Source: Thiolapillus brandeum
GTDB lineage: Bacteria; Pseudomonadota; Gammaproteobacteria; Chromatiales; Chromatiaceae
Direction of reading: 5' to 3'
Assembly: GCF_000828615.1 (NCBI RefSeq)
Contig: NZ_AP012273.1
Coordinates: forward strand, 1,922,001-1,986,000
Length of the DNA: 64,000 nucleotides
The translations under genes were made by a program, and so were the position numbers. Below, piece by piece: positions 1 to 64,000 of the stretch. The notes beneath the pieces were generated by a model that was not told the origin of the DNA, did not search any database, and was given only the letters and a program-made list of their open reading frames with translations. Each line of letters begins with the position of its first letter. The first letter of the stretch is position 1.

Positions 1-2859
1 ATGGCTATGGCGCCCCAGGCCCGCGTCTTCCAGAGACTTGAATACATCATCGCAGTCGCAATGCCGTACCTGCAGAACCAGACCCAGTTCCTCGCTGAAC
101 ACAGCGGCCAGGTCATCCGCATCCAGAGCATCGATATTGATATCCAGCCCACAACGCCCGGCGAAGGCCATTTCAGCCAGGGTAACCATGAGACCACCGT
201 CGGAACGGTCATGCAGGGCCAGGATCAGGCCTTCGGCATTGAGTTCCTGCACCAGGTCGAAACAGCGTTTCAGCATGTCAGGATCATCCAGGTCCGGCCC
301 CTCATGCCCCAGTTGCTGATACACCTGGGACAGGGCCGAAGCCCCCAGGCGATTGGCGCCCTTGCCCAGGTCGATGAGAATCAGATCCGTATCCCCCTGA
401 TCCGTGCGCAGCTGGGGCGTAAGCACCCGGTTGACATCCGTGACGGGCGCAAACGCGCTGATGATCAGGGACAGAGGCGCCGCCATCTCCCGCGTTTCCC
501 CCTCATGTTCCCAGACAGTCTTCATGGACATGGAATCCTTGCCCACAGGAATGGCGATACCCAGACGCGGACACAGCTCCATACCCACAGCCTGAACCGT
601 ATCGAACAGCCGCGCATCCTCGTCCTGGTAACCGGCGGCAGCCATCCAGTTGGCGGACAGCTTGATGTCACCCATCCTGGCGATTGGCGCGGCCATGATG
701 TTGGTAATCGCTTCCCCAATAGCCATGCGCCCCGAAGCAGGTGCGTCCAGCAAGGCCAGAGGGGTGCGCTCACCAATGGCCATAGCCTCACCGGCATCCC
801 CTTCATAGTCGGCCAGGGTCACAGCCACATCCGCAACCGGCACCTGCCAGGGCCCCACCATCTGGTCGCGCACCACCATGCCGGTGATACTGCGGTCGCC
901 AATGGTAATAAGGAAAGTCTTGCTGGCTACGGTAGGCAAGCGCAGCACCCGCTCCAGGGCATCCCCTACAGTCACGCCCTCCAGAGCCAGTTCGGGACGG
1001 GCAAAACTCTGGTGATGGGTGTCACGCACCATCTTGGGTGGCTTGCCGAACAGCAGGGGCATGGGCATATCGATGGGATTGTTCTCGAAGTGCGCATCCC
1101 CAAGGAGCAGATGCTCTTCATCCACCGCTTCACCGACGATGGCATAGGGACAGCGCTCCCGTTCACAGATGGCCTCGAATTCCTCCAGACGCCCGGCATC
1201 TATGGCCAGTACATAGCGCTCCTGGGATTCATTGCTCCAGATCTCCATGGGGGACATACCCGGATCATCACAAGGAATAGTGCGCAGTTCGAAGCGCCCT
1301 CCCAGGCCCGCATCATGCACCAGTTCCGGCAGGGCATTGGACAATCCACCCGCGCCCACATCATGGATGAACAGAATGGGGCTGTCTTCACCCCGGGCAC
1401 AACAATGATCGATAACCTCCTGGCAACGGCGCTCCATCTCCGGGTTGGCGCGCTGCACCGAAGCAAAATCCAGATCCTCTGCCGAAGCACCGGACGCCAT
1501 GGAAGAGGCCGCGCCTCCTCCCAGACCGATGAGCATGGCCGGGCCACCCAGTACTACCAGAGGAGAACCGGCGGGAAAACTGTTTTTCTCTACATGTTCC
1601 TCGCGAATATTGCCCAGGCCACCGGCGAGCATGATGGGCTTGTGGTAACCACGCAATTCCTGTCCCTGGGGGCCCGGCACCCTGGCTTCATAGGAGCGGA
1701 AGTAACCGCACAGATTGGGTCGGCCAAACTCGTTGTTGAAGGCGGCTGCGCCAATCGGCCCTTCGAGCATGATATCCAGGGCGGAAACGATACGCCCCGG
1801 CTTGCCAAAATCCTGTTCCCAGGGCTGCCCGGCCTGAGGAAGGCGCAGATTGGAAACGGAAAAACCACACAGGCCCGCCTTGGGTTTGGAACCCCGTCCG
1901 GTAGCACCTTCATCCCGGATCTCACCTCCGGAGCCCGTGGCCGCCCCGGGGTCCGGCGAGATGGCTGTAGGATGATTGTGGGTTTCCACCTTCATCAGGA
2001 TATGCACCGGCTCGCAGTGGGTTTCGTAGATGCCACTGTCGTCTGCCGGGAAGAAACGGTACCCCTCGGTGCCGCGCATGACTGCGGCATTGTCCTTGTA
2101 GGCCGACAGCACGCCATCAGGTGATTGATCCGTGGTATTGCGTATCATCTGGAACAGGGTCTTGTCCCGGGGCTGACCATCGATGATCCAGTCCGCGTTG
2201 AATATCTTGTGACGGCAGTGCTCGGAATTGGCCTGGGCAAACATCATCAGTTCCACGTCCGTGGGATTGCGCCCCAGGGCGGTAAAGCTGTCCACCAGGT
2301 AATCGATCTCATCATCCGACAGGGCCAGACCCAGTTCCCCATTGGCATTCACCAGAGCATCCCGCCCGCCATTGAGAACATCCACCAGGGTCATGGGGCG
2401 GGGTTCAGCATGCAGGAACAAGGCTTCGGCATCATCCAGATCATAGAACACGGATTCCGTCATGCGATCGTGGAGCAGATCCGATGCCTTCAACAGTTCC
2501 TCGTCATTCAGATCCGCATCGAGATAGTAGGCCACTCCCCGTTCAATGCGTTCGATGTTCTGCAAGCCGCAGTTATGGGCAATATCCGTCGCCTTGGAAG
2601 ACCAGGGCGAGATAGTGCCGGGCCTGGGCGTGGCCAATAACAACTGTCCCCGGGGTTCATGACTGGCCAATGCCGGACCATAGCGCAGTATCCGATCCAG
2701 AACCTGCCGCTCCTCAGTAGAAAGTTCTTCAAACAATTCAACAAGATGGATATATTCCGCATACAGGGAAACGGGCTTGTCCAGATCTTCGGCAAGTCTC
2801 TTGGCAAGCTTTTCAAGACGGAAATCGGAGTACGCCGGCGCGCCGCGCAACTTGAGCAT
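1..2859 (-). CDS. purL: Phosphoribosylformylglycinamidine synthase, 5' part (runs off left edge)
   Basis: Step 4 of de novo purine synthesis: ATP and glutamine dependent conversion of FGAR to FGAM in the cytoplasm. Translating the minus strand from the ATG at 2859 gives an N-terminus ([20 protein letters not shown]) and a later [20 protein letters not shown] segment that closely resemble the large single-chain PurL of enterobacteria. Further in are [15 protein letters not shown] and GKDSMSMKT of the synthetase domains. 953 codons are visible without a stop; the family is about 1290 residues, so only the C-terminal glutamine amidotransferase domain is missing, cut by the window edge. The opposite strand stays open over 2 kb because of codon bias in this gene. 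Confidence 0.96.
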
Positions 2860-2927
2860 TTCAGACCCTCGGTCAAAGATGGATTCAACAAGGGCAATGA
2901 TACCCTGAATCGGCACCTGGCAGGATA

Positions 2928-2957
2928 TTGAAAAAGCCCCTTCCCAGCCTTTTTCAA
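2928..2957 (-). terminator. Hairpin between tcdA and purL, possible terminator
   Basis: Inverted repeat TTGAAAAAG / CTTTTTCAA with a short GC-rich interior. Read on the minus strand its 3' arm contains five T, downstream of the tcdA stop. A related unit (CAGGATAT followed by TTGAAAAAGCC) occurs at 23010-23059, so it may instead be a small dispersed palindromic repeat. Confidence 0.4.
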
Positions 2958-3037
2958 CCGCTTTGTCAGAGACTGACCAGTAGGCAGGGTTATGCCTGAA
3001 TATTTCACCAGACCGCTCACCTATCCAGCCTGGAGCA

Positions 3038-3793
3038 TCAGCAGGAAAGCTTTCTCAGCACCAGAGCGGCCGCCGCCATGCCAAAACCGGCCGTCACCGG
3101 GGTACAGGAACCAAAGCCTCCACAATTCAATCCACCTGCCGGAGCCGTATCACAGGCCTGAGCCACTTCCTCATGTCTTACCAGGGGCTCATCAGACCAG
3201 ACTGCCGGCACTCCAAAACTGCGTTTGGGGTTGCGGGGAAACCCGTGACTTCGGCGCAGTTCCCGGCGCACCCTGGCCAGCAGGGGGTCCTGCTCGGTGC
3301 GACTCAGATCCGATACGCGAATGCGGCAAGGATCGATCTGCCCCCCGGCCCCACCCAGAGTCACCAGGGGAATCCGCTGCCGCCTGCATCGGCTGATCAG
3401 GGCTGTCTTGACCCGGAAGCTGTCGATACAATCGATGACGAAATCATACTCGGCAGTGATCAGGCTGGAGACATTCTCAGTAGTGACGAAATCATCCACC
3501 AGGCGGCATCGACAGGAGGGATTGATTTCCGCCACCCGCTCGGCCATGACCTGAATCTTGGAGGCCCCCAGGGTGGAACTCTGGGCCGGCAACTGGCGGT
3601 TGATATTGGATTCCGCCACGTGATCCATATCTATGAGAACCAACTCGCCAATGGCACTGCGTGCCAGGGCCTCCACTACCCAGGAACCCACCCCACCGAT
3701 ACCAATGACACAGACCCGGGAACGGCAAAAGCGCTCCAGGGAGGCTTGGCCATACAGACGGGCCACACCACCAAATCGCCGCTGAAAATCCAC
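3038..3793 (-). CDS. tcdA: tRNA threonylcarbamoyladenosine dehydratase
   Basis: E1-like enzyme that uses ATP to cyclise t6A37 to ct6A in tRNAs reading ANN codons. The 251-residue product has the nucleotide-binding GIGGVGSW motif at about residues 31-38, the SNINRQ segment that contacts the nucleotide, and the VIDCIDSF segment of the ThiF/MoeB/E1 fold. There are Cys-rich motifs near the C-terminus ([11 protein letters not shown]). The start is a GTG at 3793 with AGGAA about nine bases before it. It is divergent from selD with 65 bp between. Length and motifs fit TcdA (CsdL/YgdL) better than ThiF or MoeB. Confidence 0.93.
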
Positions 3794-3858
3794 CAGATCA
3801 GTTCCTGTTATATAATGTTTTGTTTTTACGCAGTAATTGAACAGGCATTATATCCGAC

Positions 3859-4893
3859 ATGGATAACATACGATTGACAGAGTACAGCCACGGCTCAGGT
3901 TGTGGCTGCAAGATTGCGCCCAAACTACTGGACGAAATCCTCCAGGGTCAGGTGCACATGCTGCCCGACCCGCGCCTGCTGGTGGGTAACCAGACCCGGG
4001 ACGATGCTGCCGTCTATGATCTGGGAGACGGGCGCTCGGTGGTCTCCACCACGGATTTCTTCATGCCCATCGTAGATGATCCTTTTGAATTTGGCCGTAT
4101 TGCCGCCACCAATGCCATCAGTGATATCTATGCCATGGGCGGCACCCCTCTCATGGCCATCGCCATCTTTGGCTGGCCTATCGACAAGCTCAGCGCCGAA
4201 GTGGGCCAGCAGGTAGTGGACGGCGGACGCCAGACCTGCAAGGACGCTGGCATTCCCCTTGCCGGAGGACATTCCATCGATTCTCCCGAACCCATCTTTG
4301 GCCTGGCGGTTACCGGCATCGTGGATAACGCCCATCTCAAACGCAACGACCAGGCCACCCCCGGATGCCGTCTCTACCTCACCAAGCCTATCGGCATCGG
4401 CATCCTCACCACCGCCCAGAAGCAGAAGAAACTGGCGCCGGAACACCGCCGCATCGCCCCGGATACCATGTGCCAGCTGAACAGCATCGGCGCCGAACTG
4501 GCTGCCCTGCCCGGTGTCACCGCCATGACGGATGTCACCGGCTTCGGCCTGGCCGGGCACCTGCTGGAAATCTGCCACGGCAGTAATGTCTCCGCCCGGG
4601 TGGAGTTCGACAGCGTCCCCTTATTACCGCATGTTCAGGACTATCTGGCCAAGGGCTGCTCTCCCGGCGGCGCACAGCGAAACTTCGACAGCTACGGCGA
4701 GCACATTGCTCCCATGAATGAAAGACAAAAACAGATACTCTGTGATCCCCAGACATCCGGCGGGCTGCTGGTCGCCGTTGACGCAGAAGGGGAAAAGGAC
4801 TTTCTTCAGGTGATACAAGCAGCTGGCATGGACCTTGCTCCCCTGGGTTCATTGCACCCGCACGACAGCGGCTATCGCATCGGGATCGTTTGA
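3859..4893 (+). CDS. selD: Selenide, water dikinase (selenophosphate synthetase)
   Basis: Makes selenophosphate from selenide and ATP. The 344-residue protein carries the N-terminal SHGSGCGCK motif; Cys15 and Lys18 correspond to the catalytic Cys17 and Lys20 of E. coli SelD, so this is the cysteine, not the selenocysteine, form. The Asp-rich metal/ATP segments [11 protein letters not shown] and [11 protein letters not shown] follow, then the FAHHLLEIC-like part ([15 protein letters not shown]) and QTSGGLLV near the C-terminus. Its stop overlaps the next start as TGATG. The gene neighbour is MnmH, so its selenophosphate is used at least for tRNA 2-selenouridine; no selA or selB is in the window. 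Confidence 0.97.
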
Positions 4894-5981
4894 TGGAACT
4901 GCCGGAAATCAGCGATTTCAGGGAACTGTTTCTCAGTGACATCCCCTTGCTGGATGTACGCGCCCCTGTGGAATTCGCTGCCGGTGCCTTCCCACACACC
5001 GAGAACCTGCCCCTGCTGGAAGATAAGGAACGCCACCTCATTGGTATTCGTTACAAGGAAAATGGCCAGGAAGCTGCTATTGAACTGGGCCGCCAGCTGA
5101 TCGACGGGCAACCCAAGGCAGAGCGCACGGCTGCATGGAAGGATTTCGTAGCGCGTCACCCTGAAGGCGCACTCTATTGTTTTCGTGGTGGCATGCGTTC
5201 GAAGATCTCCCAGGAATGGATCCATGAAGCTACTGGTGTCGCCTATCCCCGCATCAAAGGTGGCTACAAGGCACTGCGCAACTTCCTTCTGAATGAAATC
5301 GAAGTCTCCTGCCAGGAGATAGAACCCATCATACTCGGGGGACGCACCGGGGCCGGCAAAACCATCGTCCTGCGCAAGTTGGCAAACAGTATCGACCTGG
5401 AAGGCCTGGCCTGGCACCGCGGTTCTGCATTTGGGCGTCATGCCACGCCCCAGCCGACGCAAATCGATTTTGAGAACCGCCTGGCGATCGAACTCATCAG
5501 ACACCGGGCGTCATCTCACGCAAAGTTGATACTGGAAGACGAAAGCAAGGCCGTAGGATCACGCCATCTACCCCCCATCCTGTATGAGCGGATGTCGGCC
5601 AGTCCCCTGGTCATGCTCGATGTATCCCTGGAAGAACGCATACACAATTCCATTCAGGAATATGTTATCGAAGCTCTGAGGGAGTACCAGAATATCTACG
5701 GAGAAGAAAACGGATTCCAAAAGTGGGCGGAATACGCTACAGAAAGTCTGAAAAAAATCAGCAGGCGTCTGGGTGGCGTGCGTTACAAGGAGATGAATGA
5801 CAAGCTGCAACATGCCATACAAATACTGAAAAGAACCGGCGCAGCTGACGCCCACGCTGACTGGATATCACAACTGCTTACAGACTATTATGACCCCATG
5901 TATGACTATCAGATCGCCAGAAAATCCAATCGCATCATCTTTTCGGGTGATATGAAACAGGTTGAGGAATATCTCAGATAG
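4893..5981 (+). CDS. mnmH: tRNA 2-selenouridine synthase
   Basis: Replaces sulfur by selenium at the wobble 2-thiouridine of tRNA-Lys, Glu and Gln, through a geranylated intermediate, using selenophosphate from SelD. The N-terminal rhodanese domain has its active-site Cys96 in YCFRGGMRS. A Walker A motif GGRTGAGKT (about 149-157) starts the P-loop domain. A TTG one codon upstream is possible, but the ATG at 4893 overlaps the selD stop (TGATG) and gives the usual 362 residues. Translational coupling to selD is expected. Confidence 0.95.
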   Translation: MELPEISDFRELFLSDIPLLDVRAPVEFAAGAFPHTENLPLLEDKERHLIGIRYKENGQEAAIELGRQLIDGQPKAERTAAWKDFVARHPEGALYCFRGGMRSKISQEWIHEATGVAYPRIKGGYKALRNFLLNEIEVSCQEIEPIILGGRTGAGKTIVLRKLANSIDLEGLAWHRGSAFGRHATPQPTQIDFENRLAIELIRHRASSHAKLILEDESKAVGSRHLPPILYERMSASPLVMLDVSLEERIHNSIQEYVIEALREYQNIYGEENGFQKWAEYATESLKKISRRLGGVRYKEMNDKLQHAIQILKRTGAADAHADWISQLLTDYYDPMYDYQIARKSNRIIFSGDMKQVEEYLR

Positions 5982-6308
5982 CCGAGCCAGCCTCCAAGGA
6001 AGCTCTGATTGATTCTGAACATTGTGCCCGGTAAATAGCAGGTTTGAGAACTTCAACGCAGTTTTCTTGCCTACCAGGTGCAGGATATGAGTTCATGAAC
6101 TATCCGAAGCTTCCCTTACAACGTTATGCCGCATCACATCCATGGCAGCAACCACTGCATGACATGCAATATCAAACAGGTTGATACACAAAATATACCT
6201 ATTGATAAACGGTTGACAATACCTTATATTTCTGGCGTCTACATCCAATGAACGGATTCTTACAGAAGTGATGTACTTCACATATTGATATCTACAACGA
6301 GGAACAAC
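5982..6308. other. Intergenic region without a recognised gene
   Basis: 327 bp, clearly richer in A and T than its neighbours. It contains a TTGACA at about 6214 that could be a -35 box for the downstream small gene, but no well spaced -10 is obvious. No RNA gene or repeat was recognised. Confidence 0.4.
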
Positions 6309-6752
6309 ATGGCCAAGAAAAAAGTATCTGCACGCAGTAAGAAAGTTGATTCATTGTCTTCTACAGAATTGTACAAACTGGCAAAAAAACGTGAGCAGGA
6401 AGAAATGAAAAAAATGCTGGAAGCCAACAAGGAAAAGTTGAAAGCATTGCGTGAAAAACGCCGTGCTATTGTTGCTGCGCACCGTAAGGAACTGACCAAG
6501 ATTGAACGCGAGATTTCACGATTGAGCGGAAAATCCACTCCCAGAAAGAAAGGCAAATCCCGTGGCGGCAGCATTACCGATGCAGTTGTAGAAATCATCG
6601 GAAAATCCGGAAAGATTTCCACCACCGATCTCAAGGCAGCCCTCAAGAAGAAAGGCATCGTAGCCGGCAACCTGTCCCAGACTCTCGCCTACCTGAAACG
6701 TCAGGGTCGCGTGACTTCGCCGTCAAGAGCCATCTATTCATTGAAAAAATAA
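6309..6752 (+). CDS. Small basic coiled-coil plus winged-helix-like protein, function unknown
   Basis: A 147-residue, very Lys/Arg-rich protein. Residues about 15-80 are charged and helical (KKREQEEMKKMLEANKEKLK), likely coiled coil. Residues about 95-147 (SITDAVVEIIGKSGKISTTD, then LKAALKKKGI and VSQTLAYL-like packing, ending in a beta-wing-like RVTSPSRAIYSL) look like a small winged helix. The inferred role is DNA or RNA binding, perhaps nucleoid-associated; no family is recognised. The ATG at 6309 is chosen over one 24 bases upstream because GAGGAAC lies just before it. It stands alone before tRNA-Val. Confidence 0.75.
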   Translation: MAKKKVSARSKKVDSLSSTELYKLAKKREQEEMKKMLEANKEKLKALREKRRAIVAAHRKELTKIEREISRLSGKSTPRKKGKSRGGSITDAVVEIIGKSGKISTTDLKAALKKKGIVAGNLSQTLAYLKRQGRVTSPSRAIYSLKK

Positions 6753-6790
6753 AGCCAATAATCGCAATTCAAAACACTTTGGCGAAGCAC

Positions 6791-6820
6791 TTGCGCAGCC
6801 CGGGGGTTCCCGTGTATAGT
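6791..6820 (+). promoter_or_regulatory. Promoter of tRNA-Val
   Basis: TTGCGC (6791) and TATAGT (6815) are 18 bp apart. A GC-rich stretch (GCGCC) follows the -10, typical of stringently controlled stable RNA promoters. The tRNA begins 13 bp downstream of the -10. Confidence 0.6.
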
Positions 6821-6833
6821 GCGCCTTCGAAAC

Positions 6834-6910
6834 AGGCGCGTAGCTCAGCTGGTTAGAGCACCACCTTGACATGGTGGGGGTCGTTGGTTCAACTCCAATC
6901 GCGCCTACCA
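6834..6910 (+). tRNA. tRNA-Val (anticodon GAC)
   Basis: Complete 77-nt cloverleaf with encoded CCA. The acceptor AGGCGCG pairs with CGCGCCT. The D stem is GCTC/GAGC. The anticodon loop TTGACAT is closed by CCACC/GGTGG. The T arm is GTTGG TTCAACT CCAAT. The GAC anticodon reads GUC and GUU valine codons. Confidence 0.97.
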
Positions 6911-6918
6911 ATTAAAAG

Positions 6919-6951
6919 AAGCACTTACGGTTAATCCGGAGTGCTTTTTTT
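6919..6951 (+). terminator. Rho-independent terminator after tRNA-Val
   Basis: A 7-bp stem AAGCACT / AGTGCTT with a 14-nt loop, followed directly by a run of T. It begins nine bases after the tRNA CCA. Confidence 0.85.
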
Positions 6952-6999
6952 ATGCCCAAATCCCGTTTGGGATGGAAATGCATCATCCACCAATTTCCA

Positions 7000-7032
7000 G
7001 GAGTCTGTCGGATTTGACCGTTTGACCAATTT
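7000..7032 (+). repeat. Fragment of the TGTCGGATTT repeat family (copy A)
   Basis: The first about 30 bases (GGAGTCTGTCGGATTTGACC, then GTTTGACCAATT) match one end of the complete copy at 58053-58214 with few differences. No matching second terminus is seen nearby, so this is a solo end or a decayed copy. It sits in the 466-bp gap between tRNA-Val and the gene at 7377. The rest of the gap up to the operator at 7292 holds no recognised gene. Confidence 0.6.
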
Positions 7033-7291
7033 CAGCGACCGGAAAACCAGGTGAATCCCCGCTCCCTGTATGTCGATTCGAAGCAGTTCGACAGGACACA
7101 AGCCACCATCTACCGCAGGGTGCTACAGCTGCAGGCCCCGTAAAAGCATCGGCAGGCCACTCCCGAAACGGCCACGCCATCCACCTTGTGCAGAACGGGC
7201 ATCTGACACGCTTTTCAAAAATCCTTAATCTGCCTGAGTTTGGTAACCGGTCACCCCGGTTTTGGATAAAACCGGGCAGTCAAGGGGCCGC

Positions 7292-7307
7292 TGTCATCTG
7301 GATGACA
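7292..7307 (+). promoter_or_regulatory. Palindromic operator TGTCA-N6-TGACA (site 1)
   Basis: TGTCATCTGGATGACA, a perfect 5+5 palindrome with Crp-like 16-bp geometry. A -10-like TATGGT starts 37 bp after the first base of the site, which puts the site centre near -41.5. The next start codon is at 7377. Four other perfect copies and one near copy lie in the window. Confidence 0.75.
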
Positions 7308-7376
7308 GCGGGCAATCCGGCACTCTTGTATGGTTCCAAGCATCTTAAGAGCTTTTCAGCTTTCCGCGTGGATCAG

Positions 7377-7718
7377 ATGAAAAAATCCAATTGCTGCATT
7401 GCTATTTTCCCCGATCACGCCGGAGCGGTCGAAGCCATCGATGAGCTGAAAAAACACCATATGGACGACAATGTTATTTCGCTGGTAGGGAAAGATGTTC
7501 AATATGGAAAAGTGGGCGTCAACGGACTTTCATCATTGAATGAAGACCTTACCCGGCTGGGTGTTCAGGAAGCCACCCTGTATTGCTACCAATGCATGGT
7601 GCATAACGGTTCATTCCTCGTGATCGTCACCGGCAACCACGATCAGGTGGAAGCTGCCTGCGATCAACTGGAAAAGCATGCACAAGCAGACGTTGCTCTT
7701 CACTTCAATGCACCCTGA
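7377..7718 (+). CDS. Small stress-type protein, function unknown
   Basis: A 113-residue soluble protein starting MKKSNCCIAIFPDHAGAVEA. The pattern (short beta strand with FPDHAGAVEAIDELK, then a Gly-rich stretch and a second ferredoxin-like repeat near VIVTGNHDQVEAAC) resembles small general-stress domains of the YflT/DUF1269 kind, but I do not recognise it with certainty. An upstream in-frame extension of 63 residues crosses the operator at 7292 and is not protein-like, so the ATG at 7377 is preferred. The operator and a -10 at 7329 suggest control by the Crp/FNR-type regulator. Confidence 0.7.
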   Translation: MKKSNCCIAIFPDHAGAVEAIDELKKHHMDDNVISLVGKDVQYGKVGVNGLSSLNEDLTRLGVQEATLYCYQCMVHNGSFLVIVTGNHDQVEAACDQLEKHAQADVALHFNAP

Positions 7719-7904
7719 AGAATTACTCATGGGATAGGCATCCATCACCCTTCCCTTGAAATTCCCCGTCCAGGCGATGCATCCACATTTTGTACCTGAC
7801 AGCTGTGAAAAATGCTATTGCAGTTGGCTGGGTATTTCGACGGGTTTCCGGCCCCATCAGGCACAATTCTCCCCACCCAGGGTAGAATCAGATGTGCCCC
7901 TGGT

Positions 7905-7920
7905 TGTCACTCAAATGACA
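7905..7920 (+). promoter_or_regulatory. Palindromic operator TGTCA-N6-TGACA (site 2)
   Basis: TGTCACTCAAATGACA with both 5-base arms intact. CAGAAT, a 4/6 match to the -10 consensus, begins 37 bp from the site start. The next gene starts at 7998 and is followed by gpmA. Confidence 0.72.
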
Positions 7921-7997
7921 TACAACCCCTATTCAACAATCCAGAATAATCCTGACAGTATTCATACAGGTTATCGATTCACTACGGAGATATGATC

Positions 7998-8192
7998 ATG
8001 AGCAAAACCATAACCAAGACTTTCAAGTCCCCTGACGCACTCAGCAATGTCAAAGAAGATCTTGTTGCCACTGGCATCGAACAGGAACAGATTTTCATCG
8101 ACAAAGACAGGAATCAGGTCAAAGTCATCATCCCCAAGGAAGCAGAGCCTGAAATTCTGGAGATTCTGAGTCGCCATCAGCCACTGGACTAA
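7998..8192 (+). CDS. Small protein of about 64 residues, function unknown
   Basis: The product begins MSKTITKTFKSPDALSNVKE and looks like a small alpha/beta domain (DLVATGIEQEQIFIDKDRNQ, then VKVIIPKEAEPEILEIL). The ATG at 7998 is favoured over one at 7992 because GGAG ends eight bases before it. No family is recognised; the fold may be related to the small stress domains of the previous gene. It is probably the first gene of a unit with gpmA, 49 bp downstream, behind operator site 2. Confidence 0.7.
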   Translation: MSKTITKTFKSPDALSNVKEDLVATGIEQEQIFIDKDRNQVKVIIPKEAEPEILEILSRHQPLD

Positions 8193-8241
8193 TCCGTAAG
8201 CGCAGAGGCTGCCGCGCAGTCTTTGCGCTTTCTCCACCCCC

Positions 8242-8934
8242 ATGAATCAGAAAGGACAACTTGTTCTTGTGCGGCACGGCCAGTCTGTGTGGAACAAGCA
8301 GAACCGTTTCACGGGTTGGGTGGACGTATCTTTGAGCCAGGAAGGCATGGCTGAAGCCACCATGACAGGGAAATTGTTGCGCGAAATGCGTTTCGACCTG
8401 GCTTTCACCTCACTATTGCTACGCGCCCAGGACACACTCTACGAAATCCTGAAACAGAATCTTTACTGCGATCAGTATATGCGCATCCATGAAACCCGTA
8501 GCGAATGGTACGAGCACTTCACTTCAACGCAAGCGGACCTCATGGAATTGAAAATATATCTGTCCGAAAAACTGAATGAACGCTACTACGGCGATCTTCA
8601 GGGCAAGAACAAGGAAGCTGCACGGAAAGAGTTTGGCGATGAACGAGTGCATCTCTGGCGGCGCAGCTATGACATCCCGCCACCGGGTGGTGAGAGCCTT
8701 GAGATGACTGCCCTGCGGGTTATTCCCTATTACGACACACAGATCAAACCTTATCTGAAAAAAGGCGCTTCAGTGCTGGTCTCTGCCCATGGCAATTCCC
8801 TGCGCGCACTCATCATGCACCTGGAACGATTGACCCCAGACCAGATTCAGGCGTATGAATGGCCGACGGGATCCCCCCATGTCTATCATTTTGACAGCCA
8901 TGGTCGTCTGCAACACAAAAACGTGTTGTCATAA
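8242..8934 (+). CDS. gpmA: 2,3-bisphosphoglycerate-dependent phosphoglycerate mutase
   Basis: Interconverts 3- and 2-phosphoglycerate in glycolysis and gluconeogenesis. The 230-residue product has the histidine-phosphatase signature LVRHGQSVWN with the phospho-accepting His near residue 13, then NRFTGWVDVSL, NERYYGDLQGKNK and PPGGESL, typical of dPGM rather than of broad phosphatases. The second catalytic His is in SAHGNSLRALI. Residues around the middle (RSEWYEHFTSTQADLMELKI) are less canonical than E. coli GpmA. It lies in the operator-linked carbon-metabolism region. Confidence 0.87.
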   Translation: MNQKGQLVLVRHGQSVWNKQNRFTGWVDVSLSQEGMAEATMTGKLLREMRFDLAFTSLLLRAQDTLYEILKQNLYCDQYMRIHETRSEWYEHFTSTQADLMELKIYLSEKLNERYYGDLQGKNKEAARKEFGDERVHLWRRSYDIPPPGGESLEMTALRVIPYYDTQIKPYLKKGASVLVSAHGNSLRALIMHLERLTPDQIQAYEWPTGSPHVYHFDSHGRLQHKNVLS

Positions 8935-9166
8935 GCCCTGCCCTCTATCATTGATTGTTCCTGTCAGGCTATACTGCCTCTTCAGAAGGCCTGAGCATCA
9001 GGGAACTTTGTAACTTGTTCATGAATTCGTATCTTACGCCCGGACACGCCAACATCACCGTTGCGGATACTGCCGACGGCCTGCTATTGCCTGCACCCAT
9101 TCACAGCATCGGCACCAAAACCCGCAGCATTCAGAATCGCTCAAAGCTTCCCTGGCTACGGCAGTC

Positions 9167-9901
9167 ATGAAGAATAGCCTGCCTCTTTACAACACCTACC
9201 GCATGAGACTGTCAAAAACAGCGCTTTTTCAGGGGCTGTCTATGCAAACCCTGGATGACATGCTGTCTCATTTTCGCTTTGAATCCTGGAATAGAGGCTC
9301 TACCCATGACAGCAGCATCGCCTTGCGTCGTTTCTATGTCATTCTCGAAGGGCGCATGCAATTGACCCGCATTCACCCAGGTACGGGAAAGCAGATTACC
9401 ATCTCCATTCTCAGCGATGGCGATATGTATGACGTTCTGACTCTGCTGGATGGTCAGCAGCATGCCATCACCCCCAGCGCACTGGATGACCTCAAGCTAC
9501 TCTCTGCTCCCATCGATGAAGTGCGCGACTGGATCCGGGAACACCCGGACTTCAATAACAATTTTCTGCCTTATCTGGGAAGGCGGATTCGCTGCAGGGA
9601 GGCCCTGGCCACCGACCTTGGTCTGTATGATACTCACACCCGCTTGGCCCGGCTGATACTCCGGCACGTCAATCCACACCATTCCAGGCAAACAGACTCC
9701 GGCATTGACGTGCAACTGCTGCATGACCTTTCCAACGAAACCATCGGCCAAATGGTTGGAGCGGCCCGGCAGGTCATCAACAAACACCTTCAAGCCATGA
9801 AAAAAGACGGCATCCTGCATATTGAGAAGCGCCATCTCATCATCGATGATCTGAATCGCCTGCAACAGGAAGCAGAAGACCTGGAAAATCAGTTCCTGTA
9901 A
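9167..9901 (+). CDS. Crp/FNR-family transcription regulator
   Basis: A 244-residue protein with an N-terminal cyclic-nucleotide-binding-like beta barrel (about 20-125), a dimer helix (about 130-165) and a winged HTH (about 175-230). The recognition helix GAARQVINKHL aligns with Crp so that R201, Q202 and K206 replace Crp Arg180, Glu181 and Arg185. The only cysteine is C143, so there is no FNR-type Fe-S cluster. The cAMP phosphate-binding Arg-Ser pair of Crp is not recognisable. The ligand is unknown. The Glu-to-Gln change fits recognition of TGTCA rather than TGTGA half-sites, and such sites surround this gene. The ATG at 9167 overlaps the stop of a doubtful short frame; a start at the internal ATG (residue 13) is also possible. 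Confidence 0.88.
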   Translation: MKNSLPLYNTYRMRLSKTALFQGLSMQTLDDMLSHFRFESWNRGSTHDSSIALRRFYVILEGRMQLTRIHPGTGKQITISILSDGDMYDVLTLLDGQQHAITPSALDDLKLLSAPIDEVRDWIREHPDFNNNFLPYLGRRIRCREALATDLGLYDTHTRLARLILRHVNPHHSRQTDSGIDVQLLHDLSNETIGQMVGAARQVINKHLQAMKKDGILHIEKRHLIIDDLNRLQQEAEDLENQFL

Positions 9902-9950
9902 TGAAGCGGACACAGGAGAGCAACCACTTGCTCACGGGACGGAGCTGACA

Positions 9951-11330
9951 GTGCTTGATTTTGTCATATATCACCTGTTCCTTGCCTTGGGGGTGATGCT
10001 GACGTTATTTCTGATCACCCAGATCCTTAGGGATCGGCGTCCGCCAGCCGCCTCTCTGGCCTGGTTGCTGTTCATTGTCAGTCTTCCCTATATCGCCATC
10101 CCCCTCTATCTGACGATTGGTGTACGAAAACTGAAATTCACCGACAAATCCGCACTGTATGGCGCCCCCACCCACTCGGATCGGACATCCCCGGTGCCGG
10201 ATCTCGATCAGTTGCTGGATTCATACGGCGTACCTGAAGCTTCCGGGGGAAACCAAGTGGTATTCCACGCGGATGGAAACGAAGCCCGGCAGGCGCTCTG
10301 GCATACCATGGACTCGGCCCTCAAACAGCTGGACATCGCCATCTTCATACTGGCAAATGATACTCTTGGAAAACAGGTATGTGAAAAACTCAGGACCAAG
10401 GCCCAACAGGGAGTGCGTGTGCGCCTGCTGCTCGATGGCGTTGGCTCCTTTCTATTACCGCGCCACCAGGTGCGGAAACTGCAGGCCAGCGGGATCGAGG
10501 TCCTGTGGTTCATACCCGTGCTGCATCGCCCCTTCAAGGGACGCACCAACCTGCGCAATCATCGCAAATTGGTACTGGCCGACAGTCAACGTATCTGGAC
10601 AGGCGGCAGAAATCTGGCCCATGAGTATTTTGACTCTGCCGGAGAACAGGGCCAGCCCTGGCTGGATCTGAGCTTCCATATGCAGGGGGCAGGCATCATC
10701 CAGTATCAGGAGCTGTTTGAAGAAGACTGGAGATTCGCCGGAGGACAAACATCCGTGCCTGCCACCTTTACCGATCCCCTGCCGTCAGGCGAGTCCCGCA
10801 CCCGCCTGCTGCCATCCGGGCCTGATATGCCGGATGATCCCCTGCAGGCATTGCTCCTGGCGGCCTGTTTCGAGGCCCGGAATAAAATTATTGCTGTCAC
10901 ACCATACTTCATCCCTGATGACCCCATTATCGAAGGACTGTGCCTCGCCGCCAGGCGTGGCGTATCAGTAACCCTGATTCTGCCCGAAAAATCCAACCAT
11001 CTGCTCCCGGACATTGCCCGCAACCGCTATCTGCGGGAACTGACCGATTCGGGTGCCACGGTCGTATTCCTGCCAGGCATCATGAATCACGCCAAGGCAC
11101 TGGTCGTGGATCAGCGCCTTGCTGTGTCGGGCAGTGCCAACCTCGACCTGCGCAGTCTGTATCTCAACTTCGAAGCCATGACACTCTTCTACAGTCAGGA
11201 TGACATTCTTTGGCTGACCCGGTGGATGGAAAATCTCATCTCTCAGGGGTTTGAACACCATCCCGTTACGCCGGGACGCATGTGTCTGCTCATCGAGGGG
11301 GTTGTGGTGATGCTTTCCTTTCAACTTTGA
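9951..11330 (+). CDS. Cardiolipin synthase-type phospholipase D protein
   Basis: Probably condenses phosphatidylglycerol into cardiolipin at the inner membrane. The 459 residues begin with two membrane segments (about 4-22 and 32-52). Two HKD motifs follow: HRKLVLADSQRIWTGG in the first half and HAKALVVDQRLAVSGSANLD in the second. The GTG start at 9951 has GGAG eight bases before it. It lies 49 bp after the regulator gene and could be cotranscribed with it. Closest to the cls/clsA group; no symbol is given because the exact paralogue cannot be fixed. Confidence 0.88.
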   Translation: MLDFVIYHLFLALGVMLTLFLITQILRDRRPPAASLAWLLFIVSLPYIAIPLYLTIGVRKLKFTDKSALYGAPTHSDRTSPVPDLDQLLDSYGVPEASGGNQVVFHADGNEARQALWHTMDSALKQLDIAIFILANDTLGKQVCEKLRTKAQQGVRVRLLLDGVGSFLLPRHQVRKLQASGIEVLWFIPVLHRPFKGRTNLRNHRKLVLADSQRIWTGGRNLAHEYFDSAGEQGQPWLDLSFHMQGAGIIQYQELFEEDWRFAGGQTSVPATFTDPLPSGESRTRLLPSGPDMPDDPLQALLLAACFEARNKIIAVTPYFIPDDPIIEGLCLAARRGVSVTLILPEKSNHLLPDIARNRYLRELTDSGATVVFLPGIMNHAKALVVDQRLAVSGSANLDLRSLYLNFEAMTLFYSQDDILWLTRWMENLISQGFEHHPVTPGRMCLLIEGVVVMLSFQL

Positions 11331-11369
11331 CCGGATGCCGGAAACACCCTGAAATCCACTTCATAGGAA

Positions 11370-11385
11370 AGTCATCTGAAGGACA
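11370..11385 (+). promoter_or_regulatory. Degenerate operator, 14/16 match to site 5 (site 6)
   Basis: AGTCATCTGAAGGACA differs from TGTCATCTGAATGACA at two positions. CAAAAT, a 4/6 match to the -10 consensus, begins 37 bp from its first base, the same spacing as at the perfect sites. It would serve the 11536 gene, phosphoketolase and glucan phosphorylase. Confidence 0.5.
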
Positions 11386-11535
11386 CCCCGGCCTGTACTC
11401 CTGTGACAAAATAAAAAAATCATCCCGGCAACTGCTACCTGAGACCGGTATAAAATCTTGCTCTGAGTGTTGCCGGGAAAAACAACTTCTCATCAGTCCG
11501 GGAGTGCTTTACTCCTGTGCCTGGAACCCATCGCA

Positions 11536-11862
11536 ATGAAAGATCCGCAGAAAAACGGCTTCAAGGAACTGCTTGAACTGGCCAAGTTCCGCCCACCTCT
11601 CACTGTCGCTGTGGTGGATGCCGGAGAGACTCACGTCCTGCAAGGAATTTTTGAGGCTCGGGATCAGGGCCTGCTGAAACCCGTCCTGATCAGCAGACCT
11701 CAACGAATTCACAAAGCGGCACATGGATTGGGGCACTCCAGCGTGCAGGAGCAGTCCAGGCCTTCTGTATGGGTGATCCCGACCAATGAAGAAATAGTGA
11801 TTGCCCGGCACACCCACCAGCTCACACAGAAACTGTTCCTCGATCCGGACAGACCAACATGA
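11536..11862 (+). CDS. Truncated phosphotransacetylase-like protein
   Basis: 108 residues. Residues about 8-55 (ELLELAKFRPPLTVAVVDAG, then ETHVLQGIFEARDQGLLKPV) resemble the N-terminal beta-alpha unit of phosphate acetyl/butyryl transferases, which are about 300 residues or longer. After about residue 58 the likeness is lost and the frame ends. The catalytic C-terminal part is absent, so this is either a decayed gene or a small domain with a new role. It sits 34 bp upstream of phosphoketolase, whose product acetyl phosphate is the substrate of such an enzyme. Confidence 0.55.
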   Translation: MKDPQKNGFKELLELAKFRPPLTVAVVDAGETHVLQGIFEARDQGLLKPVLISRPQRIHKAAHGLGHSSVQEQSRPSVWVIPTNEEIVIARHTHQLTQKLFLDPDRPT

Positions 11863-11896
11863 ATACACAACCCAATTCTGAAGTATTGGAGCCATC

Positions 11897-14275
11897 ATGA
11901 ACAACGACCCGTCACAACCGCTTTCTCCGAATGAACTGCGGCTCATCCATGCCTGGTGGCGCGCTGCCAACTACCTTTCCGCCGGACAGATATTCCTCAT
12001 GGACAACCCCCTGCTGGAAGAGCCCTTGAGACCTGAGCAGATCAAGCCCCGCCGCCTTGGTCACTGGGGCACGACTCCGGGCCTCAACCTGCTCTACGCC
12101 CACACCAACCGGGTGATACGAAAATATGCTTTGAACGCCATCTTCATCACCGGCCCCGGACATGGTGGCCCTGCTCTGGTTGCCAGCACCTGGCTGGAAG
12201 GCAGCTACAGCGAACGCTACCCGGACATTTCCAGGGACAAGACCGGCATGAAGCGGCTGTTCCGGCAGTTCTCATTCCCTGGAGGGGTGCCCAGCCATTG
12301 CGCACCGGAAACCCCGGGCTCCATCAACGAAGGCGGAGAATTGGGTTACTCCCTTGCGCATGCTTTTGGCGCTGTTTTTGACAATCCGGACCTGCTGGCG
12401 CTTTGCGTGGTGGGTGACGGTGAAGCAGAAACCGGCCCTCTTGCCACGGCCTGGCATTCCAACAAGTTTATCAACCCTGCCAGAGACGGCGCAGTCCTGC
12501 CGGTATTGCACCTCAATGGTTACAAGATCGCCAATCCCACGGTACTGGCCCGCATCGATGATGACAGTCTCCAGCAACTGTTCAGAGGCTATGGTTACCG
12601 GCCCCTTATCGTCGCTGGAGACGATCCCGACAAAGTGCATCAGCAACTGGCGGCTGCCATGGACACGGCCGTTGAGGAGATTCACCATATACAACAAAAT
12701 GCCCGCAGAGGAGAGTATCCCGGCCCGGCCCAATGGCCCATGATCATTCTACGCACCCCCAAGGGATGGACCGGGCCCAGGGAAGTGGACGGACTCAGGG
12801 TGGAAGGTTTCTGGCGCGCCCACCAGGTACCCATCCCGGACGCCACGACTCCCGAACATCTGCGCATCCTGGAGGAATGGATGCGCAGCTATCATCCCGA
12901 AGAACTGTTCGACAGACAGGGACATTTGCAACCCGAGATTGCGGCGCTGGCGCCTGAAGGTGAGCGCCGCATGGGCGCCAATCCCCACGCCAATGGCGGG
13001 CTGTTGCTCAAACCCCTGCAACTGCCGGACTACCAGGATTACGCCCTCGATTTCCCGGCACCCGGCGCCACCCTGGGTGAAGCCACCCGGCGTTTTGGGG
13101 AATACTTGCGTGATGTCATGAAACTCAACCTCGATACCGCCAATTTCCGCGTGATGGGGCCAGACGAAACTGCATCCAATCGCCTTTCCGCCCTGTTCGA
13201 AATCACTGACCGGGCGTGGATGGCAAAAACCTTTGACTATGATGATCACCTGGCGCCTGATGGACGGGTAATGGAGATTCTCTCCGAACACACCTGCCAG
13301 GGTTGGCTGGAAGGCTACCTCCTGACGGGGCGGCACGGGTTCTTTTCATGCTATGAAGCCTTCATTCACATCGTCGATTCCATGTTCAACCAACATGCCA
13401 AATGGCTCAAGGTCTGCAATGAGATCCCCTGGCGGGCGCCCATCGCTTCCTTGAATATACTTCTCACTTCCCACGTATGGCGTCAGGACCACAACGGGTT
13501 TTCCCACCAGGATCCCGGCTTCATCGATCACGTAGTGAATAAGAAGGCAGACATCGTGCGCGTCTACCTGCCGCCTGACGCCAACTGCCTGCTGTACGTG
13601 GCCCATGAGTGCCTGAATTCACGGAATCTGGTCAATGTGATCGTGGCCGGCAAGCAGCCTGAGCCCCAGTGGCTGGACATGGAATCCGCCATCAAGCATT
13701 GCTCTGCCGGGATAGGCATCTGGGACTGGGCCAGCAACGATCAGAACGAAAAAGCCGATGTCATCATGGCCTGTTGTGGTGATGTACCCACCATCGAAAC
13801 ACTGGCTGCCGTGGATCTGCTGAGGGATATCGCTCCCGAGCTTCACATTCGCGTTATCAATGTCGTGGATTTGATGACCCTGCAGCCCCATGAAGAGCAC
13901 CCCCACGGATTGCACGATAATGAGTTCAATGCTCTGTTCAATACAGACACCCCCATAATCTTCGCATTTCATGGCTATCCCTGGCTGATTCACCGACTCA
14001 CCTATCGGCGCAATATCCACCATCACCTGCATGTCCGCGGCTACAAGGAAGAAGGCACGACCACTACGCCATTCGACATGGTGGTACTCAATGAACTGGA
14101 TCGATTCCATCTGGTAATGGACGTGGCCGATCGCGTACCCCTGTTACATGAGCGCACCGGGCACATACACCAGGCCATGCATGACAAACTGGTGGAGCAC
14201 CGGCAATACATCACAACCCATGGCGAAGACATGCCTGAAATCCGCAACTGGAAATGGAACGCAGCAGCCGGCTGA
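11897..14275 (+). CDS. xfp: Phosphoketolase (xylulose 5-phosphate / fructose 6-phosphate)
   Basis: TPP enzyme that cleaves Xu5P or F6P with phosphate into acetyl phosphate plus GAP or E4P. The 792 residues match the family length. Visible signatures are [47 protein letters not shown] and [19 protein letters not shown] near the N-terminus; [15 protein letters not shown] and the C-terminal TYRR[14 protein letters not shown] segment follow. Substrate preference cannot be read with confidence. Its stop overlaps the phosphorylase start (TGATG), linking glycogen breakdown to the phosphoketolase shunt. Confidence 0.95.
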
Positions 14276-16776
14276 TGAAAACATCCTACGATTTTGTACG
14301 TCCTGATCTGCCCGCCAATCTGGAGGCCCTGGGGAAACTGGCCCTGGATCTTCGCTGGTCCTGGAGCCATGTAGCCGATGAGCTCTGGCAGCGTATTGAC
14401 AGCGACTTGTGGCATCGCACCCGAAATCCATGGCTGATCCTGCAAACGGTAAGCATCCGGCATCTGCAGGATCTGTCCGGGGATGAACAGTTCCTAGAAC
14501 TACTCAAGACACTGCGCCAGGAGCAGCAGCATGCTGCCGGTAATCAGGCCTGGTTCCAGGAACAGGGCTATGCCGACAAGCTAGCATCCGTCGCCTATTT
14601 CAGCATGGAATTCGGTTTGAGCGAAGCCCTGCCCATCTACTCCGGTGGCCTGGGCGTACTCGCCGGCGACCATCTCAAGACAGCCAGTGAACTGGGGCTG
14701 CCCCTGACAGCGGTAGGACTGCTGTACCAACAGGGCTACTTTCGTCAGGGACTGGATGCCGAAGGGCGCCAACTCGCCTTCTACCCTTACAATGATCCTA
14801 CGCTGATGCCGGTGAGGCCGGCCCGGGATGCCAGCGGAGAATGGTTGCAGGTCAGCCTGCCCTTCCCTGGCCGGGAACTGCTGTTGCGTGTCTGGGAAGT
14901 GCGCCTGGGTAGAATAAAGCTCTACCTGCTTGACAGCAACCACCCCCTCAACCGGCCTGCAGATCGCGGTGTAACGTCGGAACTGTATGGCGGCGGCGCC
15001 GAAATGCGGCTGCAGCAGGAGATGGTTCTGGGGCTGGGCGGCTATACCGCCCTGGAGGCTCTCGGTGCCCAACCGGAGATTTGTCATCTCAACGAAGGCC
15101 ATGCCGCCCTGGTGGTACTGGCCCGGGCACGCCGCTTCATGCAGCAGCATTGCGTAGATTTCAGCACCGCCTTCACCGCCACCCGCGCCGGGAATCTGTT
15201 CACCACCCATACGCCGGTGGAAGCCGGTTTCGACCGTTTCGATCCCTCACTGGTCAACTGCTATCTCAAACCACTGGCCAGGGACTTGAAGCTTTCAGCC
15301 GAAGCCCTACTGGCTCTGGGCCATGCCCCCGGCAGTTCCTCCGACACAGCTTTTCAAATGGCCTGGCTGGCCTTGCACGGCAGTGGCCACGTCAATGCTG
15401 TCAGCCGTTTGCATGGTGAAGTGTCCCGCAAGCTGTTCTCACCCCTGTTCCCCCGGTGGCCCCTGGCTGAAGTACCGGTGAGCCATGTCACCAATGGCGT
15501 GCACACCTCCACCTGGGATTCCCACGAATCGGATCGTTTATGGACGCGAATCTGTGGCAAGGAACGCTGGCGGGGAAATCTCACGGACATGGAAGAATCC
15601 ATACACCGCGCCACTGATGTCGAACTCTGGGAAACCCGAACCCGAAATCGACAACAATTGATAAGCTGGCTGCATGATCAACCACTGGGCATACATAACG
15701 GGAACAACCAGGCTGTGGAGTTCGATCCCAATACCCTCACTCTGGGATTTGCACGCCGCTTCGCCACCTATAAACGCCCCAATCTGCTGTTACAGGATCC
15801 TGCGCGTCTCGCTCACTTGTTGACCGACGGGCAGCGGCCGGTACAACTGTTGATAGCCGGCAAAGCCCATCCCCGGGATCACGCTGGCCAGCAGATGATT
15901 CAGGAGTGGATTCAGTTCATCCGCAATCACCATTTACAACACAAGGTGGTGTTCATTCCGGACTACGACCTGCTCCTTGCGGAACAACTGGTACAGGGCA
16001 TAGACCTTTGGATCAATACTCCTCGCCGCCCCTGGGAGGCCTGTGGAACCAGCGGTATGAAGGTGCTGGTAAATGGCGGCCTGAATCTGTCCGAACTCGA
16101 TGGATGGTGGGCCGAAGCCTGGTCACCGGAGGTAGGATGGGCGCTTGGCGATGGGCAGGAGCATGGTGACGATCCCGCCTGGGACAGGTCGGAATCCAGG
16201 GCTCTGTATGACATACTCGAGGCTGAAGTTCTGCCATTGTTCTACCAGAGGGATCATGCAGGAATCCCCAGGCAGTGGGTGGCCAGAATGCGCATGAGCA
16301 TGGCAACACTCACACCACGCTTCTCCAGCAATCGCATGCTTCGCCAATACACGGAAAGTCATTACCTGCCCATGGCCGCTGCCTGCCGCAAGCGCAGCAT
16401 CCACGGAGCCCGGCTTGCTTCACAGATCAGTAGTTGGCAGGGATTCATAAAAAAACACTGGGGTGGTGTTTACTTTGGACAAGTGGAAAGCCGAACCATG
16501 GAAAATCAGCATGTGTTCGATGTGCAAGTCTATCTCGATGACATTCCACCCGACCTGGTTGCCGTAGAGGTCTATGCGGATCCGGCGGACAAGCCATCCC
16601 CGGAGCGGTATCCAATGAAAAGGGTAAAAGCCCTGGCTGGGGCAGTCAACGGCTATGCCTACCTGGGCGTCATTCCAGCGCAACGGCCCATCAGCCATTA
16701 CACCGTGCGGGTGCTGCCACAACATCCCGAAGTCAGCATCCCCCTGGAAGAACGGCATATTCTTTGGGCGAACTGA
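14275..16776 (+). CDS. glgP: Alpha-glucan (glycogen) phosphorylase, DUF3417 type
   Basis: Releases glucose 1-phosphate from alpha-1,4-glucans. The 833-residue product starts with a DUF3417-like domain (LEALGKLALDLRWSWSHVAD) and continues into the GT35 catalytic fold: YFSMEFGLSEALPIYSGGLG, HLNEGHAALV, TTHTPVEAGFDRF, and the PLP-lysine motif EACGTSGMKVLVNGGLN. This is the shorter bacterial/archaeal group, not the MalP group. Translation is coupled to xfp by TGATG; an in-frame ATG 21 bases upstream lies inside xfp and is not preferred. The C-terminal about 110 residues are a beta-rich extension usual in this group. Confidence 0.93.
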   Translation: MKTSYDFVRPDLPANLEALGKLALDLRWSWSHVADELWQRIDSDLWHRTRNPWLILQTVSIRHLQDLSGDEQFLELLKTLRQEQQHAAGNQAWFQEQGYADKLASVAYFSMEFGLSEALPIYSGGLGVLAGDHLKTASELGLPLTAVGLLYQQGYFRQGLDAEGRQLAFYPYNDPTLMPVRPARDASGEWLQVSLPFPGRELLLRVWEVRLGRIKLYLLDSNHPLNRPADRGVTSELYGGGAEMRLQQEMVLGLGGYTALEALGAQPEICHLNEGHAALVVLARARRFMQQHCVDFSTAFTATRAGNLFTTHTPVEAGFDRFDPSLVNCYLKPLARDLKLSAEALLALGHAPGSSSDTAFQMAWLALHGSGHVNAVSRLHGEVSRKLFSPLFPRWPLAEVPVSHVTNGVHTSTWDSHESDRLWTRICGKERWRGNLTDMEESIHRATDVELWETRTRNRQQLISWLHDQPLGIHNGNNQAVEFDPNTLTLGFARRFATYKRPNLLLQDPARLAHLLTDGQRPVQLLIAGKAHPRDHAGQQMIQEWIQFIRNHHLQHKVVFIPDYDLLLAEQLVQGIDLWINTPRRPWEACGTSGMKVLVNGGLNLSELDGWWAEAWSPEVGWALGDGQEHGDDPAWDRSESRALYDILEAEVLPLFYQRDHAGIPRQWVARMRMSMATLTPRFSSNRMLRQYTESHYLPMAAACRKRSIHGARLASQISSWQGFIKKHWGGVYFGQVESRTMENQHVFDVQVYLDDIPPDLVAVEVYADPADKPSPERYPMKRVKALAGAVNGYAYLGVIPAQRPISHYTVRVLPQHPEVSIPLEERHILWAN

Positions 16777-16801
16777 CGCCACGATGAGGGCCTGTAGCCC
16801 A

Positions 16802-17437
16802 TCAGTTTCGGCTTTTTATGGATTGCGCAGCGGTATTGTGTTTGTTTTTGAAATACCGGAGCAGAAACCAGGCGCCCACCAGTATCAGCACCACGCCCAT
16901 CCCAACCATAAACTCCAGGGTTCGATCCCGCGCCATTCCCGTCGCCCAATGGCCGATTCCGGCATACACGATCACCCACAGGATGACTGCAGGAAGATCC
17001 GCCAGGTAAAACCAGCCTGGCCGGATACCCGTCACACCCGCCAGAAATGGCACCGCAGGATGAAAAAACCATACAAAGCGCCCCAAAAACACCGCCAGGC
17101 GGCCATGGCGTTTCAGCAACTGCTCCGCCATGGCGTGACCACTCTGGCTTCTCTTGCCATGCGGGTGTAAAAAGCTGCGCTCGATTCCCAGGTAACCCAG
17201 CCAGTAACCAATACTGTCACCCAGTACGGCGCCAATCACTGAATACAGCACGCAATCCGCGAAAGAAAGATAGCTGGTACCACTCAGGGATCCCAGGCCT
17301 ACCATGAGAAAAACCCCGGGCATGAACAGACCAATAATCGGCAGGGACTCCAGTGTCAGCAATGCCACGATACCCAGTGCGCCCCAGTAACCCAGCGCAA
17401 AAGATTCAAGCAACAGCGCAAATGCATTGTCTTGCAT
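16802..17437 (-). CDS. DedA-family inner-membrane protein
   Basis: A 211-residue polytopic membrane protein (about five hydrophobic segments). The conserved DedA signatures are ESLPIIGLFMPGVFLMVGLG at about 30-49, GAVLGDSIGYWLGYLGIERS, and the R-containing GRLAVFLGRFVWFFHPAVPF followed by LAGVTGI. The family is linked to lipid scrambling, membrane potential and peptide resistance. It is convergent with the phosphorylase gene (25 bp between stops) and divergent from the pyruvate dehydrogenase operon. Confidence 0.9.
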   Translation of the reverse strand: MQDNAFALLLESFALGYWGALGIVALLTLESLPIIGLFMPGVFLMVGLGSLSGTSYLSFADCVLYSVIGAVLGDSIGYWLGYLGIERSFLHPHGKRSQSGHAMAEQLLKRHGRLAVFLGRFVWFFHPAVPFLAGVTGIRPGWFYLADLPAVILWVIVYAGIGHWATGMARDRTLEFMVGMGVVLILVGAWFLLRYFKNKHNTAAQSIKSRN

Positions 17438-17589
17438 CGAAGTATCCCAACCATTCCATAGTGAACATGAAGCCGACTACCGATCAAATCGACCTGGAAA
17501 AACTCACCCAATATACAGAGTACGCCGGATATTTTCGAGTCACCGGAAACAAAAGGCAGGGTTGTTGGGAAATTGCTCCCCCCCTCAAC

Positions 17590-17605
17590 TGTCATATGTA
17601 TGACA
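17590..17605 (+). promoter_or_regulatory. Palindromic operator TGTCA-N6-TGACA (site 3)
   Basis: TGTCATATGTATGACA, symmetric over all 16 bases except at the central pair region. TAAGAT, a -10-like hexamer, begins exactly 36 bp from the first base, the same hexamer and spacing as at site 5 (32349). The downstream operon is pdhABC-lpd; a 104-bp repeat lies between. Confidence 0.75.
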
Positions 17606-17645
17606 GCAAAACCATGAATGGGAACTAAGATATTGTGAACTGAGA

Positions 17646-17749
17646 AGTCTGTCGGATTTAATGCTGTTTGACTGCAAATCCCTGGATAGCGGAAATGCCG
17701 CTTATGCAGGAGCAATTATTGGTCAAACAGTCAAGCCCGACAGATTCCC
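17646..17749 (-). repeat. TGTCGGATTT-family repeat (copy B) in the pdh leader
   Basis: 104 bp with inverted ends AGTCTGTCGGATTTAA and TCAAGCCCGACAGATT. Read on the minus strand it aligns along its whole length with copy D (58053-58214) except for an internal deletion of about 55-60 bases. It lies between operator site 3 and the pdhA start. Without it the operator-to-ATG distance would be 63 bp, close to the 60-77 bp at the other sites. Confidence 0.75.
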
Positions 17750-17772
17750 AACGCAAATTCACGGGCTTTCTG

Positions 17773-18825
17773 ATGAAACGCGACACCCTACTTTCCATGC
17801 TGCATGACATGCTCCTTGCCCGCGCTTTTGAAGAGCGTGCCGCACAGGAATATACACGAGGCAATATCGCGGGCTTCCTGCACCTGTATCCCGGAGAAGA
17901 AGCCGTCGCCGTAGGCGTGCTTCATGGGGCAGAACCCAACGATTACATTGTCAGCACTTACCGGGAACATGTGCATGCCCTGGTTCGTGGCGTACCTGCA
18001 GAAAAGGTCATGGCCGAGTTGTTTGGAAAACGTGACGGATGCAGCGGCGGCATGGGGGGGTCCATGCACTTGTTCGACCAGGAACGGCGCTTCATGGGCG
18101 GCTATGGCATCGTTGGGGAAACCTACCCCATTGCCATCGGCATTGGTTACAGCATTGCCATGCAGGAACTGCCTGAGGCGGTCATCTGTTTCTTTGGCGA
18201 TGGCGCCGTCAATCAGGGCACCTTTCACGAATCACTCAACATGGCAGCCTTGTGGAAACTGCCCGTATTGTTTGTATGTGAGAACAACCGCTACCAGATC
18301 GGTACGGAGATTCATCGTCATTCAGCAATGACTGAAGTGTACAAACGGGCCTGCGGCTACCGTATTCCCAGTGAGAAAGTGAATGGCATGGACGTCCTTG
18401 CGGTACATCAGGCCACCCGGTCAGCACTGCAGCGCATACGCGAAGGAACCGGCCCGCAATTTCTGGAGGTGGAAACCTACCGCTTCCGCGGTCATTCCAT
18501 GTCCGATCCGGGAAGTTACCGCCCCAACGTGGAGGTACAGGCTTTCAAGGATGAAGATCCCGTTACTGTAGTTCTCGAAGAAAGCATTCCGGATTTTCCC
18601 ACCGAAAGCCAACTCGAAGCTCTGGGCAGAGACAACATTGTTCATCTCACCGGCCACATGCGTCAACAGGGTTATCTGGAAATGGAAGATGTCACGCGCA
18701 TGAAAGGAGAAATCTCGAAGCTTGTGGACAAGGCCGTCGATTTTGCCCTCAATAGCCCGGAGCCGGACATGCACGACGCCTGGCGGGCATTGTACTGCAA
18801 TCGTGGTCAGGAGGTACTGATCTGA
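17773..18825 (+). CDS. pdhA: Pyruvate dehydrogenase E1 component, alpha subunit
   Basis: TPP-binding half of the alpha2beta2 E1 that decarboxylates pyruvate and acetylates lipoyl-E2. Signatures: RAFEERAAQEYTRGNIAGFL, HLYPGEEAVAVG, VSTYREHVHALVRG, GCSGGMGGSMHLF, and the TPP motif GDGAVNQGTFHESLN ending in CENN. The motif set is like the cyanobacterial/plastid E1 alpha. The ATG at 17773 gives 350 residues; the open frame extends upstream through repeat B, where a TTG with AGGAG before it is an alternative start. It overlaps pdhB (TGATG). A branched-chain or acetoin E1 is less likely. Confidence 0.9.
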   Translation: MKRDTLLSMLHDMLLARAFEERAAQEYTRGNIAGFLHLYPGEEAVAVGVLHGAEPNDYIVSTYREHVHALVRGVPAEKVMAELFGKRDGCSGGMGGSMHLFDQERRFMGGYGIVGETYPIAIGIGYSIAMQELPEAVICFFGDGAVNQGTFHESLNMAALWKLPVLFVCENNRYQIGTEIHRHSAMTEVYKRACGYRIPSEKVNGMDVLAVHQATRSALQRIREGTGPQFLEVETYRFRGHSMSDPGSYRPNVEVQAFKDEDPVTVVLEESIPDFPTESQLEALGRDNIVHLTGHMRQQGYLEMEDVTRMKGEISKLVDKAVDFALNSPEPDMHDAWRALYCNRGQEVLI

Positions 18826-19817
18826 TGAGCGAAGAAACCCCGGTATGGAAAGCGCTCAACCTGGCCATGGATGCCGAAATGTCCAGCGATGACAGCGTCT
18901 TCACCCTGGGTGAAGATGTCGGCCTGTATGGCGGCAGTTACCGTGTGACCCAGGACCTGTATGCCCGCTATGGTGAATGGCGGGTTCGCGACACCCCCAT
19001 TTCTGAAGGCAGTTTTACCGGGCTGGCTGTGGGCGCAGCCATGGCGGGCTTGCGCCCGGTGGTTGAGATCATGACCGTCAACTTCGCCCTGCTGGCCCTG
19101 GATGCCATTATCAACATGGCGGCAAAAATACCCTTCATGTCCGGCGGACAATTTCCCATGCCCCTGGTGGTGCGCATGCCCGGTGGCGTTGCCAAACAGC
19201 TGGCCGCCCAGCACTCACAGCGTCTGGAGCATACTCTGATGAACGCAGCGGGCCTGCGTATCGCCGTACCTGCCACTCCCCAGGATGCCTGGTGGCAACT
19301 GCGTCAGGCCATCCGCAGCAATGAACCTATAGTACTCCTGGAGCATGAGCTGCTGTATTTCAGCAAAGGCCGATTGGATACCGACCTGCCACCCCCTCCC
19401 ATGCACCGCGCTACGGTACGCCGGCCGGGTAAGGATCTGACTATCATAAGCTACTCTCATATGGCCAACCTGGCCTTAAAAGCGGCGCAACGCCTGTCCT
19501 CTGAAGGTATGGACATTGAAGTGATCGACCTCCGCAGCCTGCGTCCCATCGACTGGGATTGCTGCGTCAATTCGGTACGGAAAACCCATCATCTGCTGGT
19601 AGTGGAAGAGGACTGCGGTTTTGCCGGAGCAGGCGCCGAAATTGTTGCCACCCTGGCGGAGCGCTGCTTTCCCGATCTTGATGCACCTGCCAGGCGCCTT
19701 GCCGGGCTGGATATGCCCACACCCTACAATGGCACTTTGGAAACAGCCAGTATTCCCACCACTGCTGCCATCATGGACACCGTCAGGCAAATGCTGGTAC
19801 CGGGAGAAATCTCATGA
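18825..19817 (+). CDS. pdhB: Pyruvate dehydrogenase E1 component, beta subunit
   Basis: 330-residue partner of PdhA. Typical beta-subunit segments are LGEDVGLYGGSYRVTQDLYA, DTPISEGSFTGLAVGAAMAG, RPVVEIMTVNFALLALD, HSQRLEHTLMNAAGLRIAVP and the C-terminal EEDCGFAGAGAEI. TPP is bound at the alpha/beta interface. It overlaps pdhC by ATGA, so the four genes form one tightly coupled operon. Two-subunit E1 is unusual for gammaproteobacteria, which mostly use the single-chain AceE. Confidence 0.93.
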   Translation: MSEETPVWKALNLAMDAEMSSDDSVFTLGEDVGLYGGSYRVTQDLYARYGEWRVRDTPISEGSFTGLAVGAAMAGLRPVVEIMTVNFALLALDAIINMAAKIPFMSGGQFPMPLVVRMPGGVAKQLAAQHSQRLEHTLMNAAGLRIAVPATPQDAWWQLRQAIRSNEPIVLLEHELLYFSKGRLDTDLPPPPMHRATVRRPGKDLTIISYSHMANLALKAAQRLSSEGMDIEVIDLRSLRPIDWDCCVNSVRKTHHLLVVEEDCGFAGAGAEIVATLAERCFPDLDAPARRLAGLDMPTPYNGTLETASIPTTAAIMDTVRQMLVPGEIS

Positions 19818-20995
19818 AAAAACAACCTGTCACCATGCCTGTGCTGTCCGATACCATGGAGAGTGGCCACTTGCTCAAGTGGCTGAAACAACCGGGCGAC
19901 AAGGTGAAAAAGGGCGACATTCTGGCTGAAGTGGAATCAGACAAGGCCATCATGGACGTAGAAGCATTCTCTGACGGATATGTGGCAGGCCCGTTGGCAA
20001 CACCGGGTAGTGACATTCCCACGGGTACTGTCATCGGGTATATCAGTGATTCAGCTGAGAACGTCGGGGACGATGCCGCGCTTGAATCCCCATCACCCGC
20101 CAGCGGGACAGGAACTGCATCGCTACCGGAACAAAGCCCGCACAATCCGGAAACCCCGCCAACACAAGTATCTGAAGCCCCAGCCCCACTGGCCACCCAC
20201 CCCATCAACCATGATTCCCGAGATATCAAGGCTTCCCCCTATGCCAGAGGGCTGGCACGGGAACTGGGCATAGACCTTGCGACCGTGCCCCCTGGTCCAC
20301 AAGGCATTGTACAGGCACCGCAGGTGCTTGCTGCCGCCATGCAGGGACCGCAGCCAAAGCTTGATGCCGGCCCCGAGTGGCGTTTCAAGATGCTTTCGAG
20401 TATGCGGCGGGCCATTGCCGACAATATGTCCGCCACTGTACGCACCCCCACCTTCCGGGTCAGCAGTGATCTGCGCATGGATCTGTTGCACCAGGCCGCA
20501 AAAGACCGGAAATATTCATTGACACTGCTTCTTGCCAGGGCATTGGCACTGACGGTAACCGAGCACCCGCTCTTCAACGCAGTATATACACCCGCTGCCC
20601 TGGCATTGCGCCAACAGGTGAACGTGGGCATTGCTGCGGATGTTCCCGGAGGCCTGCTGACACCGGTATTGCAAAACGCTGCAGAACGCCCCCTTTCGGA
20701 GCTGGCAGAAGATTGGCGCATACTCAAGAACAAACTCAGGCAACAACGTCTGGTGCCCGGGGACTACGAAGGCGCCACCATCTATCTGTCCAACCTGGGC
20801 ATGTTCAAAACAGTCAGCAGCTTTGAAGCCATAGTCCCCCTGGGAGCTGCAGCCATCTTGTCTGTCGCTGCCGAAAGAAACAGCTTGGCCAGCTTTACCC
20901 TTAGCTGCGACCATCGGGTAGTTTACGGCGCAGACGCCGCCCGCTTCCTTGGCACTTTTGGAGCCATGCTGGAAAACCCTGGAGACTGGTCATGA
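19814..20995 (+). CDS. pdhC: Dihydrolipoamide acetyltransferase E2 of pyruvate dehydrogenase
   Basis: 393 residues: one N-terminal lipoyl domain with the lipoylated Lys in EVESDKAIMDVEAF (about residue 43), a Pro/Ala/Ser-rich linker (about 80-135), a peripheral subunit-binding domain (about 137-175, SPYARGLARELGIDLATVPP) and the catalytic domain (about 190-393). The active-site motif reads DHRVVYGAD rather than DHRVxDG; a Tyr there is known from cyanobacterial/plastid E2. Catalytic transfer of acetyl from lipoamide to CoA is expected. It overlaps lpd by ATGA. Confidence 0.92.
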   Translation: MKKQPVTMPVLSDTMESGHLLKWLKQPGDKVKKGDILAEVESDKAIMDVEAFSDGYVAGPLATPGSDIPTGTVIGYISDSAENVGDDAALESPSPASGTGTASLPEQSPHNPETPPTQVSEAPAPLATHPINHDSRDIKASPYARGLARELGIDLATVPPGPQGIVQAPQVLAAAMQGPQPKLDAGPEWRFKMLSSMRRAIADNMSATVRTPTFRVSSDLRMDLLHQAAKDRKYSLTLLLARALALTVTEHPLFNAVYTPAALALRQQVNVGIAADVPGGLLTPVLQNAAERPLSELAEDWRILKNKLRQQRLVPGDYEGATIYLSNLGMFKTVSSFEAIVPLGAAAILSVAAERNSLASFTLSCDHRVVYGADAARFLGTFGAMLENPGDWS

Positions 20996-22392
20996 TACTG
21001 GATAAATACGACTACCTTGTCATTGGCGGTGGTCCTGGCGGCACCCCTGTTGCGTCCGCCCTTGCCGAAGCCGGAAAACAGGTATTATTGGTTGAGAAAG
21101 GCGCTGGCCTGGGTGGCACCTGCCTGTTCGAAGGTTGTATCCCGTCAAAAATCTTCAGGGAATCAGCACGTCGCCTCAGAGAGCTTCAGGAGTCCGCTGA
21201 ATTTGGCCTATGCCTGCCCACGAGAGATGTTCATATCGACTGGAGCGCAATCCAGGAGAGGAAACAGTCCATCCTGCATCTGCGCAGCATCGGTGCCATG
21301 CAGCGGATACGACAAAATCCCTCTCTGGACGTCACTCTCGGCAGCGCCATGTTTCTGGACAGTACCCATGCGCATATTATCCCGGTTTCAGATAGCCCGG
21401 TAGATATCGAGTTCAGGCAGGCCATCATCGCCACGGGCTCCAGACCTTTCCGTCCCCCGATACGGGGAGTGGATAACCGTCAGGTACTGGACAGTGGGCA
21501 AATCCTCGATATCAACCATATTCCCAAAAGGCTGGCCATCATCGGCGGTGGCCCCATAGGGGTGGAGCTCGGGCAGGTATTCAACACTTTTGGCAGTGAA
21601 GTGACGATCTATGAAGCAGGCCCCCACATACTGTCCCATGTGGATCAGGACCTGGTGGAACATCTGCAACAACAGATGGCCGCTGACGGCATTGATATTG
21701 TTGAGAACTGTCATATCAAGTGTATCTCCCACACCGGCAGTGGAGTCTTTGTGGAATACCAGGTGGATGACAATCCATCGGTCCATCGTTTCGCCGATAC
21801 CGTGCTGTTGGTCACTGGACGGCAACCCAATACAGAAAGCCTGGGGTTGGAAAACACCGCCATCGAACAAACGCCTCATGGCATCCAGGTCAATGGCCAA
21901 TTGCAAACGAAGGAAAGCAATATCTTCGCCCTGGGCGATGTCATTGGACAACCCATGTTTGCCCATTGGGCCACCGCCCAGGCTCTGTCGCTGGCAAAAA
22001 ACCTCATGGGTCATCCCACTCCGTTTCCCGATGCCGATTACAACACTATGGTCATTTTCAGCGAGCCGGAACTGGCGATGGCGGGACTTACGGAAACACA
22101 GGCCCAATCACGTGACATCGACTATAAGGTTGCCCGCTATGATTACAAGCAGGATGCCCGGGCCCAGATCGCCAACCAGGCCAGGGGACAGCTCAAGATC
22201 CTGTATACCAGTGGTGGGCATCGTATCATTGGCATCCATATACTGATGGAGGGTGCCGGAGATCTTATGGGTGAAGCGGCGCTCGCAGTAGCACAAGGTA
22301 TTACACTGGAAGAACTGGCGAACGCCATACACCCCCACCCCACCCTTACAGAATCCTTTGCGATAGCGGCACGGACTGCCTTACGGGGATGA
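20992..22392 (+). CDS. lpd: Dihydrolipoamide dehydrogenase E3
   Basis: FAD enzyme reoxidising dihydrolipoamide with NAD+. 466 residues: FAD motif VIGGGPGGTPVASALAEAG, redox disulfide C44/C49 in GGTCLFEGCIPSK, NAD motif AIIGGGPIGVELGQVFNTFG, ALGDVIG, and the C-terminal HPHPTLTE carrying the catalytic His-Glu pair. It is the last gene of the pdh operon. The mid-region is somewhat divergent from E. coli Lpd, as expected for an E3 dedicated to this complex. Confidence 0.93.
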   Translation: MILDKYDYLVIGGGPGGTPVASALAEAGKQVLLVEKGAGLGGTCLFEGCIPSKIFRESARRLRELQESAEFGLCLPTRDVHIDWSAIQERKQSILHLRSIGAMQRIRQNPSLDVTLGSAMFLDSTHAHIIPVSDSPVDIEFRQAIIATGSRPFRPPIRGVDNRQVLDSGQILDINHIPKRLAIIGGGPIGVELGQVFNTFGSEVTIYEAGPHILSHVDQDLVEHLQQQMAADGIDIVENCHIKCISHTGSGVFVEYQVDDNPSVHRFADTVLLVTGRQPNTESLGLENTAIEQTPHGIQVNGQLQTKESNIFALGDVIGQPMFAHWATAQALSLAKNLMGHPTPFPDADYNTMVIFSEPELAMAGLTETQAQSRDIDYKVARYDYKQDARAQIANQARGQLKILYTSGGHRIIGIHILMEGAGDLMGEAALAVAQGITLEELANAIHPHPTLTESFAIAARTALRG

Positions 22393-22462
22393 ACCGGCAT
22401 CGAGGTTGCAGCCATTGCCGGTAGCGGCAACCGGCAATTCGGTGGTTCAGCGGTTGTCCTTG

Positions 22463-22980
22463 TTACTCAGCCTGATCATCAGGCAAAAACTCTTCAATGG
22501 CATCCAGCAAGGGAGTCATGTACATGTAAGCAGGCCCACCATGCATGATCACAGCCATGAAACCGGCTTCCACGATTTCATCCCGGGATGCCCCGGCTCT
22601 CACAACCTGTTCCACATGAAAGGATATACACCATTCACACTGCGCCGCCACGGCGAGAGCTACGTTGATCAGTTCCTTCTCCTTGATACCTAGGGAACCT
22701 CTGACTAATTCATGGCACGGCGTCTTACGGCGCCAAATCGCCCATTTCTTCGTTGCGAATCTTCAAAATAGCTGGCTATTCCGTGCGATTCGCGCCTCGA
22801 ACTGGACGATTTTTCACCGCAATCAGCTCGCGCCAGAATTAATCAGAGGTTCCCTAGCGCCTTCCCGGATTCCGCTTTTTGCAAAAACCCCAGGAACGCA
22901 TCAGTTTCCATGGGATAGTCCTTGCGAAGCTATTCAGTCAGCATTTGTATCTCTTCCAGTTTTTTACGCATTTTGTCCAT
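22463..22980 (-). pseudogene. AhpD/carboxymuconolactone decarboxylase-like gene, broken twice
   Basis: The 3' part encodes LGIKEKELINVALAVAAQCE, then WCISFHVEQVVRAGAS, with the CxxCxxxH redox motif of AhpD-type alkylhydroperoxidase proteins. The 5' part, on the far side of a 160-bp insert, reads MDKMRKKLEEIQMLTE, an in-frame TAG, then LRKDYPMETDAFLGFLQKAE and SGKALG. Removing the insert and one CTAG joins KALG to IKEKEL in frame. So the gene has a nonsense codon (22932 region) and a mobile-element insertion. It follows the pdh operon on the opposite strand and is likely no longer functional as a whole. Confidence 0.85.
22694..22853. mobile_element. 160-bp non-autonomous element (MITE) with CTAG target duplication
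   Basis: Ends are GGAACCTCTGACTAATTC and GAATTAATCAGAGGTTCC, inverted repeats with one mismatch. CTAG flanks both sides (22690-22693 and 22854-22857). There is no coding capacity. It splits the AhpD-like gene, whose frame is restored by precise loss of the element plus one CTAG, which fixes the 4-bp duplication. CTAG/YTAR targets and GG-starting ends point to mobilisation by an IS5-family transposase (inference). Confidence 0.85.
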
Positions 22981-23009
22981 TGTTCATCACCTCATTGCAC
23001 TTGAACCAG

Positions 23010-23059
23010 ACAGGATATGTCGTTGAAAAAGCCTCTGGCTGGATTTTTCCAACATCCTG
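23010..23059 (-). repeat. Imperfect palindrome downstream of hdeD
   Basis: CAGGAT...GTTGAAAAAGCC and ...TTTTTCCAACATCCTG form an imperfect hairpin. Read on the minus strand the 3' side has GGCTTTTTCAA, so it may end hdeD transcription. It resembles the hairpin at 2928. Confidence 0.4.
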
Positions 23060-23155
23060 CCTGGGGTGGCAGCATCAGGAAGAAAGGTAGCTTCACAGCA
23101 ATGTCAAACCGTCAGGACTCCACCCTTCTCTCCCATGCTCCCGGTTATCAGCTGC

Positions 23156-23728
23156 TCATACAGCAGCATGGCGCTGAGTCCATCCAATGTACACCAGTAC
23201 AACGCCATCAAAAAACAGACTGATAGCGACATACAGGCCAACAAGAAACATGGAGGTCGCAGGCCAGCCAATCAAAAACAGCATGGCCAGCAACAGGGAC
23301 AGAACACCATTGAACATCATCCATCCCCAGCCCGGTGCGGGACGCAGGGATGACGCAAAGGAAAAACTGCCGAATGCGTCCAGCAACAGATAAACGGCCA
23401 ACAGCAAACCTACAGCAGCAATGCCACTGAGAGGATAGAACAGCATAAATCCACCCGTAACAAGGAGCAAAACCGGCTTCAGCCAGTCGGCCCAGTCTTT
23501 GCGGCTATATTTGAACGAATGGGACAGCCAGAATACTCCGCCTACCAGGAACAGGCTGGCGATAAAGATACTGGTTTCCAGAGACATCAGTTCTGGAAGT
23601 ACCATACCCACACTGCCGAGCAGTATCAGCAGAAAACCAACAACCATGGAATAACGCCCAAAACGCTTGTTCAGCTGCTCGGCTGTTACCACCGTTTCTC
23701 CACCCAAAGCATTCGATGTTTTTTGCAT
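23156..23728 (-). CDS. HdeD-family membrane protein
   Basis: 190 residues with six hydrophobic segments after a 25-residue polar N-terminus (MQKTSNALGGETVVTAEQLN). The spacing and Gly-rich short loops (LLILLGSVGMVLPELMSLET; GVLSLLLAMLFLIGWPATSM) are characteristic of the HdeD / DUF308 family, tied to acid and stress resistance in enterobacteria. GGAG precedes the ATG. It is divergent from the TauE-like gene with operator site 4 between them. Confidence 0.85.
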   Translation of the reverse strand: MQKTSNALGGETVVTAEQLNKRFGRYSMVVGFLLILLGSVGMVLPELMSLETSIFIASLFLVGGVFWLSHSFKYSRKDWADWLKPVLLLVTGGFMLFYPLSGIAAVGLLLAVYLLLDAFGSFSFASSLRPAPGWGWMMFNGVLSLLLAMLFLIGWPATSMFLVGLYVAISLFFDGVVLVYIGWTQRHAAV

Positions 23729-23815
23729 TTCTCGTTCTCCTCTAAAAATTCTGTCTTATGGAAAATGGCTACTCTCTTTAGTATTTCAAGTGTGCCAAAA
23801 TCAGCGGGTCTTGCC

Positions 23816-23831
23816 TGTCACATGAATGACA
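23816..23831. promoter_or_regulatory. Palindromic operator TGTCA-N6-TGACA (site 4)
   Basis: TGTCACATGAATGACA, both arms intact, in the 162-bp divergent region: 59 bp before the TauE-like start and 87 bp before hdeD. No convincing -10 is found at 36-38 bp on either side, so which gene it serves, if either, is open. Confidence 0.65.
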
Positions 23832-23890
23832 AGCTCCGGGGAAACAATCAACATTGCATTTTCAGCTCGATACCTTGATGATTCCGTTCC

Positions 23891-24685
23891 ATGCCTGACC
23901 ACACTACAGAACCCATCCATCATCTGTATGCCAAATCTCTGGTGATTGGCATCATCGCCGGGATCGGCGGCGGGCTGGTCAGCCTGGGTGGCGGCACTCT
24001 GATAATCCCCATGCTTATGGGCTGGATGAGGATGACGCCTGTTGCTGCACGAGGCACAGCTATCGCGGTTAGCCTGTTTACCGCTGGCATGGGGGCATTC
24101 ATGTACGGCCAGAGCAACATGCTGGATCTTCCGGTGGCCGTTTGGGTGGCCTTACCTTCCCTGATGATGGCCCCGTTGGCGGCAAAATGGTCAGAGAACT
24201 GGCCTGCGGCAAGACTGAAGAGGGGCTTCGGACTGGTCGTCATTCTGGGAGGCTTGCTAGTGATGTTCAGGGATGAAGCAGGCATTTTTCCGGGACTCAG
24301 CGATCAATGGGAGGTTCCTTTTCTTCTGTTGGTGGGAATACTGGAAGGATTGGTCGCCGGTATCATCGGCATCAGCGGCGGCCCCGTTCTGGCGCCACTA
24401 TTCGTACTGGGCATGGGTATGCCTCAGCAGCTCGCACAGGGATGTTCCCTCGCTGCAAGGCTACCTGCTGTTGCAACAGGAACCTGGGAGAACTGGCGAC
24501 TGGGAAATATTCAAACCCGATGGATTCCCGGACTGGCCCTGGGAGGAATGGCCGGCGCATGGGCCGGAAGTAAAACGGCACTCTGGCTGCCCGAACATGG
24601 GTTGAGAGTCCTGTTTGCCATTTTGCTGATTGCCCTGGGGACGCACTACCTGATTTTCCCCTCGAAAAACCATAGGGAAAAATAA
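23891..24685 (+). CDS. TauE/SafE-family sulfite/organosulfonate exporter-like protein
   Basis: 264-residue membrane protein with about eight hydrophobic segments in two repeats. The halves contain the paired motifs GIGGGLVSLGGGTLIIPMLM (about 26-45) and GIIGISGGPVLAPLFVLGMG (second half), plus ARGTAIAVSLFTAGMGAF and QGCSLAARLPAVATGTWENW. The family moves small anions such as sulfite or sulfoacetate; the substrate here is unknown. Followed 24 bp later by an integrase fragment. Confidence 0.88.
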   Translation: MPDHTTEPIHHLYAKSLVIGIIAGIGGGLVSLGGGTLIIPMLMGWMRMTPVAARGTAIAVSLFTAGMGAFMYGQSNMLDLPVAVWVALPSLMMAPLAAKWSENWPAARLKRGFGLVVILGGLLVMFRDEAGIFPGLSDQWEVPFLLLVGILEGLVAGIIGISGGPVLAPLFVLGMGMPQQLAQGCSLAARLPAVATGTWENWRLGNIQTRWIPGLALGGMAGAWAGSKTALWLPEHGLRVLFAILLIALGTHYLIFPSKNHREK

Positions 24686-24709
24686 AATGGAGAGGAACGA
24701 GTAGTACCT

Positions 24710-25144
24710 TTGAACGCTGCTGCTTCTTCTATTGTAGGTTCTCAGCGAGGAAAACACCCTTCCCGAGTATTTACCTGCCCCCATGGCAACACAAAAAATG
24801 GGCTCAAGAAACTGGATCCATTGAAAAAATCTATAAATCCAGCTTGGCTGGGCGCTAGAAAGCGTGCTGCAGATACTTACGGGCGTGAAATGCAAGATAC
24901 CGCTCCTTGGGGCTTTCGCAATCTTCGGGTACATGATTTTAGGCATACTTTTGGTCGTAGACTTCGAGCGGCCGGGGTGAACAAAGAAACCCTCTCCGCG
25001 CTGTTGGGGCATAAGACTGGAGATATCACGACTCACTACTCTCAGGCGGAAATTCAGGAACTGATTGATGCAGTAGCCAGGCTTGCGGAAAACAACTCAC
25101 GCAAAACTCACGCACTGACATTGTTGAGGGCTGTCTCCGGGTAA
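24710..25144 (+). pseudogene. Tyrosine recombinase (phage-type integrase), C-terminal fragment
   Basis: About 144 codons from a weak TTG. The catalytic box HDFRHTFGRRLRAAGV (His-x-x-Arg) and LLGHKTGDITTHYS with the nucleophilic Tyr are present. The N-terminal SAM-like domain and the first catalytic Arg region are missing compared with the usual 320-400 residues, so it is a remnant. It ends 64 bp from the 3' end of the initiator tRNA gene, a common att context. Confidence 0.8.
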
Positions 25145-25149
25145 TAAAA

Positions 25150-25184
25150 AAGGCCTTCCGGGAAACCGGAAAGCCTTGTTTTAT
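25150..25184. terminator. Strong bidirectional terminator-like hairpin
   Basis: AAGGCCTTCCGG, a GAAA-type loop, then CCGGAAAGCCTT form a nearly perfect stem with A-run upstream and T-run (TTGTTTT) downstream. It lies between the integrase fragment and the 3' end of the tRNA-fMet gene and can serve both. Confidence 0.85.
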
Positions 25185-25208
25185 CAATCACTTAAGTGAC
25201 TAAGTGTT

Positions 25209-25285
<77 letters not shown>

Positions 25286-25298
25286 ACTGACGGAGCAC

Positions 25299-25326
25299 AT
25301 TGTACTCAGGTTGGGCTTTTTGGCAA
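25299..25326 (-). promoter_or_regulatory. Promoter of tRNA-fMet
   Basis: On the minus strand, TTGCCA and TACAAT are 16 bp apart, with the -10 ending 13 bp before the tRNA 5' end. The 211 bp between the tRNA and 25497 hold nothing else recognised. Confidence 0.65.
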
Positions 25327-25496
25327 GCATTATCTTCGTGGTATTTTCCCTTTTCTTACATGGGTTTTCCGGGGCCAGGGGACTGGTGTTTTCTCTCAGG
25401 CAATGTGGAGTTCATCCGGTACCATTGTTGGAGAGCGGGGTACATGGGAACCCTCTTGGAGAGGATGTGTGTATTGATTGATAGGCTGGCGAGATG

Positions 25497-26801
25497 CTAC
25501 CAAAGGCCCATGGACATGCTCAAGCCATAGCCAATGGTTCCCAGGCCGAGAGTCAACAGATAGAACGCGATCCTGCCGCTGGTTTTAAGCCCACCCAATG
25601 TCACAGCGTAGAATGCCTTGAGCAGATTGTTGCTGCCAGCGGCGATGATGATTGCAGCACTCAATTGTTGCAGGCTGGTAGTCTGGTAGTGACCGCTGAG
25701 TATGGACAGAACAAAAGGGTCGATATCAGTGAAGCCCACACCAAAGGAAAGCAGGTTCAAACCTGTCTGCCCGAAATGGGATATTACCTGCTGGGTGATG
25801 ATCATCATGACAACGAGCAAAATGGCGAACAACAAGGCTATACCAAGTTCCAGGGGATTGGATCGCCCAAGATCCGGCAGGGTCTGGGTGGACTCCGGTG
25901 CCGTTCTGTCGATGAGTATGGCGCCACTGATGGCAATAGTGCTGAACAACAGCAATGGGATCAGGGTATGAGGAGTAAGACTTGCATTCATGATGGCGAT
26001 GAGGGCAAGTAATCTGAGGTACATGATGCCGGAGGCGGCGAGGATTCCCGCATTGAGTGCGGGATCAGGTTGTTTGAGCAGGTGGCTTTTACGGGCAAGA
26101 ACCACGGTGGTCGCGGTGCTCGAATAGAGTCCTCCCAGAAGACCAGTCACCAGATACCCCTGGCGTTTCAGGAGGTATTTCTTGAGTATGTATCCCGCGT
26201 AAGAAATAGCGGATATGACGACCACCGCCAGCCAAATCTTGAAAGGAGTAACGGGAATGTATGTGGAGATGGGATGATTGGGCAATAGCGGAAGTATCAC
26301 GCCGGACAGCAGCAGAAACTTTGCCAATGTTGAAATTTCCTGGGGTTCCAGGTTTTTGGTCAGTTGCTGGGTGAAAGGGCGGGCACTGAGTATGAACACG
26401 ATTGCCACGAACAGCAGTACCAGAAACCAGGGCGGCTGCAGCATCATGACGGGGCCATAGGTATAGACCACCAGGGATATCAGAGGCTGGAGCAGGCCTG
26501 GCTGCCCGCTTTGGAGTTTCTGATGATAGAACAAGGCAAAGAAAAGAATCAGCCCGAGCATGCCAGCCAGGTACAGGTGGAAGCCGGGATCCAACAGGTA
26601 CAGAACAAAACCCAGAACGGCAACAAAGGTGAAAGTACGGGTGGTGCCAAGACTAATGGATGGCACTTCCGGCTGTTCTTTGCTGCGCAGAAGAATATAC
26701 TCGCGGAATTCCAAGCCGGTCAGGAAGCCAAAAATGGCCACCAGGAAGAACTGGAACCACACCTGGGATAGTACCTCGGCGATAAGGCCTGGCTCTGTCA
26801 T
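25497..26801 (-). CDS. MgtC/DUF4010-family membrane protein
   Basis: 434 residues with about twelve hydrophobic segments. The N-terminal part has the MgtC-like FFLVAIFGFLTGLEFREYIL and LGTTRTFTFVAVLGFVLYLL; the central and C-terminal parts (VTGLLGGLYSSTATTVVLAR; ILAASGIMYLRLLALIAIMN; SAAIIIAAGSNNLLKAFYAV) match the DUF4010 pattern. Function in this family is not established; Mg2+ or ion homeostasis is suggested only by the MgtC part. Last gene of the four-gene leftward unit that begins at 32199. Confidence 0.8.
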   Translation of the reverse strand: MTEPGLIAEVLSQVWFQFFLVAIFGFLTGLEFREYILLRSKEQPEVPSISLGTTRTFTFVAVLGFVLYLLDPGFHLYLAGMLGLILFFALFYHQKLQSGQPGLLQPLISLVVYTYGPVMMLQPPWFLVLLFVAIVFILSARPFTQQLTKNLEPQEISTLAKFLLLSGVILPLLPNHPISTYIPVTPFKIWLAVVVISAISYAGYILKKYLLKRQGYLVTGLLGGLYSSTATTVVLARKSHLLKQPDPALNAGILAASGIMYLRLLALIAIMNASLTPHTLIPLLLFSTIAISGAILIDRTAPESTQTLPDLGRSNPLELGIALLFAILLVVMMIITQQVISHFGQTGLNLLSFGVGFTDIDPFVLSILSGHYQTTSLQQLSAAIIIAAGSNNLLKAFYAVTLGGLKTSGRIAFYLLTLGLGTIGYGLSMSMGLW

Positions 26802-26839
26802 TGGCTATATCTTTTGCTGTTTGGTTGAGTCTGCCATTC

Positions 26840-29590
26840 TTAAATCTCTACTTCCACACCTTTCAGGTGGTGATAGAAACGCAGTACCGCCATTTTTACG
26901 ACATCGTTGAAAACAAACCATGTCAATGCGTAGGCCCACATGCCCAGTGCCCATTCCCAACCTATGGGTGTCATCAGGCCAAATCCATATACCGCGATGA
27001 CAGTTCCCACGACGCGGCTGGAGAACGTCGCGGAAAACAGCAGTAGAGATGGATATGGACGTTTAAAGAACCAATCATCGATACGCGTGTTATAGATGGT
27101 GCCGTGGCCGGCAATGACCAGTTTGGCAAAAAAGACTGACTGTACAAAGTCCAGGGGCAGCTTCATGTAAACGATCAGAATCCAGAACAACAAGAATGAG
27201 GAGAGCACTCCCGCCAATCCCAGCCAACTGGCCATAGCCAGTACCTGGTGCATGTTCCAACGGACGGGTTTCTCTCTTACTTTGGTATTGTCATAAGCAA
27301 TAGCCAGGATGGGTATGTCATTGAGTAATGCCAGCACAATGATCATCAGGGCGGTAACCGGATAGAACTGGAACAAGCCGATCGCCAGGCTCATGAAAAT
27401 GATGATGCGAATGGTTTCCGCGATACGGAAGATGGTGTAGCTCTGCATGCGCTCAAAAATGACGCGTGCCTGTTTGATGGCATCGACGATGACCCTCAGT
27501 CCCGAGGCCATCAAAACGATATCGGCGGCTTTGCAGGGGGCGTAAGTGGTGCCATTCACCGAGATACCGATATCATTCCTGTCTTCGGAGTCTTCGTTTT
27601 TGGTCAGTTTGACCGCATGGCCAGCCTTCTTGAGCTCTTCGACAATGGTGTCCAGGCCAGGCTCCACCAAAACAATATCTGCCGCAGCCCGGGCCGCGTC
27701 GGTAGCGCCGCTAACGGCAATGCCCACGTCAGCCTTTTTCAGAGCAGGGGCATCATTGACGCCATCACCTGTCATACCCACGATATGTCCGGCCTTTTGC
27801 AGCTTGTCTACGATGAAATATTTATCTTCGGGATAGACCTGGGCGAAACCATCTGCGGCTTCTATCTGGGCGATGATTTCCGATTCGTGTTTCTTGATCG
27901 TGCCTTTTGGCAGTACCCGGGTGTTCAGTTCCTTTCTTACCTGGCTGACGATATTGTCAACGGTGTGCTGGAGTTGCTCATTGCTGAGGTCGGTTCTGAT
28001 AGAGTTCAGAAGCGCCTTGGATATCACCTTGGCAAGTAGTAGATATTCTTCAGTGCTTTCACCACGGAGTTCACGAATGTCCTCGATGTTTTCGCCAATA
28101 TCCAGCATCCTGGCGATGTATTTGGCCACCGCGAGATTGTCACCCGTGACCATCTTGGTGACCACTCCCCTTGCTCTTGCCTCAGCGATGGTGGCTTTGG
28201 AATCTTCCCTGGGGGGATCGAACAGGGGGATCAGGCCGACAAAAGTGAAAACTTCTGCGTCGGCTTTTTTGAAAGCTACGCCAAGGGTACGAAATCCGCT
28301 TTGGGCGAATGAATCGACCTTGTCAAATGCTGCCTGTTTGTCGAAATCATTGTTGTGACACAAGTCGATGATGACCTGGGGCGCGCCCTTGGTAACCACA
28401 AGGGTCACTCCATCGCTGGACGAGAGAGTGGCCTCGGTGCGCTTGGCGACCGGGTCAAATGGAATGAATTTCTTGACTGAGTAGTGATTCAACTTGTCCC
28501 TCAGCCCGCGTTGCTTGAGTATTTCGAAGATGGGCTGTTCAATGGGATCCAGGTTTTCCACCCGGCTGGCCAGGCCAGCGTACAGGAACAAGTCATCTTC
28601 GCTGAATCCATCCGCAACATAGGCGGGTGCGACAGACATGCGGTTCTGGGTCAGAGTGCCGGTTTTGTCAGAACACAGGATGTCCATACCCGCAAGTTCT
28701 TCAATGGCATCGAGGCGGCTGACGATAGCCTGCTTCCTGGCAAGGGCGGTAGCGCCAATGGCCATGGTTACGGTAAGGACGGCAGGCATGGCCACGGGGA
28801 TGGCCGATATGGTCAGTACCAGGGAAAAGATCAACAATTCAGTGATGGGTTCACCACGCTTGATACCCAGATAGATGATTACGGCGATCATCACTACGGT
28901 AAGCAGGATGAGAAAATTGCCCACCTTGATAACCATGCGTTTGAAGTGGCTGCGTCCTTCCATCTGTGCCTTGGCAACCAGTCCCACTGTCTTGCCAAAA
29001 TAGGTGTTCAGGCCCGTGCCCGTCACCACAGCGATCATCTCACCCTGCTTGACCACCGTATTGGCGTAAGCTTCTTCACCGGGCTTTTTGTCGACAGGTA
29101 ATGATTCTCCGGTAAGGGCAGACTGATCTATCTGCAGGAAGTCCCCGCCGCTGAGGAGTTTGATGTCTGCGGGAATGATATCCCCAATCCTGATCTTTAC
29201 AATATCGCCAGGCACCAGTTCGGCAGCAGGCAGCTGCTGCCATTGGCCGTCACGTTTCACGGTGGATTGCAGGGCCAGTTTCTGCTTCAGCACTTCGATG
29301 GCATTCAGTGCCTTGGATTCCTGGTAAAAATCCACGAAAGCGTTTACCAGCAGCATCACCATGATAATGGTGAAATCCTCCCAACGCTGTACAGATGCTG
29401 AAAGCACAGCGGCGGTTTCGATCATCCAGGGAATCGGGCCCCAGAAACGCCTGGCCAGTCTGGCGAGCCAGCTTTCTTCCCTGGTTTCCAGAATATTCCG
29501 TCCGAATTGCTGTTGGCGTTTGCCGGCCTCTTCACTGCTGAGGCCGCTTTGGGGATCAGTCTGCAAGAGTGAAGGATCGATGTCTGTCAT
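26840..29590 (-). CDS. P-type plasma-membrane proton ATPase (PMA1 type, P3A) with duplicated P-domain segment
   Basis: 916-residue pump that likely exports H+ at the cost of ATP. Motifs: TGESLP (actuator), PVAMPAVL in the M4 segment, the phosphorylated Asp308 in CSDKTGTLTQN, KGAPQ in the N domain and GMTGDGVNDAPALKKADVG. The PMA1-like set lacks the Cys/His ion motifs of heavy-metal ATPases. Oddity: the stretch 621-672 (DVGIAVSGATDAARAAADIV...) is followed by a degenerate second copy from 673 (DIGISVNGTTYAPCKAADIV...), adding about 52 residues between the GDGVND motif and M5. Together with the aldolase and RNase genes it forms a leftward operon. Confidence 0.92.
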   Translation of the reverse strand: MTDIDPSLLQTDPQSGLSSEEAGKRQQQFGRNILETREESWLARLARRFWGPIPWMIETAAVLSASVQRWEDFTIIMVMLLVNAFVDFYQESKALNAIEVLKQKLALQSTVKRDGQWQQLPAAELVPGDIVKIRIGDIIPADIKLLSGGDFLQIDQSALTGESLPVDKKPGEEAYANTVVKQGEMIAVVTGTGLNTYFGKTVGLVAKAQMEGRSHFKRMVIKVGNFLILLTVVMIAVIIYLGIKRGEPITELLIFSLVLTISAIPVAMPAVLTVTMAIGATALARKQAIVSRLDAIEELAGMDILCSDKTGTLTQNRMSVAPAYVADGFSEDDLFLYAGLASRVENLDPIEQPIFEILKQRGLRDKLNHYSVKKFIPFDPVAKRTEATLSSSDGVTLVVTKGAPQVIIDLCHNNDFDKQAAFDKVDSFAQSGFRTLGVAFKKADAEVFTFVGLIPLFDPPREDSKATIAEARARGVVTKMVTGDNLAVAKYIARMLDIGENIEDIRELRGESTEEYLLLAKVISKALLNSIRTDLSNEQLQHTVDNIVSQVRKELNTRVLPKGTIKKHESEIIAQIEAADGFAQVYPEDKYFIVDKLQKAGHIVGMTGDGVNDAPALKKADVGIAVSGATDAARAAADIVLVEPGLDTIVEELKKAGHAVKLTKNEDSEDRNDIGISVNGTTYAPCKAADIVLMASGLRVIVDAIKQARVIFERMQSYTIFRIAETIRIIIFMSLAIGLFQFYPVTALMIIVLALLNDIPILAIAYDNTKVREKPVRWNMHQVLAMASWLGLAGVLSSFLLFWILIVYMKLPLDFVQSVFFAKLVIAGHGTIYNTRIDDWFFKRPYPSLLLFSATFSSRVVGTVIAVYGFGLMTPIGWEWALGMWAYALTWFVFNDVVKMAVLRFYHHLKGVEVEI

Positions 29591-29683
29591 GCTGGTTTTT
29601 CCTGTTGTTGGTAGGTATTTGATTTCTATTCAGCAGCCTGTTTCTCTACTTCCAACACATGCCGGGTAGTGCTGAGCAGGGTA

Positions 29684-30709
29684 TCAGGCATCGCTGTTTT
29701 CCATGGATGGGTCATATTTACCTTGACGGGCAAGGCTGTTGAGGCGTGCCCGCTTGAGCAATGCCTGCTGCGCCTTCTCCCGGTTTTCCGCTTTGCCCAA
29801 CCAGGCATGCAGAGCGGGTTGCTGCAATGCTCTGCCATAAGAGATGCTCAATTGCCAGGGGGCGTTGCCCTTGAGCTGATTGATGGCGTTGAGGTTGGCG
29901 GTCGCTTCTTCCGGCCCTTGTCCCCCGGAGAGAAAGTTGATACTGGGAACCGCAGCTGGCACGGTACGTTTCAGAATGCGCAGGGTGGCCTCCGCTACTT
30001 CCTCGGGATCGGCGCGCCGGCAGTCTTTGCCCGGCAGTACCATATTGGGTTTGAGGATCATGTGTTCAAGGCTGACGCCATGCAGATGCAGAGCATGAAA
30101 TACGGAATGCAATACATGTTCGGTAACGCTGGCGCAGCGATCGATGTCATGATCACCGTCCATGAGCACTTCAGGCTCGACGATGGGGACTACGCCTTTT
30201 TCCTGACAGACAGCGGCATAGCGTGCCAGCATTTCGGCATTGGCATGCCGTCCCATCCGGGTCGGGTTGTGCCGGGAGATGGGATAGACTTCGCGCCATT
30301 TGGCAAATCGCGCTCCCTGTTGTTTGTAGTGCTCCAGGCGTTCACCCAGGCCATCCAGACCATAGGTGATCAAGTCTCCCGGCGCGCCGGGCAGAGGGCC
30401 TTTGCCTTTGTCCACCTTTACCCCGGGCACGATCTTCTGTGACCAGGCCACTTTGGGCAGTGGGGTCCGGCTGTCGTCCTGTTGTCCCAGGGTCTCCTCG
30501 AACAGGATAACGCCAGAGATATACTTGCCAAGATCCGGCGTGTCGAGCAGCAGTGCCCGGTAAGCGCGCCGGTTCTCTTCGCTCGCCTCCACATCGATGG
30601 CCGCAAAACGTTTTGTGATGGTTGGCAGACTCTCATCGGCGGCGAGTATGCCGCGGTGATCGTCTACCATATCGGAGATCGTTTGTTGTAATTCACTATT
30701 CGTGCTCAT
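29684..30709 (-). CDS. Fructose-bisphosphate aldolase, class I
   Basis: 341 residues of the Schiff-base aldolase type. Visible are DDHRGILAADESLPTITKRF, FEETLGQQDDS, VPIVEPEVLMDGDHDI, LEHMILKPNMVLPGKDC (Schiff-base Lys in LKPNMV) and NFLSGGQGPEEATANLNAIN. The C-terminus YDPSMENSDA lacks the final Tyr seen in animal enzymes. It cleaves F1,6P2 in glycolysis or joins triose phosphates. The N-terminus and length are like the class I group found in plants and some proteobacteria, not archaeal-type FbaB. It follows the RNase gene by 86 bp. Confidence 0.94.
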   Translation of the reverse strand: MSTNSELQQTISDMVDDHRGILAADESLPTITKRFAAIDVEASEENRRAYRALLLDTPDLGKYISGVILFEETLGQQDDSRTPLPKVAWSQKIVPGVKVDKGKGPLPGAPGDLITYGLDGLGERLEHYKQQGARFAKWREVYPISRHNPTRMGRHANAEMLARYAAVCQEKGVVPIVEPEVLMDGDHDIDRCASVTEHVLHSVFHALHLHGVSLEHMILKPNMVLPGKDCRRADPEEVAEATLRILKRTVPAAVPSINFLSGGQGPEEATANLNAINQLKGNAPWQLSISYGRALQQPALHAWLGKAENREKAQQALLKRARLNSLARQGKYDPSMENSDA

Positions 30710-30795
30710 GATGTACTCCTGAATGTTGCCTATATTCTCTTATCTATCCATTGCCGGTTTGGGATCCGCCAATCGCCTGGCGCTTCCTGAGTTTC

Positions 30796-32199
30796 CTATT
30801 GCAGATCAAAGCTGTCTCCCAATTCGGGCATCACAACCTTTGTGTGGCTCAGCAGTCGGGAGAATGCCTGCATGCTTTCCTCCTCACCATGAACCAGGTA
30901 GGTGGTAGCCGGATTGCCGGTTTTCTTGTGCCAGGCCAGTAGCTCCGCCTGATCCGCGTGTGCGGAAAATCCACCTATGGTGTAGATATCCGCATTCACA
31001 GGATATTCCTCACCAAAAATCCTAACCTTGTCGGCACCATCGATAATACGCCGGGCCAGGGTGCCTTTGGCAGCATACCCAACAAACACGATACTGTTCT
31101 TTTTATCCCAGATATTGTGTTTCAAATGGTGACGAACACGCCCGCCGGTGCACATGCCGGAACCGGCCATGATAATTGCCCCCCCATCAATGTTGTTGAT
31201 GGCCATGGATTCTGCCGTCTCCCGGGTGAAATGCAGGCCGGGGAGATTGAAGGGATCATTCCCGTCCCTGCTGAGCTGGAGTGTTTCAGTGTCATAGCAC
31301 TCGGGATGGCGCTTGAATATCTCCGTGGCTGAAATAGCCATCGGGGAGTCCAGGAACACATTGATATAGTGGTGGATCTTTCCCTTCTCAAGGCCTTCTC
31401 GCAGGTAATAGAGTATTTCCTGGGCACGTTCCAGGGCAAAAGTGGGTATGACGACCTTGCCGCCTCGGCCAACAGTAGTGTTGACCGCATCGTAGAGTTC
31501 CTGGATAGAAGGCTCCAACTGTTTGTGCAGGCGGTCGCCATAGGTGGTTTCCATGACTACCGTATCGACTTTCGGGGGTGTTTCCGGTGGGCGCAGGATT
31601 GGCCGGTTGCCAATGTTTCCCAGGTCGCCGGAAAAAAGAATCCGGTGACTTTTCCCACCTTCCTCGAGTTCCAGAAGTATGCTTGCCGATCCAAGAATGT
31701 GGCCAGCATCCAGGAATGTGGCACGGATGCCCGGTGCAATCTCCAGGGGTTGGTCGTAAGAAGCATGGCGCCCCACATAGTCCAGACTGTTAAGGGCGTC
31801 CAGGGTAGTGTACAGGGGCTCGATATCCGCATGGGACTTGCCGGTATGCCGCTTGGCTTTGCGGGACTGGTAGCGGGCTTCTTCTTCCTGAAGGCCCGCT
31901 GAATCCAGCATCACCAGCCTTGCCAGTTCAAGGGAGGCGGGCGTGGTAATGATTTCTCCCCTGAAACCGCGCTTCACGAGCAGGGGAATACGTCCGCAGT
32001 GATCCAGGTGAGCATGGGTGAGGAGCAGATAGTCGATTGATTCCGGGTCGAATCCAAAAGGCGCGGCATTCTCTTCTTTGAGTTCCCTGCCTCCCTGGTA
32101 CATACCGCAATCGATGAGGATGCTTTTGCCTGCACATTCGATCAAGTGGCAGGATCCGGTAACACCTTGATCGGCCCCATGAAAAGAAATTTTCATCAT
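30796..32199 (-). CDS. Beta-CASP metallo-beta-lactamase RNase-like protein
   Basis: 467 residues. Metal ligands are seen in LTHAHLDHCGRIP, DAGHILGSAS and FSGDLGNIGN. The beta-CASP signatures follow: METTYGD, IPTFALERAQE, SGMCTGGRVRHHL, GGFSAHADQAEL and the C-terminal YLVHGEEESM. This is the CPSF73/YsgF-type group that processes RNA with two zinc ions; substrates here are unknown. It is the first gene of the leftward unit (RNase, aldolase, H+-ATPase, DUF4010) and is divergent from the Usp gene across operator site 5. Confidence 0.9.
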   Translation of the reverse strand: MMKISFHGADQGVTGSCHLIECAGKSILIDCGMYQGGRELKEENAAPFGFDPESIDYLLLTHAHLDHCGRIPLLVKRGFRGEIITTPASLELARLVMLDSAGLQEEEARYQSRKAKRHTGKSHADIEPLYTTLDALNSLDYVGRHASYDQPLEIAPGIRATFLDAGHILGSASILLELEEGGKSHRILFSGDLGNIGNRPILRPPETPPKVDTVVMETTYGDRLHKQLEPSIQELYDAVNTTVGRGGKVVIPTFALERAQEILYYLREGLEKGKIHHYINVFLDSPMAISATEIFKRHPECYDTETLQLSRDGNDPFNLPGLHFTRETAESMAINNIDGGAIIMAGSGMCTGGRVRHHLKHNIWDKKNSIVFVGYAAKGTLARRIIDGADKVRIFGEEYPVNADIYTIGGFSAHADQAELLAWHKKTGNPATTYLVHGEEESMQAFSRLLSHTKVVMPELGDSFDLQ

Positions 32200-32348
32200 G
32201 ACTGTCCTCTGGTTGGCTCACAGAGATGAACTCTGAATGGGCTGTTGGGCAACTATCCGGTATAGGAAATAATGAGGGCCATACCTCATGTTTCCAATCC
32301 CTATCCGGTGATGTTGCCAAAGTATAGGTTATTCAGATGAAAGCTCAT

Positions 32349-32364
32349 GTCATCTGAATGACAG
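32349..32364. promoter_or_regulatory. Palindromic operator TGTCA-N6-TGACA (site 5), divergent
   Basis: TGTCATCTGAATGACA. On the plus strand TAAGAT begins 36 bp from the first base; on the minus strand TATACT (5/6 match to the -10 consensus) begins 38 bp from the other end, at 32326. One dimer could therefore activate both the Usp gene and the RNase-aldolase-ATPase operon. Confidence 0.75.
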
Positions 32365-32433
32365 ACCTTCATTCGATTGCCGGTAAGATGACCATATCGC
32401 CAGAAACAACTGATCTGCTTAAGGAGAATACTG

Positions 32434-33297
32434 ATGATTGAATTCGTTCCGGTTTCTGAAATAAACATATTCGCTATTCGGGCATCGGGAAAGCTTACGG
32501 ATGCGGACTACCAGCAGTTTCTGCCCCGCTTGGAAAAGCTGATCGGCGAATGTGGCCCTGTCTCCCTGATGATCGAATTGGTGGACTTCCGGGGATGGGA
32601 GCCGAAAGCCGCGTGGGACGATTTCCGGTTTGGCATGGAACACGACAAGGATTTTCTGAGAATCGCCATCGTTGGCCAGAAAGCCTGGCAGAAATGGATG
32701 TCAGCCATTGGAGACGCCTTTACACTCACCAAAATACGATTTTTCTATCAGAACAGCATTCAGGATGCCTGGGACTGGCTCAGAACCGGGGATGAGAATG
32801 TGCTGGCAGCTGAGGCGGTTCCGGCCGGGCTTCTGAATCAGGCTCCTGATGCGTACAGGAATATCCTGGTGGCATTGGATTTCACGCCGCATTCTCAAAA
32901 GGTGTTGGCCAGAGCTTTGGAAGCGGTTCGCTTCTACAATGCGAAGCTGTCCCTGATACATGCTGTCGAGAACACCTTCTATCCGGATCTGGGGAATGAT
33001 CTGGCCATGTATGATCCCGCGGAGTTCGTGGAATTCGACCAGAAAAGACATGACCGTGCCGTGATGCTCATGGACAAACTGGCCCGGGAACTGGATTATC
33101 CCAATGTTCAGCATGAGGTGATTTGGGGTGGCCCAAACAGTGCCATATTGTCTTATGCGGAGGCGCAGAAGGCTGACCTGATCGTAGTGGGTTCTCATGG
33201 GCGGCATGGTCTTGCCAAACTGCTGGGATCCACGGCGGCAGCCATTGTGCACAATGCCCGCTGTGATGTGTTTGTGGTGCGTTTGCCTGATCAATAG
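32434..33297 (+). CDS. SpoIIAA-like (STAS) domain fused to universal stress protein
   Basis: 287 residues. Residues about 1-120 resemble SpoIIAA-like/DUF3478 domains (LTDADYQQFLPRLEKLIGEC; SLMIELVDFRGWEPKAAWDD). Residues about 140-287 are a UspA domain: NILVALDFTPHSQKVLARAL, DLIVVGSHGRHGLAKLLGST. The Gly motif is G-2x-G-8x-G-S, one residue shorter than the ATP-binding UspA motif, so nucleotide binding is uncertain. It has its own leader after operator site 5 (69 bp to the ATG) and is monocistronic. Confidence 0.88.
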   Translation: MIEFVPVSEINIFAIRASGKLTDADYQQFLPRLEKLIGECGPVSLMIELVDFRGWEPKAAWDDFRFGMEHDKDFLRIAIVGQKAWQKWMSAIGDAFTLTKIRFFYQNSIQDAWDWLRTGDENVLAAEAVPAGLLNQAPDAYRNILVALDFTPHSQKVLARALEAVRFYNAKLSLIHAVENTFYPDLGNDLAMYDPAEFVEFDQKRHDRAVMLMDKLARELDYPNVQHEVIWGGPNSAILSYAEAQKADLIVVGSHGRHGLAKLLGSTAAAIVHNARCDVFVVRLPDQ

Positions 33298-33435
33298 AAA
33301 GCTGAAACACAGGGGCAGGATGGGAATGTTTTTTCTGAATGCCCTGGGGGGGGGTATCGGTATGCTTTAAAGAGCTGGCAAGTTAGTCGATTTTTTCTTG
33401 ACGGACTACCTCAGGGCGTGTGTTAGAAGGCATTA

Positions 33436-33840
33436 TTACCCATTTCTTCTCTTTGCTGAATAACCACCAAATGCCGAGAACAGCATAGATATTGGAAAAA
33501 ACATTAAGTAAGAACCAATAATGCCCATAAAATATGCAGCCTCAGCACTTGTAGTTGGGTTGTCCAATTGTAGTGCGCTAAAATCATGCGTTAACAACCC
33601 ACCTACGCCAGCTATTAGGACATGATCTAGGAACAACAAAAATGGCCCCGAAAACGCTGCGGCTGCTATTGATACGTTCTCTTTATCAACCAACAGCCAC
33701 CCTGCCCATATTGCTATAACTATTCTTGTTATATTAAATATTATCGGCCCAAAAGCATTTCCCGACGTGAACTCTAATAGGACGCTGTTTACGACCAATG
33801 CAATAATTGGCAACTTTAGGATATATAAGTAATTCTTCAT
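33436..33840 (-). CDS. AT-rich small membrane protein, function unknown
   Basis: 134 residues with three or four hydrophobic segments (LPIIALVVNSVLLEFTSGNA; FNITRIVIAIWAGWLLVDKE; AAFSGPFLLFLDHVLIAGVG; YFMGIIGSYLMFFPISMLFS). The ATG at 33840 has AGAAGG just before it; an upstream in-frame extension is not supported. Base composition is clearly more AT-rich than the flanking genes, which suggests transfer. GTTAGAAGGC lies directly upstream and GCCTTCTAAC directly downstream of the gene, on the gene strand. No family is recognised. Confidence 0.65.
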   Translation of the reverse strand: MKNYLYILKLPIIALVVNSVLLEFTSGNAFGPIIFNITRIVIAIWAGWLLVDKENVSIAAAAFSGPFLLFLDHVLIAGVGGLLTHDFSALQLDNPTTSAEAAYFMGIIGSYLMFFPISMLFSAFGGYSAKRRNG

Positions 33841-33847
33841 TTGCCTT

Positions 33848-34111
33848 CTAACTACAATTCGACGACAAATATGTCCTGTCGCAACAGGACATATTTGTAC
33901 CATAAAATTCATCCAAGCCGCCAACCCCCTGTTTTTCCAGGGACAAGTTGGCGTTAGGTATACAATAACCCATGGAGGAAACCGGACAATGGAAGCGTCC
34001 AATAAATCCTGCCTGCTTGACCAGGTTCGCCATCGTTGACACGTCACGCACCAAAGCGTTTGCACCGAAAGCTGATACCTCGATTGGATTTGGCGTTTCA
34101 TCCTTTGTCAT
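33848..34111 (-). CDS. Doubtful small ORF in the AT-rich region
   Basis: 87 codons from an ATG at 34111 with GGATG at a fair distance (MTKDETPNPIEVSAFGANAL...). Its 3' end runs through the hairpin at 33865, which argues against a normal gene end. There is no similarity I can name. Confidence 0.22.
   Translation of the reverse strand: MTKDETPNPIEVSAFGANALVRDVSTMANLVKQAGFIGRFHCPVSSMGYCIPNANLSLEKQGVGGLDEFYGTNMSCCDRTYLSSNCS
33865..33898. repeat. Perfect 15-bp inverted repeat
   Basis: ACAAATATGTCCTGT, a 4-base loop (CGCA), then its exact complement. There is no T-run after either arm, so it is not a standard terminator. It lies upstream of the AT-rich membrane gene, between TTCTAAC (33846) and GTTAGGT (33953 region). 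Confidence 0.8.
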
Positions 34112-34577
34112 GATAAGTGGCATCCTGTCGCTATGTACGCCCCTTCAGCAGTATTGAAAGCCTGCGGCAGGAATACCCCGCTCTGGGTTATCCATCCGTA
34201 AGCGTGGGATAACACTTCAAATTTGAGAGGAAATCATGACACACCCCGATGGTAAGCAAGCCGGCCTGGCGCGTCAATGCAGCGCCACCACGCAAACCCG
34301 TTACGGGTGGCCGATATGGGTCATTTTTCCGAGAAGCACCATCCTTCCCACCGTTTACCGTCCCACGCGCCAGAATCACGGAACCTGTTGCTCGCAAGAC
34401 TCGGGCAGCTTCTGTTGCGGCCAACGACTGCACATTCTCAATTGAATCATTCATATACCAACGTGAAAACAAGGTGTTGCACATTTGCCGTGAAATCCCT
34501 CCCGCTCCCATGGGCAGCTTTGATCCGGAGGGCACTGGCCACGCAGAACTCTCCTGAACCCCCGGCACAGCTTTTGT
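34112..34577. other. Intergenic DNA, no gene recognised
   Basis: Between the AT-rich patch and the tRNA-Arg promoter. It contains a short palindrome GTTATCC...GGATAAC at about 34187-34211. The open frames here give no protein-like pattern that I recognise; they may be debris of a former gene. Confidence 0.4.
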
Positions 34578-34583
34578 TATAAT
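34578..34583 (+). promoter_or_regulatory. -10 box (TATAAT) of tRNA-Arg
   Basis: Consensus TATAAT followed by a GC-rich CCGCGCC discriminator and the tRNA 12 bp later. The -35 region (TGAACC) is weak. Confidence 0.6.
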
Positions 34584-34595
34584 CCGCGCCACGTT

Positions 34596-34672
34596 GCCCT
34601 CGTAGCTCAGCAGGATAGAGCAGCCGCCTCCTAAGCGGCAGGTCGGACGTTCGAATCGTCTCGAGGGCGCCA
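34596..34672 (+). tRNA. tRNA-Arg (anticodon CCT)
   Basis: 77 nt with encoded CCA. The acceptor is GCCCTCG/CGAGGGC. The anticodon loop CTCCTAA is closed by CCGC/GCGG. The T arm is GGACG TTCGAAT CGTCT. It reads the AGG codon. Confidence 0.96.
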
Positions 34673-34697
34673 TTTTCCTTTCCCCGGCGGGGTGTCT

Positions 34698-35324
34698 ATG
34701 TGTTCCGACTATCCTTATGCCAAGCTGCAGGCCAGGCTGGAGCTGGCTCATCCCCTCCCCTGGACGGAGAAATGGTCCGCAGAGGAGGATTTTCTGCTGC
34801 TGGTGGCGGAGCATTGCCTGGCGCACAAGCCTTCCAGCATTCTTGAATGCAGCAGCGGCTTGAGCACCCTGGTGCTGGCGCGCTGCTGTCAGCTCAATGG
34901 CCGGGGCCAGGTGATCAGCCTGGAGAACGGTGAGGAGTTCGCCCAGGCCACCCGGGACAACCTGGCGTCTCTTGGGCTGGAGGAACACGCCCGGGTATTG
35001 CATGCGCCCCTGGGTCGCCAGGAGGTCAACGGGCAAGCGTTCGAGTGGTATTCTCCCCCCATGCTCCCCGAACGCATCGACATACTGGTGGTGGACGGCC
35101 CGCCGGGGTTCCTGCAGAAACATTCCCGTTATCCTGCCCTGCCCCTGCTGCGGGAACGGCTGGTAGACGGCTGCCATATCTATCTGGACGACGCGGCGCG
35201 GGAGGATGAAAGAGAAATCGCCGATCTGTGGTGCCAGGAGATTCCGGGCCTGACGCATACCTACCTGGACTACCAGCGCGGTTGCTCGGTATTCGTGCTG
35301 AAAGAAAACACCGGGACTGCCTGA
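34698..35324 (+). CDS. Class I SAM-dependent methyltransferase-like protein
   Basis: 208 residues. The N-terminal part has LECSSGLSTLVLARCC (SAM motif I position, with CSSG in place of a Gly-rich loop), GRGQVISLENGEEFAQATRD (motif II acidic residue) and RIDILVVDGPPGF (motif IV). This is like the Methyltransf_24 / macrocin O-methyltransferase-type fold. Start: ATG 34698 after GGGGTG; a GTG at 34692 is also possible. It begins 25 bp after tRNA-Arg and ends convergently 18 bp from the sulfotransferase-like gene. GC-rich like that cluster. Substrate unknown. Confidence 0.8.
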   Translation: MCSDYPYAKLQARLELAHPLPWTEKWSAEEDFLLLVAEHCLAHKPSSILECSSGLSTLVLARCCQLNGRGQVISLENGEEFAQATRDNLASLGLEEHARVLHAPLGRQEVNGQAFEWYSPPMLPERIDILVVDGPPGFLQKHSRYPALPLLRERLVDGCHIYLDDAAREDEREIADLWCQEIPGLTHTYLDYQRGCSVFVLKENTGTA

Positions 35325-35342
35325 TTCATTGGGAAACCATGC

Positions 35343-35888
35343 TCAGCTTTCAGCGGGCAAAGAAGCATTGTGCCGCACCCGCCACTCGGCCAGGGCCGCG
35401 TCGAGATCACCCCGGGCGCCGATGGCCTGCCAGAAACGGGCAAAGTCTTCGCTGGCCTGCTCCAGCCGCACTTCCCGGCGATGGGTCTTGTCCTTGAGGA
35501 ACAGGCGGATGTTGCTTTCCACGGCATCCACGTAATCCCGGGCCAGTTCCAGAGACGGGACAGCTTCCTCGCCCCCGAGCAGCACACCCTGCCGCCAGGC
35601 CTGCATGATGCCGAAATCGGCGCGCCGGGCGAAGCTGGACGCAGTTTGCTCCCTGTCCCGATACAAATGAACGTAGAAGGCATCATCCGCGTATCTTTCA
35701 TCCAGACGCCCCAGCATCCAGCACAGGCGGTTGTCCGCCTCGATGTGGTCTTCCGGGTAGTCCAGGCGCGCCGTTCCGGTCAGGTGAATGCGTGTCTCGT
35801 GCCCGGCGCTGTAATTTTCCATGTGCTCGCAAGCACGAATGAAGGTGGTGGAGCCGCAGCGCCCGGTATTCAGCACGAAGACATTCAT
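35343..35888 (-). CDS. Short sulfotransferase-like protein
   Basis: 181 residues. The N-terminal MNVFVLNTGRCGSTTFIRAC contains a P-loop-like TGRCGSTTF, the position of the PAPS 5'-phosphosulfate-binding loop in sulfotransferases. FYVHLYRDREQTASSFARRA resembles the 3'-phosphate motif (RDP-like). It is short for the family (usually 250-350), so activity is uncertain. The ATG at 35888 overlaps the stop of the glycosyltransferase-like gene (ATGA), so the two are coupled. Overall third gene of a TPP enzyme - GT-like - sulfotransferase unit. Confidence 0.78.
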   Translation of the reverse strand: MNVFVLNTGRCGSTTFIRACEHMENYSAGHETRIHLTGTARLDYPEDHIEADNRLCWMLGRLDERYADDAFYVHLYRDREQTASSFARRADFGIMQAWRQGVLLGGEEAVPSLELARDYVDAVESNIRLFLKDKTHRREVRLEQASEDFARFWQAIGARGDLDAALAEWRVRHNASLPAES

Positions 35889-37645
35889 GACAGCAGCTGC
35901 CTCCACAGCGCCCGCTCCCGCGGGTAATCCTGGAGGGCGCGGGTCATGCTGTCCAGGCGCCGCCGCCGGTGGGCCGGGGAGGACATGAGACACACACCGG
36001 CGGCACGGTCACCAAAGCTGCGCCGCATGCTGCCCGTGAAACACCGCATCCTGGCCAGGGCGTCCGGGCAGGTCTGCCACCATTGGCCGGGGGCATCCAG
36101 CCATTGTTCCAGGGCCCGGGTCTTGGCCAGAATGTCCTGGCGTTTCTCCGCGTAGCGCAGCGCCATTTCCTGTTCCACGTTTTCCAGCACCTCACGGATG
36201 CTTTCACCGGTCAGGGTGGCGGCGGGATAGCCCTGCTCCGTCAGGCGGATCATGCTGAACAGCATCACGTCGCCATAGTACTGGCGCTCGAATTCACCAC
36301 TGATGTCGGAATACTGTTCCTGGTGTTCGATGCCGGGGCGGAACTCTGAACGCCCGGCTTCGGTCACGGTGCGCTTGTGCAGCATGGGCAGGTTGGCAGA
36401 GACGAACCCCGCCCCCAGCTCGGCAGCAGCGATACGCCCCAGCACAGGCCCGGCCATGCGCAGCTTGAGGGCGGCAAAGGGAATGAAGTATTCCAGCCCG
36501 GCACGGTTGAATACGTAGTTGCCCGTGTACACGGTGCGGGCGGGCGCCCGGGTCTGCGCCAGGGGCTGAAACTCGTAAGCGGTCTGGCGGGTGATGTGCT
36601 CACCGTCGAAAAAGCCATTGAGGCGCCCGGCATAGGCCTCCAGGCAGCGCCGGTGATCATGCGCGCCGGACAGGGGGCAGCGGTAATCGAAGTGATGCTG
36701 CCCGCCCTTGAAGCCGAACAGGTCCGCCATGTCGTGATAGGCGGCGTCATCCGCCCTTTCCTGTTGCCGGGGGTGGAAACCGCAGGGCGCGTCCGCATCC
36801 GCATCCGCCAGGGCCGTCATGAAGGCCAGCACGTCGTCCAGGAAGTTGGAGGCCATGACCGCCGGTGACACGGGGGGATCCCCCACCACCTTGCCGGTGA
36901 ACAGGGTCACCGCCTGGCGGGTGAAAAGCCGGTCTAGGTGGAACAGGTAGTTCAGGGCATAATCATCACCGGCGCGAAACTCCTGGTCGCTGTCCACGAA
37001 CCAGTACAGGGCTTGTTTCTCCGCAGCCTCGCCGCGGATCAGCTCCAGGTAACTGATGTTGCGCATGTTGGACGCGCCCTTGTGCCAGAAGCGGCGGGCG
37101 TCCTGTTCCCCCAGCACGCCTTTGAGGGCCTGGCGATGGCCGGGTTCCAGCTCCGCCAGCCTCGCCAACTGTTCCGCCTGGCCGAAATAGCGGCCATCCA
37201 GTCCCCGGGCGCGGAACCCGGCAAGCGTCTCCTGGTGTTCACGGATGTTGTCCGGGTCGCCTGAATCATCCGCCACCAGCACACTGAGCCTGCCCCAGGG
37301 AAAAACCTGGCGCAGGGTGGCCAGGCTTTCCAGGCAGCTGTGCAGATGGCGGGGCCGGTCCGCCACGGGGATCACCACCACGAATTCATGGCGGGGATCA
37401 TTTTCCCTCGCCTTCAGCCAGTCATCCACTTCCCGGACCACCGCCTGGTATTGCGCCAGCAACCGCTGGTCCAGATGCCCCTCCCGCCACATGGCGGCTT
37501 CGAGAAGCGGAAACACCTGGTCGCAGATGGCCAGCAGAGAAGAGGCATGGGGGTTTTCACCAAAGGCCGCGAGCAGATGGTCAACGCCGGAATCCTCCAG
37601 GGAAGCAATGCAGGTGGACAACAGGGGAAGCTGGCCAGGGTTCAA
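35885..37645 (-). CDS. Large GT-A-type glycosyltransferase-like protein
   Basis: 586 residues. Residues about 85-150 show a GT2-like start (EFVVVIPVADRPRHLHSCLE, SVLVADDSGDPDN) and about 215-225 a DxD-like YWFVDSDQEFR. The N-terminal about 85 residues and the C-terminal about 200 are helical and not recognised; no membrane segment is seen. The acceptor is unknown. It starts eight bases after the TPP-enzyme stop and overlaps the sulfotransferase-like gene, so the three are probably translated together. High GC. Confidence 0.75.
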   Translation of the reverse strand: MNPGQLPLLSTCIASLEDSGVDHLLAAFGENPHASSLLAICDQVFPLLEAAMWREGHLDQRLLAQYQAVVREVDDWLKARENDPRHEFVVVIPVADRPRHLHSCLESLATLRQVFPWGRLSVLVADDSGDPDNIREHQETLAGFRARGLDGRYFGQAEQLARLAELEPGHRQALKGVLGEQDARRFWHKGASNMRNISYLELIRGEAAEKQALYWFVDSDQEFRAGDDYALNYLFHLDRLFTRQAVTLFTGKVVGDPPVSPAVMASNFLDDVLAFMTALADADADAPCGFHPRQQERADDAAYHDMADLFGFKGGQHHFDYRCPLSGAHDHRRCLEAYAGRLNGFFDGEHITRQTAYEFQPLAQTRAPARTVYTGNYVFNRAGLEYFIPFAALKLRMAGPVLGRIAAAELGAGFVSANLPMLHKRTVTEAGRSEFRPGIEHQEQYSDISGEFERQYYGDVMLFSMIRLTEQGYPAATLTGESIREVLENVEQEMALRYAEKRQDILAKTRALEQWLDAPGQWWQTCPDALARMRCFTGSMRRSFGDRAAGVCLMSSPAHRRRRLDSMTRALQDYPRERALWRQLLS

Positions 37646-37653
37646 GGCAGGTC

Positions 37654-39312
37654 TCAGCGGCGCGAGGAGTAATTGGGGAAGCTGTTGCGGTCGATGGGCA
37701 TTTCAATGAGATTGATGCCCCGCACCAGATCCGTTTCCCGGAACAGTTGTTCCACGGCGGCTTCCGTGTCCACGAAAACATGGTTGATGCCGAAGCTGTC
37801 CGCCAGTTTGGCGTAATCCGGGTTGATGAAGTCGCAATCGATGAAGCGCTGCTCGTACTGCTGGTGCTGGTTCTTGCGGATCAGCCCCATGGTGGCGTTG
37901 TTGAACAGCAGGATATTGAGGGGCCGGTGGTAATTCACCGCGGTCATGATCTCCATGCAGCACATCTGAAAGCCGCCATCGCCCAGCACCGCAAAACAGG
38001 GGGCCGGTTCGTGGAACTGCGCGCCAATGGCGGCGGGGATGGCATGTCCCAGGGAGGAAATGCCGGAGTTGGGATAGTAGCGCGCCCGGCTGGAGACCCG
38101 GTAGAAATTCTGGGCGAAGATGATGTTGTCATCGAAGACCACGGCATCGTCGGCAAAGTGCTGTTCCAGTTCCCGAAAGAACTTCTCCACCAGAGCGAAG
38201 CCCGACTGGAAGACTTCATAGCCACGCCCGGAATCGCCGCCCTCTCCGGCCTCCAGGCCCGGCTCACCGGCCTGAGCCACGCCCCGGGTCTCCAGGTGGC
38301 GCAACACGTCATCGAGTATCTTGCGAACATCGCCCTGAATGGCCAGGTCCGCCTTGAAGACTTTCTCCAGCTGTTCGGGATTGACATCGATCTGAATGAC
38401 CTTGCGACCGTTGAGCAGTTCCCGGTCCCAGACATAGCTGGTGCGCTCATTGAAGGCCGCCCCCAGCACCATCACCAGATCCGCCTGTTCCACGATATGC
38501 CGGTAGGCCTTGCCACTGGAGGACACACCCAGGCTGCCCAAGGAAAGACCAGAGGATTCATCCACCACGCCCTTGGCCTTGAGACTGGAGGCCACGGGAA
38601 TGTTCAGCCAGCGGCTCAGGCGCCCCAGCGGCTCCTGGGCGTCGGCGCGCAGACAACCATAGCCGGCCACGATGACCGGGTGGCGCGCTTTCAGCAGCAT
38701 GTCCACGATGTCTTCGGCGTTGGCGCAGGACGGCTCGTGAGTCTGCACGTGGGCCCGTGTCATCACATCTTCCAGCACGGCCTCGTCCACCTTCTCTTTC
38801 TGCACATTGAAAGGCAGACTGAGAAGCACCGGGCCGGGATTGTCCGCCAGGAGGATGCGCGAGGCGCGGTTGAGCACATTGCCCAGGTAATCCGTGCGCT
38901 CCACAATGCGGTTGTAGCGGGTAATGCCCTGGAACAGGGCGATCTGGTCGATGCTGCCCCCTTCCCCGGAGCTTTCCTGCAGGCCCCCGCGGCCAAAGAT
39001 ATGGGTGGAGGTCTCGCCGGTAATGGCCAGCACCGGCTGCCGGTCGGCATAGGCATTGGCAATACCCGTCACCAGGTTGGTGGCACCGGGACCGGCAGTG
39101 GTGATGCAGGCGCCTATCCCTCCGGACGCCCGGGCATATCCTCCGGCCATGAAGGAAGCGCCCTGCTCATGCTTGGCAAGCACGCTTTGGATATCCGAAT
39201 CGTACAGGGCGTCGTACACCGGCAGGATGTGCGCCCCCGGCATGCCGAAAATATGGCGGATACCCAGGCGCTCCATGTAGCTTACGATGAGCTCGGCAAC
39301 GGTTGATGTCAT
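37654..39312 (-). CDS. Thiamine pyrophosphate-dependent enzyme, acetolactate synthase-like
   Basis: 552 residues in the three-domain AHAS/POX plan. The N-terminal catalytic Glu is in AKHEQGASFMAGGYAR; the central domain has VMVLGAAFNERTSYVWD; the TPP/Mg motif is GDGGFQMCCMEIMTAVNYHR ending in FNN. An upstream in-frame extension of 16 residues is not family-like, so ATG 39312 is used. There is no small AHAS subunit, and the neighbours are a glycosyltransferase-like and a sulfotransferase-like gene, so a role in branched-chain amino acid synthesis is doubtful; decarboxylation of another 2-oxo acid is equally possible. Confidence 0.85.
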   Translation of the reverse strand: MTSTVAELIVSYMERLGIRHIFGMPGAHILPVYDALYDSDIQSVLAKHEQGASFMAGGYARASGGIGACITTAGPGATNLVTGIANAYADRQPVLAITGETSTHIFGRGGLQESSGEGGSIDQIALFQGITRYNRIVERTDYLGNVLNRASRILLADNPGPVLLSLPFNVQKEKVDEAVLEDVMTRAHVQTHEPSCANAEDIVDMLLKARHPVIVAGYGCLRADAQEPLGRLSRWLNIPVASSLKAKGVVDESSGLSLGSLGVSSSGKAYRHIVEQADLVMVLGAAFNERTSYVWDRELLNGRKVIQIDVNPEQLEKVFKADLAIQGDVRKILDDVLRHLETRGVAQAGEPGLEAGEGGDSGRGYEVFQSGFALVEKFFRELEQHFADDAVVFDDNIIFAQNFYRVSSRARYYPNSGISSLGHAIPAAIGAQFHEPAPCFAVLGDGGFQMCCMEIMTAVNYHRPLNILLFNNATMGLIRKNQHQQYEQRFIDCDFINPDYAKLADSFGINHVFVDTEAAVEQLFRETDLVRGINLIEMPIDRNSFPNYSSRR

Positions 39313-39439
39313 GCGGGCGGTACACCGGCTTGAGATGATTCCTGCGCACGATACTAGCATATACCGGCATTATCAATCTGGAAGCGCCCACCCTTTGCGG
39401 GGTATCATTCAGGTTTGATTCTCTGGGCCTGGAGTTCAC

Positions 39440-39877
39440 ATGCGCACACCCCTGATCATTCTCTCCCTCAGTCTGCTATCCGGCCTCGCCCTGGCTGCCC
39501 CCGGCTGGCAGGAATGCCGACAGCTACCAGGCAATGCCGAGCGCCTTGCCTGCTATGACGACTATGCGGCCATGCTGGAGAAAAAGAACGCACCACCCAC
39601 CCAAGAGGAACAGAAAGCCGCCTTTGGCCTGCCGAAAACCTCTCCCGCCGATACGGTACAAGGCGTACAGGCCGGTATCCGAAAGATCGAGAAAACTTCC
39701 CGGGGGCAACGCATCCTGTACCTGGACAACGACCAGGTCTGGCGCCAGGTGGGGAACAGTTCCCAGCCGCGTCTGAAATCCGGCGACACCATCACCATCG
39801 AGCGTGGCGCCCTGGGCTCCTTTGTACTGCGGCAAACAAACAGCAACCGCAGCATGCGCGTGAAGCGGCTACGCTGA
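39440..39877 (+). CDS. Periplasmic protein of unknown function
   Basis: 145 residues with a clear signal peptide (RTPLIILSLSLLSGLALAAP, cleavage likely after ALA). The mature part has WQECRQLPGNAERLACYDDY, a Cys-x-RLACYD pattern common in small gammaproteobacterial periplasmic proteins, and a beta-rich C-terminal half (KSGDTITIERGALGSFVLRQ) like an OB or SH3 fold. GGAG six bases before the ATG. Its stop overlaps the next start (TGATG). Confidence 0.8.
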   Translation: MRTPLIILSLSLLSGLALAAPGWQECRQLPGNAERLACYDDYAAMLEKKNAPPTQEEQKAAFGLPKTSPADTVQGVQAGIRKIEKTSRGQRILYLDNDQVWRQVGNSSQPRLKSGDTITIERGALGSFVLRQTNSNRSMRVKRLR

Positions 39878-40278
39878 TGGGTGGCTGCTGCACGACGCCC
39901 GCGACCGCAAAACACCCCTGCCCCCATTGCGGCCAGCCGGGAAACAGCGTGGATGAGCGTACTCTGCTGCACCACCTCAAGGCCCCCTGGGACTGGATGC
40001 CCCAAGACGCCTGGTTCTGCGAAAATCCGAATTGCGGCGCCATCTATTTCCTCGCCGATGGAAACATTCTGGAACAGGCGGATCTGCGCACACCGGTGGG
40101 GATCAAGAACCCCGGCGAAGACGCTCTGCTCTGCTATTGTTTCGGCATCGACAGAAAAACCCTTGCGGCCCGCCCCGCCCTGAAAGACTTCGTCATCGAG
40201 CGCACCCGGAACAGCCAGTGCGACTGCGCGATCCGTAATCCCTCGGGGCGTTGTTGTCTCAAGGACTTTCCCCGCTGA
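39877..40278 (+). CDS. CopZ-type Zn/[2Fe-2S]-binding protein (N-terminal CopZ domain)
   Basis: 133 residues with about eleven Cys. CPHCG and CENPNCG form a likely zinc site; CYCFGIDRKTLAA plus CDCAIRNPSGRCCLKDF matches the Cys pattern of the [2Fe-2S]-binding N-terminal domain of Archaeoglobus CopZ-type proteins. The C-terminal heavy-metal (HMA) domain of CopZ is absent. Cytoplasmic metal or electron handling is inferred only from this similarity. Coupled to the upstream periplasmic gene by TGATG. Confidence 0.78.
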   Translation: MGGCCTTPATAKHPCPHCGQPGNSVDERTLLHHLKAPWDWMPQDAWFCENPNCGAIYFLADGNILEQADLRTPVGIKNPGEDALLCYCFGIDRKTLAARPALKDFVIERTRNSQCDCAIRNPSGRCCLKDFPR

Positions 40279-40281
40279 CCC

Positions 40282-40767
40282 ATGCATATCCGTCCCGCAA
40301 CTGCCGACGACCTGCAGGCCGTAGAGGTGCTTTCCAACGCCGTGAACCGGGATCACCACCAGGCCCTTCCCAAGCTGTTCCTGAACCCGGAAGACATACC
40401 GGATTCACGGCAATTCTGGTCAGATCGTCTTTCGGGAGATGATCGGCTGTTCCTGGTGGCGGAAACTGCGGAAGGTATCGTGGGCTTTACTACAGCTAGA
40501 ATCTCGGAAAACCACCGCATCCCTTATTTGACCTCGGCCCCCATCTGCCGCATCGGCACCATCTGCGTGGCAGAACACCGGCGTAGCCAGGGCATTGGCA
40601 CAAAGTTGATGGCAGCTACCGAGGCCTGGGCAACCACACTTGGCGCCACAGAAATCCACCTGACGGTCATGGACTTCAACCGGGGCGCCCTGTCCTTCTA
40701 TGAAAAAAACGGCTACGGAACCCTGTCCCGGGTCATGGCCAAGCCCCTGGACAAAAACAAGGCATAG
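40282..40767 (+). CDS. GNAT-family N-acetyltransferase
   Basis: 161 residues with the GNAT layout: HIRPATADDLQAVEVL at the start, GTICVAEHRRSQGIGTKLMA containing the RxxGxG/A acetyl-CoA loop (RRSQGIG), and NRGALSFYEKNGY near the end. The substrate is not predictable. It starts three bases after the CopZ-like gene and is probably in the same transcript. Confidence 0.88.
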   Translation: MHIRPATADDLQAVEVLSNAVNRDHHQALPKLFLNPEDIPDSRQFWSDRLSGDDRLFLVAETAEGIVGFTTARISENHRIPYLTSAPICRIGTICVAEHRRSQGIGTKLMAATEAWATTLGATEIHLTVMDFNRGALSFYEKNGYGTLSRVMAKPLDKNKA

Positions 40768-40865
40768 TCAAGGCTTTACAGATGTCCCTCAAGGCGGCAT
40801 GGGTGCCATTGAAGCGCTCAGCAAGCCGGGAGATCACCGGCGATACTCAAGTCTGAAAGGTCTGA

Positions 40866-41795
40866 TCAGAACCAGGGCAACGGCCGGGAAACCCGCCAGA
40901 AACGGTGCCTGCAGGCGGGTTTCCAGTGCCAGCTGTATCCGTCGCAGGAATACAGCAGGATTTGCCCATGCTTCATCAGACTGCCCAGCAGTGCTTCCAG
41001 CTCCTGGCGGGCCGCCAGCCAGGCAGAGAGATCCTGTTCCAGCAGGGCCTGCTGAATGGCCGTAAACAGGGTGAGTTCCCCTGCCCTTGCCTCCTCCGCC
41101 CGGGCTTGCAGCCCCCGCAACAGGCAGTGCCCGCCCCGCACCACGGCGGGCGCAACGGGGCGTTGCCGGGGCAGCCGCCCGGCGCCATCGAACCAGAGAC
41201 CATTGACGGGTAACCGCCCTGCCTGCTCCCGGGCCTGGTTCACCGGCGACTGGAAGAACAGCATCTGAGTCTCGTTGATCACCGATAGCCAGAAGCGCCC
41301 CTGCACCGCGTCCGGCAGGAAACCGGCCAGGCTGCGGCCCGCCACCTGGTCCAGGGGCGCCAGCCTCACCGGCGGCAGTTCATCTGCCATCAGGTACCAG
41401 TGATGAGGATGAACCACTTCCAGGGCCAGGCCATCCGGGGAAAAATGGGCATTGAATTCCCCGGCGAGCTGCCGGGCTTCCTCCATGTCCAGCCGGGAGG
41501 CATCCAGGGGAAACAGCAGCACCCGGTCCCGGTCCGCACGCAGGTGTACCGGGTGTGCCCGCAATACACCGGATTCGGGCAGTTTTCCGGTCTCCGCCAG
41601 GTAGCAGAAGGGAGCAGCGCCCTGGCCGGGTTCCAGCCCGAAGGCGCGCATGAGGAGATCTTCCAGGCCACCCTCGATCTGCCCGGCATCAGCCCGGGCG
41701 ATAAAACGCTCCAGCAGGGGATGGCGGGGAATCTCCTGCCCGGCATCACCGGGGGGCGCTTCCCGCAAGCCGGGCACCAGCAGCTGATGGGTCAT
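40866..41795 (-). CDS. COG4255-type protein, often named phosphoglycerate mutase; function uncertain
   Basis: 309 residues. NGLWFDGAGRLPRQRP (near NSLWxWGxGxLP in relatives) and QGRFWLSVINETQMLFFQSP are the recognisable parts of a conserved gammaproteobacterial/betaproteobacterial family that databases sometimes label cofactor-independent phosphoglycerate mutase. The metal-binding motifs of the alkaline-phosphatase superfamily are not evident. It lies eight bases after thrC on the same strand. No thrB (homoserine kinase) is found in the hom-thrC block. The role is open. Confidence 0.65.
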   Translation of the reverse strand: MTHQLLVPGLREAPPGDAGQEIPRHPLLERFIARADAGQIEGGLEDLLMRAFGLEPGQGAAPFCYLAETGKLPESGVLRAHPVHLRADRDRVLLFPLDASRLDMEEARQLAGEFNAHFSPDGLALEVVHPHHWYLMADELPPVRLAPLDQVAGRSLAGFLPDAVQGRFWLSVINETQMLFFQSPVNQAREQAGRLPVNGLWFDGAGRLPRQRPVAPAVVRGGHCLLRGLQARAEEARAGELTLFTAIQQALLEQDLSAWLAARQELEALLGSLMKHGQILLYSCDGYSWHWKPACRHRFWRVSRPLPWF

Positions 41796-41803
41796 GCCGG
41801 AAT

Positions 41804-43273
41804 CTAAAGAAATGCCAGAACTTCCCTTTCGATATCTTCCTTGTCCACCAGGGTCTGCTGCACGATGGGCTTGTCGAACAGTTCATTGATACGCGCCGGA
41901 ATCGGGGTATGGGCGAGCCGGGCAATGGTTTTCAGGGCATCGATATCATGAGCATCGGTTTCCCCGGTCAGGGCATTGGCGATGGTGGGGGAAAACTTGG
42001 TCCATTCCGCCGTGGAATAGACAATGGCGTGCAGGGCCTGGTTGCAACAACGGGCATGGGCTTTCATGCAGGTCGCGGTGTGGGGATCCATCAGGTAACC
42101 CTGCTCGAAGTAATCCTTGATATAGGCCTTGCCCTCCTCGTCCGTACAGAAATCAGCGCAGAACAGGGACTGCATGGCTTTCTGTTCATCCGCCGTCAAC
42201 TGGTAGTGCTGCTCCTCGTCCAGCTGCCGCATGAGTTCCCGGGTGCGTTCAGCGCCGAACAAATGGAACAGTACGCGCTCCACGTTGGAGGACTTGAGAA
42301 TATCCATGGCCGGTGAGCTGGTGCCTATGAGCTGGCGCTGGCGCAGGTCATAGGCGCCGGTATTGATCAGGTCCGTGAGGACGTTATTGGCATTGGAAGC
42401 AATGACGATCTTTTCCACCGGCAGGCCCATTTGCCAGGCATAGTAGCCGCCCAGGGCGTTGCCGAAGTTGCCGCTGGGCACCACCAGGTTGACCTTCTCC
42501 CCCAGGGAGATATGCCCCTTGCGCACCAGCTCGAGATAACTGTGAATGTGATAGACGAGCTGGAAGATGATGCGCCCGAAGTTCACGGAGTTGGCGGCGG
42601 ACAGCTGGGTGTGCTTTTCCACCAGAGTGGCACGAAACACGTCGGAACCCAGAAGGCGTTTGAGGGCGGCCTGGGCATCATCGAAATTGCCGTGGATACC
42701 GATGACCTTGAGGTTGTCGGCATTTTCGGTGACCATCTGCAGACGCTGCACATCGGAGGTGCCGCCATCAGGATACAGGCAGGCCACCTTGATGTTGGGC
42801 TTGTTGCGGAAGGTGTCCAGGGCGGCGGGGCCGGTATCGCCGCTGGTCGCCGCCATGATCAGATAGTGTTCGTTCCTGGCCTGGGCCAAACCGGAAAGGA
42901 TCACGCCGAAAGGCTGCAGGGCCATATCCTTGAAGGCCCGGGTGGGGCCATGATAGAGCTCGCTGACGTGCAGCCTCTCGGCCACCGGCACCACGGGAAC
43001 GGGATTGGTCGGATCATCGAAACCGTCATAGGTGACCAGGGCGGATTCCACCAGGGCTTCCGGCAAGTCCACCTGGAAAGCCGCGAGCACGGCCCGCGCC
43101 AAGCTCTTGTAGTCCTTCTGGAGTTGTTCCGCCAGAAAATCATCCGCCAGCCGGGGAATCTGTTCCGGCGCATAGATGCCGCCAAAAGAAGACATGGGAC
43201 TGAGGATGGCCTGGGAAAAGCTCACGGAGACGGGCTTGCTGCCGTCGTTACCCCGGGTTTCTATGAAGTTCAT
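41804..43273 (-). CDS. thrC: Threonine synthase
   Basis: PLP enzyme turning O-phosphohomoserine into threonine. 489 residues, the long (class II) form. The PLP Lys lies in HGPTRAFKDMALQPFG; AATSGDTGPAALDTFRNKPN and VVPSGNFGNALGGYY are the phosphate-binding and catalytic loops. The ATG 43273 (MNFIETRGNDGSKPVSVSFS) is chosen; an in-frame extension upstream is not family-like. 107 bp after hom on the same strand. Confidence 0.96.
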   Translation of the reverse strand: MNFIETRGNDGSKPVSVSFSQAILSPMSSFGGIYAPEQIPRLADDFLAEQLQKDYKSLARAVLAAFQVDLPEALVESALVTYDGFDDPTNPVPVVPVAERLHVSELYHGPTRAFKDMALQPFGVILSGLAQARNEHYLIMAATSGDTGPAALDTFRNKPNIKVACLYPDGGTSDVQRLQMVTENADNLKVIGIHGNFDDAQAALKRLLGSDVFRATLVEKHTQLSAANSVNFGRIIFQLVYHIHSYLELVRKGHISLGEKVNLVVPSGNFGNALGGYYAWQMGLPVEKIVIASNANNVLTDLINTGAYDLRQRQLIGTSSPAMDILKSSNVERVLFHLFGAERTRELMRQLDEEQHYQLTADEQKAMQSLFCADFCTDEEGKAYIKDYFEQGYLMDPHTATCMKAHARCCNQALHAIVYSTAEWTKFSPTIANALTGETDAHDIDALKTIARLAHTPIPARINELFDKPIVQQTLVDKEDIEREVLAFL

Positions 43274-43380
43274 GATATCTGGATACAGGAAATTGGAATA
43301 TGGGTGGATTATACCCTGCTTCCACACCGGGAGGCGCAGGCGCAACCGCAATCAATCAGCGGCTGCGCCGGGGAACAGCA

Positions 43381-44688
43381 TCAGTCCAGGTATTCCACCC
43401 GAATCCGGGAGATGCTCCTGACCGTGTCCATGGCCTCGATGACGGCCAGGGCCTGATCCATATCACCTTCGAGAACCCGATGGGTGAGCAGCACCAGGGG
43501 CACTTCGGTTTCTCCCGCCAGGGGTTCCTTTTGCTTCACGGCTTCTATGCTGATGCCGGAATCCCCCAGGATGCCGGTAACCCGGGCCAGCACACCGGGC
43601 TTGTCTTCCACAGTAAGACGCAGGTAGAAAGCCGTCTCCACCTTGTCCATGCCCTGCACCGGCAGATCGGAAAGCTCATCGGGCTGGAAGGCCAAATGCG
43701 GCACCCGATTGCCGGGATCCGTGGTCAGGGTCCGGGCAATGTCGATGATGTCCGCAACCACGGCTGAGGCCGTGGGCAGGGAACCGGCACCAGCGCCGTA
43801 ATACAGGGTAGACCCTACGGCATCGCCTTTCACCAGTACGGCGTTCATCACGCCATCCACATTGGCAATGAGGCGGCGCTCGGGAATCAGAGTCGGATGG
43901 ACCCGCAATTCCACCCCCTCTTGCGTGCGCCGGGTGACGCCCAGGTGTTTGATGCGGTAGCCCAGTTCCTCGGCATATTCCACATCCTGGCGTTCGACAC
44001 GGGTGATGCCCTCGGTGTAGCAACTGTCGAACTGCAGGGGAATACCAAATGCCAAGGATGCCAGTATGGTCAGCTTGTGAGCGGCATCGATGCCTTCCAC
44101 ATCAAAGGTGGGATCGGCCTCGGCATATCCCAGCTCCTGGGCTTCCTTGAGCACATCGGCAAAATCCCGGCCTTTGTCCCGCATCTCCGTGAGTATGAAG
44201 TTTCCGGTGCCATTGATAATACCGGCAATCCACTCGATGTGATTGGCCGCCAGACCTTCACGCAGGGCCTTGATGATGGGGATTCCCCCGGCCACTGCCG
44301 CTTCGAAGGCCACGGTGACGCCCTTGTCCTGAGCAGCCTTGAATATCTCGTTGCCATGCAGGGCAATCAGAGCCTTGTTGGCCGTGACCACGTGTTTGCC
44401 ATTTTCAATCGCTTCCAGCACCAGCTCCCGGGCCGGAGAATAGCCGCCGATGAGCTCGACCACAATATCCACTTCCGGATCCCGGACCACGGCAAAGGCA
44501 TCATCCGAGATACGCACATTGGCCAGTCCTTCCAGATCATCTGGGTTGTAATCCCGGGCCGCCGCATGGCTGACCACGATATCCCGCCCTGCGCGGCGAC
44601 TGATCTCCGCCGCATTGCGATGCAGTACATTCAGGGTGCCGCCACCGACGGTGCCCAATCCAAGCAATCCCACCTTCACAGGTTCCAA
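43381..44688 (-). CDS. hom: Homoserine dehydrogenase
   Basis: Reduces aspartate semialdehyde to homoserine. 435 residues from a TTG at 44688 with GGAG seven bases upstream. NAD(P) motif GLLGLGTVGGGTLNVL, ANKALIALHG, IINGTGNFILTEM with the catalytic region, and a C-terminal ACT domain (KPGVLARVTGILGDSGISIE) for allosteric control by threonine. It is monofunctional, without aspartokinase. Order alaC - hom - thrC is common in gamma- and betaproteobacteria. Confidence 0.95.
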   Translation of the reverse strand: MEPVKVGLLGLGTVGGGTLNVLHRNAAEISRRAGRDIVVSHAAARDYNPDDLEGLANVRISDDAFAVVRDPEVDIVVELIGGYSPARELVLEAIENGKHVVTANKALIALHGNEIFKAAQDKGVTVAFEAAVAGGIPIIKALREGLAANHIEWIAGIINGTGNFILTEMRDKGRDFADVLKEAQELGYAEADPTFDVEGIDAAHKLTILASLAFGIPLQFDSCYTEGITRVERQDVEYAEELGYRIKHLGVTRRTQEGVELRVHPTLIPERRLIANVDGVMNAVLVKGDAVGSTLYYGAGAGSLPTASAVVADIIDIARTLTTDPGNRVPHLAFQPDELSDLPVQGMDKVETAFYLRLTVEDKPGVLARVTGILGDSGISIEAVKQKEPLAGETEVPLVLLTHRVLEGDMDQALAVIEAMDTVRSISRIRVEYLD

Positions 44689-44874
44689 ACTTCTTCTCCA
44701 AAGTATTTGTTCATAATAATGTTGGCGTACTCCAGGCAAGCGCTTTCCTGGCCCGGAAATTTCACCGGAATCCGGAGTTCTCCCGGAGAGACTGGTATCC
44801 GGATCGTTTTGGCCCGGGAAAAGTCCATATCGTCCATTGATCTGCTGGCGGGCTGGTGAAATATCCGGGCCAAG

Positions 44875-44948
44875 AGTCCGTCGGATTTAACAAACTGATA
44901 GAGCTATTCTCCAGTGATTTTCGCGTCAAACCCTCAAACCCGACAAAC
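44875..44948. repeat. TGTCGGATTT-family repeat (copy C), short form
   Basis: Left end AGTCCGTCGGATTTAA, right end GTCAAACCCTCAAACCCGACA, about 74 bp. The internal CCAGTGATTTTCGCG matches the interior of copy D read in reverse. It abuts the alaC stop codon and lies in the 262-bp gap between alaC and hom. Confidence 0.65.
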
Positions 44949-44950
44949 AC

Positions 44951-46156
44951 CTAGTCCTTCAGCAGACCGTCCTTACGGAACATGTCACGAATGCCGCGCA
45001 CCGCCTGCCGGGTGCGATGTTCATTTTCGATCAACCCGAAGCGCACATGGGCATCTCCATATTCCCCAAAACCAATCCCTGGGGATACTGCGACTTTGGC
45101 ATCCACCAACAGCTTCTTGGAAAACTCCAGGGACCCCATTTCCCGGTAGGGCTCGGGAATGGGAGCCCAGACGAACATGGTGGCCTTGGGCCTTTCCACA
45201 TGCCAGCCCAGATTGTTCAGCCCGTCACAAAGTACATTGCGCCGGGATTCATACATGTCGCGGATCTCCCGGACACAGTCCTGGGGCCCTTCCAGGGCCT
45301 GGATGGCGGCCACCTGTATGGGGGTGAACATGCCGTAGTCCAGATAGGATTTCATGCGCGCCAGAGCCGCGACCAGGGTTTTGTTGCCACACATGAACCC
45401 CACCCGCCAGCCGGGCATATTGTAGCTCTTGGACAGGGAGAAAAATTCTACGGCAATGTCTTCGGCCCCGGGCACTTCCAGGATGGACGGCGCCTTGTAG
45501 CCGTCGAATACGATGTCGGCATACGCCAGGTCATGGATCACCCAGATGTTGTGTTCCCTGGCAATCTCCACCACCTTCTCGAAAAACTCCAGATCCACAC
45601 ACTGGCTGGTGGGGTTGCCGGGGAAGTTGATCACCAGCATCCTGGGCCGGGGCCAGGAATCCTTGATGGCCTCCTCCAGCTTCTCGAAAAAGTCTATGCC
45701 CTCCACCAGAGGCACGTGGCGTACGTCGGCTCCGGATATGACGAAACCCCAGGGATGAATGGGATAGGCCGGATTGGGCACCAACACGGAATCCCCCGGG
45801 CCGACGCAGGCCAGGGCCAGGTGCGCCAGGCCTTCCTTGGAGCCGATAGTGACGATGGCCTGGGTTTCGGGATCCAGGTTGACGTCATAGCGGTCCTTGT
45901 ACCAGTTGCAAATGGCCCGGCGCAGACGGGGAATCCCCTTGGACATGGAATACCGGTGAGTGTCCTTGCGCTGGGCAGCCTCACACAGCTTGTCCACGAT
46001 ATGTTGCGGCGTGGGCTGATCCGGGTTGCCCATGCCAAAATCGATAATGTCCTCACCCCGCGCCCGCGCTTCCGCCTTCAACTCATTGACAATGGCAAAG
46101 ACATAAGGCGGCAGCCGCTTGATGCGGCGGAATTCTTCCATTTCCGGACTGGACAC
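44951..46156 (-). CDS. alaC: Alanine-synthesising aminotransferase, AlaC type
   Basis: 401 residues, highly similar to E. coli AlaC ([19 protein letters not shown] [52 protein letters not shown]; the PLP Lys in [18 protein letters not shown]). It transfers amino groups between glutamate and pyruvate. The start is set at a GTG (46156) with GAGGGG six bases before it; a TTG at 46186 and an ATG at 46141 are alternatives. Its 3' end abuts repeat C. Confidence 0.93.
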
Positions 46157-46251
46157 TGAAAACCCCTCGGGCTTGGTTTCGGGCAAACGAGTAAATTACA
46201 TGAGCAGGGGGGAAAATTCAATTGCGCGGCTTGGTGGGTTATGATGCCCGC

Positions 46252-46620
46252 ATGAAGTTCGCCCAGGATCACATCAACAGCAAGTACGTCATAGAGGCCT
46301 GTGAGCCCGGTCGCATTCAGGTGGCCAGTCAGATTTTCAGCCACAATATGCTGATCATGCCGGAGCGTTTGTTGCAACCCTGGGAAGTGACGTCCATGGA
46401 CGAGCTCAGTACCCGGCAACTGCACGCACTTGCCACCCACGAACCTGATGTCATCATCCTGGGCACAGGCCAGCACCAGGTTTTTCCCCACCCCTCATTG
46501 TTCAAGCCTCTCATGCAGGCCGGCATCGGCTGGGAGGTCATGCCTACGGATGCTGCCTGCCGAACCTACAATATTCTCCATGGCGAAGATCGGCGGGTAC
46601 TTGCTGCGCTGATTCTTTAA
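46252..46620 (+). CDS. Mth938/DUF498-domain protein
   Basis: 122 residues: MKFAQDHINSKYVIEACEPG, a beta segment, then PDVIILGTGQHQVFPHPSLF and the end TDAACRTYNILHGEDRRVLA, the signature of the small Mth938 (AAMDC/DUF498) family. Function in bacteria is not established; relatives are near complex I assembly or secretion genes. Divergent from alaC with 95 bp between. Confidence 0.88.
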   Translation: MKFAQDHINSKYVIEACEPGRIQVASQIFSHNMLIMPERLLQPWEVTSMDELSTRQLHALATHEPDVIILGTGQHQVFPHPSLFKPLMQAGIGWEVMPTDAACRTYNILHGEDRRVLAALIL

Positions 46621-46658
46621 CAGGATGTTAAGCCTGTTGCTGCAGTGCAGCACGCGTG

Positions 46659-47039
46659 CTATTCACACCAGAGTTTCAAGTCAATCCTGGCGGTCTTTCC
46701 GTTCTTGAGTTTCCTGGTTTCCTGGTAAACGAGTTTGTTGCCCTGCATGGAAATATTCGCAACTCTCGTCCTCAACACCACCCCTTTCCCTTCGACAACC
46801 AGATTCAGATGTTTTCCGGATCTTCCGCCACTGATCTTGACTTCCTGATTGGCTCCACTTGAGGCTCCACCAACACTCTGAAAAAAAGAATCTGGTGATG
46901 GTTTTCCCAGGCAAACGATGGTTTCATCGAAAGTGGCTTCACCTATGGTTCCGACAAAATGCCCCTTGATCACTGAGGCCTGGGCCGAACCCGCAAGTCC
47001 TGACAGGGCAACCACCATAGCGATTGTTGCTGGTTTCAT
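46659..47039 (-). CDS. Secreted beta-rich protein of unknown function
   Basis: 126 residues with a signal peptide (MKPATIAMVVALSGLAGSAQ, cleavage near AQA-SV). The mature part has two Cys (C43 and the near-terminal one in KLWCE) that could form a disulfide, and alternating strands. No family recognised. It stands alone between the DUF498 gene and the broken RhtB gene. Confidence 0.7.
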   Translation of the reverse strand: MKPATIAMVVALSGLAGSAQASVIKGHFVGTIGEATFDETIVCLGKPSPDSFFQSVGGASSGANQEVKISGGRSGKHLNLVVEGKGVVLRTRVANISMQGNKLVYQETRKLKNGKTARIDLKLWCE

Positions 47040-47095
47040 GGTCTACTCCATACTCCGATTACACATCCCGGTGACCAGGCATACTTGCATTCAGG

Positions 47096-47847
47096 TCATG
47101 TCTTGATGATCAGATAACTTCCTGCACCCAGCATCAAACCACCCGCGGTCTTCCTGGCTACATTTTCAAAATGGTTACTCTGTCTTCCCGTTACCATTTT
47201 GTAGCCCAATACCGCATAAACCATCTTAACTCCACCAACACTGAGCATTGTTATATTAACCCGGCGACCAAGTAGGTCTGGTTCAGCCAAGCTGTGCTGC
47301 TTCACGGCAAGGCGCCGGCGCGCCACGCCTTGTTCAGCGCCCTTCTCTGCGTCCTGAAACAGGCATACTTGGTCGCCGGGTTAATAACTATAACAGCTAT
47401 CATTGTTGATGGCCCAACATTGGATAAATCAATAAACACAGGCAACAGACTGGCATAGAAAACGATGGCCTTGATATCTCCCAGGGTTAGCAACATACCC
47501 GCAATAAAACTGGCAAGAAACCCACGTCCCTGCCAGTTTCCATACATCACAGGACTTACTGCCCTCTTGCCAATCAACAACCGATAGCCCAACCAGACAA
47601 GATACAAGCCGCCCAATAACCTTACAATCAGAAACAGGCCACCCATTGTTTCTGCCATTGCAGACAAACCTGTGATTGCAAGGAAAACGTAGATCAAATC
47701 ACCCAGGACAATACCTGCAGAAGCGGCAATACCATTGCCAACTCCCAATGTGGCAGACCGTGCCACAACCAAAGCCACACTGATACTGGGTATGGCTGCA
47801 AGCAAAGCCATGCTCACAGAAAGCATCACTATTTCTGAAATACTCAT
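47096..47847 (-). pseudogene. RhtB/LysE-family exporter, split by a 129-bp element
   Basis: The 5' part encodes MSISEIVMLSVSMALLAAIP and further typical LysE segments (GLGVGNGIAAS-like LGVGNGIAASAGIVLGDLIY; LLGGLYLVWLGYRLLIGKR) up to TMIAVIVI. The 3' part after the insert resumes with TMLSVGGVKMVYAVLGYKM and ends GGLMLGAGSYLIIKT. Removing 129 bp plus one TA joins AVIV-ITMLSVGG in frame. The intact gene would encode a full 206-residue amino-acid exporter with about six membrane segments. Confidence 0.9.
47256..47384. mobile_element. 129-bp TTAACCCGG-ended element (MITE) in the RhtB gene
   Basis: Inverted ends TTAACCCGGCGACCAAGTA and its complement TACTTGGTCGCCGGGTTAA. TA flanks both ends (47254-47255, 47385-47386) and is the target duplication by frame reconstruction. 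No transposase is encoded. TA duplication suggests an IS630/Tc1-mariner-type transposase (inference). A longer relative is at 51790. Confidence 0.88.
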
Positions 47848-47910
47848 TCCTGTTGACTCAGTATTCCCTTACAACAGTTGATCAGCACGGGCGGTCGGGA
47901 TCACGGTTCT

Positions 47911-48249
47911 TCAGTCAGGGGCCTCGAAAAACACGTAGGGGGTCGAATAATCGCTGATTTCGAAATACACTTTCTTCTCGCCCGGATCCTTCTTCATGTT
48001 CAGGTTGGCATCGAATATCCCGTAGCCGTAACGGTAGGGGCGCGCCTGCGAACTCCCTGATGTCGCCTGGGCGGTCGTCAGCTTGTCGATACCAATAAAG
48101 CGCCGCACCAGCTTATCACCGGCATAAACCTCAAGCACCCCGTTGGTGCCAGTCCAGTTCTGCAAAGCGTGGCCAAAGCGGTTTTGCGTCTCCTGGGTGC
48201 AGGCACTGAGCAACAGGGCAACCAGCGACAGTAGAATCAATCGATACAT
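47911..48249 (-). CDS. Small lipoprotein
   Basis: 112 residues with a lipobox (MYRLILLSLVALLLSAC, Cys17). The mature part has a beta-rich domain with RPYRYGYGIFDANLNMKKDP and VYFEISDYSTPYVFFEAPD. Likely an outer-membrane or periplasmic lipoprotein; no family recognised with certainty. Confidence 0.8.
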   Translation of the reverse strand: MYRLILLSLVALLLSACTQETQNRFGHALQNWTGTNGVLEVYAGDKLVRRFIGIDKLTTAQATSGSSQARPYRYGYGIFDANLNMKKDPGEKKVYFEISDYSTPYVFFEAPD

Positions 48250-48379
48250 GACCTTTCCTCATTTGGGAACAAGAAACAAACATGGTGCCGTCACCAGAGG
48301 ATTCAAGTGGCCTCAGGCTGCGATAGCTCGCTGGGGGCCGGCCTAAAAAACCCATGGGCCTCGGGCCGGACATGAAACC

Positions 48380-48586
48380 TCATATCCTCACGAAATACGG
48401 CAGCGCCATTATGGCAATTCCTGTCAATACCAGCAGGTACACGTTGGATACGAAATAGGGGAATACGAACAGGGCAATTCCCGACAGCAATGGCATGACC
48501 GCTTTCTGCTTTCTTGCATAGGAAACAAAGCCCATGCCAATCGCCCCAAACAATATTCCCCAGAGCAGCAATGAAGTGCCTTCCAT
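48380..48586 (-). CDS. Small membrane protein, 68 residues
   Basis: MEGTSLLLWGILFGAIGMGF, then SYARKQKAVMPLLSGIALF and VFPYFVSNVYLLVLTGIAIM: two or three hydrophobic segments with a basic loop, ending PYFVRI. It resembles the short amino-acid-transport-like membrane proteins common in gammaproteobacteria, of unknown role. A longer upstream frame lacks protein-like character. The 297 bp from 48587 to 48883 hold nothing recognised. Confidence 0.6.
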   Translation of the reverse strand: MEGTSLLLWGILFGAIGMGFVSYARKQKAVMPLLSGIALFVFPYFVSNVYLLVLTGIAIMALPYFVRI

Positions 48587-48883
48587 AAGAATGGGTTCCT
48601 CAAACAATCCGCGACCAATGACCCGGCCCTTGGCTGATCCCCGCTTATTTGGCCGCCGGGTAGATAGCATCTTCGCACAGAAGAACAGCAATTGCTGCCC
48701 CTCTTGCCAGGCAATGACTCTACAATCAGCTACGCAGCCCGCAAGGGATCATCGTGCCAAGCGGGTTGTGAGGAAAAATCCACCGGTTGAGGCAGGAACA
48801 GCAAGGTTTCCAATTCAACGACAGGGACTGTGGGGTTCCCGCAGACAACCGGGAAATGGGCTAAATCCACGCTCAGAGAGGGG

Positions 48884-49456
48884 TCAGTTTCCGGCAGCTA
48901 TTCTTCGTCCACCCACTGCCGCCAACACCAATCCGGCCAGGAACCAGCCGATGATCATCTCGATCCCGGCCGCAAGGATCATTTCACCGGGATAACCGTA
49001 CCAGTTCCACAAGGGGACACTGGAAGTCAACCAGGAGAATACGCCCAGGGCAGTGACGAACAACAAGCGACCGACAAAGCCCAGGCAGGTGAAATACAAC
49101 AGGATGGCAGCAATAAATCCTGCCGCCAGATCCGTAAGCGCCTGGGTAACGAAGAGTTTGGTGGCCATGGGATCACCCCCGGCAGGACGATAAAGAATCA
49201 TACCCACCGGTCCGTCCTTGTAGTCCTCCTTCCATTCGGCCAAGGCCTCCCTGGACAGGCCTTTCTCTTCATCCATCCAGGGAAAGACATACAAACCAGG
49301 CTCTTCCAGGGCCAGATCCAGGGCATAAGTGACACTGGTGGAGTGAGGCAACTCCTGCATGCCCATGCTTCCCAGGGGCAGAAGCATATGCGCCACTGCG
49401 CCCCAGATGAACAACACCAGCCCCGCCAGGACGCCTCCCAGAAAGATATTCTTCAT
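48884..49456 (-). CDS. Membrane protein of unknown function
   Basis: 190 residues. One N-terminal membrane segment (IFLGGVLAGLVLFIWGAVAH) and three near the C-terminus flank a soluble loop of about 90 residues with acidic EEPGLYVFPWMDEEKGLS. GGAG lies eight bases before the ATG at 49456. It is divergent from corB with 72 bp between. I do not recognise the family. Confidence 0.7.
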   Translation of the reverse strand: MKNIFLGGVLAGLVLFIWGAVAHMLLPLGSMGMQELPHSTSVTYALDLALEEPGLYVFPWMDEEKGLSREALAEWKEDYKDGPVGMILYRPAGGDPMATKLFVTQALTDLAAGFIAAILLYFTCLGFVGRLLFVTALGVFSWLTSSVPLWNWYGYPGEMILAAGIEMIIGWFLAGLVLAAVGGRRIAAGN

Positions 49457-49528
49457 CGTTTTGCTCTCCTTGAACTTTTCCCACAGACCACGGACAATGA
49501 TTGCATCTTCACTGCAGGAAAACCACCA

Positions 49529-50800
49529 TTGGACGAGCTTCCCATAGGCGGGCTGTTTGCCGCCCTGTTTGTTCTCATCATTCTCTCTGCCTTTTTTTCC
49601 GGCTCCGAAACCGCCCTGATGACGCTCAACCGTTATCGACTGAAGCACCTGGCGGATGAAGGCAACAAGGCCGCCATACTGGCTCAGCGTCTGTTACAAC
49701 GCCCTGAACGGCTCATCGGCCTGATTCTGCTGGGCAACAATTTTGTCAATATCCTGGCATCTTCCCTGGCCACGGTTCTGGCCATCCGCCTGGGAGGCGA
49801 AGGTGCTATTCCTGTCGCTGCCGGGCTGCTCACGCTGGTGATCCTGATTTTTTCGGAAGTGGCCCCCAAGACCCTGGCCGCTCTCCACCCGGAGAAGCTG
49901 GCTTTCCCCGCCGCCTGGGTCTATACCCCCCTGTTGAAGATCGCCTATCCCATGGTGTGGCTGGTGAATCTTTTTGCCAACAGCCTGCTGCGCCTGCTCA
50001 AGGTCTATCCTGATGCAGCCAACGCCGATGCCGTCTCCCGGGAGGAATTGCGCACCATCGTCAATGAAGCCGGCGCACTCATTCCACAGAAACACCGCAA
50101 AATGCTCCTCGGCATCCTCGACCTGGAAAAGGCCACGGTGGAAGACATCATGATTCCCCGTCACGAGATCGATGGTATCGACCTGGACGAAGACTGGGAC
50201 GAGCTGCTGGAGGATCTGCGCCAGATGCCTTATACCCAGGCCCTGGTATATCGGGGCAGCATCGATCATGTGGAAGGCTTTATTCACGCCCGCCAGGTGA
50301 TGCAGGCACTGATGATGGGGGAACTCACCCGGGAAGCCATTGAAGGCCTGGTTCAGGAGCCTTATTACATTCCGGAGGGAACCCCGCTGAATACCCAGCT
50401 CTTGAACTTTCAGAAGGCAAAACGGCGCGTAGGACTGGTTGTGGATGAATACGGCGACGTGCTGGGACTGGTCACCATGAGTGACCTGCTGGAAGAGATC
50501 GTGGGCGAGTTTACCAGTGATCCCACGGACAGCATTTCCGACGTGCAGCCCCAAAAGGACGGCAGTTATCTGGTCAATGGCAGCGCCAGTGTACGGGAGT
50601 TGGTGAAGACTTTTGGCTGGTCACTACCCACCAATGGCCCCAAGACCTTCAACGGACTCATCATCGAACAGTTGGAACAGATTCCGGAGCCCGGCACCAG
50701 CCTGCTCATCAGTGGCTATCCGGTGGAAGTACTGCAAACTCAGGGAAATGCGGTGCGCACGGCAAGGATACTGCCGGAACACAGGCGCAGTGAAAACTGA
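49529..50800 (+). CDS. corB: CorB/HlyC-CorC-family membrane protein (CNNM type)
   Basis: 423 residues: an N-terminal DUF21 membrane domain (IILSAFFSGSETALMTLNRY at the start of TM1-2, about four segments), a pair of CBS domains (VEDIMIPRHEIDGIDLDEDW; VVDEYGDVLGLVTMSDLLEE) and a C-terminal CorC_HlyC domain. Relatives take part in Mg2+/Co2+ resistance. TTG start at 49529 with AGGA nine bases upstream gives the usual length; the longer upstream frame overlaps the previous gene in antisense and is rejected. Its stop abuts the stop of the convergent response-regulator gene. Confidence 0.88.
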   Translation: MDELPIGGLFAALFVLIILSAFFSGSETALMTLNRYRLKHLADEGNKAAILAQRLLQRPERLIGLILLGNNFVNILASSLATVLAIRLGGEGAIPVAAGLLTLVILIFSEVAPKTLAALHPEKLAFPAAWVYTPLLKIAYPMVWLVNLFANSLLRLLKVYPDAANADAVSREELRTIVNEAGALIPQKHRKMLLGILDLEKATVEDIMIPRHEIDGIDLDEDWDELLEDLRQMPYTQALVYRGSIDHVEGFIHARQVMQALMMGELTREAIEGLVQEPYYIPEGTPLNTQLLNFQKAKRRVGLVVDEYGDVLGLVTMSDLLEEIVGEFTSDPTDSISDVQPQKDGSYLVNGSASVRELVKTFGWSLPTNGPKTFNGLIIEQLEQIPEPGTSLLISGYPVEVLQTQGNAVRTARILPEHRRSEN

Positions 50801-51280
50801 TCAGGCAATCTGGTTTCTGTAGACGGCCCACTCCAGCCGCTGAAACACTTCCTTGCGGGAAAAGGGTTTGCTCATGAAATCATTGGCACCGATGCGCTCC
50901 ACCCAGAATTTCTCCGTAGCTTCCTGGTTGCCACTCATGATCACGATGGGAATATCCCGGGTTTCTTCCATCTTGCGTATGCGCCGCGTGGCCTGAAAGC
51001 CATTCAGCTCCGGCATGACGATATCCATGATGATAAGAATCGGGGAATGATTCCTGGCCATTTTGATAGCCTCACGCCCATTCTCGGCTTCCAGCACTTC
51101 ATATCCTCCCTGAGCCAGCATTTTCTTGAGGGCGAAGCGAATGGTCTTGGAATCATCCACTACCAGCACCACCTCACCTTCGCGTGGAATATGCCGGACA
51201 TTGCGCCTGCGCTCGCGGATAACCCGCACTTCCCGGTCATCATCACGCCGAAAAAGCTTCCTTAAGCTGAATCCCGCCAC
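50801..51280 (-). CDS. PilG/PilH-like response regulator (single receiver domain)
   Basis: 159 residues: a basic 38-residue N-terminal extension (KLFRRDDDREVRVIRERRRN) and one receiver domain. The phospho-acceptor is in IIMDIVMPELNGFQATRRI; the acidic pair in VLVVDDSKTIR; the conserved Lys in FMSKPFSRKEV. There is no output domain, so it works by protein contact, as PilG/PilH do in twitching chemosensory systems. No partner kinase is nearby. Confidence 0.88.
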   Translation of the reverse strand: MAGFSLRKLFRRDDDREVRVIRERRRNVRHIPREGEVVLVVDDSKTIRFALKKMLAQGGYEVLEAENGREAIKMARNHSPILIIMDIVMPELNGFQATRRIRKMEETRDIPIVIMSGNQEATEKFWVERIGANDFMSKPFSRKEVFQRLEWAVYRNQIA

Positions 51281-51336
51281 TTCGACATCCCCTCTCTGTT
51301 ACTGTTTCATCCTTAGCAGGACACCATTCCAACTGC

Positions 51337-52141
51337 CTAGTATACACCGTTCGACGGTTTTTCAAGACCCAGTTCCAGATAGGCTACATCTATCCAATCA
51401 TGGAACTTGTATCCCACTTCATGGAAATACCCTGCTGTGACAAAGCCGAATCCATGGTGCAGAGCCATGCTGGCATCATTGGGCTGGGTAACGGCTGCAA
51501 TGACTTTATGATAACCCTCCCGGGCCAGCAAGGACAACAACCGCCCATACAGCACTTTTCCACAATCCTGTCTGCGCGGCGCCTGGGGATGCAGGTAGAT
51601 GCTACTTTCCACGGTATAGCGAAAAGCACTGCGTGATTTCCACTCGCTGGCATAGGCATAGCCGATAGTTTTGCCATTTTCTTCCAAAACCAGCCAGGGA
51701 TAACGGGCGGCAACCCTGCCGATGCGCCGGGCAAAGTCCTGTGGCTCCAGGAGTCTCTCTTCAAAGGTAATGGTAGTGTGTTCTATATATCAACCCGGCA
51801 ACCAAGTAGGTCTGGTTCAGCCAAGCTGTGCTGCTTCACGGCAAGGCGCTGCCGCGCCGCTGTAGCGCGCCTACTGCAAGCGGTGGCAACGCTGTCCGTG
51901 GGGCAGCACAGCTTGGCCTTTCGTTACAACATCAATAAGTTAGGGACGCAGAGAAGGTCGCTGCACTACGTTGTGGCCCTTGCCAAGGACTGGGCCATTG
52001 CCTGCGCGCCACGCCTTGTTCAGCGCCCTTCTCTGCGTCCTGAAACAGGCATACTTGGTCGCCGGGTTAATAGTAGTTGTAGATGGCACAAAGGGCCTCG
52101 GCGTCATCCGCCTCAACACGGCGAACAACCAGGGAAGACAT
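51337..52141 (-). pseudogene. GNAT (phosphinothricin-acetyltransferase-like) gene, split by an element
   Basis: The 5' half reads MSSLVVRRVEADDAEALCAI-YNYY and then enters the insert. The 3' half resumes with IEHTTITFEERLLEPQDFAR and continues YPWLVLEENGKTIGYAYASE and SAFRYTVESSIYLHPQAPRR, the pattern of PAT/YncA-type acetyltransferases. Loss of 281 bp plus one TA gives YNYYIEHTTITFEE in frame. The 3' half alone keeps the acetyl-CoA loop but lacks the N-terminal strand. The ATG (52141) overlaps the stop of the upstream gene. Confidence 0.9.
51790..52070. mobile_element. 281-bp TTAACCCGG-family element in the GNAT gene
   Basis: Ends TCAACCCGGCAACCAAGTAG and TACTTGGTCGCCGGGTTAA, inverted and near-identical to the 129-bp copy at 47256. 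TA flanks at 51788-51789 and 52071-52072. The outer about 55-60 bases on each side match the short copy; the about 150-bp interior is extra. No coding capacity. Confidence 0.88.
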
Positions 52142-52785
52142 CAGTGGGCGCTGAGCTGAAACAGGTATTCATGCAGCCCATTCTGCAGCAGACGTGACTG
52201 AGCCACGTGGAATTCGGGCAGTTGGCTTTCCAGCACGCGCTGGGGCGGACAGGGGGCCCCCACCAGATCTTCGCCATGCCGGATGCAGCGCATTTTTTCC
52301 GGGGAAATGATATCAAAACGCAACGGACTGGCCGGCATGTCACCACGAGTGTAGACAAAAGCATGCATCCAGGCACCGGGATTGCATTTGGACGCCAGGT
52401 GACGGCTCAACAGGGGCAACAGCTCAGGATGCAGATAGTTCAGACCATCCCAGGCCAGAACCAGATCCAACCCCCGGACATTGTGCAGGGGCAGCAGGGT
52501 CTCCAGATCCACGACCGGGGTATCCTCACCAGGTACGGGCCAGCTTTCCATGGCATCCAGCACATCGCCAATATGGTATTTGCATCGGAACCGGGAGAAA
52601 AACTCAATGTGATTTCCCGAGGCCCTGGCCAAATCCAGGATACCAAACTTGGGATCACTCTTTTCCTCCCGGGACGCCATGGCTTCCACAAGACCGGCAA
52701 AAGCCGGGCATCCCAGTTCCGAAAAACCAGGCTGCACCGGCTGGCGGATTTGCGGTGTACCCCGGGGCTTGGCAAACAGAGCCAT
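52141..52785 (-). CDS. Methyltransferase-fold protein of unknown function
   Basis: 214 residues. DPKFGILDLARASGNHIEFF, then KYHIGDVLDAMESW and GLDLVLAWDGLNYLHPELLP suggest a class I methyltransferase-type Rossmann fold with a degenerate Gly motif; catalytic residues are not obvious. Downstream of the bactofilin gene by 26 bp and overlapping the GNAT gene by ATGA, so the three were one operon before the insertion. Confidence 0.65.
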   Translation of the reverse strand: MALFAKPRGTPQIRQPVQPGFSELGCPAFAGLVEAMASREEKSDPKFGILDLARASGNHIEFFSRFRCKYHIGDVLDAMESWPVPGEDTPVVDLETLLPLHNVRGLDLVLAWDGLNYLHPELLPLLSRHLASKCNPGAWMHAFVYTRGDMPASPLRFDIISPEKMRCIRHGEDLVGAPCPPQRVLESQLPEFHVAQSRLLQNGLHEYLFQLSAH

Positions 52786-52811
52786 GCGGCGAAGAACCCG
52801 TCAGGCCGGCT

Positions 52812-53273
52812 TCAAGCGGATTTTGCGCTGGCTGGTTGCGCGGCAGGCTTGCCCGCCTTGGCATCCATATCAATACTGCCCTTGAAGGTGGCCCCCTCTT
52901 CAAGAATAACCTTGGGAGCAATGATGTTGCCCCGCACCCGGCCGGTAGAAGTGATGGTGACCTTATCCAGCCCATTCAGATCGCCCGTCAGTTCACCGCG
53001 CACGGTGATGGTCTTGGCAAAGGCATTGGCCTTGATCTTGCCCTGCTCGCCAATGGTGAGGTTGTGTTCCTTGAGGAAAATATTGCCTTCCACCTGGCCC
53101 TGGATCAGCAGATCTTCGTTACCTTTCAGCTCACCGTTCAGATTAATGGATGCACCAATAGTGGTCGTCTGTCCGCTATTGCTTACGGAAGCAGGCTTGG
53201 AAGCAGGTGCAGAGGACTTTGCGGCGGGAGCAGCTGCCTTTTTTTCCGGTTCTTTCTTGGATTTGTCAAACAT
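52812..53273 (-). CDS. Bactofilin
   Basis: 153 residues. A short Ala/Lys/Pro-rich tail (MFDKSKKEPEKKAAAPAAKS) precedes a regular beta-helical core (TTIGASINLNGELKGNEDLL; IQGQVEGNIFLKEHNLTIGE; GKIKANAFAKTITVRGELTG) with the repeating Gly/hydrophobic pattern of bactofilins, which polymerise into scaffolds for cell shape or polar placement. The ATG at 53273 has AAGGA before it; the upstream start adds 18 low-complexity residues and is less likely. Confidence 0.9.
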   Translation of the reverse strand: MFDKSKKEPEKKAAAPAAKSSAPASKPASVSNSGQTTTIGASINLNGELKGNEDLLIQGQVEGNIFLKEHNLTIGEQGKIKANAFAKTITVRGELTGDLNGLDKVTITSTGRVRGNIIAPKVILEEGATFKGSIDMDAKAGKPAAQPASAKSA

Positions 53274-53406
53274 TGCGGTTTCCTTTGATGATTGCTGGGC
53301 CATCCCTGAGTTCTTCTCTTTGCCCATCCTTGCGCGAAAGCCTTTCGATTATAGGAAGCTTCTCCTCCCCTTGCCATAGGGAATTCGAGAACCGCTAGAC
53401 CTTTTA

Positions 53407-53497
53407 TTAACCTGGCAACCTAATAGGTCATGTTCAGAGCCTCAGGCATCTTCCCTGTCAAGGCGCGCAACGCCGAGAGGGGAGATGCCTGAGGCTC
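53407..53497. repeat. Related TTAACC-ended repeat half with a 14-bp hairpin
   Basis: TTAACCTGGCAACCTAATAG resembles the left end of the 129- and 281-bp elements. Then GAGCCTCAGGCATC (53437) and GATGCCTGAGGCTC (53484) form a perfect 14-bp inverted repeat with a 33-base loop. No right terminal repeat is found, so it is a partial or different derivative. The hairpin may also act as a terminator for the convergent side of radA-cvpA. Confidence 0.5.
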
Positions 53498-53544
53498 CTA
53501 ACTGATTGATTAGAAATTGACAGGCCGGGCCGGAGCAATAGTGC

Positions 53545-54012
53545 CTACTGCAGAACCAGTCCCAGCAACGGGCGCCAGAGTTGCATGGCTGTAGAGTATA
53601 AAATCGTGGAAACCGAAAAAGGCAGGATGCGCACGATACACAGTATCACCCCCACCCAAAGCACTGCCTGTACCAGACCCATGGCCAGGCCAGGCGCGGA
53701 AGATCCGGACCTTTTCTTTTTCAAATCATTGAGATACCGGCGAATCTTCCATAAAAAATAAGCACTGAGCAAAATCAGTGTCAACAAGCCCAGCAGGCTG
53801 GAAAGGTGCAGGTAGTCTTTGACAAGAACATCCAGGGACTGCCACACCACCCGGGTAAGACTGAAACCCGCAAGCAGCGCCAGCAGCAGAATGGCGCTCA
53901 GGGCGGCATGAAGTTCCGGGTAGAAACCCCGGCGCCAACCCCGCAACACCGACCAGCACAGATAGAGAATCACCACCCAGTCGAACAGCGTACGCGGCAG
54001 CCAGGTTTCCAT
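53545..54012 (-). CDS. CvpA-like membrane protein
   Basis: 155 residues with four hydrophobic segments (LFDWVVILYLCWSVLRGWRR start; LHAALSAILLLALLAGFSLT; LGLLTLILLSAYFLWKIRRY; GLVQAVLWVGVILCIVRILP). The order and DWVVILYLxxSVxRGxxRGF pattern fit the CvpA/colicin V production family, though the similarity is loose. The second of two ATGs (54012) is chosen since GGAG is five bases before it; it overlaps the radA stop. Confidence 0.7.
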   Translation of the reverse strand: METWLPRTLFDWVVILYLCWSVLRGWRRGFYPELHAALSAILLLALLAGFSLTRVVWQSLDVLVKDYLHLSSLLGLLTLILLSAYFLWKIRRYLNDLKKKRSGSSAPGLAMGLVQAVLWVGVILCIVRILPFSVSTILYSTAMQLWRPLLGLVLQ

Positions 54013-55382
54013 CATTGCTCCAATAGTACCGCCAGAGCCTGGGAAAGGCGCTGCACGGGAATCACTTCTATGTCTTTCACCGCCTTGCGCGGCTGGTTCG
54101 CCGCAGGCAGCAGAATACGCCGGAAACCATGCTTGGCCGCCTCCCGCACCCGGTCTTCACCACTGGGCACGGGACGAATCTCTCCAGCCAGGCCCACCTC
54201 GCCGAAAGCCGCCAGACCTGCCGGCAGGGGCCGGTCACGGAAGCTGGAGAGCACGGACAGCAATACCGGCAGATCTGCGGCCGTCTCGGTGACACGCACC
54301 CCGCCAACCACGTTCAGAAACACATCCTGATCATACATGCCGATCCCCCCGTGGCGATGCAACACCGCCAGAAGCATGGCCAGGCGGTTCTGCTCCAGCC
54401 CCAGAGCCACACGGCGGGGATTGCCCAGCGGGCTTTGATCCACCAGGGCCTGGACCTCCACCAGCATGGGGCGGGTGCCCTCCCGGGTCACCAGAATGGC
54501 GCTGCCGGACACATGTTCCTCATGACGGGAGAGGAAAATCGCCGAGGGATTGCTGACTTCCTTGAGGCCGTTTTCGGTCATGGCAAACACACCCAGCTCG
54601 TTCACGGCCCCAAAACGGTTCTTGATGGCCCGCACCAGACGGATCTGGCTACCCGCCTCACCTTCGAAGTAGAGTACTGTGTCCACCATGTGCTCCAGAA
54701 CCCGCGGCCCCGCCAGAGCACCTTCCTTGGTCACATGGCCGACCAGAAACAGGCTGGTGCCGGTCTGTTTGGCAAAACGCACCAGTTGAGCCGCCGACTC
54801 ACGCACCTGGGCCACGGCCCCGGGGGCGGACTGGAGCTGTTCCGAGTAGAAGGTCTGAATGGAATCCATGACCATGACATCAGGCTTGTGCTGCCCCGCC
54901 AGGCCCAGAATACCCTCGACGCAGGTTTCCGTAAGCAATTCCAGACGATCCACGGGCAGGCCCAAACGGGAGGCACGCAGGCCGATCTGCTCTGCGGATT
55001 CCTCACCACTCACGTACAGAGTCCTGATCTGTTCGGACAAAGCAGCCAGGGCCTGGATCAGCAGAGTGGACTTGCCAATGCCAGGGTCACCGCCAATGAG
55101 CACCACGGAGCCATTCACGAGTCCGCCACCCAGCACCCGGTCCAGTTCGGGCAGTCCGGTGGGAATACGCCGGGTATGCTGCGCATCCACCCTGGACAGG
55201 GGACGAATCCGGTTCTGCGCATCACCGCTGTAGCCGGCAAAACGAGAGCTGGCATTCTTCACTGGCGCGCTGATGCTTTCCTCCAGGCTGTTCCAGGCGC
55301 CACAGTCCGGGCACTGGCCCGCCCACTTGGGGAAACTGCTGCCGCAGTCCCGGCAGGCATAGGTGGTTCTGGCCTTGGCCAT
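54012..55382 (-). CDS. radA: DNA repair protein RadA (Sms)
   Basis: 456 residues: N-terminal zinc finger (YACRDCGSSFPKWAGQCPDC), RecA-like ATPase with Walker A GGDPGIGKSTLL, the RadA-specific KNRFGAVNELGVF motif and a C-terminal Lon-like domain (SGEDRVREAAKHGFRRI). It acts in branch migration during recombinational repair. It overlaps alr by ATGA in the alr-radA-cvpA unit. Confidence 0.97.
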   Translation of the reverse strand: MAKARTTYACRDCGSSFPKWAGQCPDCGAWNSLEESISAPVKNASSRFAGYSGDAQNRIRPLSRVDAQHTRRIPTGLPELDRVLGGGLVNGSVVLIGGDPGIGKSTLLIQALAALSEQIRTLYVSGEESAEQIGLRASRLGLPVDRLELLTETCVEGILGLAGQHKPDVMVMDSIQTFYSEQLQSAPGAVAQVRESAAQLVRFAKQTGTSLFLVGHVTKEGALAGPRVLEHMVDTVLYFEGEAGSQIRLVRAIKNRFGAVNELGVFAMTENGLKEVSNPSAIFLSRHEEHVSGSAILVTREGTRPMLVEVQALVDQSPLGNPRRVALGLEQNRLAMLLAVLHRHGGIGMYDQDVFLNVVGGVRVTETAADLPVLLSVLSSFRDRPLPAGLAAFGEVGLAGEIRPVPSGEDRVREAAKHGFRRILLPAANQPRKAVKDIEVIPVQRLSQALAVLLEQ

Positions 55383-56443
55383 CAGGACCGCACCTTGCGG
55401 CGCACCCGCCCACCAATGCCGCAGAACAGGGTGTAGGGAATGGTCTGCACCGCCCCGGCAATCGTCTCCGCCGGCAGTCCCCGCCCCCAGAGCACTGCCT
55501 CATCGCCAGGCCGGGCATCGGGCTGGGTACTCAGATCCACCATCAGGGTATCCATGGACACCCGCCCCACCAGGGGCACGCTTCGGCCATTGACCAGCAC
55601 CGGCGTACCGCCGGGTGTTTCCCGGGGATAACCGTCGGCATAACCTGCCGCCACCACGCCAATGAGGCTGTCCCGGGGCGCCTGCCATACACCGCCGTAG
55701 CCCACGGACTGCCCTGCCCGCACCTTCTTGACGGAAATCAGACGTGAAGCAAAGGTCATGGCGGGCTGCAGATCCCCCACCGGAGCAGCAAAGGGCGAGG
55801 CGCCATAGAGCATGATGCCCGGGCGCACCCAGTCCGCATGGCTTTCCGGCCAGCCCAGGATACCCGCAGAATTGGCAATGGACAGGGGCAAGCCTGTATG
55901 GGAAACCGCCTCGTGGAAGCGCTGCACCTGCACCCGGGAGAAGTCATCGCCCAGGTCATCGGCGTTGGCCAGGTGAGTGAGACAGCCGCGCAGGCTGGCC
56001 AGAGGCCTCAATGCCTGGAGCATGGCAGTCACCTCTCCCGGCGCGATGCCCAGGCGGTTCATGCCAGTATCCACCTTGAGCCATACACCAACAGGGGCTG
56101 GCAATGGTGTTTCCCTGAGCAGGGCCAGTTGAAAGGAATGATGCAGCACCAGTTCCAGGCCGGCAGCAGCCGCGGCTTCCAGTTCCTGGGCATCATGAGC
56201 CCCGGCCAGAACCAGCAGGGGCTTGTCCACTCCGGCCCGACGCAATTCCAGGCCTTCTTCCACCCGGGCCACGGCAAAGCTGTCAGCATCTGCCAGGGCA
56301 GCAGCCGCCAGTTGCACTCCATGGCCATAGGCGTTGGCCTTGATCACAGCCATGACCCTGGCCCCGGGCGCGTGGCTGCGCACCACCCCCAGGTTATGAG
56401 CCAGAGCGCTGGCGTCGATCTCTATCCAGGGGGAAAAGGACAT
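55382..56443 (-). CDS. alr: Alanine racemase
   Basis: PLP enzyme providing D-alanine for peptidoglycan. 353 residues from ATG 56443; PLP Lys35 in AVIKANAYGHG. The second catalytic Tyr lies in SVGYGGVWQAPRDSLIGVVA and AAGYADGYPR. A TTG six codons upstream overlaps the dnaB stop and is also possible; neither has a good ribosome-binding site. Located right after dnaB, the usual gammaproteobacterial place. Confidence 0.95.
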   Translation of the reverse strand: MSFSPWIEIDASALAHNLGVVRSHAPGARVMAVIKANAYGHGVQLAAAALADADSFAVARVEEGLELRRAGVDKPLLVLAGAHDAQELEAAAAAGLELVLHHSFQLALLRETPLPAPVGVWLKVDTGMNRLGIAPGEVTAMLQALRPLASLRGCLTHLANADDLGDDFSRVQVQRFHEAVSHTGLPLSIANSAGILGWPESHADWVRPGIMLYGASPFAAPVGDLQPAMTFASRLISVKKVRAGQSVGYGGVWQAPRDSLIGVVAAGYADGYPRETPGGTPVLVNGRSVPLVGRVSMDTLMVDLSTQPDARPGDEAVLWGRGLPAETIAGAVQTIPYTLFCGIGGRVRRKVRS

Positions 56444-56457
56444 TTCAGGAGACAAAC

Positions 56458-57873
56458 TCAATGGACGGGATCGCCGTACACCGGGTTGATGTAGTTCTCG
56501 AACTTGGTGAACTGGCCAAGGAACGTCAGGTTGACGGTGCCAATGGGACCATTACGCTGTTTGCCGATAATGATCTCAGCCATGCCCTTGTGTTCACTCT
56601 CAGGGTTATAGACCTCGTCGCGGTAGATGAACACCACCAGGTCGGCGTCCTGCTCGATGGCCCCGGACTCACGCAGATCGGACATGATGGGGCGCTTGTT
56701 GGGGCGCTGTTCCAGGCTGCGGTTGAGCTGGGACAGGGCGACCACCGGCACATTCAATTCCTTGGCCAGCGCCTTGAGACTGCGGGAGATGACGGAAATC
56801 TCATTGGTGCGGTTCTCCCCGCCTCCGGGTATCTGCATCAGTTGCAGGTAATCGATGACGATGAGCCCCAACTGTCCCTGCTCCCGCATCAAGCGCCGGG
56901 CACGGGCACGCAGATCCGTGGGGCTGAGGGCTGCGGTGTCGTCGATGAACATTTGGGCCTGACTGAGAATATTGACCGTGGACGTCAGACGCGGCCATTC
57001 ATCATCATCCAACTGTCCGGTCCGGATACGGTGTCCGTCGATACGCCCCAGGGAGGAAATCATGCGCATGGTCAGGGATTCGCCAGGCATTTCCATGGAA
57101 AATACGGCCACGGGTTTGCCGGACTTGATGGCCACGTTCTCCGCCATGTTCATGGCAAAGGTCGTCTTGCCCATGGAAGGCCGTCCCGCCACGATTACCA
57201 GGTCAGCGGGCTGCAGTCCCGAAGTCATCTTGTCGAAATCGTCGAAGCCCGTGCTCAGACCGGTAATCGGATCCTCGTTGCCGAAAAGCTCATCGATGCG
57301 ATCCACGGCCTTGCCCAACAGAGACTTGATGGGCTGAAAACCCTCGCCTTCCTTGTTCCGTTGCTCAGCAATCTGGAACACCTTGTTTTCCGCCTCATCC
57401 AGGAGCTGGGCCACCTTGCGGCCTTCGGGACGGAAACCACTCTCAGCAATCTCCGTGCCCACACGAATGAGCTGACGGGTTACGGAATGCTCTCGCACGA
57501 TATCCGCATAGGCGCGGATATTGGCCGCACTGGGCGTATCTTCGGCCAGGGCGGCAAGATATGGCAGGCCACCCACGTCCTCCAGTTCTTCCCTGCGTTC
57601 CAGCTCTTCCGCCAGGGTCACCACATCGAAAGGCTTTTGCTCATCCGCCAAAAGGGCAATGACAGAGAAAATGAGCTGGTGCTCACGGCGGTAGAAATCT
57701 TCGGCACTCACCCGGTCCGCCACCTGGTCCCAGGTGCTGTTGTCCAGCATCAGACCACCGATGACAGATTGCTCCGCCTGCAGGGAATGGGGGGGCACCC
57801 GCAGTTGTTCGACTTCAGCATCCATCTCGGGATACTCGGGTGGGGAATCGGAAAAGGAGCTTTCGAATGGCAT
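56458..57873 (-). CDS. dnaB: Replicative DNA helicase DnaB
   Basis: 471 residues: N-terminal DnaB domain (LRVPPHSLQAEQSVIGGLML), linker, RecA-type C-terminal domain with Walker A GRPSMGKTTFAMN, Walker B-like VIDYLQLM and DLRESGAIEQDADLV, ending QFTKFENYINPV. Hexameric helicase that unwinds DNA ahead of the replisome. No intein. Confidence 0.97.
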   Translation of the reverse strand: MPFESSFSDSPPEYPEMDAEVEQLRVPPHSLQAEQSVIGGLMLDNSTWDQVADRVSAEDFYRREHQLIFSVIALLADEQKPFDVVTLAEELERREELEDVGGLPYLAALAEDTPSAANIRAYADIVREHSVTRQLIRVGTEIAESGFRPEGRKVAQLLDEAENKVFQIAEQRNKEGEGFQPIKSLLGKAVDRIDELFGNEDPITGLSTGFDDFDKMTSGLQPADLVIVAGRPSMGKTTFAMNMAENVAIKSGKPVAVFSMEMPGESLTMRMISSLGRIDGHRIRTGQLDDDEWPRLTSTVNILSQAQMFIDDTAALSPTDLRARARRLMREQGQLGLIVIDYLQLMQIPGGGENRTNEISVISRSLKALAKELNVPVVALSQLNRSLEQRPNKRPIMSDLRESGAIEQDADLVVFIYRDEVYNPESEHKGMAEIIIGKQRNGPIGTVNLTFLGQFTKFENYINPVYGDPVH

Positions 57874-57929
57874 GCAGGAAGATTACCCAAAAAAGGTCGG
57901 CTTGGAAATATGAGGAAATCGATTAAATA

Positions 57930-57969
57930 AAAAAATCACAGCAAGACAATATCCTGCCGTGATTTTCTT
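57930..57969 (-). terminator. Hairpin between rplI and dnaB
   Basis: AAAATCACAGCA and TGCCGTGATTTT form a 12-bp stem with one mismatch. A-run on one side and T-run on the other let it act in either direction; it would separate the ribosomal unit from dnaB. Confidence 0.6.
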
Positions 57970-58052
57970 ATGAAGAACCTGATATTCCATACGGAACCGT
58001 CAGCAGCCTCCCGTGAAACAGGACCAGCCGCTGAACCTGAAGTCACAACCCC

Positions 58053-58214
58053 CGGGAGCTGTCGGGTTTGAGCCTTTGACCAATTATTGTACCTGCATAA
58101 TCGGCATTTCCGCCATCCGTGGCAGTGAAGGGAAAATCACTGGCGGCCCCTGAAATCAGTTTATCGCCATCCAGGGATTTACAGCCAAACAGCCCTCAAT
58201 CCGGCAGACTCCCG
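58053..58214. repeat. TGTCGGATTT-family repeat (copy D), most complete
   Basis: About 162 bp with inverted ends CCGGGAGCTGTCGGGTTTGA and, from the other side, CCGGGAGTCTGCCGGATTGA. It has no coding capacity. It contains inner segments that recur in copies B and C (CTGCATAATCGGCATTTCCG; CCAGTGATTTT on the complement; CCATCCAGGGATTT). It lies downstream of rplI. Confidence 0.8.
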
Positions 58215-58227
58215 GACGGGGCCGCCA

Positions 58228-58680
58228 TCATTCCTCGGCAACGATGACAACCTTCAGTTCAGCATTCACATCCGGGTGCAGGTGCAGTATCACCTCAAAC
58301 TCACCCGTGGCGCGCATGGGGCCTTCAGGCAGACGAATCTCGTTCTTCTCCACGAGCACGCCAGCGGCCTCGCAGGCGCGGGAAATATCCGTGGTGCCTA
58401 CGGAACCGAACAGCTTGCCTTCTTCGCCCGCCTTGTGGGAGATAGTGATGCTGCCCATATTCTCGATGGATGCCTTGCGCGATTCTGCAGCCGCCAGCTT
58501 CTCGGCAGCGTCCTTTTCCAGTTCGGCGCGGCGCTGTTCGAATACCGCCAGGTTGTCGCTGGTGGCGGGAATGGCTTTGCCACTGGGAATCAGAAAATTG
58601 CGGCCATAGCCAGGCTTGACCACCACTTTGTCACCCAGATCACCCAGGCCTGTTACTTTATCCAGAAGAATCACTTCCAT
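58228..58680 (-). CDS. rplI: 50S ribosomal protein L9
   Basis: 150 residues: [20 protein letters not shown], then [20 protein letters not shown] (L9 N-terminal signature), long connecting helix, and C-terminal domain [20 protein letters not shown]. Binds 23S rRNA domain V at the base of L1 region. Follows the usual rpsF-rpsR-rplI order. Confidence 0.98.
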
Positions 58681-58705
58681 TTTACTTGTACCTCATTAAG
58701 GTCTC

Positions 58706-59620
58706 TTACCCGCCGCCCCTGGGACCACGAGCCCGGACTTTCGCCCGGAAATTCAACCAGCCATCGGCAAACCCCGCCGCGGAAACCGCGGTAAAACTCG
58801 CCGGCATGCCAATGACCAACAATATATAAAAACCGATCAGCCAACCCGGGTTGGCATTGAACTCCTTTACCAGTCCATGCACCAGGGCCACACCCTGCAG
58901 AAAAAAAGCCGCCATGCCCACCAGGGCAAGCTGCGATGCCAGACCCGGCGTATCCGACAAACTGCCCAGCACCAGCAGCACCGGCACCAGAATCAGCAGC
59001 CAGTAACCCAACCTGAGCTGCCGCAGTTCCTCACCGAAACCGCCCGGATTGTACAACAGCGCCTGCCAGCTTCGGGCCAGAAACAATGACAAGGCCAGTT
59101 GCAGGAACCAGGCAGCTCCCATGCCCCCGGCCATCCAGGGCGCCATCTCGGTCACCATGGCCTTGCGGTCTACATCGCTGACCACGTTCGGATCCATGAT
59201 CTGGGCACTGTATTGTTCCAGTATCCCGCTCCAGAACCCGGCAACGTCGTCCAGCACCAGGTACTGGATGCCGATGAGTAGTGCTCCCAGCACCACCGCC
59301 ACTTCGATCACCAGCTTCAGGGAGCGCGTGGCGCGCAGCACTTCCGCCAGAATCAACATGGGCAACCATAACAGGCCACCGGCAACCGCCAGAGACAAGG
59401 GCTGTCCAAATAGCAACATGCCCAGCCCCATGAGTGCCGCCAGTCCCAGGAACATGACCAGCAGGCCTTCCCGGAACCCCTGCCGCAACGTGACCAGGGC
59501 CACCACGGCAGAACTGGCAATCCCCAGAGGGGTAACAAGCAAGGCCAGCACGGTGAACACCGAGGCCACCATGACAGCCTGCATCCGGCCTTTCATGATG
59601 AAGGCGGCCAGAGCCTTCAT
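58706..59620 (-). CDS. DUF2232 membrane protein between rpsR and rplI
   Basis: 304 residues with about eight hydrophobic segments, starting MKALAAFIMKGRMQAVMVAS. The place between rpsR and rplI and the length are typical of the DUF2232 / YybS-like family in gammaproteobacteria. Function unknown. Ends 25 bp before rplI. Confidence 0.85.
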   Translation of the reverse strand: MKALAAFIMKGRMQAVMVASVFTVLALLVTPLGIASSAVVALVTLRQGFREGLLVMFLGLAALMGLGMLLFGQPLSLAVAGGLLWLPMLILAEVLRATRSLKLVIEVAVVLGALLIGIQYLVLDDVAGFWSGILEQYSAQIMDPNVVSDVDRKAMVTEMAPWMAGGMGAAWFLQLALSLFLARSWQALLYNPGGFGEELRQLRLGYWLLILVPVLLVLGSLSDTPGLASQLALVGMAAFFLQGVALVHGLVKEFNANPGWLIGFYILLVIGMPASFTAVSAAGFADGWLNFRAKVRARGPRGGG

Positions 59621-59754
59621 CAGGTTTTCTCCAACGCAGCATCAGAGTTCATGTTGTTCTCCGCACTGCGTTTTCTGCAAGGAGTTTTCCACATTTTCTT
59701 TTGGACAGGCTTCTCCCTGGATGGATACAAGGAAAAACCCGTCGGCAAAGAAAC

Positions 59755-59982
59755 TTACTTGTGGGAATCGGTATAAGGCATCAGGGCCAGGAAACGGGCG
59801 CGTTTGATGGCCGTGGCCAACTGACGCTGATACTTGGCACTGGTACCGGTGATGCGGCTGGGTACGATCTTGCCCGACTCGCTGACATACTGTTTGAGCA
59901 GCGCAAGATCCTTGTAATCGATCTCGGTAATGCCTTCCACAGTGAAGCGACAATATTTTCTGCGACGCATGTAACGTGACAT
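59755..59982 (-). CDS. rpsR: 30S ribosomal protein S18
   Basis: 75 residues: [20 protein letters not shown], then [20 protein letters not shown] and [20 protein letters not shown], all S18 signatures. It forms a heterodimer with S6 on the platform of the 30S. 15 bp after rpsF. Confidence 0.98.
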
Positions 59983-59997
59983 ATCTATATCCTCCCG

Positions 59998-60351
59998 TTA
60001 TCCGGCTGCAGCTTCAGGAGCTGCGTCTTTCTCGTCGGCCTTGGCCAGCAGAGAGGGGTCAGTAAGGGCATCGTCACGGCGGATGGTCAGGTGACGAATC
60101 ACTGCATCATTGAAACGGAAAGCAGTCTCCAGATCGTTCAGAGTCTTGCTTTCACACTCGATGTTCATGAGCACGTAGTGTGCCTTGTGCAGTTTGTTGA
60201 TGGGGTAGGCAAGCTGGCGGCGGCCCCAGTCTTCCAGACGGTGGATCCTGCCACCATCCGCTTCTATGCTGGCGGTATAACGCTCGATCATAGAGGGCAC
60301 CTGCTCGCTCTGGTCCGGGTGGACCATGAAAACGATTTCGTAGTGTCGCAT
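59998..60351 (-). CDS. rpsF: 30S ribosomal protein S6
   Basis: 117 residues: [40 protein letters not shown] and [10 protein letters not shown], typical of S6. The C-terminus is Ala/Glu-rich, not a poly-Glu tail, so modification by RimK is not suggested. First gene of the rpsF-rpsR-DUF2232-rplI unit. Confidence 0.98.
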
Positions 60352-60376
60352 TGTAGCTCCTTATGGCTAATCAACA

Positions 60377-60399
60377 GCCTCCCGCATATCCGGTGAGGC
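60377..60399 (-). promoter_or_regulatory. Putative S6:S18-binding leader hairpin
   Basis: On the minus strand GCCTC-A-CCG-GATATG-CGG-GAGGC: two short helices around a CCG segment in the rpsF leader, about 25-50 bases before the start codon. S6:S18 leader motifs with a conserved CCG are known to autoregulate this operon in several phyla; the assignment here is by shape and position only. Confidence 0.45.
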
Positions 60400-60435
60400 A
60401 AGGAGGACCGACCCGAAAGTCGATCAGGAGCGCGG

Positions 60436-60464
60436 ATTCTAGGAGAACTGCAAAAGGATTTCAA
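60436..60464 (-). promoter_or_regulatory. Sigma-70-like promoter of the rpsF operon
   Basis: TTGAAA and TAGAAT with 17 bp between, on the minus strand, 85 bp before rpsF, followed by a CCGCGC discriminator as in growth-rate-controlled promoters. Confidence 0.7.
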
Positions 60465-60729
60465 GCTTTTTCAAGCATTTGGAATAAATTCACCACTATC
60501 AGACTATTGAAAAACACCATTTTTCGGCAGCCTGATTGCCGCACCAGGAGCCGAGACCATTTTCAACACTCATAAGTCATTGAAAATCGGGGAAAGATGA
60601 AATTGATCGGCCATTCACCTCTCTTTTCCGGAAACCCCGGCAGGCATTGATGCATGATGGTTCATCCGAACAGGTATCCGGGTACACGGGATGCTTGGGC
60701 AATCCTTCAGCCAGGCATTCCGACGGGCA
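60465..60729. other. Intergenic region rlmB-rpsF
   Basis: No gene recognised. Several A/T-rich short inverted segments are present (TTGAAAAACACCATTTTTCGG), but no clear terminator for rlmB could be fixed. Confidence 0.35.
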
Positions 60730-61479
60730 TCAGGAGTTTCGCTGACGAACGGCTTCGAACAGGCTGATACCCGTAGCCACGGAGACGTTCAGGCTTTCCA
60801 CAACGCCTTTCATGGGCAGGGAAACCAAGACATCACATTGTTCTCGCACCAGGCGGCGTATGCCCTTTTCCTCACCGCCCATAACCACCACGAGGGGGCC
60901 TTTGAGATCCGTCTGGTAGAGCGACTGATCCGATTCACCGGCCAGGCCCACAACCCACAGATTGCAGGCATTGCGCAGTTGACGGAGGGTACGCGCAAGG
61001 TTGGTAACCTGAATGAAAGGCACGGATTCCGCCGCGCCACTGGCCACTTTGCAGGCAACAGGGGTAAGCCCCACTGCCCTGTCCCTGGGAGCAATCACGG
61101 CATGTATCCCTGCGGCATCGGCGGTGCGCAGGCAGGCACCGAGATTGTGTGGATCCTGCACGCCATCGAGCACCAGTAAAAACGGGGGTTCCTGCAGTTG
61201 TTGCAACAAGGCATCCAGGGCATCTTCGTTCTGCGCTGCCGCCATGCGCACCTGGGCCACAATGCCCTGGTGCTGACTGCCCTGGGCAAGCCGACCCAGT
61301 TCAGCCTTGTCCGTGGCAAGCAGTTCAATGTTCTGCTTACGCACTACCGAGAGCAGTTGGCCCAGACGCCGATCATTGCGCCGGGCATCGAACCAGACAC
61401 GCTCAACCTGACCATCCCCATGTTTCAGAGCCGCGCGCACACTGTGTATGCCAGCGACATACCGGGCGGGGGTGTTCAT
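60730..61479 (-). CDS. rlmB: 23S rRNA (guanosine-2251-2'-O) methyltransferase
   Basis: 249 residues. The N-terminal L30e-like substrate domain starts AGIHSVRAALKHGDGQVERV; the SPOUT knot domain has LVLDGVQDPHNLGACLRTAD, VVVMGGEEKGIRRLVREQCD and PMKGVVESLNVSVATGISLF with the Asn/Ser/Glu motifs. Methylates Gm2251 in the P loop of 23S rRNA. It overlaps rnr by ATGA. Confidence 0.96.
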   Translation of the reverse strand: MNTPARYVAGIHSVRAALKHGDGQVERVWFDARRNDRRLGQLLSVVRKQNIELLATDKAELGRLAQGSQHQGIVAQVRMAAAQNEDALDALLQQLQEPPFLLVLDGVQDPHNLGACLRTADAAGIHAVIAPRDRAVGLTPVACKVASGAAESVPFIQVTNLARTLRQLRNACNLWVVGLAGESDQSLYQTDLKGPLVVVMGGEEKGIRRLVREQCDVLVSLPMKGVVESLNVSVATGISLFEAVRQRNS

Positions 61480-63749
61480 CCCCTGGAACGCCGCCGACCA
61501 CGGCGTTTGCGGCCCTTCTTGCTCTTTCGTGCCGGCTGCTTGTCCCTGGCGGGCTTTTCGCCACGGTCGGCCAGGGCCAGGTCGATCTTGCGATCATCGA
61601 GATTGACCGCAGCAACCACCACATCGATGGAATCGCCCAGACGATAGGTCTTGCCACTGCGCTCACCCACCAGCTTGTGGGCAATGGGATCGAAGTGGAA
61701 GAAGTCATGATCCAGGGAAGTGATATGCACAAGCCCGGTGATATAGACATCCTTGAGCTCTACGAACACACCAAAGCTGTTCACGCTGACGATCAGGCCT
61801 GCGAATTCCTGCCCCACCTTGTCCAGCATGTACTCACATTTGAGCGCATCGGCGGAGTCCCGGGTGGCTTCGTCGGAACGGCGTTCAGTCATGGAGCAAT
61901 GTTCACCCATGGTCGCCATCTGGGGGAAGGAATACTCGAAGGTATCCGCCCGGCCATCCGTGATCAGGTGCCGAATGGCACGATGCACCAGCAGGTCGGG
62001 ATAACGACGTATGGGAGAAGTGAAGTGGGTATAGGCCGGAAAAGCCAGTCCAAAATGACCGATATTCTCGGAAGAATAGATGGCCTGCATCATGGAGCGC
62101 AGCAGCACCGTCTGGATCATGTTGGCATCGGGCCTGCCCTTGATCTTTTCAATAAGCTCAGCATAATCCTTGGCTGTGGGCTTGTTGCCGCCGCCCAGAG
62201 TCAAACCCAGCTGGGCCAGAAACTGGTGCAGGTCATTGAGCTTGTCCTCACTGGGGGGCTCATGCACCCGGTACAGGGCAGGAATCTTTTTACGCAGTAA
62301 CAGGCGCGCCGAGGCGACGTTGGCCACCAACATACACTCTTCGATAATGCGATGGGCATTGTTGCGCGTAGTGGGCACGATGCCACTCAGACGCCCTTCC
62401 TCGCTGAACACGAAACGGGTCTCCACCGTATCGAAATCGATGGCGCCGCGTTCCTTGCGTGCATTGTGCAGGGCCTCGTACAGGTTGTTCAGCTCTTCCA
62501 GATGAGGCAACAGCCTGGCATGCTTCTTACGCAGCGTCTGATCCCCGTCATAGAGCATGGCCGACACTTCATCGTAGGTGAGGCGTGCATGGGAACGCAT
62601 GACTCCCTGAAGGAAGCGCGAACGCATGATGTTGCCCTGGCGGTCGATGAACAGCTCCGCGGTCATGCACAAACGATCCACCTCGGGATTCAGGGAACAC
62701 AGGCCGTTGGACAATATCTCCGGCAGCATGGGTACCACACGATCCGGGAAATAGGTGGAATTGCCGCGCTTGTAGCCTTCCTCATCCAGGGCAGTGCCCG
62801 GCTCCACATAAGCCGATACGTCCGCGATACACACCAGGAGCTTCCAGCCCTTGGGAGTGCGCTTGCAGTACACGGCGTCATCGAAATCCCGGGCGTCGGC
62901 GCCATCGATGGTCACCAGGGGCAATTTACGCAGATCGGTGCGTCCTTCCTTGGCCTCCTCGGGTACTTCCTTGGACAGACCGGCGATTTCCTGCTCCACT
63001 GCTTCCGGCCAGTCCACGGGAATCTCATGGGTGCGAATCGCAACATCGGTTTCCATACCGGGGGCCAGATGATCACCTATAATCTCAACGACCCGGCCAA
63101 TGGGTTGACGCCACTTGGTGGGATGCTCAAGAATCTCGACCACCACCATCTGGCCTTCTTCAACATCGTTGAAATGCTCATCGGGGATAATGATCCGGTG
63201 GGTCATGCGTTTGTTGTCCGGCACAAGGAAACCCACGCCGGCTTCAATGTGTATGCGCCCCACCACCTGGCTGTGAGCGCGTTCCAGAATCTCGACTACG
63301 GAACCTTCGCGGCGCCCGCGTCTGTCCATGCCGGTAACCTGAACCACGACGCGGTCATCATGCCACAGGGGACGCATCTCCCGGGGTGAGATGAACAGGT
63401 CATCCCCGCCTTCATCGGGACGCAGGAAGCCAAATCCGTCCGGATGCGCAATGACACGCCCGGCAATCAGGTCTTTCTTGTTCACCACGCACAGGCCACC
63501 ACGCCGGTTGCGCACCAACTGACCATCACGGATCATGGCCTTGACACGATAACCCAGGGCTTCAACCTGTTTGTCGTCTTTCAGCCCCAGAAGGGCCGGC
63601 AACTCCTCGAACTTGACGGGCACGCCATGAGTTTCCAGGGTTTCCAGTATGAATTCCCGGCTGGGAATGGGATTGTCGTATTTGCGCTCTTCCCGAGCAC
63701 GGTAGGGATCACTTTTGCGTGATTTTTTTTGCTTTCTCGATTTGGCCAC
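61476..63749 (-). CDS. rnr: Ribonuclease R
   Basis: 757 residues: basic N-terminus, helix-turn-helix-like domain (IPSREFILETLETHGVPVKF), two cold-shock domains (AHPDGFGFLRPDEGGDDLFI), RNB catalytic domain (DGADARDFDDAVYCKRTPKG; FPDRVVPMLPEILSNGLCSL; the Asp-rich site in DARDFDDAVY), a C-terminal S1 domain and a Lys/Arg-rich tail (KSKKGRKRRGRRRSRG). 3'-5' exoribonuclease for structured RNA. A TATAAT at 63792-63797 leaves too short a leader for the TTG at 63776, so the GTG at 63749 is preferred. Confidence 0.95.
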   Translation of the reverse strand: MAKSRKQKKSRKSDPYRAREERKYDNPIPSREFILETLETHGVPVKFEELPALLGLKDDKQVEALGYRVKAMIRDGQLVRNRRGGLCVVNKKDLIAGRVIAHPDGFGFLRPDEGGDDLFISPREMRPLWHDDRVVVQVTGMDRRGRREGSVVEILERAHSQVVGRIHIEAGVGFLVPDNKRMTHRIIIPDEHFNDVEEGQMVVVEILEHPTKWRQPIGRVVEIIGDHLAPGMETDVAIRTHEIPVDWPEAVEQEIAGLSKEVPEEAKEGRTDLRKLPLVTIDGADARDFDDAVYCKRTPKGWKLLVCIADVSAYVEPGTALDEEGYKRGNSTYFPDRVVPMLPEILSNGLCSLNPEVDRLCMTAELFIDRQGNIMRSRFLQGVMRSHARLTYDEVSAMLYDGDQTLRKKHARLLPHLEELNNLYEALHNARKERGAIDFDTVETRFVFSEEGRLSGIVPTTRNNAHRIIEECMLVANVASARLLLRKKIPALYRVHEPPSEDKLNDLHQFLAQLGLTLGGGNKPTAKDYAELIEKIKGRPDANMIQTVLLRSMMQAIYSSENIGHFGLAFPAYTHFTSPIRRYPDLLVHRAIRHLITDGRADTFEYSFPQMATMGEHCSMTERRSDEATRDSADALKCEYMLDKVGQEFAGLIVSVNSFGVFVELKDVYITGLVHITSLDHDFFHFDPIAHKLVGERSGKTYRLGDSIDVVVAAVNLDDRKIDLALADRGEKPARDKQPARKSKKGRKRRGRRRSRG

Positions 63750-63913
63750 AGGCCTTATTACCTTACTGATATTCAAATGTTACAAAGTCGTATTATACGC
63801 ACATGCCAGGCACATGGCGGAAAATGATTGCCGGAAGTCAAGGCCGAAGACATTGAACTTGCTACAATGATGGGATTGAATCTGAAAAACACAAGTCCAA
63901 GGAGCAGTACAGT

Positions 63914-64000
63914 ATGATCAAAAAAGTGGAAGGCGACATCCTCCTCACCAGGGCCCAGGTCATTGCCCATGGTGTATCCGCCAACGACCCCATGAACCAG
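63914..64000 (+). CDS. Macro-domain-like protein, 5' end only (runs off right edge)
   Basis: 29 codons visible: MIKKVEGDILLTRAQVIAHG, then VSANDPMNQ. GDILLTxAxVIAHGVSAND is the opening strand and loop of macro (ADP-ribose-binding) domain-like proteins. AAGGAG stands ten bases before the ATG. Divergent from rnr. Nothing can be said about the remaining domains. Confidence 0.6.
   Translation, partial: MIKKVEGDILLTRAQVIAHGVSANDPMNQ

What the first reader, a model, noticed from the sequence alone, without database searches (positions are those of the whole stretch)
7292..32364. A local regulon: six 16-bp palindromes TGTCA-N6-TGACA with fixed promoter spacing
Perfect copies at 7292, 7905, 17590, 23816 and 32349 and a 14/16 copy at 11370 all lie in intergenic DNA before genes of central carbon metabolism or stress. 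At five of the six a -10-like hexamer starts 36-38 bp from the first base (TATGGT, CAGAAT, TAAGAT, TAAGAT/TATACT, CAAAAT), putting the centre near -41.5, as for class II Crp/FNR activation. Both the repeat and the spacing are seen directly; that they are bound by a Crp/FNR protein is inference.
Basis: partly seen in the sequence, partly recalled or inferred. Interest (0 to 1): 0.86.

Follow-up and report, generated by a model that had tools for sequence, protein, structure and literature searches.

The report
Crp/Fnr regulon with CooA-like operators
Six DNA switches in this stretch of a bacterial chromosome are very probably the docking sites of a regulatory protein encoded among them, and relatives of that protein suggest that a change of one key amino acid goes with a change in the lettering of the site.

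Summary
In detail: five perfect TGTCA-N6-TGACA copies and one 14/16 copy (one coordinate is 32348, not 32349). The 3.15 Mb genome has seven perfect copies, five in this 25 kb; the stricter TGTCAY-N4-RTGACA has five, all here. A Crp/Fnr gene lies inside the cluster (9167-9901). Its recognition helix reads R-Q, as in CooA, where CRP has R-E; none of the genome's other ten over-threshold Crp/Fnr genes does. The five genus genomes with this gene (this one included) have 5-9 sites each, in rearranged order; of ten without a detected copy, eight have none and two carry island pieces with sites. TAnnnT starts 36-37 bp from the site's first base in 32 of 43 gene-directed orientations versus 4 of 31 opposite ones: class II geometry. 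In other gammaproteobacterial genera R-Q relatives mostly keep TGTCA sites, while a group with valine at that residue has TGTAAC-N4-GTWGCA sites before overlapping gene families. Best reading: a class II activator regulon of an uncharacterised Crp/Fnr subfamily, with an apparent natural residue/operator switch. The signal is unknown, and no binding or transcription was measured.

The parts
7292..7307 (.). operator TGTCATCTGGATGACA; TATGGT -10-like at 7329-7334 (+)
   Evidence: sites before homologous 113-aa genes in G005, G006, G009; in G004, G014 and G010 the match is by resemblance of the promoter region
7377..7718 (+). small 113-aa protein, no Pfam match; first gene behind 7292
7905..7920 (.). 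operator TGTCACTCAAATGACA; CAGAAT at 7942-7947 (+)
   Evidence: counterparts in G004 and G014
7998..8192 (+). 64-aa ORF of unknown function behind 7905
   Evidence: homologous sequence in G004
8242..8934 (+). 2,3-bisphosphoglycerate-dependent phosphoglycerate mutase
   Evidence: PF00300, TIGR01258 over cut-off
9167..9901 (+). Crp/Fnr-family regulator (P0001), recognition helix GAARQVINKHLQAM; proposed cognate regulator
   Evidence: PF13545 and PF00027 over cut-off; R-Q aligned with R-E of a CRP/FNR chain of known structure
9951..11330 (+). cardiolipin-synthase-like PLD protein
   Evidence: PF13091; bac_cardiolipin 251.9 bits, below its cut-off 290
11370..11385 (.). degenerate operator AGTCATCTGAAGGACA; CAAAAT at 11407-11412; before phosphoketolase
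   Evidence: 14/16 counterpart in G004; perfect sites before the phosphoketolase operons of G010 and G009
11897..14275 (+). phosphoketolase
   Evidence: PF09364/PF09363/PF03894
14254..16776 (+). alpha-glucan phosphorylase
   Evidence: TIGR02094 over cut-off
17590..17605 (.). operator TGTCATATGTATGACA; TAAGAT at 17626-17631 (+)
   Evidence: sites before PDH in G004, G009, G014
17668..22392 (+). pyruvate dehydrogenase operon E1alpha-E1beta-E2-E3 (first gene may start a little downstream)
23156..23728 (-). DUF308 (HdeD-like, label recalled) membrane protein
   Evidence: PF03729
23816..23831 (.). operator TGTCACATGAATGACA between divergent DUF308 and TauE genes; poor -10 here
   Evidence: same arrangement in G009, G006, G014
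23891..24685 (+). TauE/SafE-family transporter
   Evidence: PF01925
25497..26801 (-). DUF4010 membrane protein
   Evidence: PF13194
26840..29590 (-). P-type cation (Ca-type) ATPase
   Evidence: PF00122, PF00690; has its own operator in G009 and G195
29684..30709 (-). class I fructose-bisphosphate aldolase
   Evidence: PF00274
30796..32199 (-). metallo-beta-lactamase/beta-CASP protein
   Evidence: PF10996, PF07521
32348..32363 (.). operator TGTCATCTGAATGACA between divergent promoters: TAAGAT at 32384-32389 (+), TATACT at 32321-32326 (-)
   Evidence: same divergent pair in G004
32434..33297 (+). SpoIIAA-like + universal stress protein
   Evidence: PF00582, PF11964

Best explanation
The palindromes are operators of the Crp/Fnr-family dimer encoded at 9167-9901. 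Its helix reads R201-Q202 at the CRP R180-E181 positions, and it recognises CTGTCAYYYRRRTGACAG. Bound with its centre about 41.5 bp upstream of the start site, replacing the -35 contact, it would activate transcription as a class II Crp/Fnr activator. The targets are an energy and stress set: phosphoketolase, alpha-glucan phosphorylase, pyruvate dehydrogenase, aldolase, cation ATPase, universal stress protein, DUF308 and TauE-type membrane proteins. Shown by computation: the sites, their clustering, co-occurrence with the gene, the spacing to a -10-like hexamer, and association of residue 202 with the operator sequence. Inferred: binding, activation, and a signal of low energy or low oxygen. 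The effector is unknown; cAMP and an FNR-type iron-sulfur cluster look unlikely.
For: Clustering: 5 of 7 perfect copies, and 5 of 5 extended copies, of a 3.15 Mb genome lie in 25 kb. Regulator inside the cluster. Of 11 over-cut-off Crp/Fnr HTH genes in the genome only this one reads R-Q in its helix. Co-occurrence in 15 same-genus genomes (this one included): with the ortholog 5, 5, 9, 5, 5 sites; without it 0 in eight, 3 in G005, 5 in G006. Sites stay with homologous target genes despite shuffled gene order. Spacing: TAnnnT at 36-37 in 32 of 43 gene-directed versus 4 of 31 opposite orientations; in other genera 13 of 30 versus 6 of 26 at 36-37, and 19 of 30 versus 7 of 26 at 36-38. Outside the genus, the motif defined in Sedimenticola was counted in 48 genomes: R-Q relatives 34 in 9 genomes (backwards control 3), no family member 15 in 24, V 13 in 9, other V/P clades 2 in 6 (R-Q versus none p = 0.0002, R-Q versus V p = 0.03). 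Regulator-neighbour loci: 17 intergenic sites in 9 of 10 R-Q loci plus 0 in an eleventh (L127), versus none in 10 V loci, which have one genic match. Two R-Q regulators found later, in G748 and G778, each have a site within 300 bp. The V relatives have TGTAAC-N4-GTWGCA instead: 47 in 9 genomes (backwards control 9) versus 2 in 9 (R-Q) and 11 in 24 (none).
Against: No binding or transcription data. G186 has an R-Q regulator and no site genome-wide; its contig starts beside the gene. One of G784's two family members is R-Q, with no site in its 3.7 kb contig. G005 and G006 (98% complete) have sites without a detected ortholog. G110, G236 and G339 (V type) carry 6, 2 and 3 TGTCAY matches. Site 23816 lacks a good -10. 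One-mismatch copies are also more frequent genome-wide than the backwards control, 68 versus 34 in all, so the regulon may not be only local. Many sites are orthologous, and I assigned promoter directions after seeing the sequences, so the counts are not fully independent or blind.
Confidence: 0.88

Rival explanations
1. Another Crp/Fnr protein of the genome binds these sites and the island regulator is incidental.
For: The genome has 11 Crp/Fnr HTH genes over cut-off, and G005 and G006 have sites without a detected ortholog.
Against: None of the other ten reads R-Q. Sites track this gene across genera, and the operator differs with this family's residue 202.
Confidence: 0.05
2. The protein binds there but mainly represses, or only competes with another activator.
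For: Crp/Fnr proteins can do either (recalled). Some sites lie between divergent genes, and one side may lack a good -10.
Against: The fixed 36-37 bp spacing to the -10 is class II activator geometry. I did not search for sites of other activators.
Confidence: 0.1
3. It is a CooA-type carbon monoxide regulon.
For: The half-site start TGTC and the R-Q helix match CooA.
Against: The protein is nearer to CRP/FNR chains such as 4byy than to CooA structures (E 2e-23 versus 2e-11 to 2e-7). None of the island proteins scanned matched a CO dehydrogenase family. The reported CooA consensus is TGTCGGCNNGCCGACA.
Confidence: 0.03
4. The palindromes are chance or a mobile repeat with no regulatory role.
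For: Matches with up to 2 mismatches are at chance level in the window.
Against: Clustering, co-occurrence, spacing and repetition in other genera. By eye, sequence beyond the core is not shared between the sites of this window.
Confidence: 0.01

Closest known systems
CooA (carbon monoxide regulator, Crp/Fnr family)
   Same: R-Q at the start of the recognition helix (GSSRQ in 1ft9); 16-bp palindrome beginning TGTC and ending GACA (PMC545781, passages seen)
   Different: CooA consensus is TGTCGGCNNGCCGACA; different targets; protein only distantly similar; heme not tested
CRP and the GlxR/Rv3676-type CRP/FNR chains (names GlxR and Rv3676 recalled; chains 4byy, 3d0s)
   Same: same family; these chains are the best sequence matches among solved structures (E 2e-23 and 7e-22); class II spacing
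   Different: R-E helix (their TGTGA half-site is recalled); residues recalled as cAMP contacts (Glu72, Arg82) are Val and His in the alignment
FNR, Anr and FixK
   Same: family and class II geometry; low-oxygen regulators of this kind often control similar genes (recalled)
   Different: only one cysteine in P0001, so no four-cysteine iron-sulfur site; different half-site (TTGAT, recalled)
MrpC of Myxococcus
   Same: Crp-family motif TGTYN8RAC resembles TGTC-N8-GACA (PMC4320627, passages seen)
   Different: hundreds of developmental targets; degenerate motif; relationship of the proteins not tested
[quoted passage not shown]
   Same: gene types YfdX, HdeD, FtsH and cardiolipin synthase (PMC8290217, passages seen) lie at or near sites or in the island operons here or in relatives
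   Different: the passages seen name a Mer-like regulator gene and Cpx, not a Crp/Fnr protein; no synteny tested

Membership tests
Crp/Fnr superfamily | cNMP-binding-fold domain plus Crp-type helix-turn-helix | tested here: met
   PF00027 31.8 bits (cut-off 27.5), PF13545 45.8 bits (cut-off 27)
CRP (cAMP receptor) proper | equivalog score and conserved cAMP-contact residues | tested here: not met
   31.3 bits versus cut-off 266; Val and His at the recalled Glu72 and Arg82 positions (alignment)
FNR proper | four cysteines for a 4Fe-4S cluster | tested here: not met
   one cysteine, C143; 23.4 bits versus cut-off 228
CooA | R-Q recognition helix | tested here: met
CooA | operator TGTCGGCNNGCCGACA | tested here: not met
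   position 6 is G in 1 of 74 half-sites of 37 perfect sites (both strands); position 5 is A by construction of the search
CooA | heme and CO response | not testable with these tools
   needs purified protein
Class II Crp/Fnr-dependent promoter | site centre near -41.5, -10 at fixed distance | tested here: met
   TAnnnT at 36-37: 32 of 43 versus 4 of 31; other genera 13 of 30 versus 6 of 26 at 36-37, 19 of 30 versus 7 of 26 at 36-38; start sites not mapped
Class II Crp/Fnr-dependent promoter | transcription activated by the bound regulator | not testable with these tools
   no expression data

The most novel reading that the evidence does not exclude
One Crp/Fnr subfamily contains two kinds of member with different operators. 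Glutamine at the CRP-181 position goes with TGTCA half-sites, valine with TGTAA plus TGCWA half-sites (mainly the fourth base changes, and the third on one side). Both kinds of site precede overlapping gene families (YfdX-like, DUF308, cation ATPase, amino-acid permease, PDH, aldolase/Usp, PEP synthase). A stress/energy network would then have kept its members while regulator and operators switched code together.
Probability: 0.6. Interest if true: 0.72.

Novelty: new member of a known kind. Interest (0 to 1): 0.6.

Why it matters
It assigns an operator, a promoter geometry and a target list to an uncharacterised Crp/Fnr subfamily of Gammaproteobacteria. It also supplies a natural experiment on the Crp/Fnr recognition code: one helix residue and, mainly, the fourth base of the half-site appear to change together, which a residue swap between two purified proteins could test directly.

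Tried and rejected
Counting degenerate matches in the window: not informative, chance level. Palindromes around the other V clades (L147-L151) and the P clade (L152, L153; L071 too): no motif found. Named relatives by the genome-contig scan: one only, a Sedimenticola MAG. Plasmid relatives: 16 records at E 1e-10 or better, 10 listed, best a 36% match on a Sulfuricurvum plasmid, which reads R-K; not pursued beyond the tree. A phylum sample of 398 genomes gave one more genome with a family member, G748, and the family of G305 gave G778. Histidine 99 as a conserved ligand: rejected, it varies across the family. Literature: no paper in the held library has the operator written in the forms searched. 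One search (two of the terms Sedimenticola, Crp, phosphoketolase, regulon) listed 8 of 2,530 papers and one search listed 5; by title, start of abstract and term counts none describes this regulon. Searches served comparison, seen as listings. PMC10100741 was opened for residue 181 and its two passages held nothing useful. Structure prediction and fold searches were not run.

Rows dropped and choices made: in the tree, one duplicate (G156_L128) and one fragment (G211_L146_8828m) of 44. In some searches, the degenerate 11370 site and the G010 C108 match inside a long ORF. Promoter directions were assigned by me after the sequences had been printed: for G014C138:3709 and G010C90:34843 by resemblance to other promoters with no called ORF, for window 7292 and G005C113:6017 although the called ORF overlaps the site, for the rest by the downstream gene. 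In other genera I first looked at offsets 37-38 (19 of 30 versus 6 of 26); at the offsets fixed beforehand, 36-37, it is 13 of 30 versus 6 of 26. Loci L119 and L129-L136 were fetched because they contain sites; they are but not in the locus test. The 24 comparison genomes were taken from those with the next-best profile scores, not at random.
Full report
Observation. The window (G000:C1:1922001-1986000, genome 3,153,637 bases) holds perfect TGTCA-N6-TGACA copies at 7292, 7905, 17590, 23816 and 32348, and a 14/16 copy at 11370. Over all pentamer palindromes with spacers 0-12, this is the only one with five copies in the window. The genome has 7 perfect copies against 1 for the pattern read backwards; the two outside the window fail the Y6/R11 condition. 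The stricter TGTCAYNNNNRTGACA occurs 5 times, all in this 25 kb. With up to one mismatch the genome has 68 copies against 34 backwards, so some weaker sites elsewhere may be real; they were not followed up. The nearest named relative is a Sedimenticola MAG whose regulator is 89% identical; its contig has the same length and match position as G004's contig 105, so the genus is inferred to be Sedimenticola.

Regulator. ORF 9167-9901 carries both Crp/Fnr domains over cut-off. Aligned with the CRP/FNR chain 4byy its recognition helix has R-Q where that protein has R-E. CooA has R-Q too (1ft9), and its reported consensus is TGTCGGCNNGCCGACA (PMC545781, passages). Of 14 Crp-HTH matches in the genome, 11 pass the cut-off; the other ten of these do not read R-Q.

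Same genus. Close orthologs of the regulator are in 5 of 15 genomes including this one. These have 5, 5, 9, 5 and 5 extended sites (G000, G004, G009, G010, G014). Of the ten without one, eight have 0, G005 has 3 and G006 has 5. The last two have the same kinds of target gene behind sites on short contigs; a missed regulator is possible, not shown. One of the five G010 sites lies inside a 588-aa ORF and is probably chance. Gene order differs between genomes, but sites recur before the same genes: PDH, Usp, TauE/DUF308, MBL/aldolase, the 113-aa gene, the phosphoketolase operon.

Intergenic position. Of 37 perfect sites in these loci, 33 lie outside ORFs of 150 aa or more (beyond their first 45 nt); such ORFs cover 84.5% of the 331,864 bases. 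Of the four exceptions, three (window 7292, G004 5163, G005 6017) look like over-long ORF calls by comparison with relatives. The aligned consensus is CTGTCAYYYRRRTGACAG.

Promoter geometry. In 43 gene-directed orientations at those 37 sites, TAnnnT starts at offset 37 in 27 and at 36 in 5, against 2 and 2 of 31 opposite orientations. Against the background rate the binomial p is 6e-40, which overstates the case because many sites are orthologous and directions were not assigned blind. In other genera, 28 sites give 13 at 37 and 6 at 38 of 30 gene-directed orientations, against 1 at 36, 5 at 37 and 1 at 38 of 26 without a called gene; at 36-37 that is 13 of 30 versus 6 of 26. This is class II geometry; start sites are not mapped.

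Beyond the genus. A profile of eight regulators was run on 369 genomes of the class. 25 of them, this one included, have a match at E below 1e-57; apart from two fragments in G097, the next matches are at about 1e-29. At the CRP-181 position (202 here) 42 tree rows read Q 20, V 18, P 3, K 1; the Q rows are one side of a branch with SH-aLRT 97, and V needs two changes. The site pattern fixed in Sedimenticola was then counted in 48 genomes: R-Q 34 in 9 genomes (backwards control 3), V 13 in 9, other V/P clades 2 in 6, no family member 15 in 24. R-Q versus none p = 0.0002; R-Q versus V p = 0.03. G186 is a miss (0). In regulator-neighbour loci, 9 of 10 R-Q loci have intergenic sites (17 in all, 1 genic; L127 of G186 adds 0), and 10 V loci have none (1 genic). 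Two R-Q regulators found later have a site within 300 bp (G748, G778); a third, in G784, has none in its 3.7 kb contig.

The V clade. The loci of the main V members gave a different motif, found in them and so not independent there: TG[CT][AT]A-N6-T[AT][AG]CA, 18 intergenic (8 of 10 loci) and 4 genic, against 0 intergenic in R-Q loci. Whole-genome counts of TGTAACNNNNGTWGCA are V 47 in 9 (backwards control 9), R-Q 2 in 9, other V/P clades 3 in 6, none 11 in 24; V versus none p = 2e-6. These partly include the discovery loci. In the order of G244, three further genomes with V regulators have 1, 5 and 3; seven without a family member have 1, 1, 0, 0, 0, 2 and 0. One of the three, G784, also has an R-Q member. 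In the same call the five R-Q Sedimenticola genomes have 0, 0, 0, 2 and 1, G778 0, G748 2, G397 0 and G042 0. The -10 spacing is weaker for V sites: 8 of 22 at 37-38. Genes behind V sites include YfdX-like, DUF308, cation ATPase, amino-acid permease, LPD, PDH, aldolase/Usp and PEP-synthase homologues, families also found behind R-Q sites, though some only at 25-35% identity. The neighbour loci of the other V and P clades have no intergenic copy of either motif.

Function. Behind the window sites lie central carbon and stress genes: phosphoketolase, alpha-glucan phosphorylase, PDH, phosphoglycerate mutase, class I aldolase, Usp, cation ATPase. Relatives add PEP synthase and Pta/AckA in the islands, and Hsp70, ClpB, YfdX and FtsH at or near sites. 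This fits a response to energy or oxygen limitation, which is inference. One cysteine argues against an FNR cluster; residues at the recalled cAMP contacts argue against cAMP.

Verdict. The system is a Crp/Fnr regulon, a known kind, with an operator that I did not find in print in the forms searched. Its most interesting side is the apparent co-change of one recognition residue and the operator.

Noticed in passing
11331-11896: Between the cls-like gene and phosphoketolase the window lacks the pta and ackA genes that stand there in G004 (L063:8547-10760); the degenerate site remains in front. Elsewhere in the genome was not searched.
   Followed up: partly
6834-6910, 25209-25285, 34596-34672: tRNA-Val and tRNA-Arg genes flank the cluster and a tRNA-Met lies inside it, which may mean an island inserted at tRNA genes.
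   Followed up: no
whole genome G000: One-mismatch copies of the palindrome bring the count to 68 against 34 for the backwards control; weaker sites outside the window may belong to the regulon.
   Followed up: no
G110, G236, G339: These V-type genomes of one genus carry 6, 2 and 3 dispersed TGTCAY-N4-RTGACA matches (mean 0.6 in genomes without the family); by eye their spacers look unlike the R-Q sites.
   Followed up: no
G020: A same-family genome without a close ortholog has 5 dispersed extended-motif matches (backwards control 1); another protein may use a similar site there.
   Followed up: no
L127:15818 onwards: 55 copies of CTGCC-N5-GGCAG, the first ones at a 60-bp period, probably a CRISPR array.
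   Followed up: no
L139 and L144: An element of about 100 bp with paired TTCAG-N7-CTGAA arms recurs (8 and 4 arms) in two V-type genomes of one genus.
   Followed up: no
L137, L138, L139, L146, L143: V-type regulators often occur as tandem pairs of related genes, one of them broken in L143 and L146.
   Followed up: no
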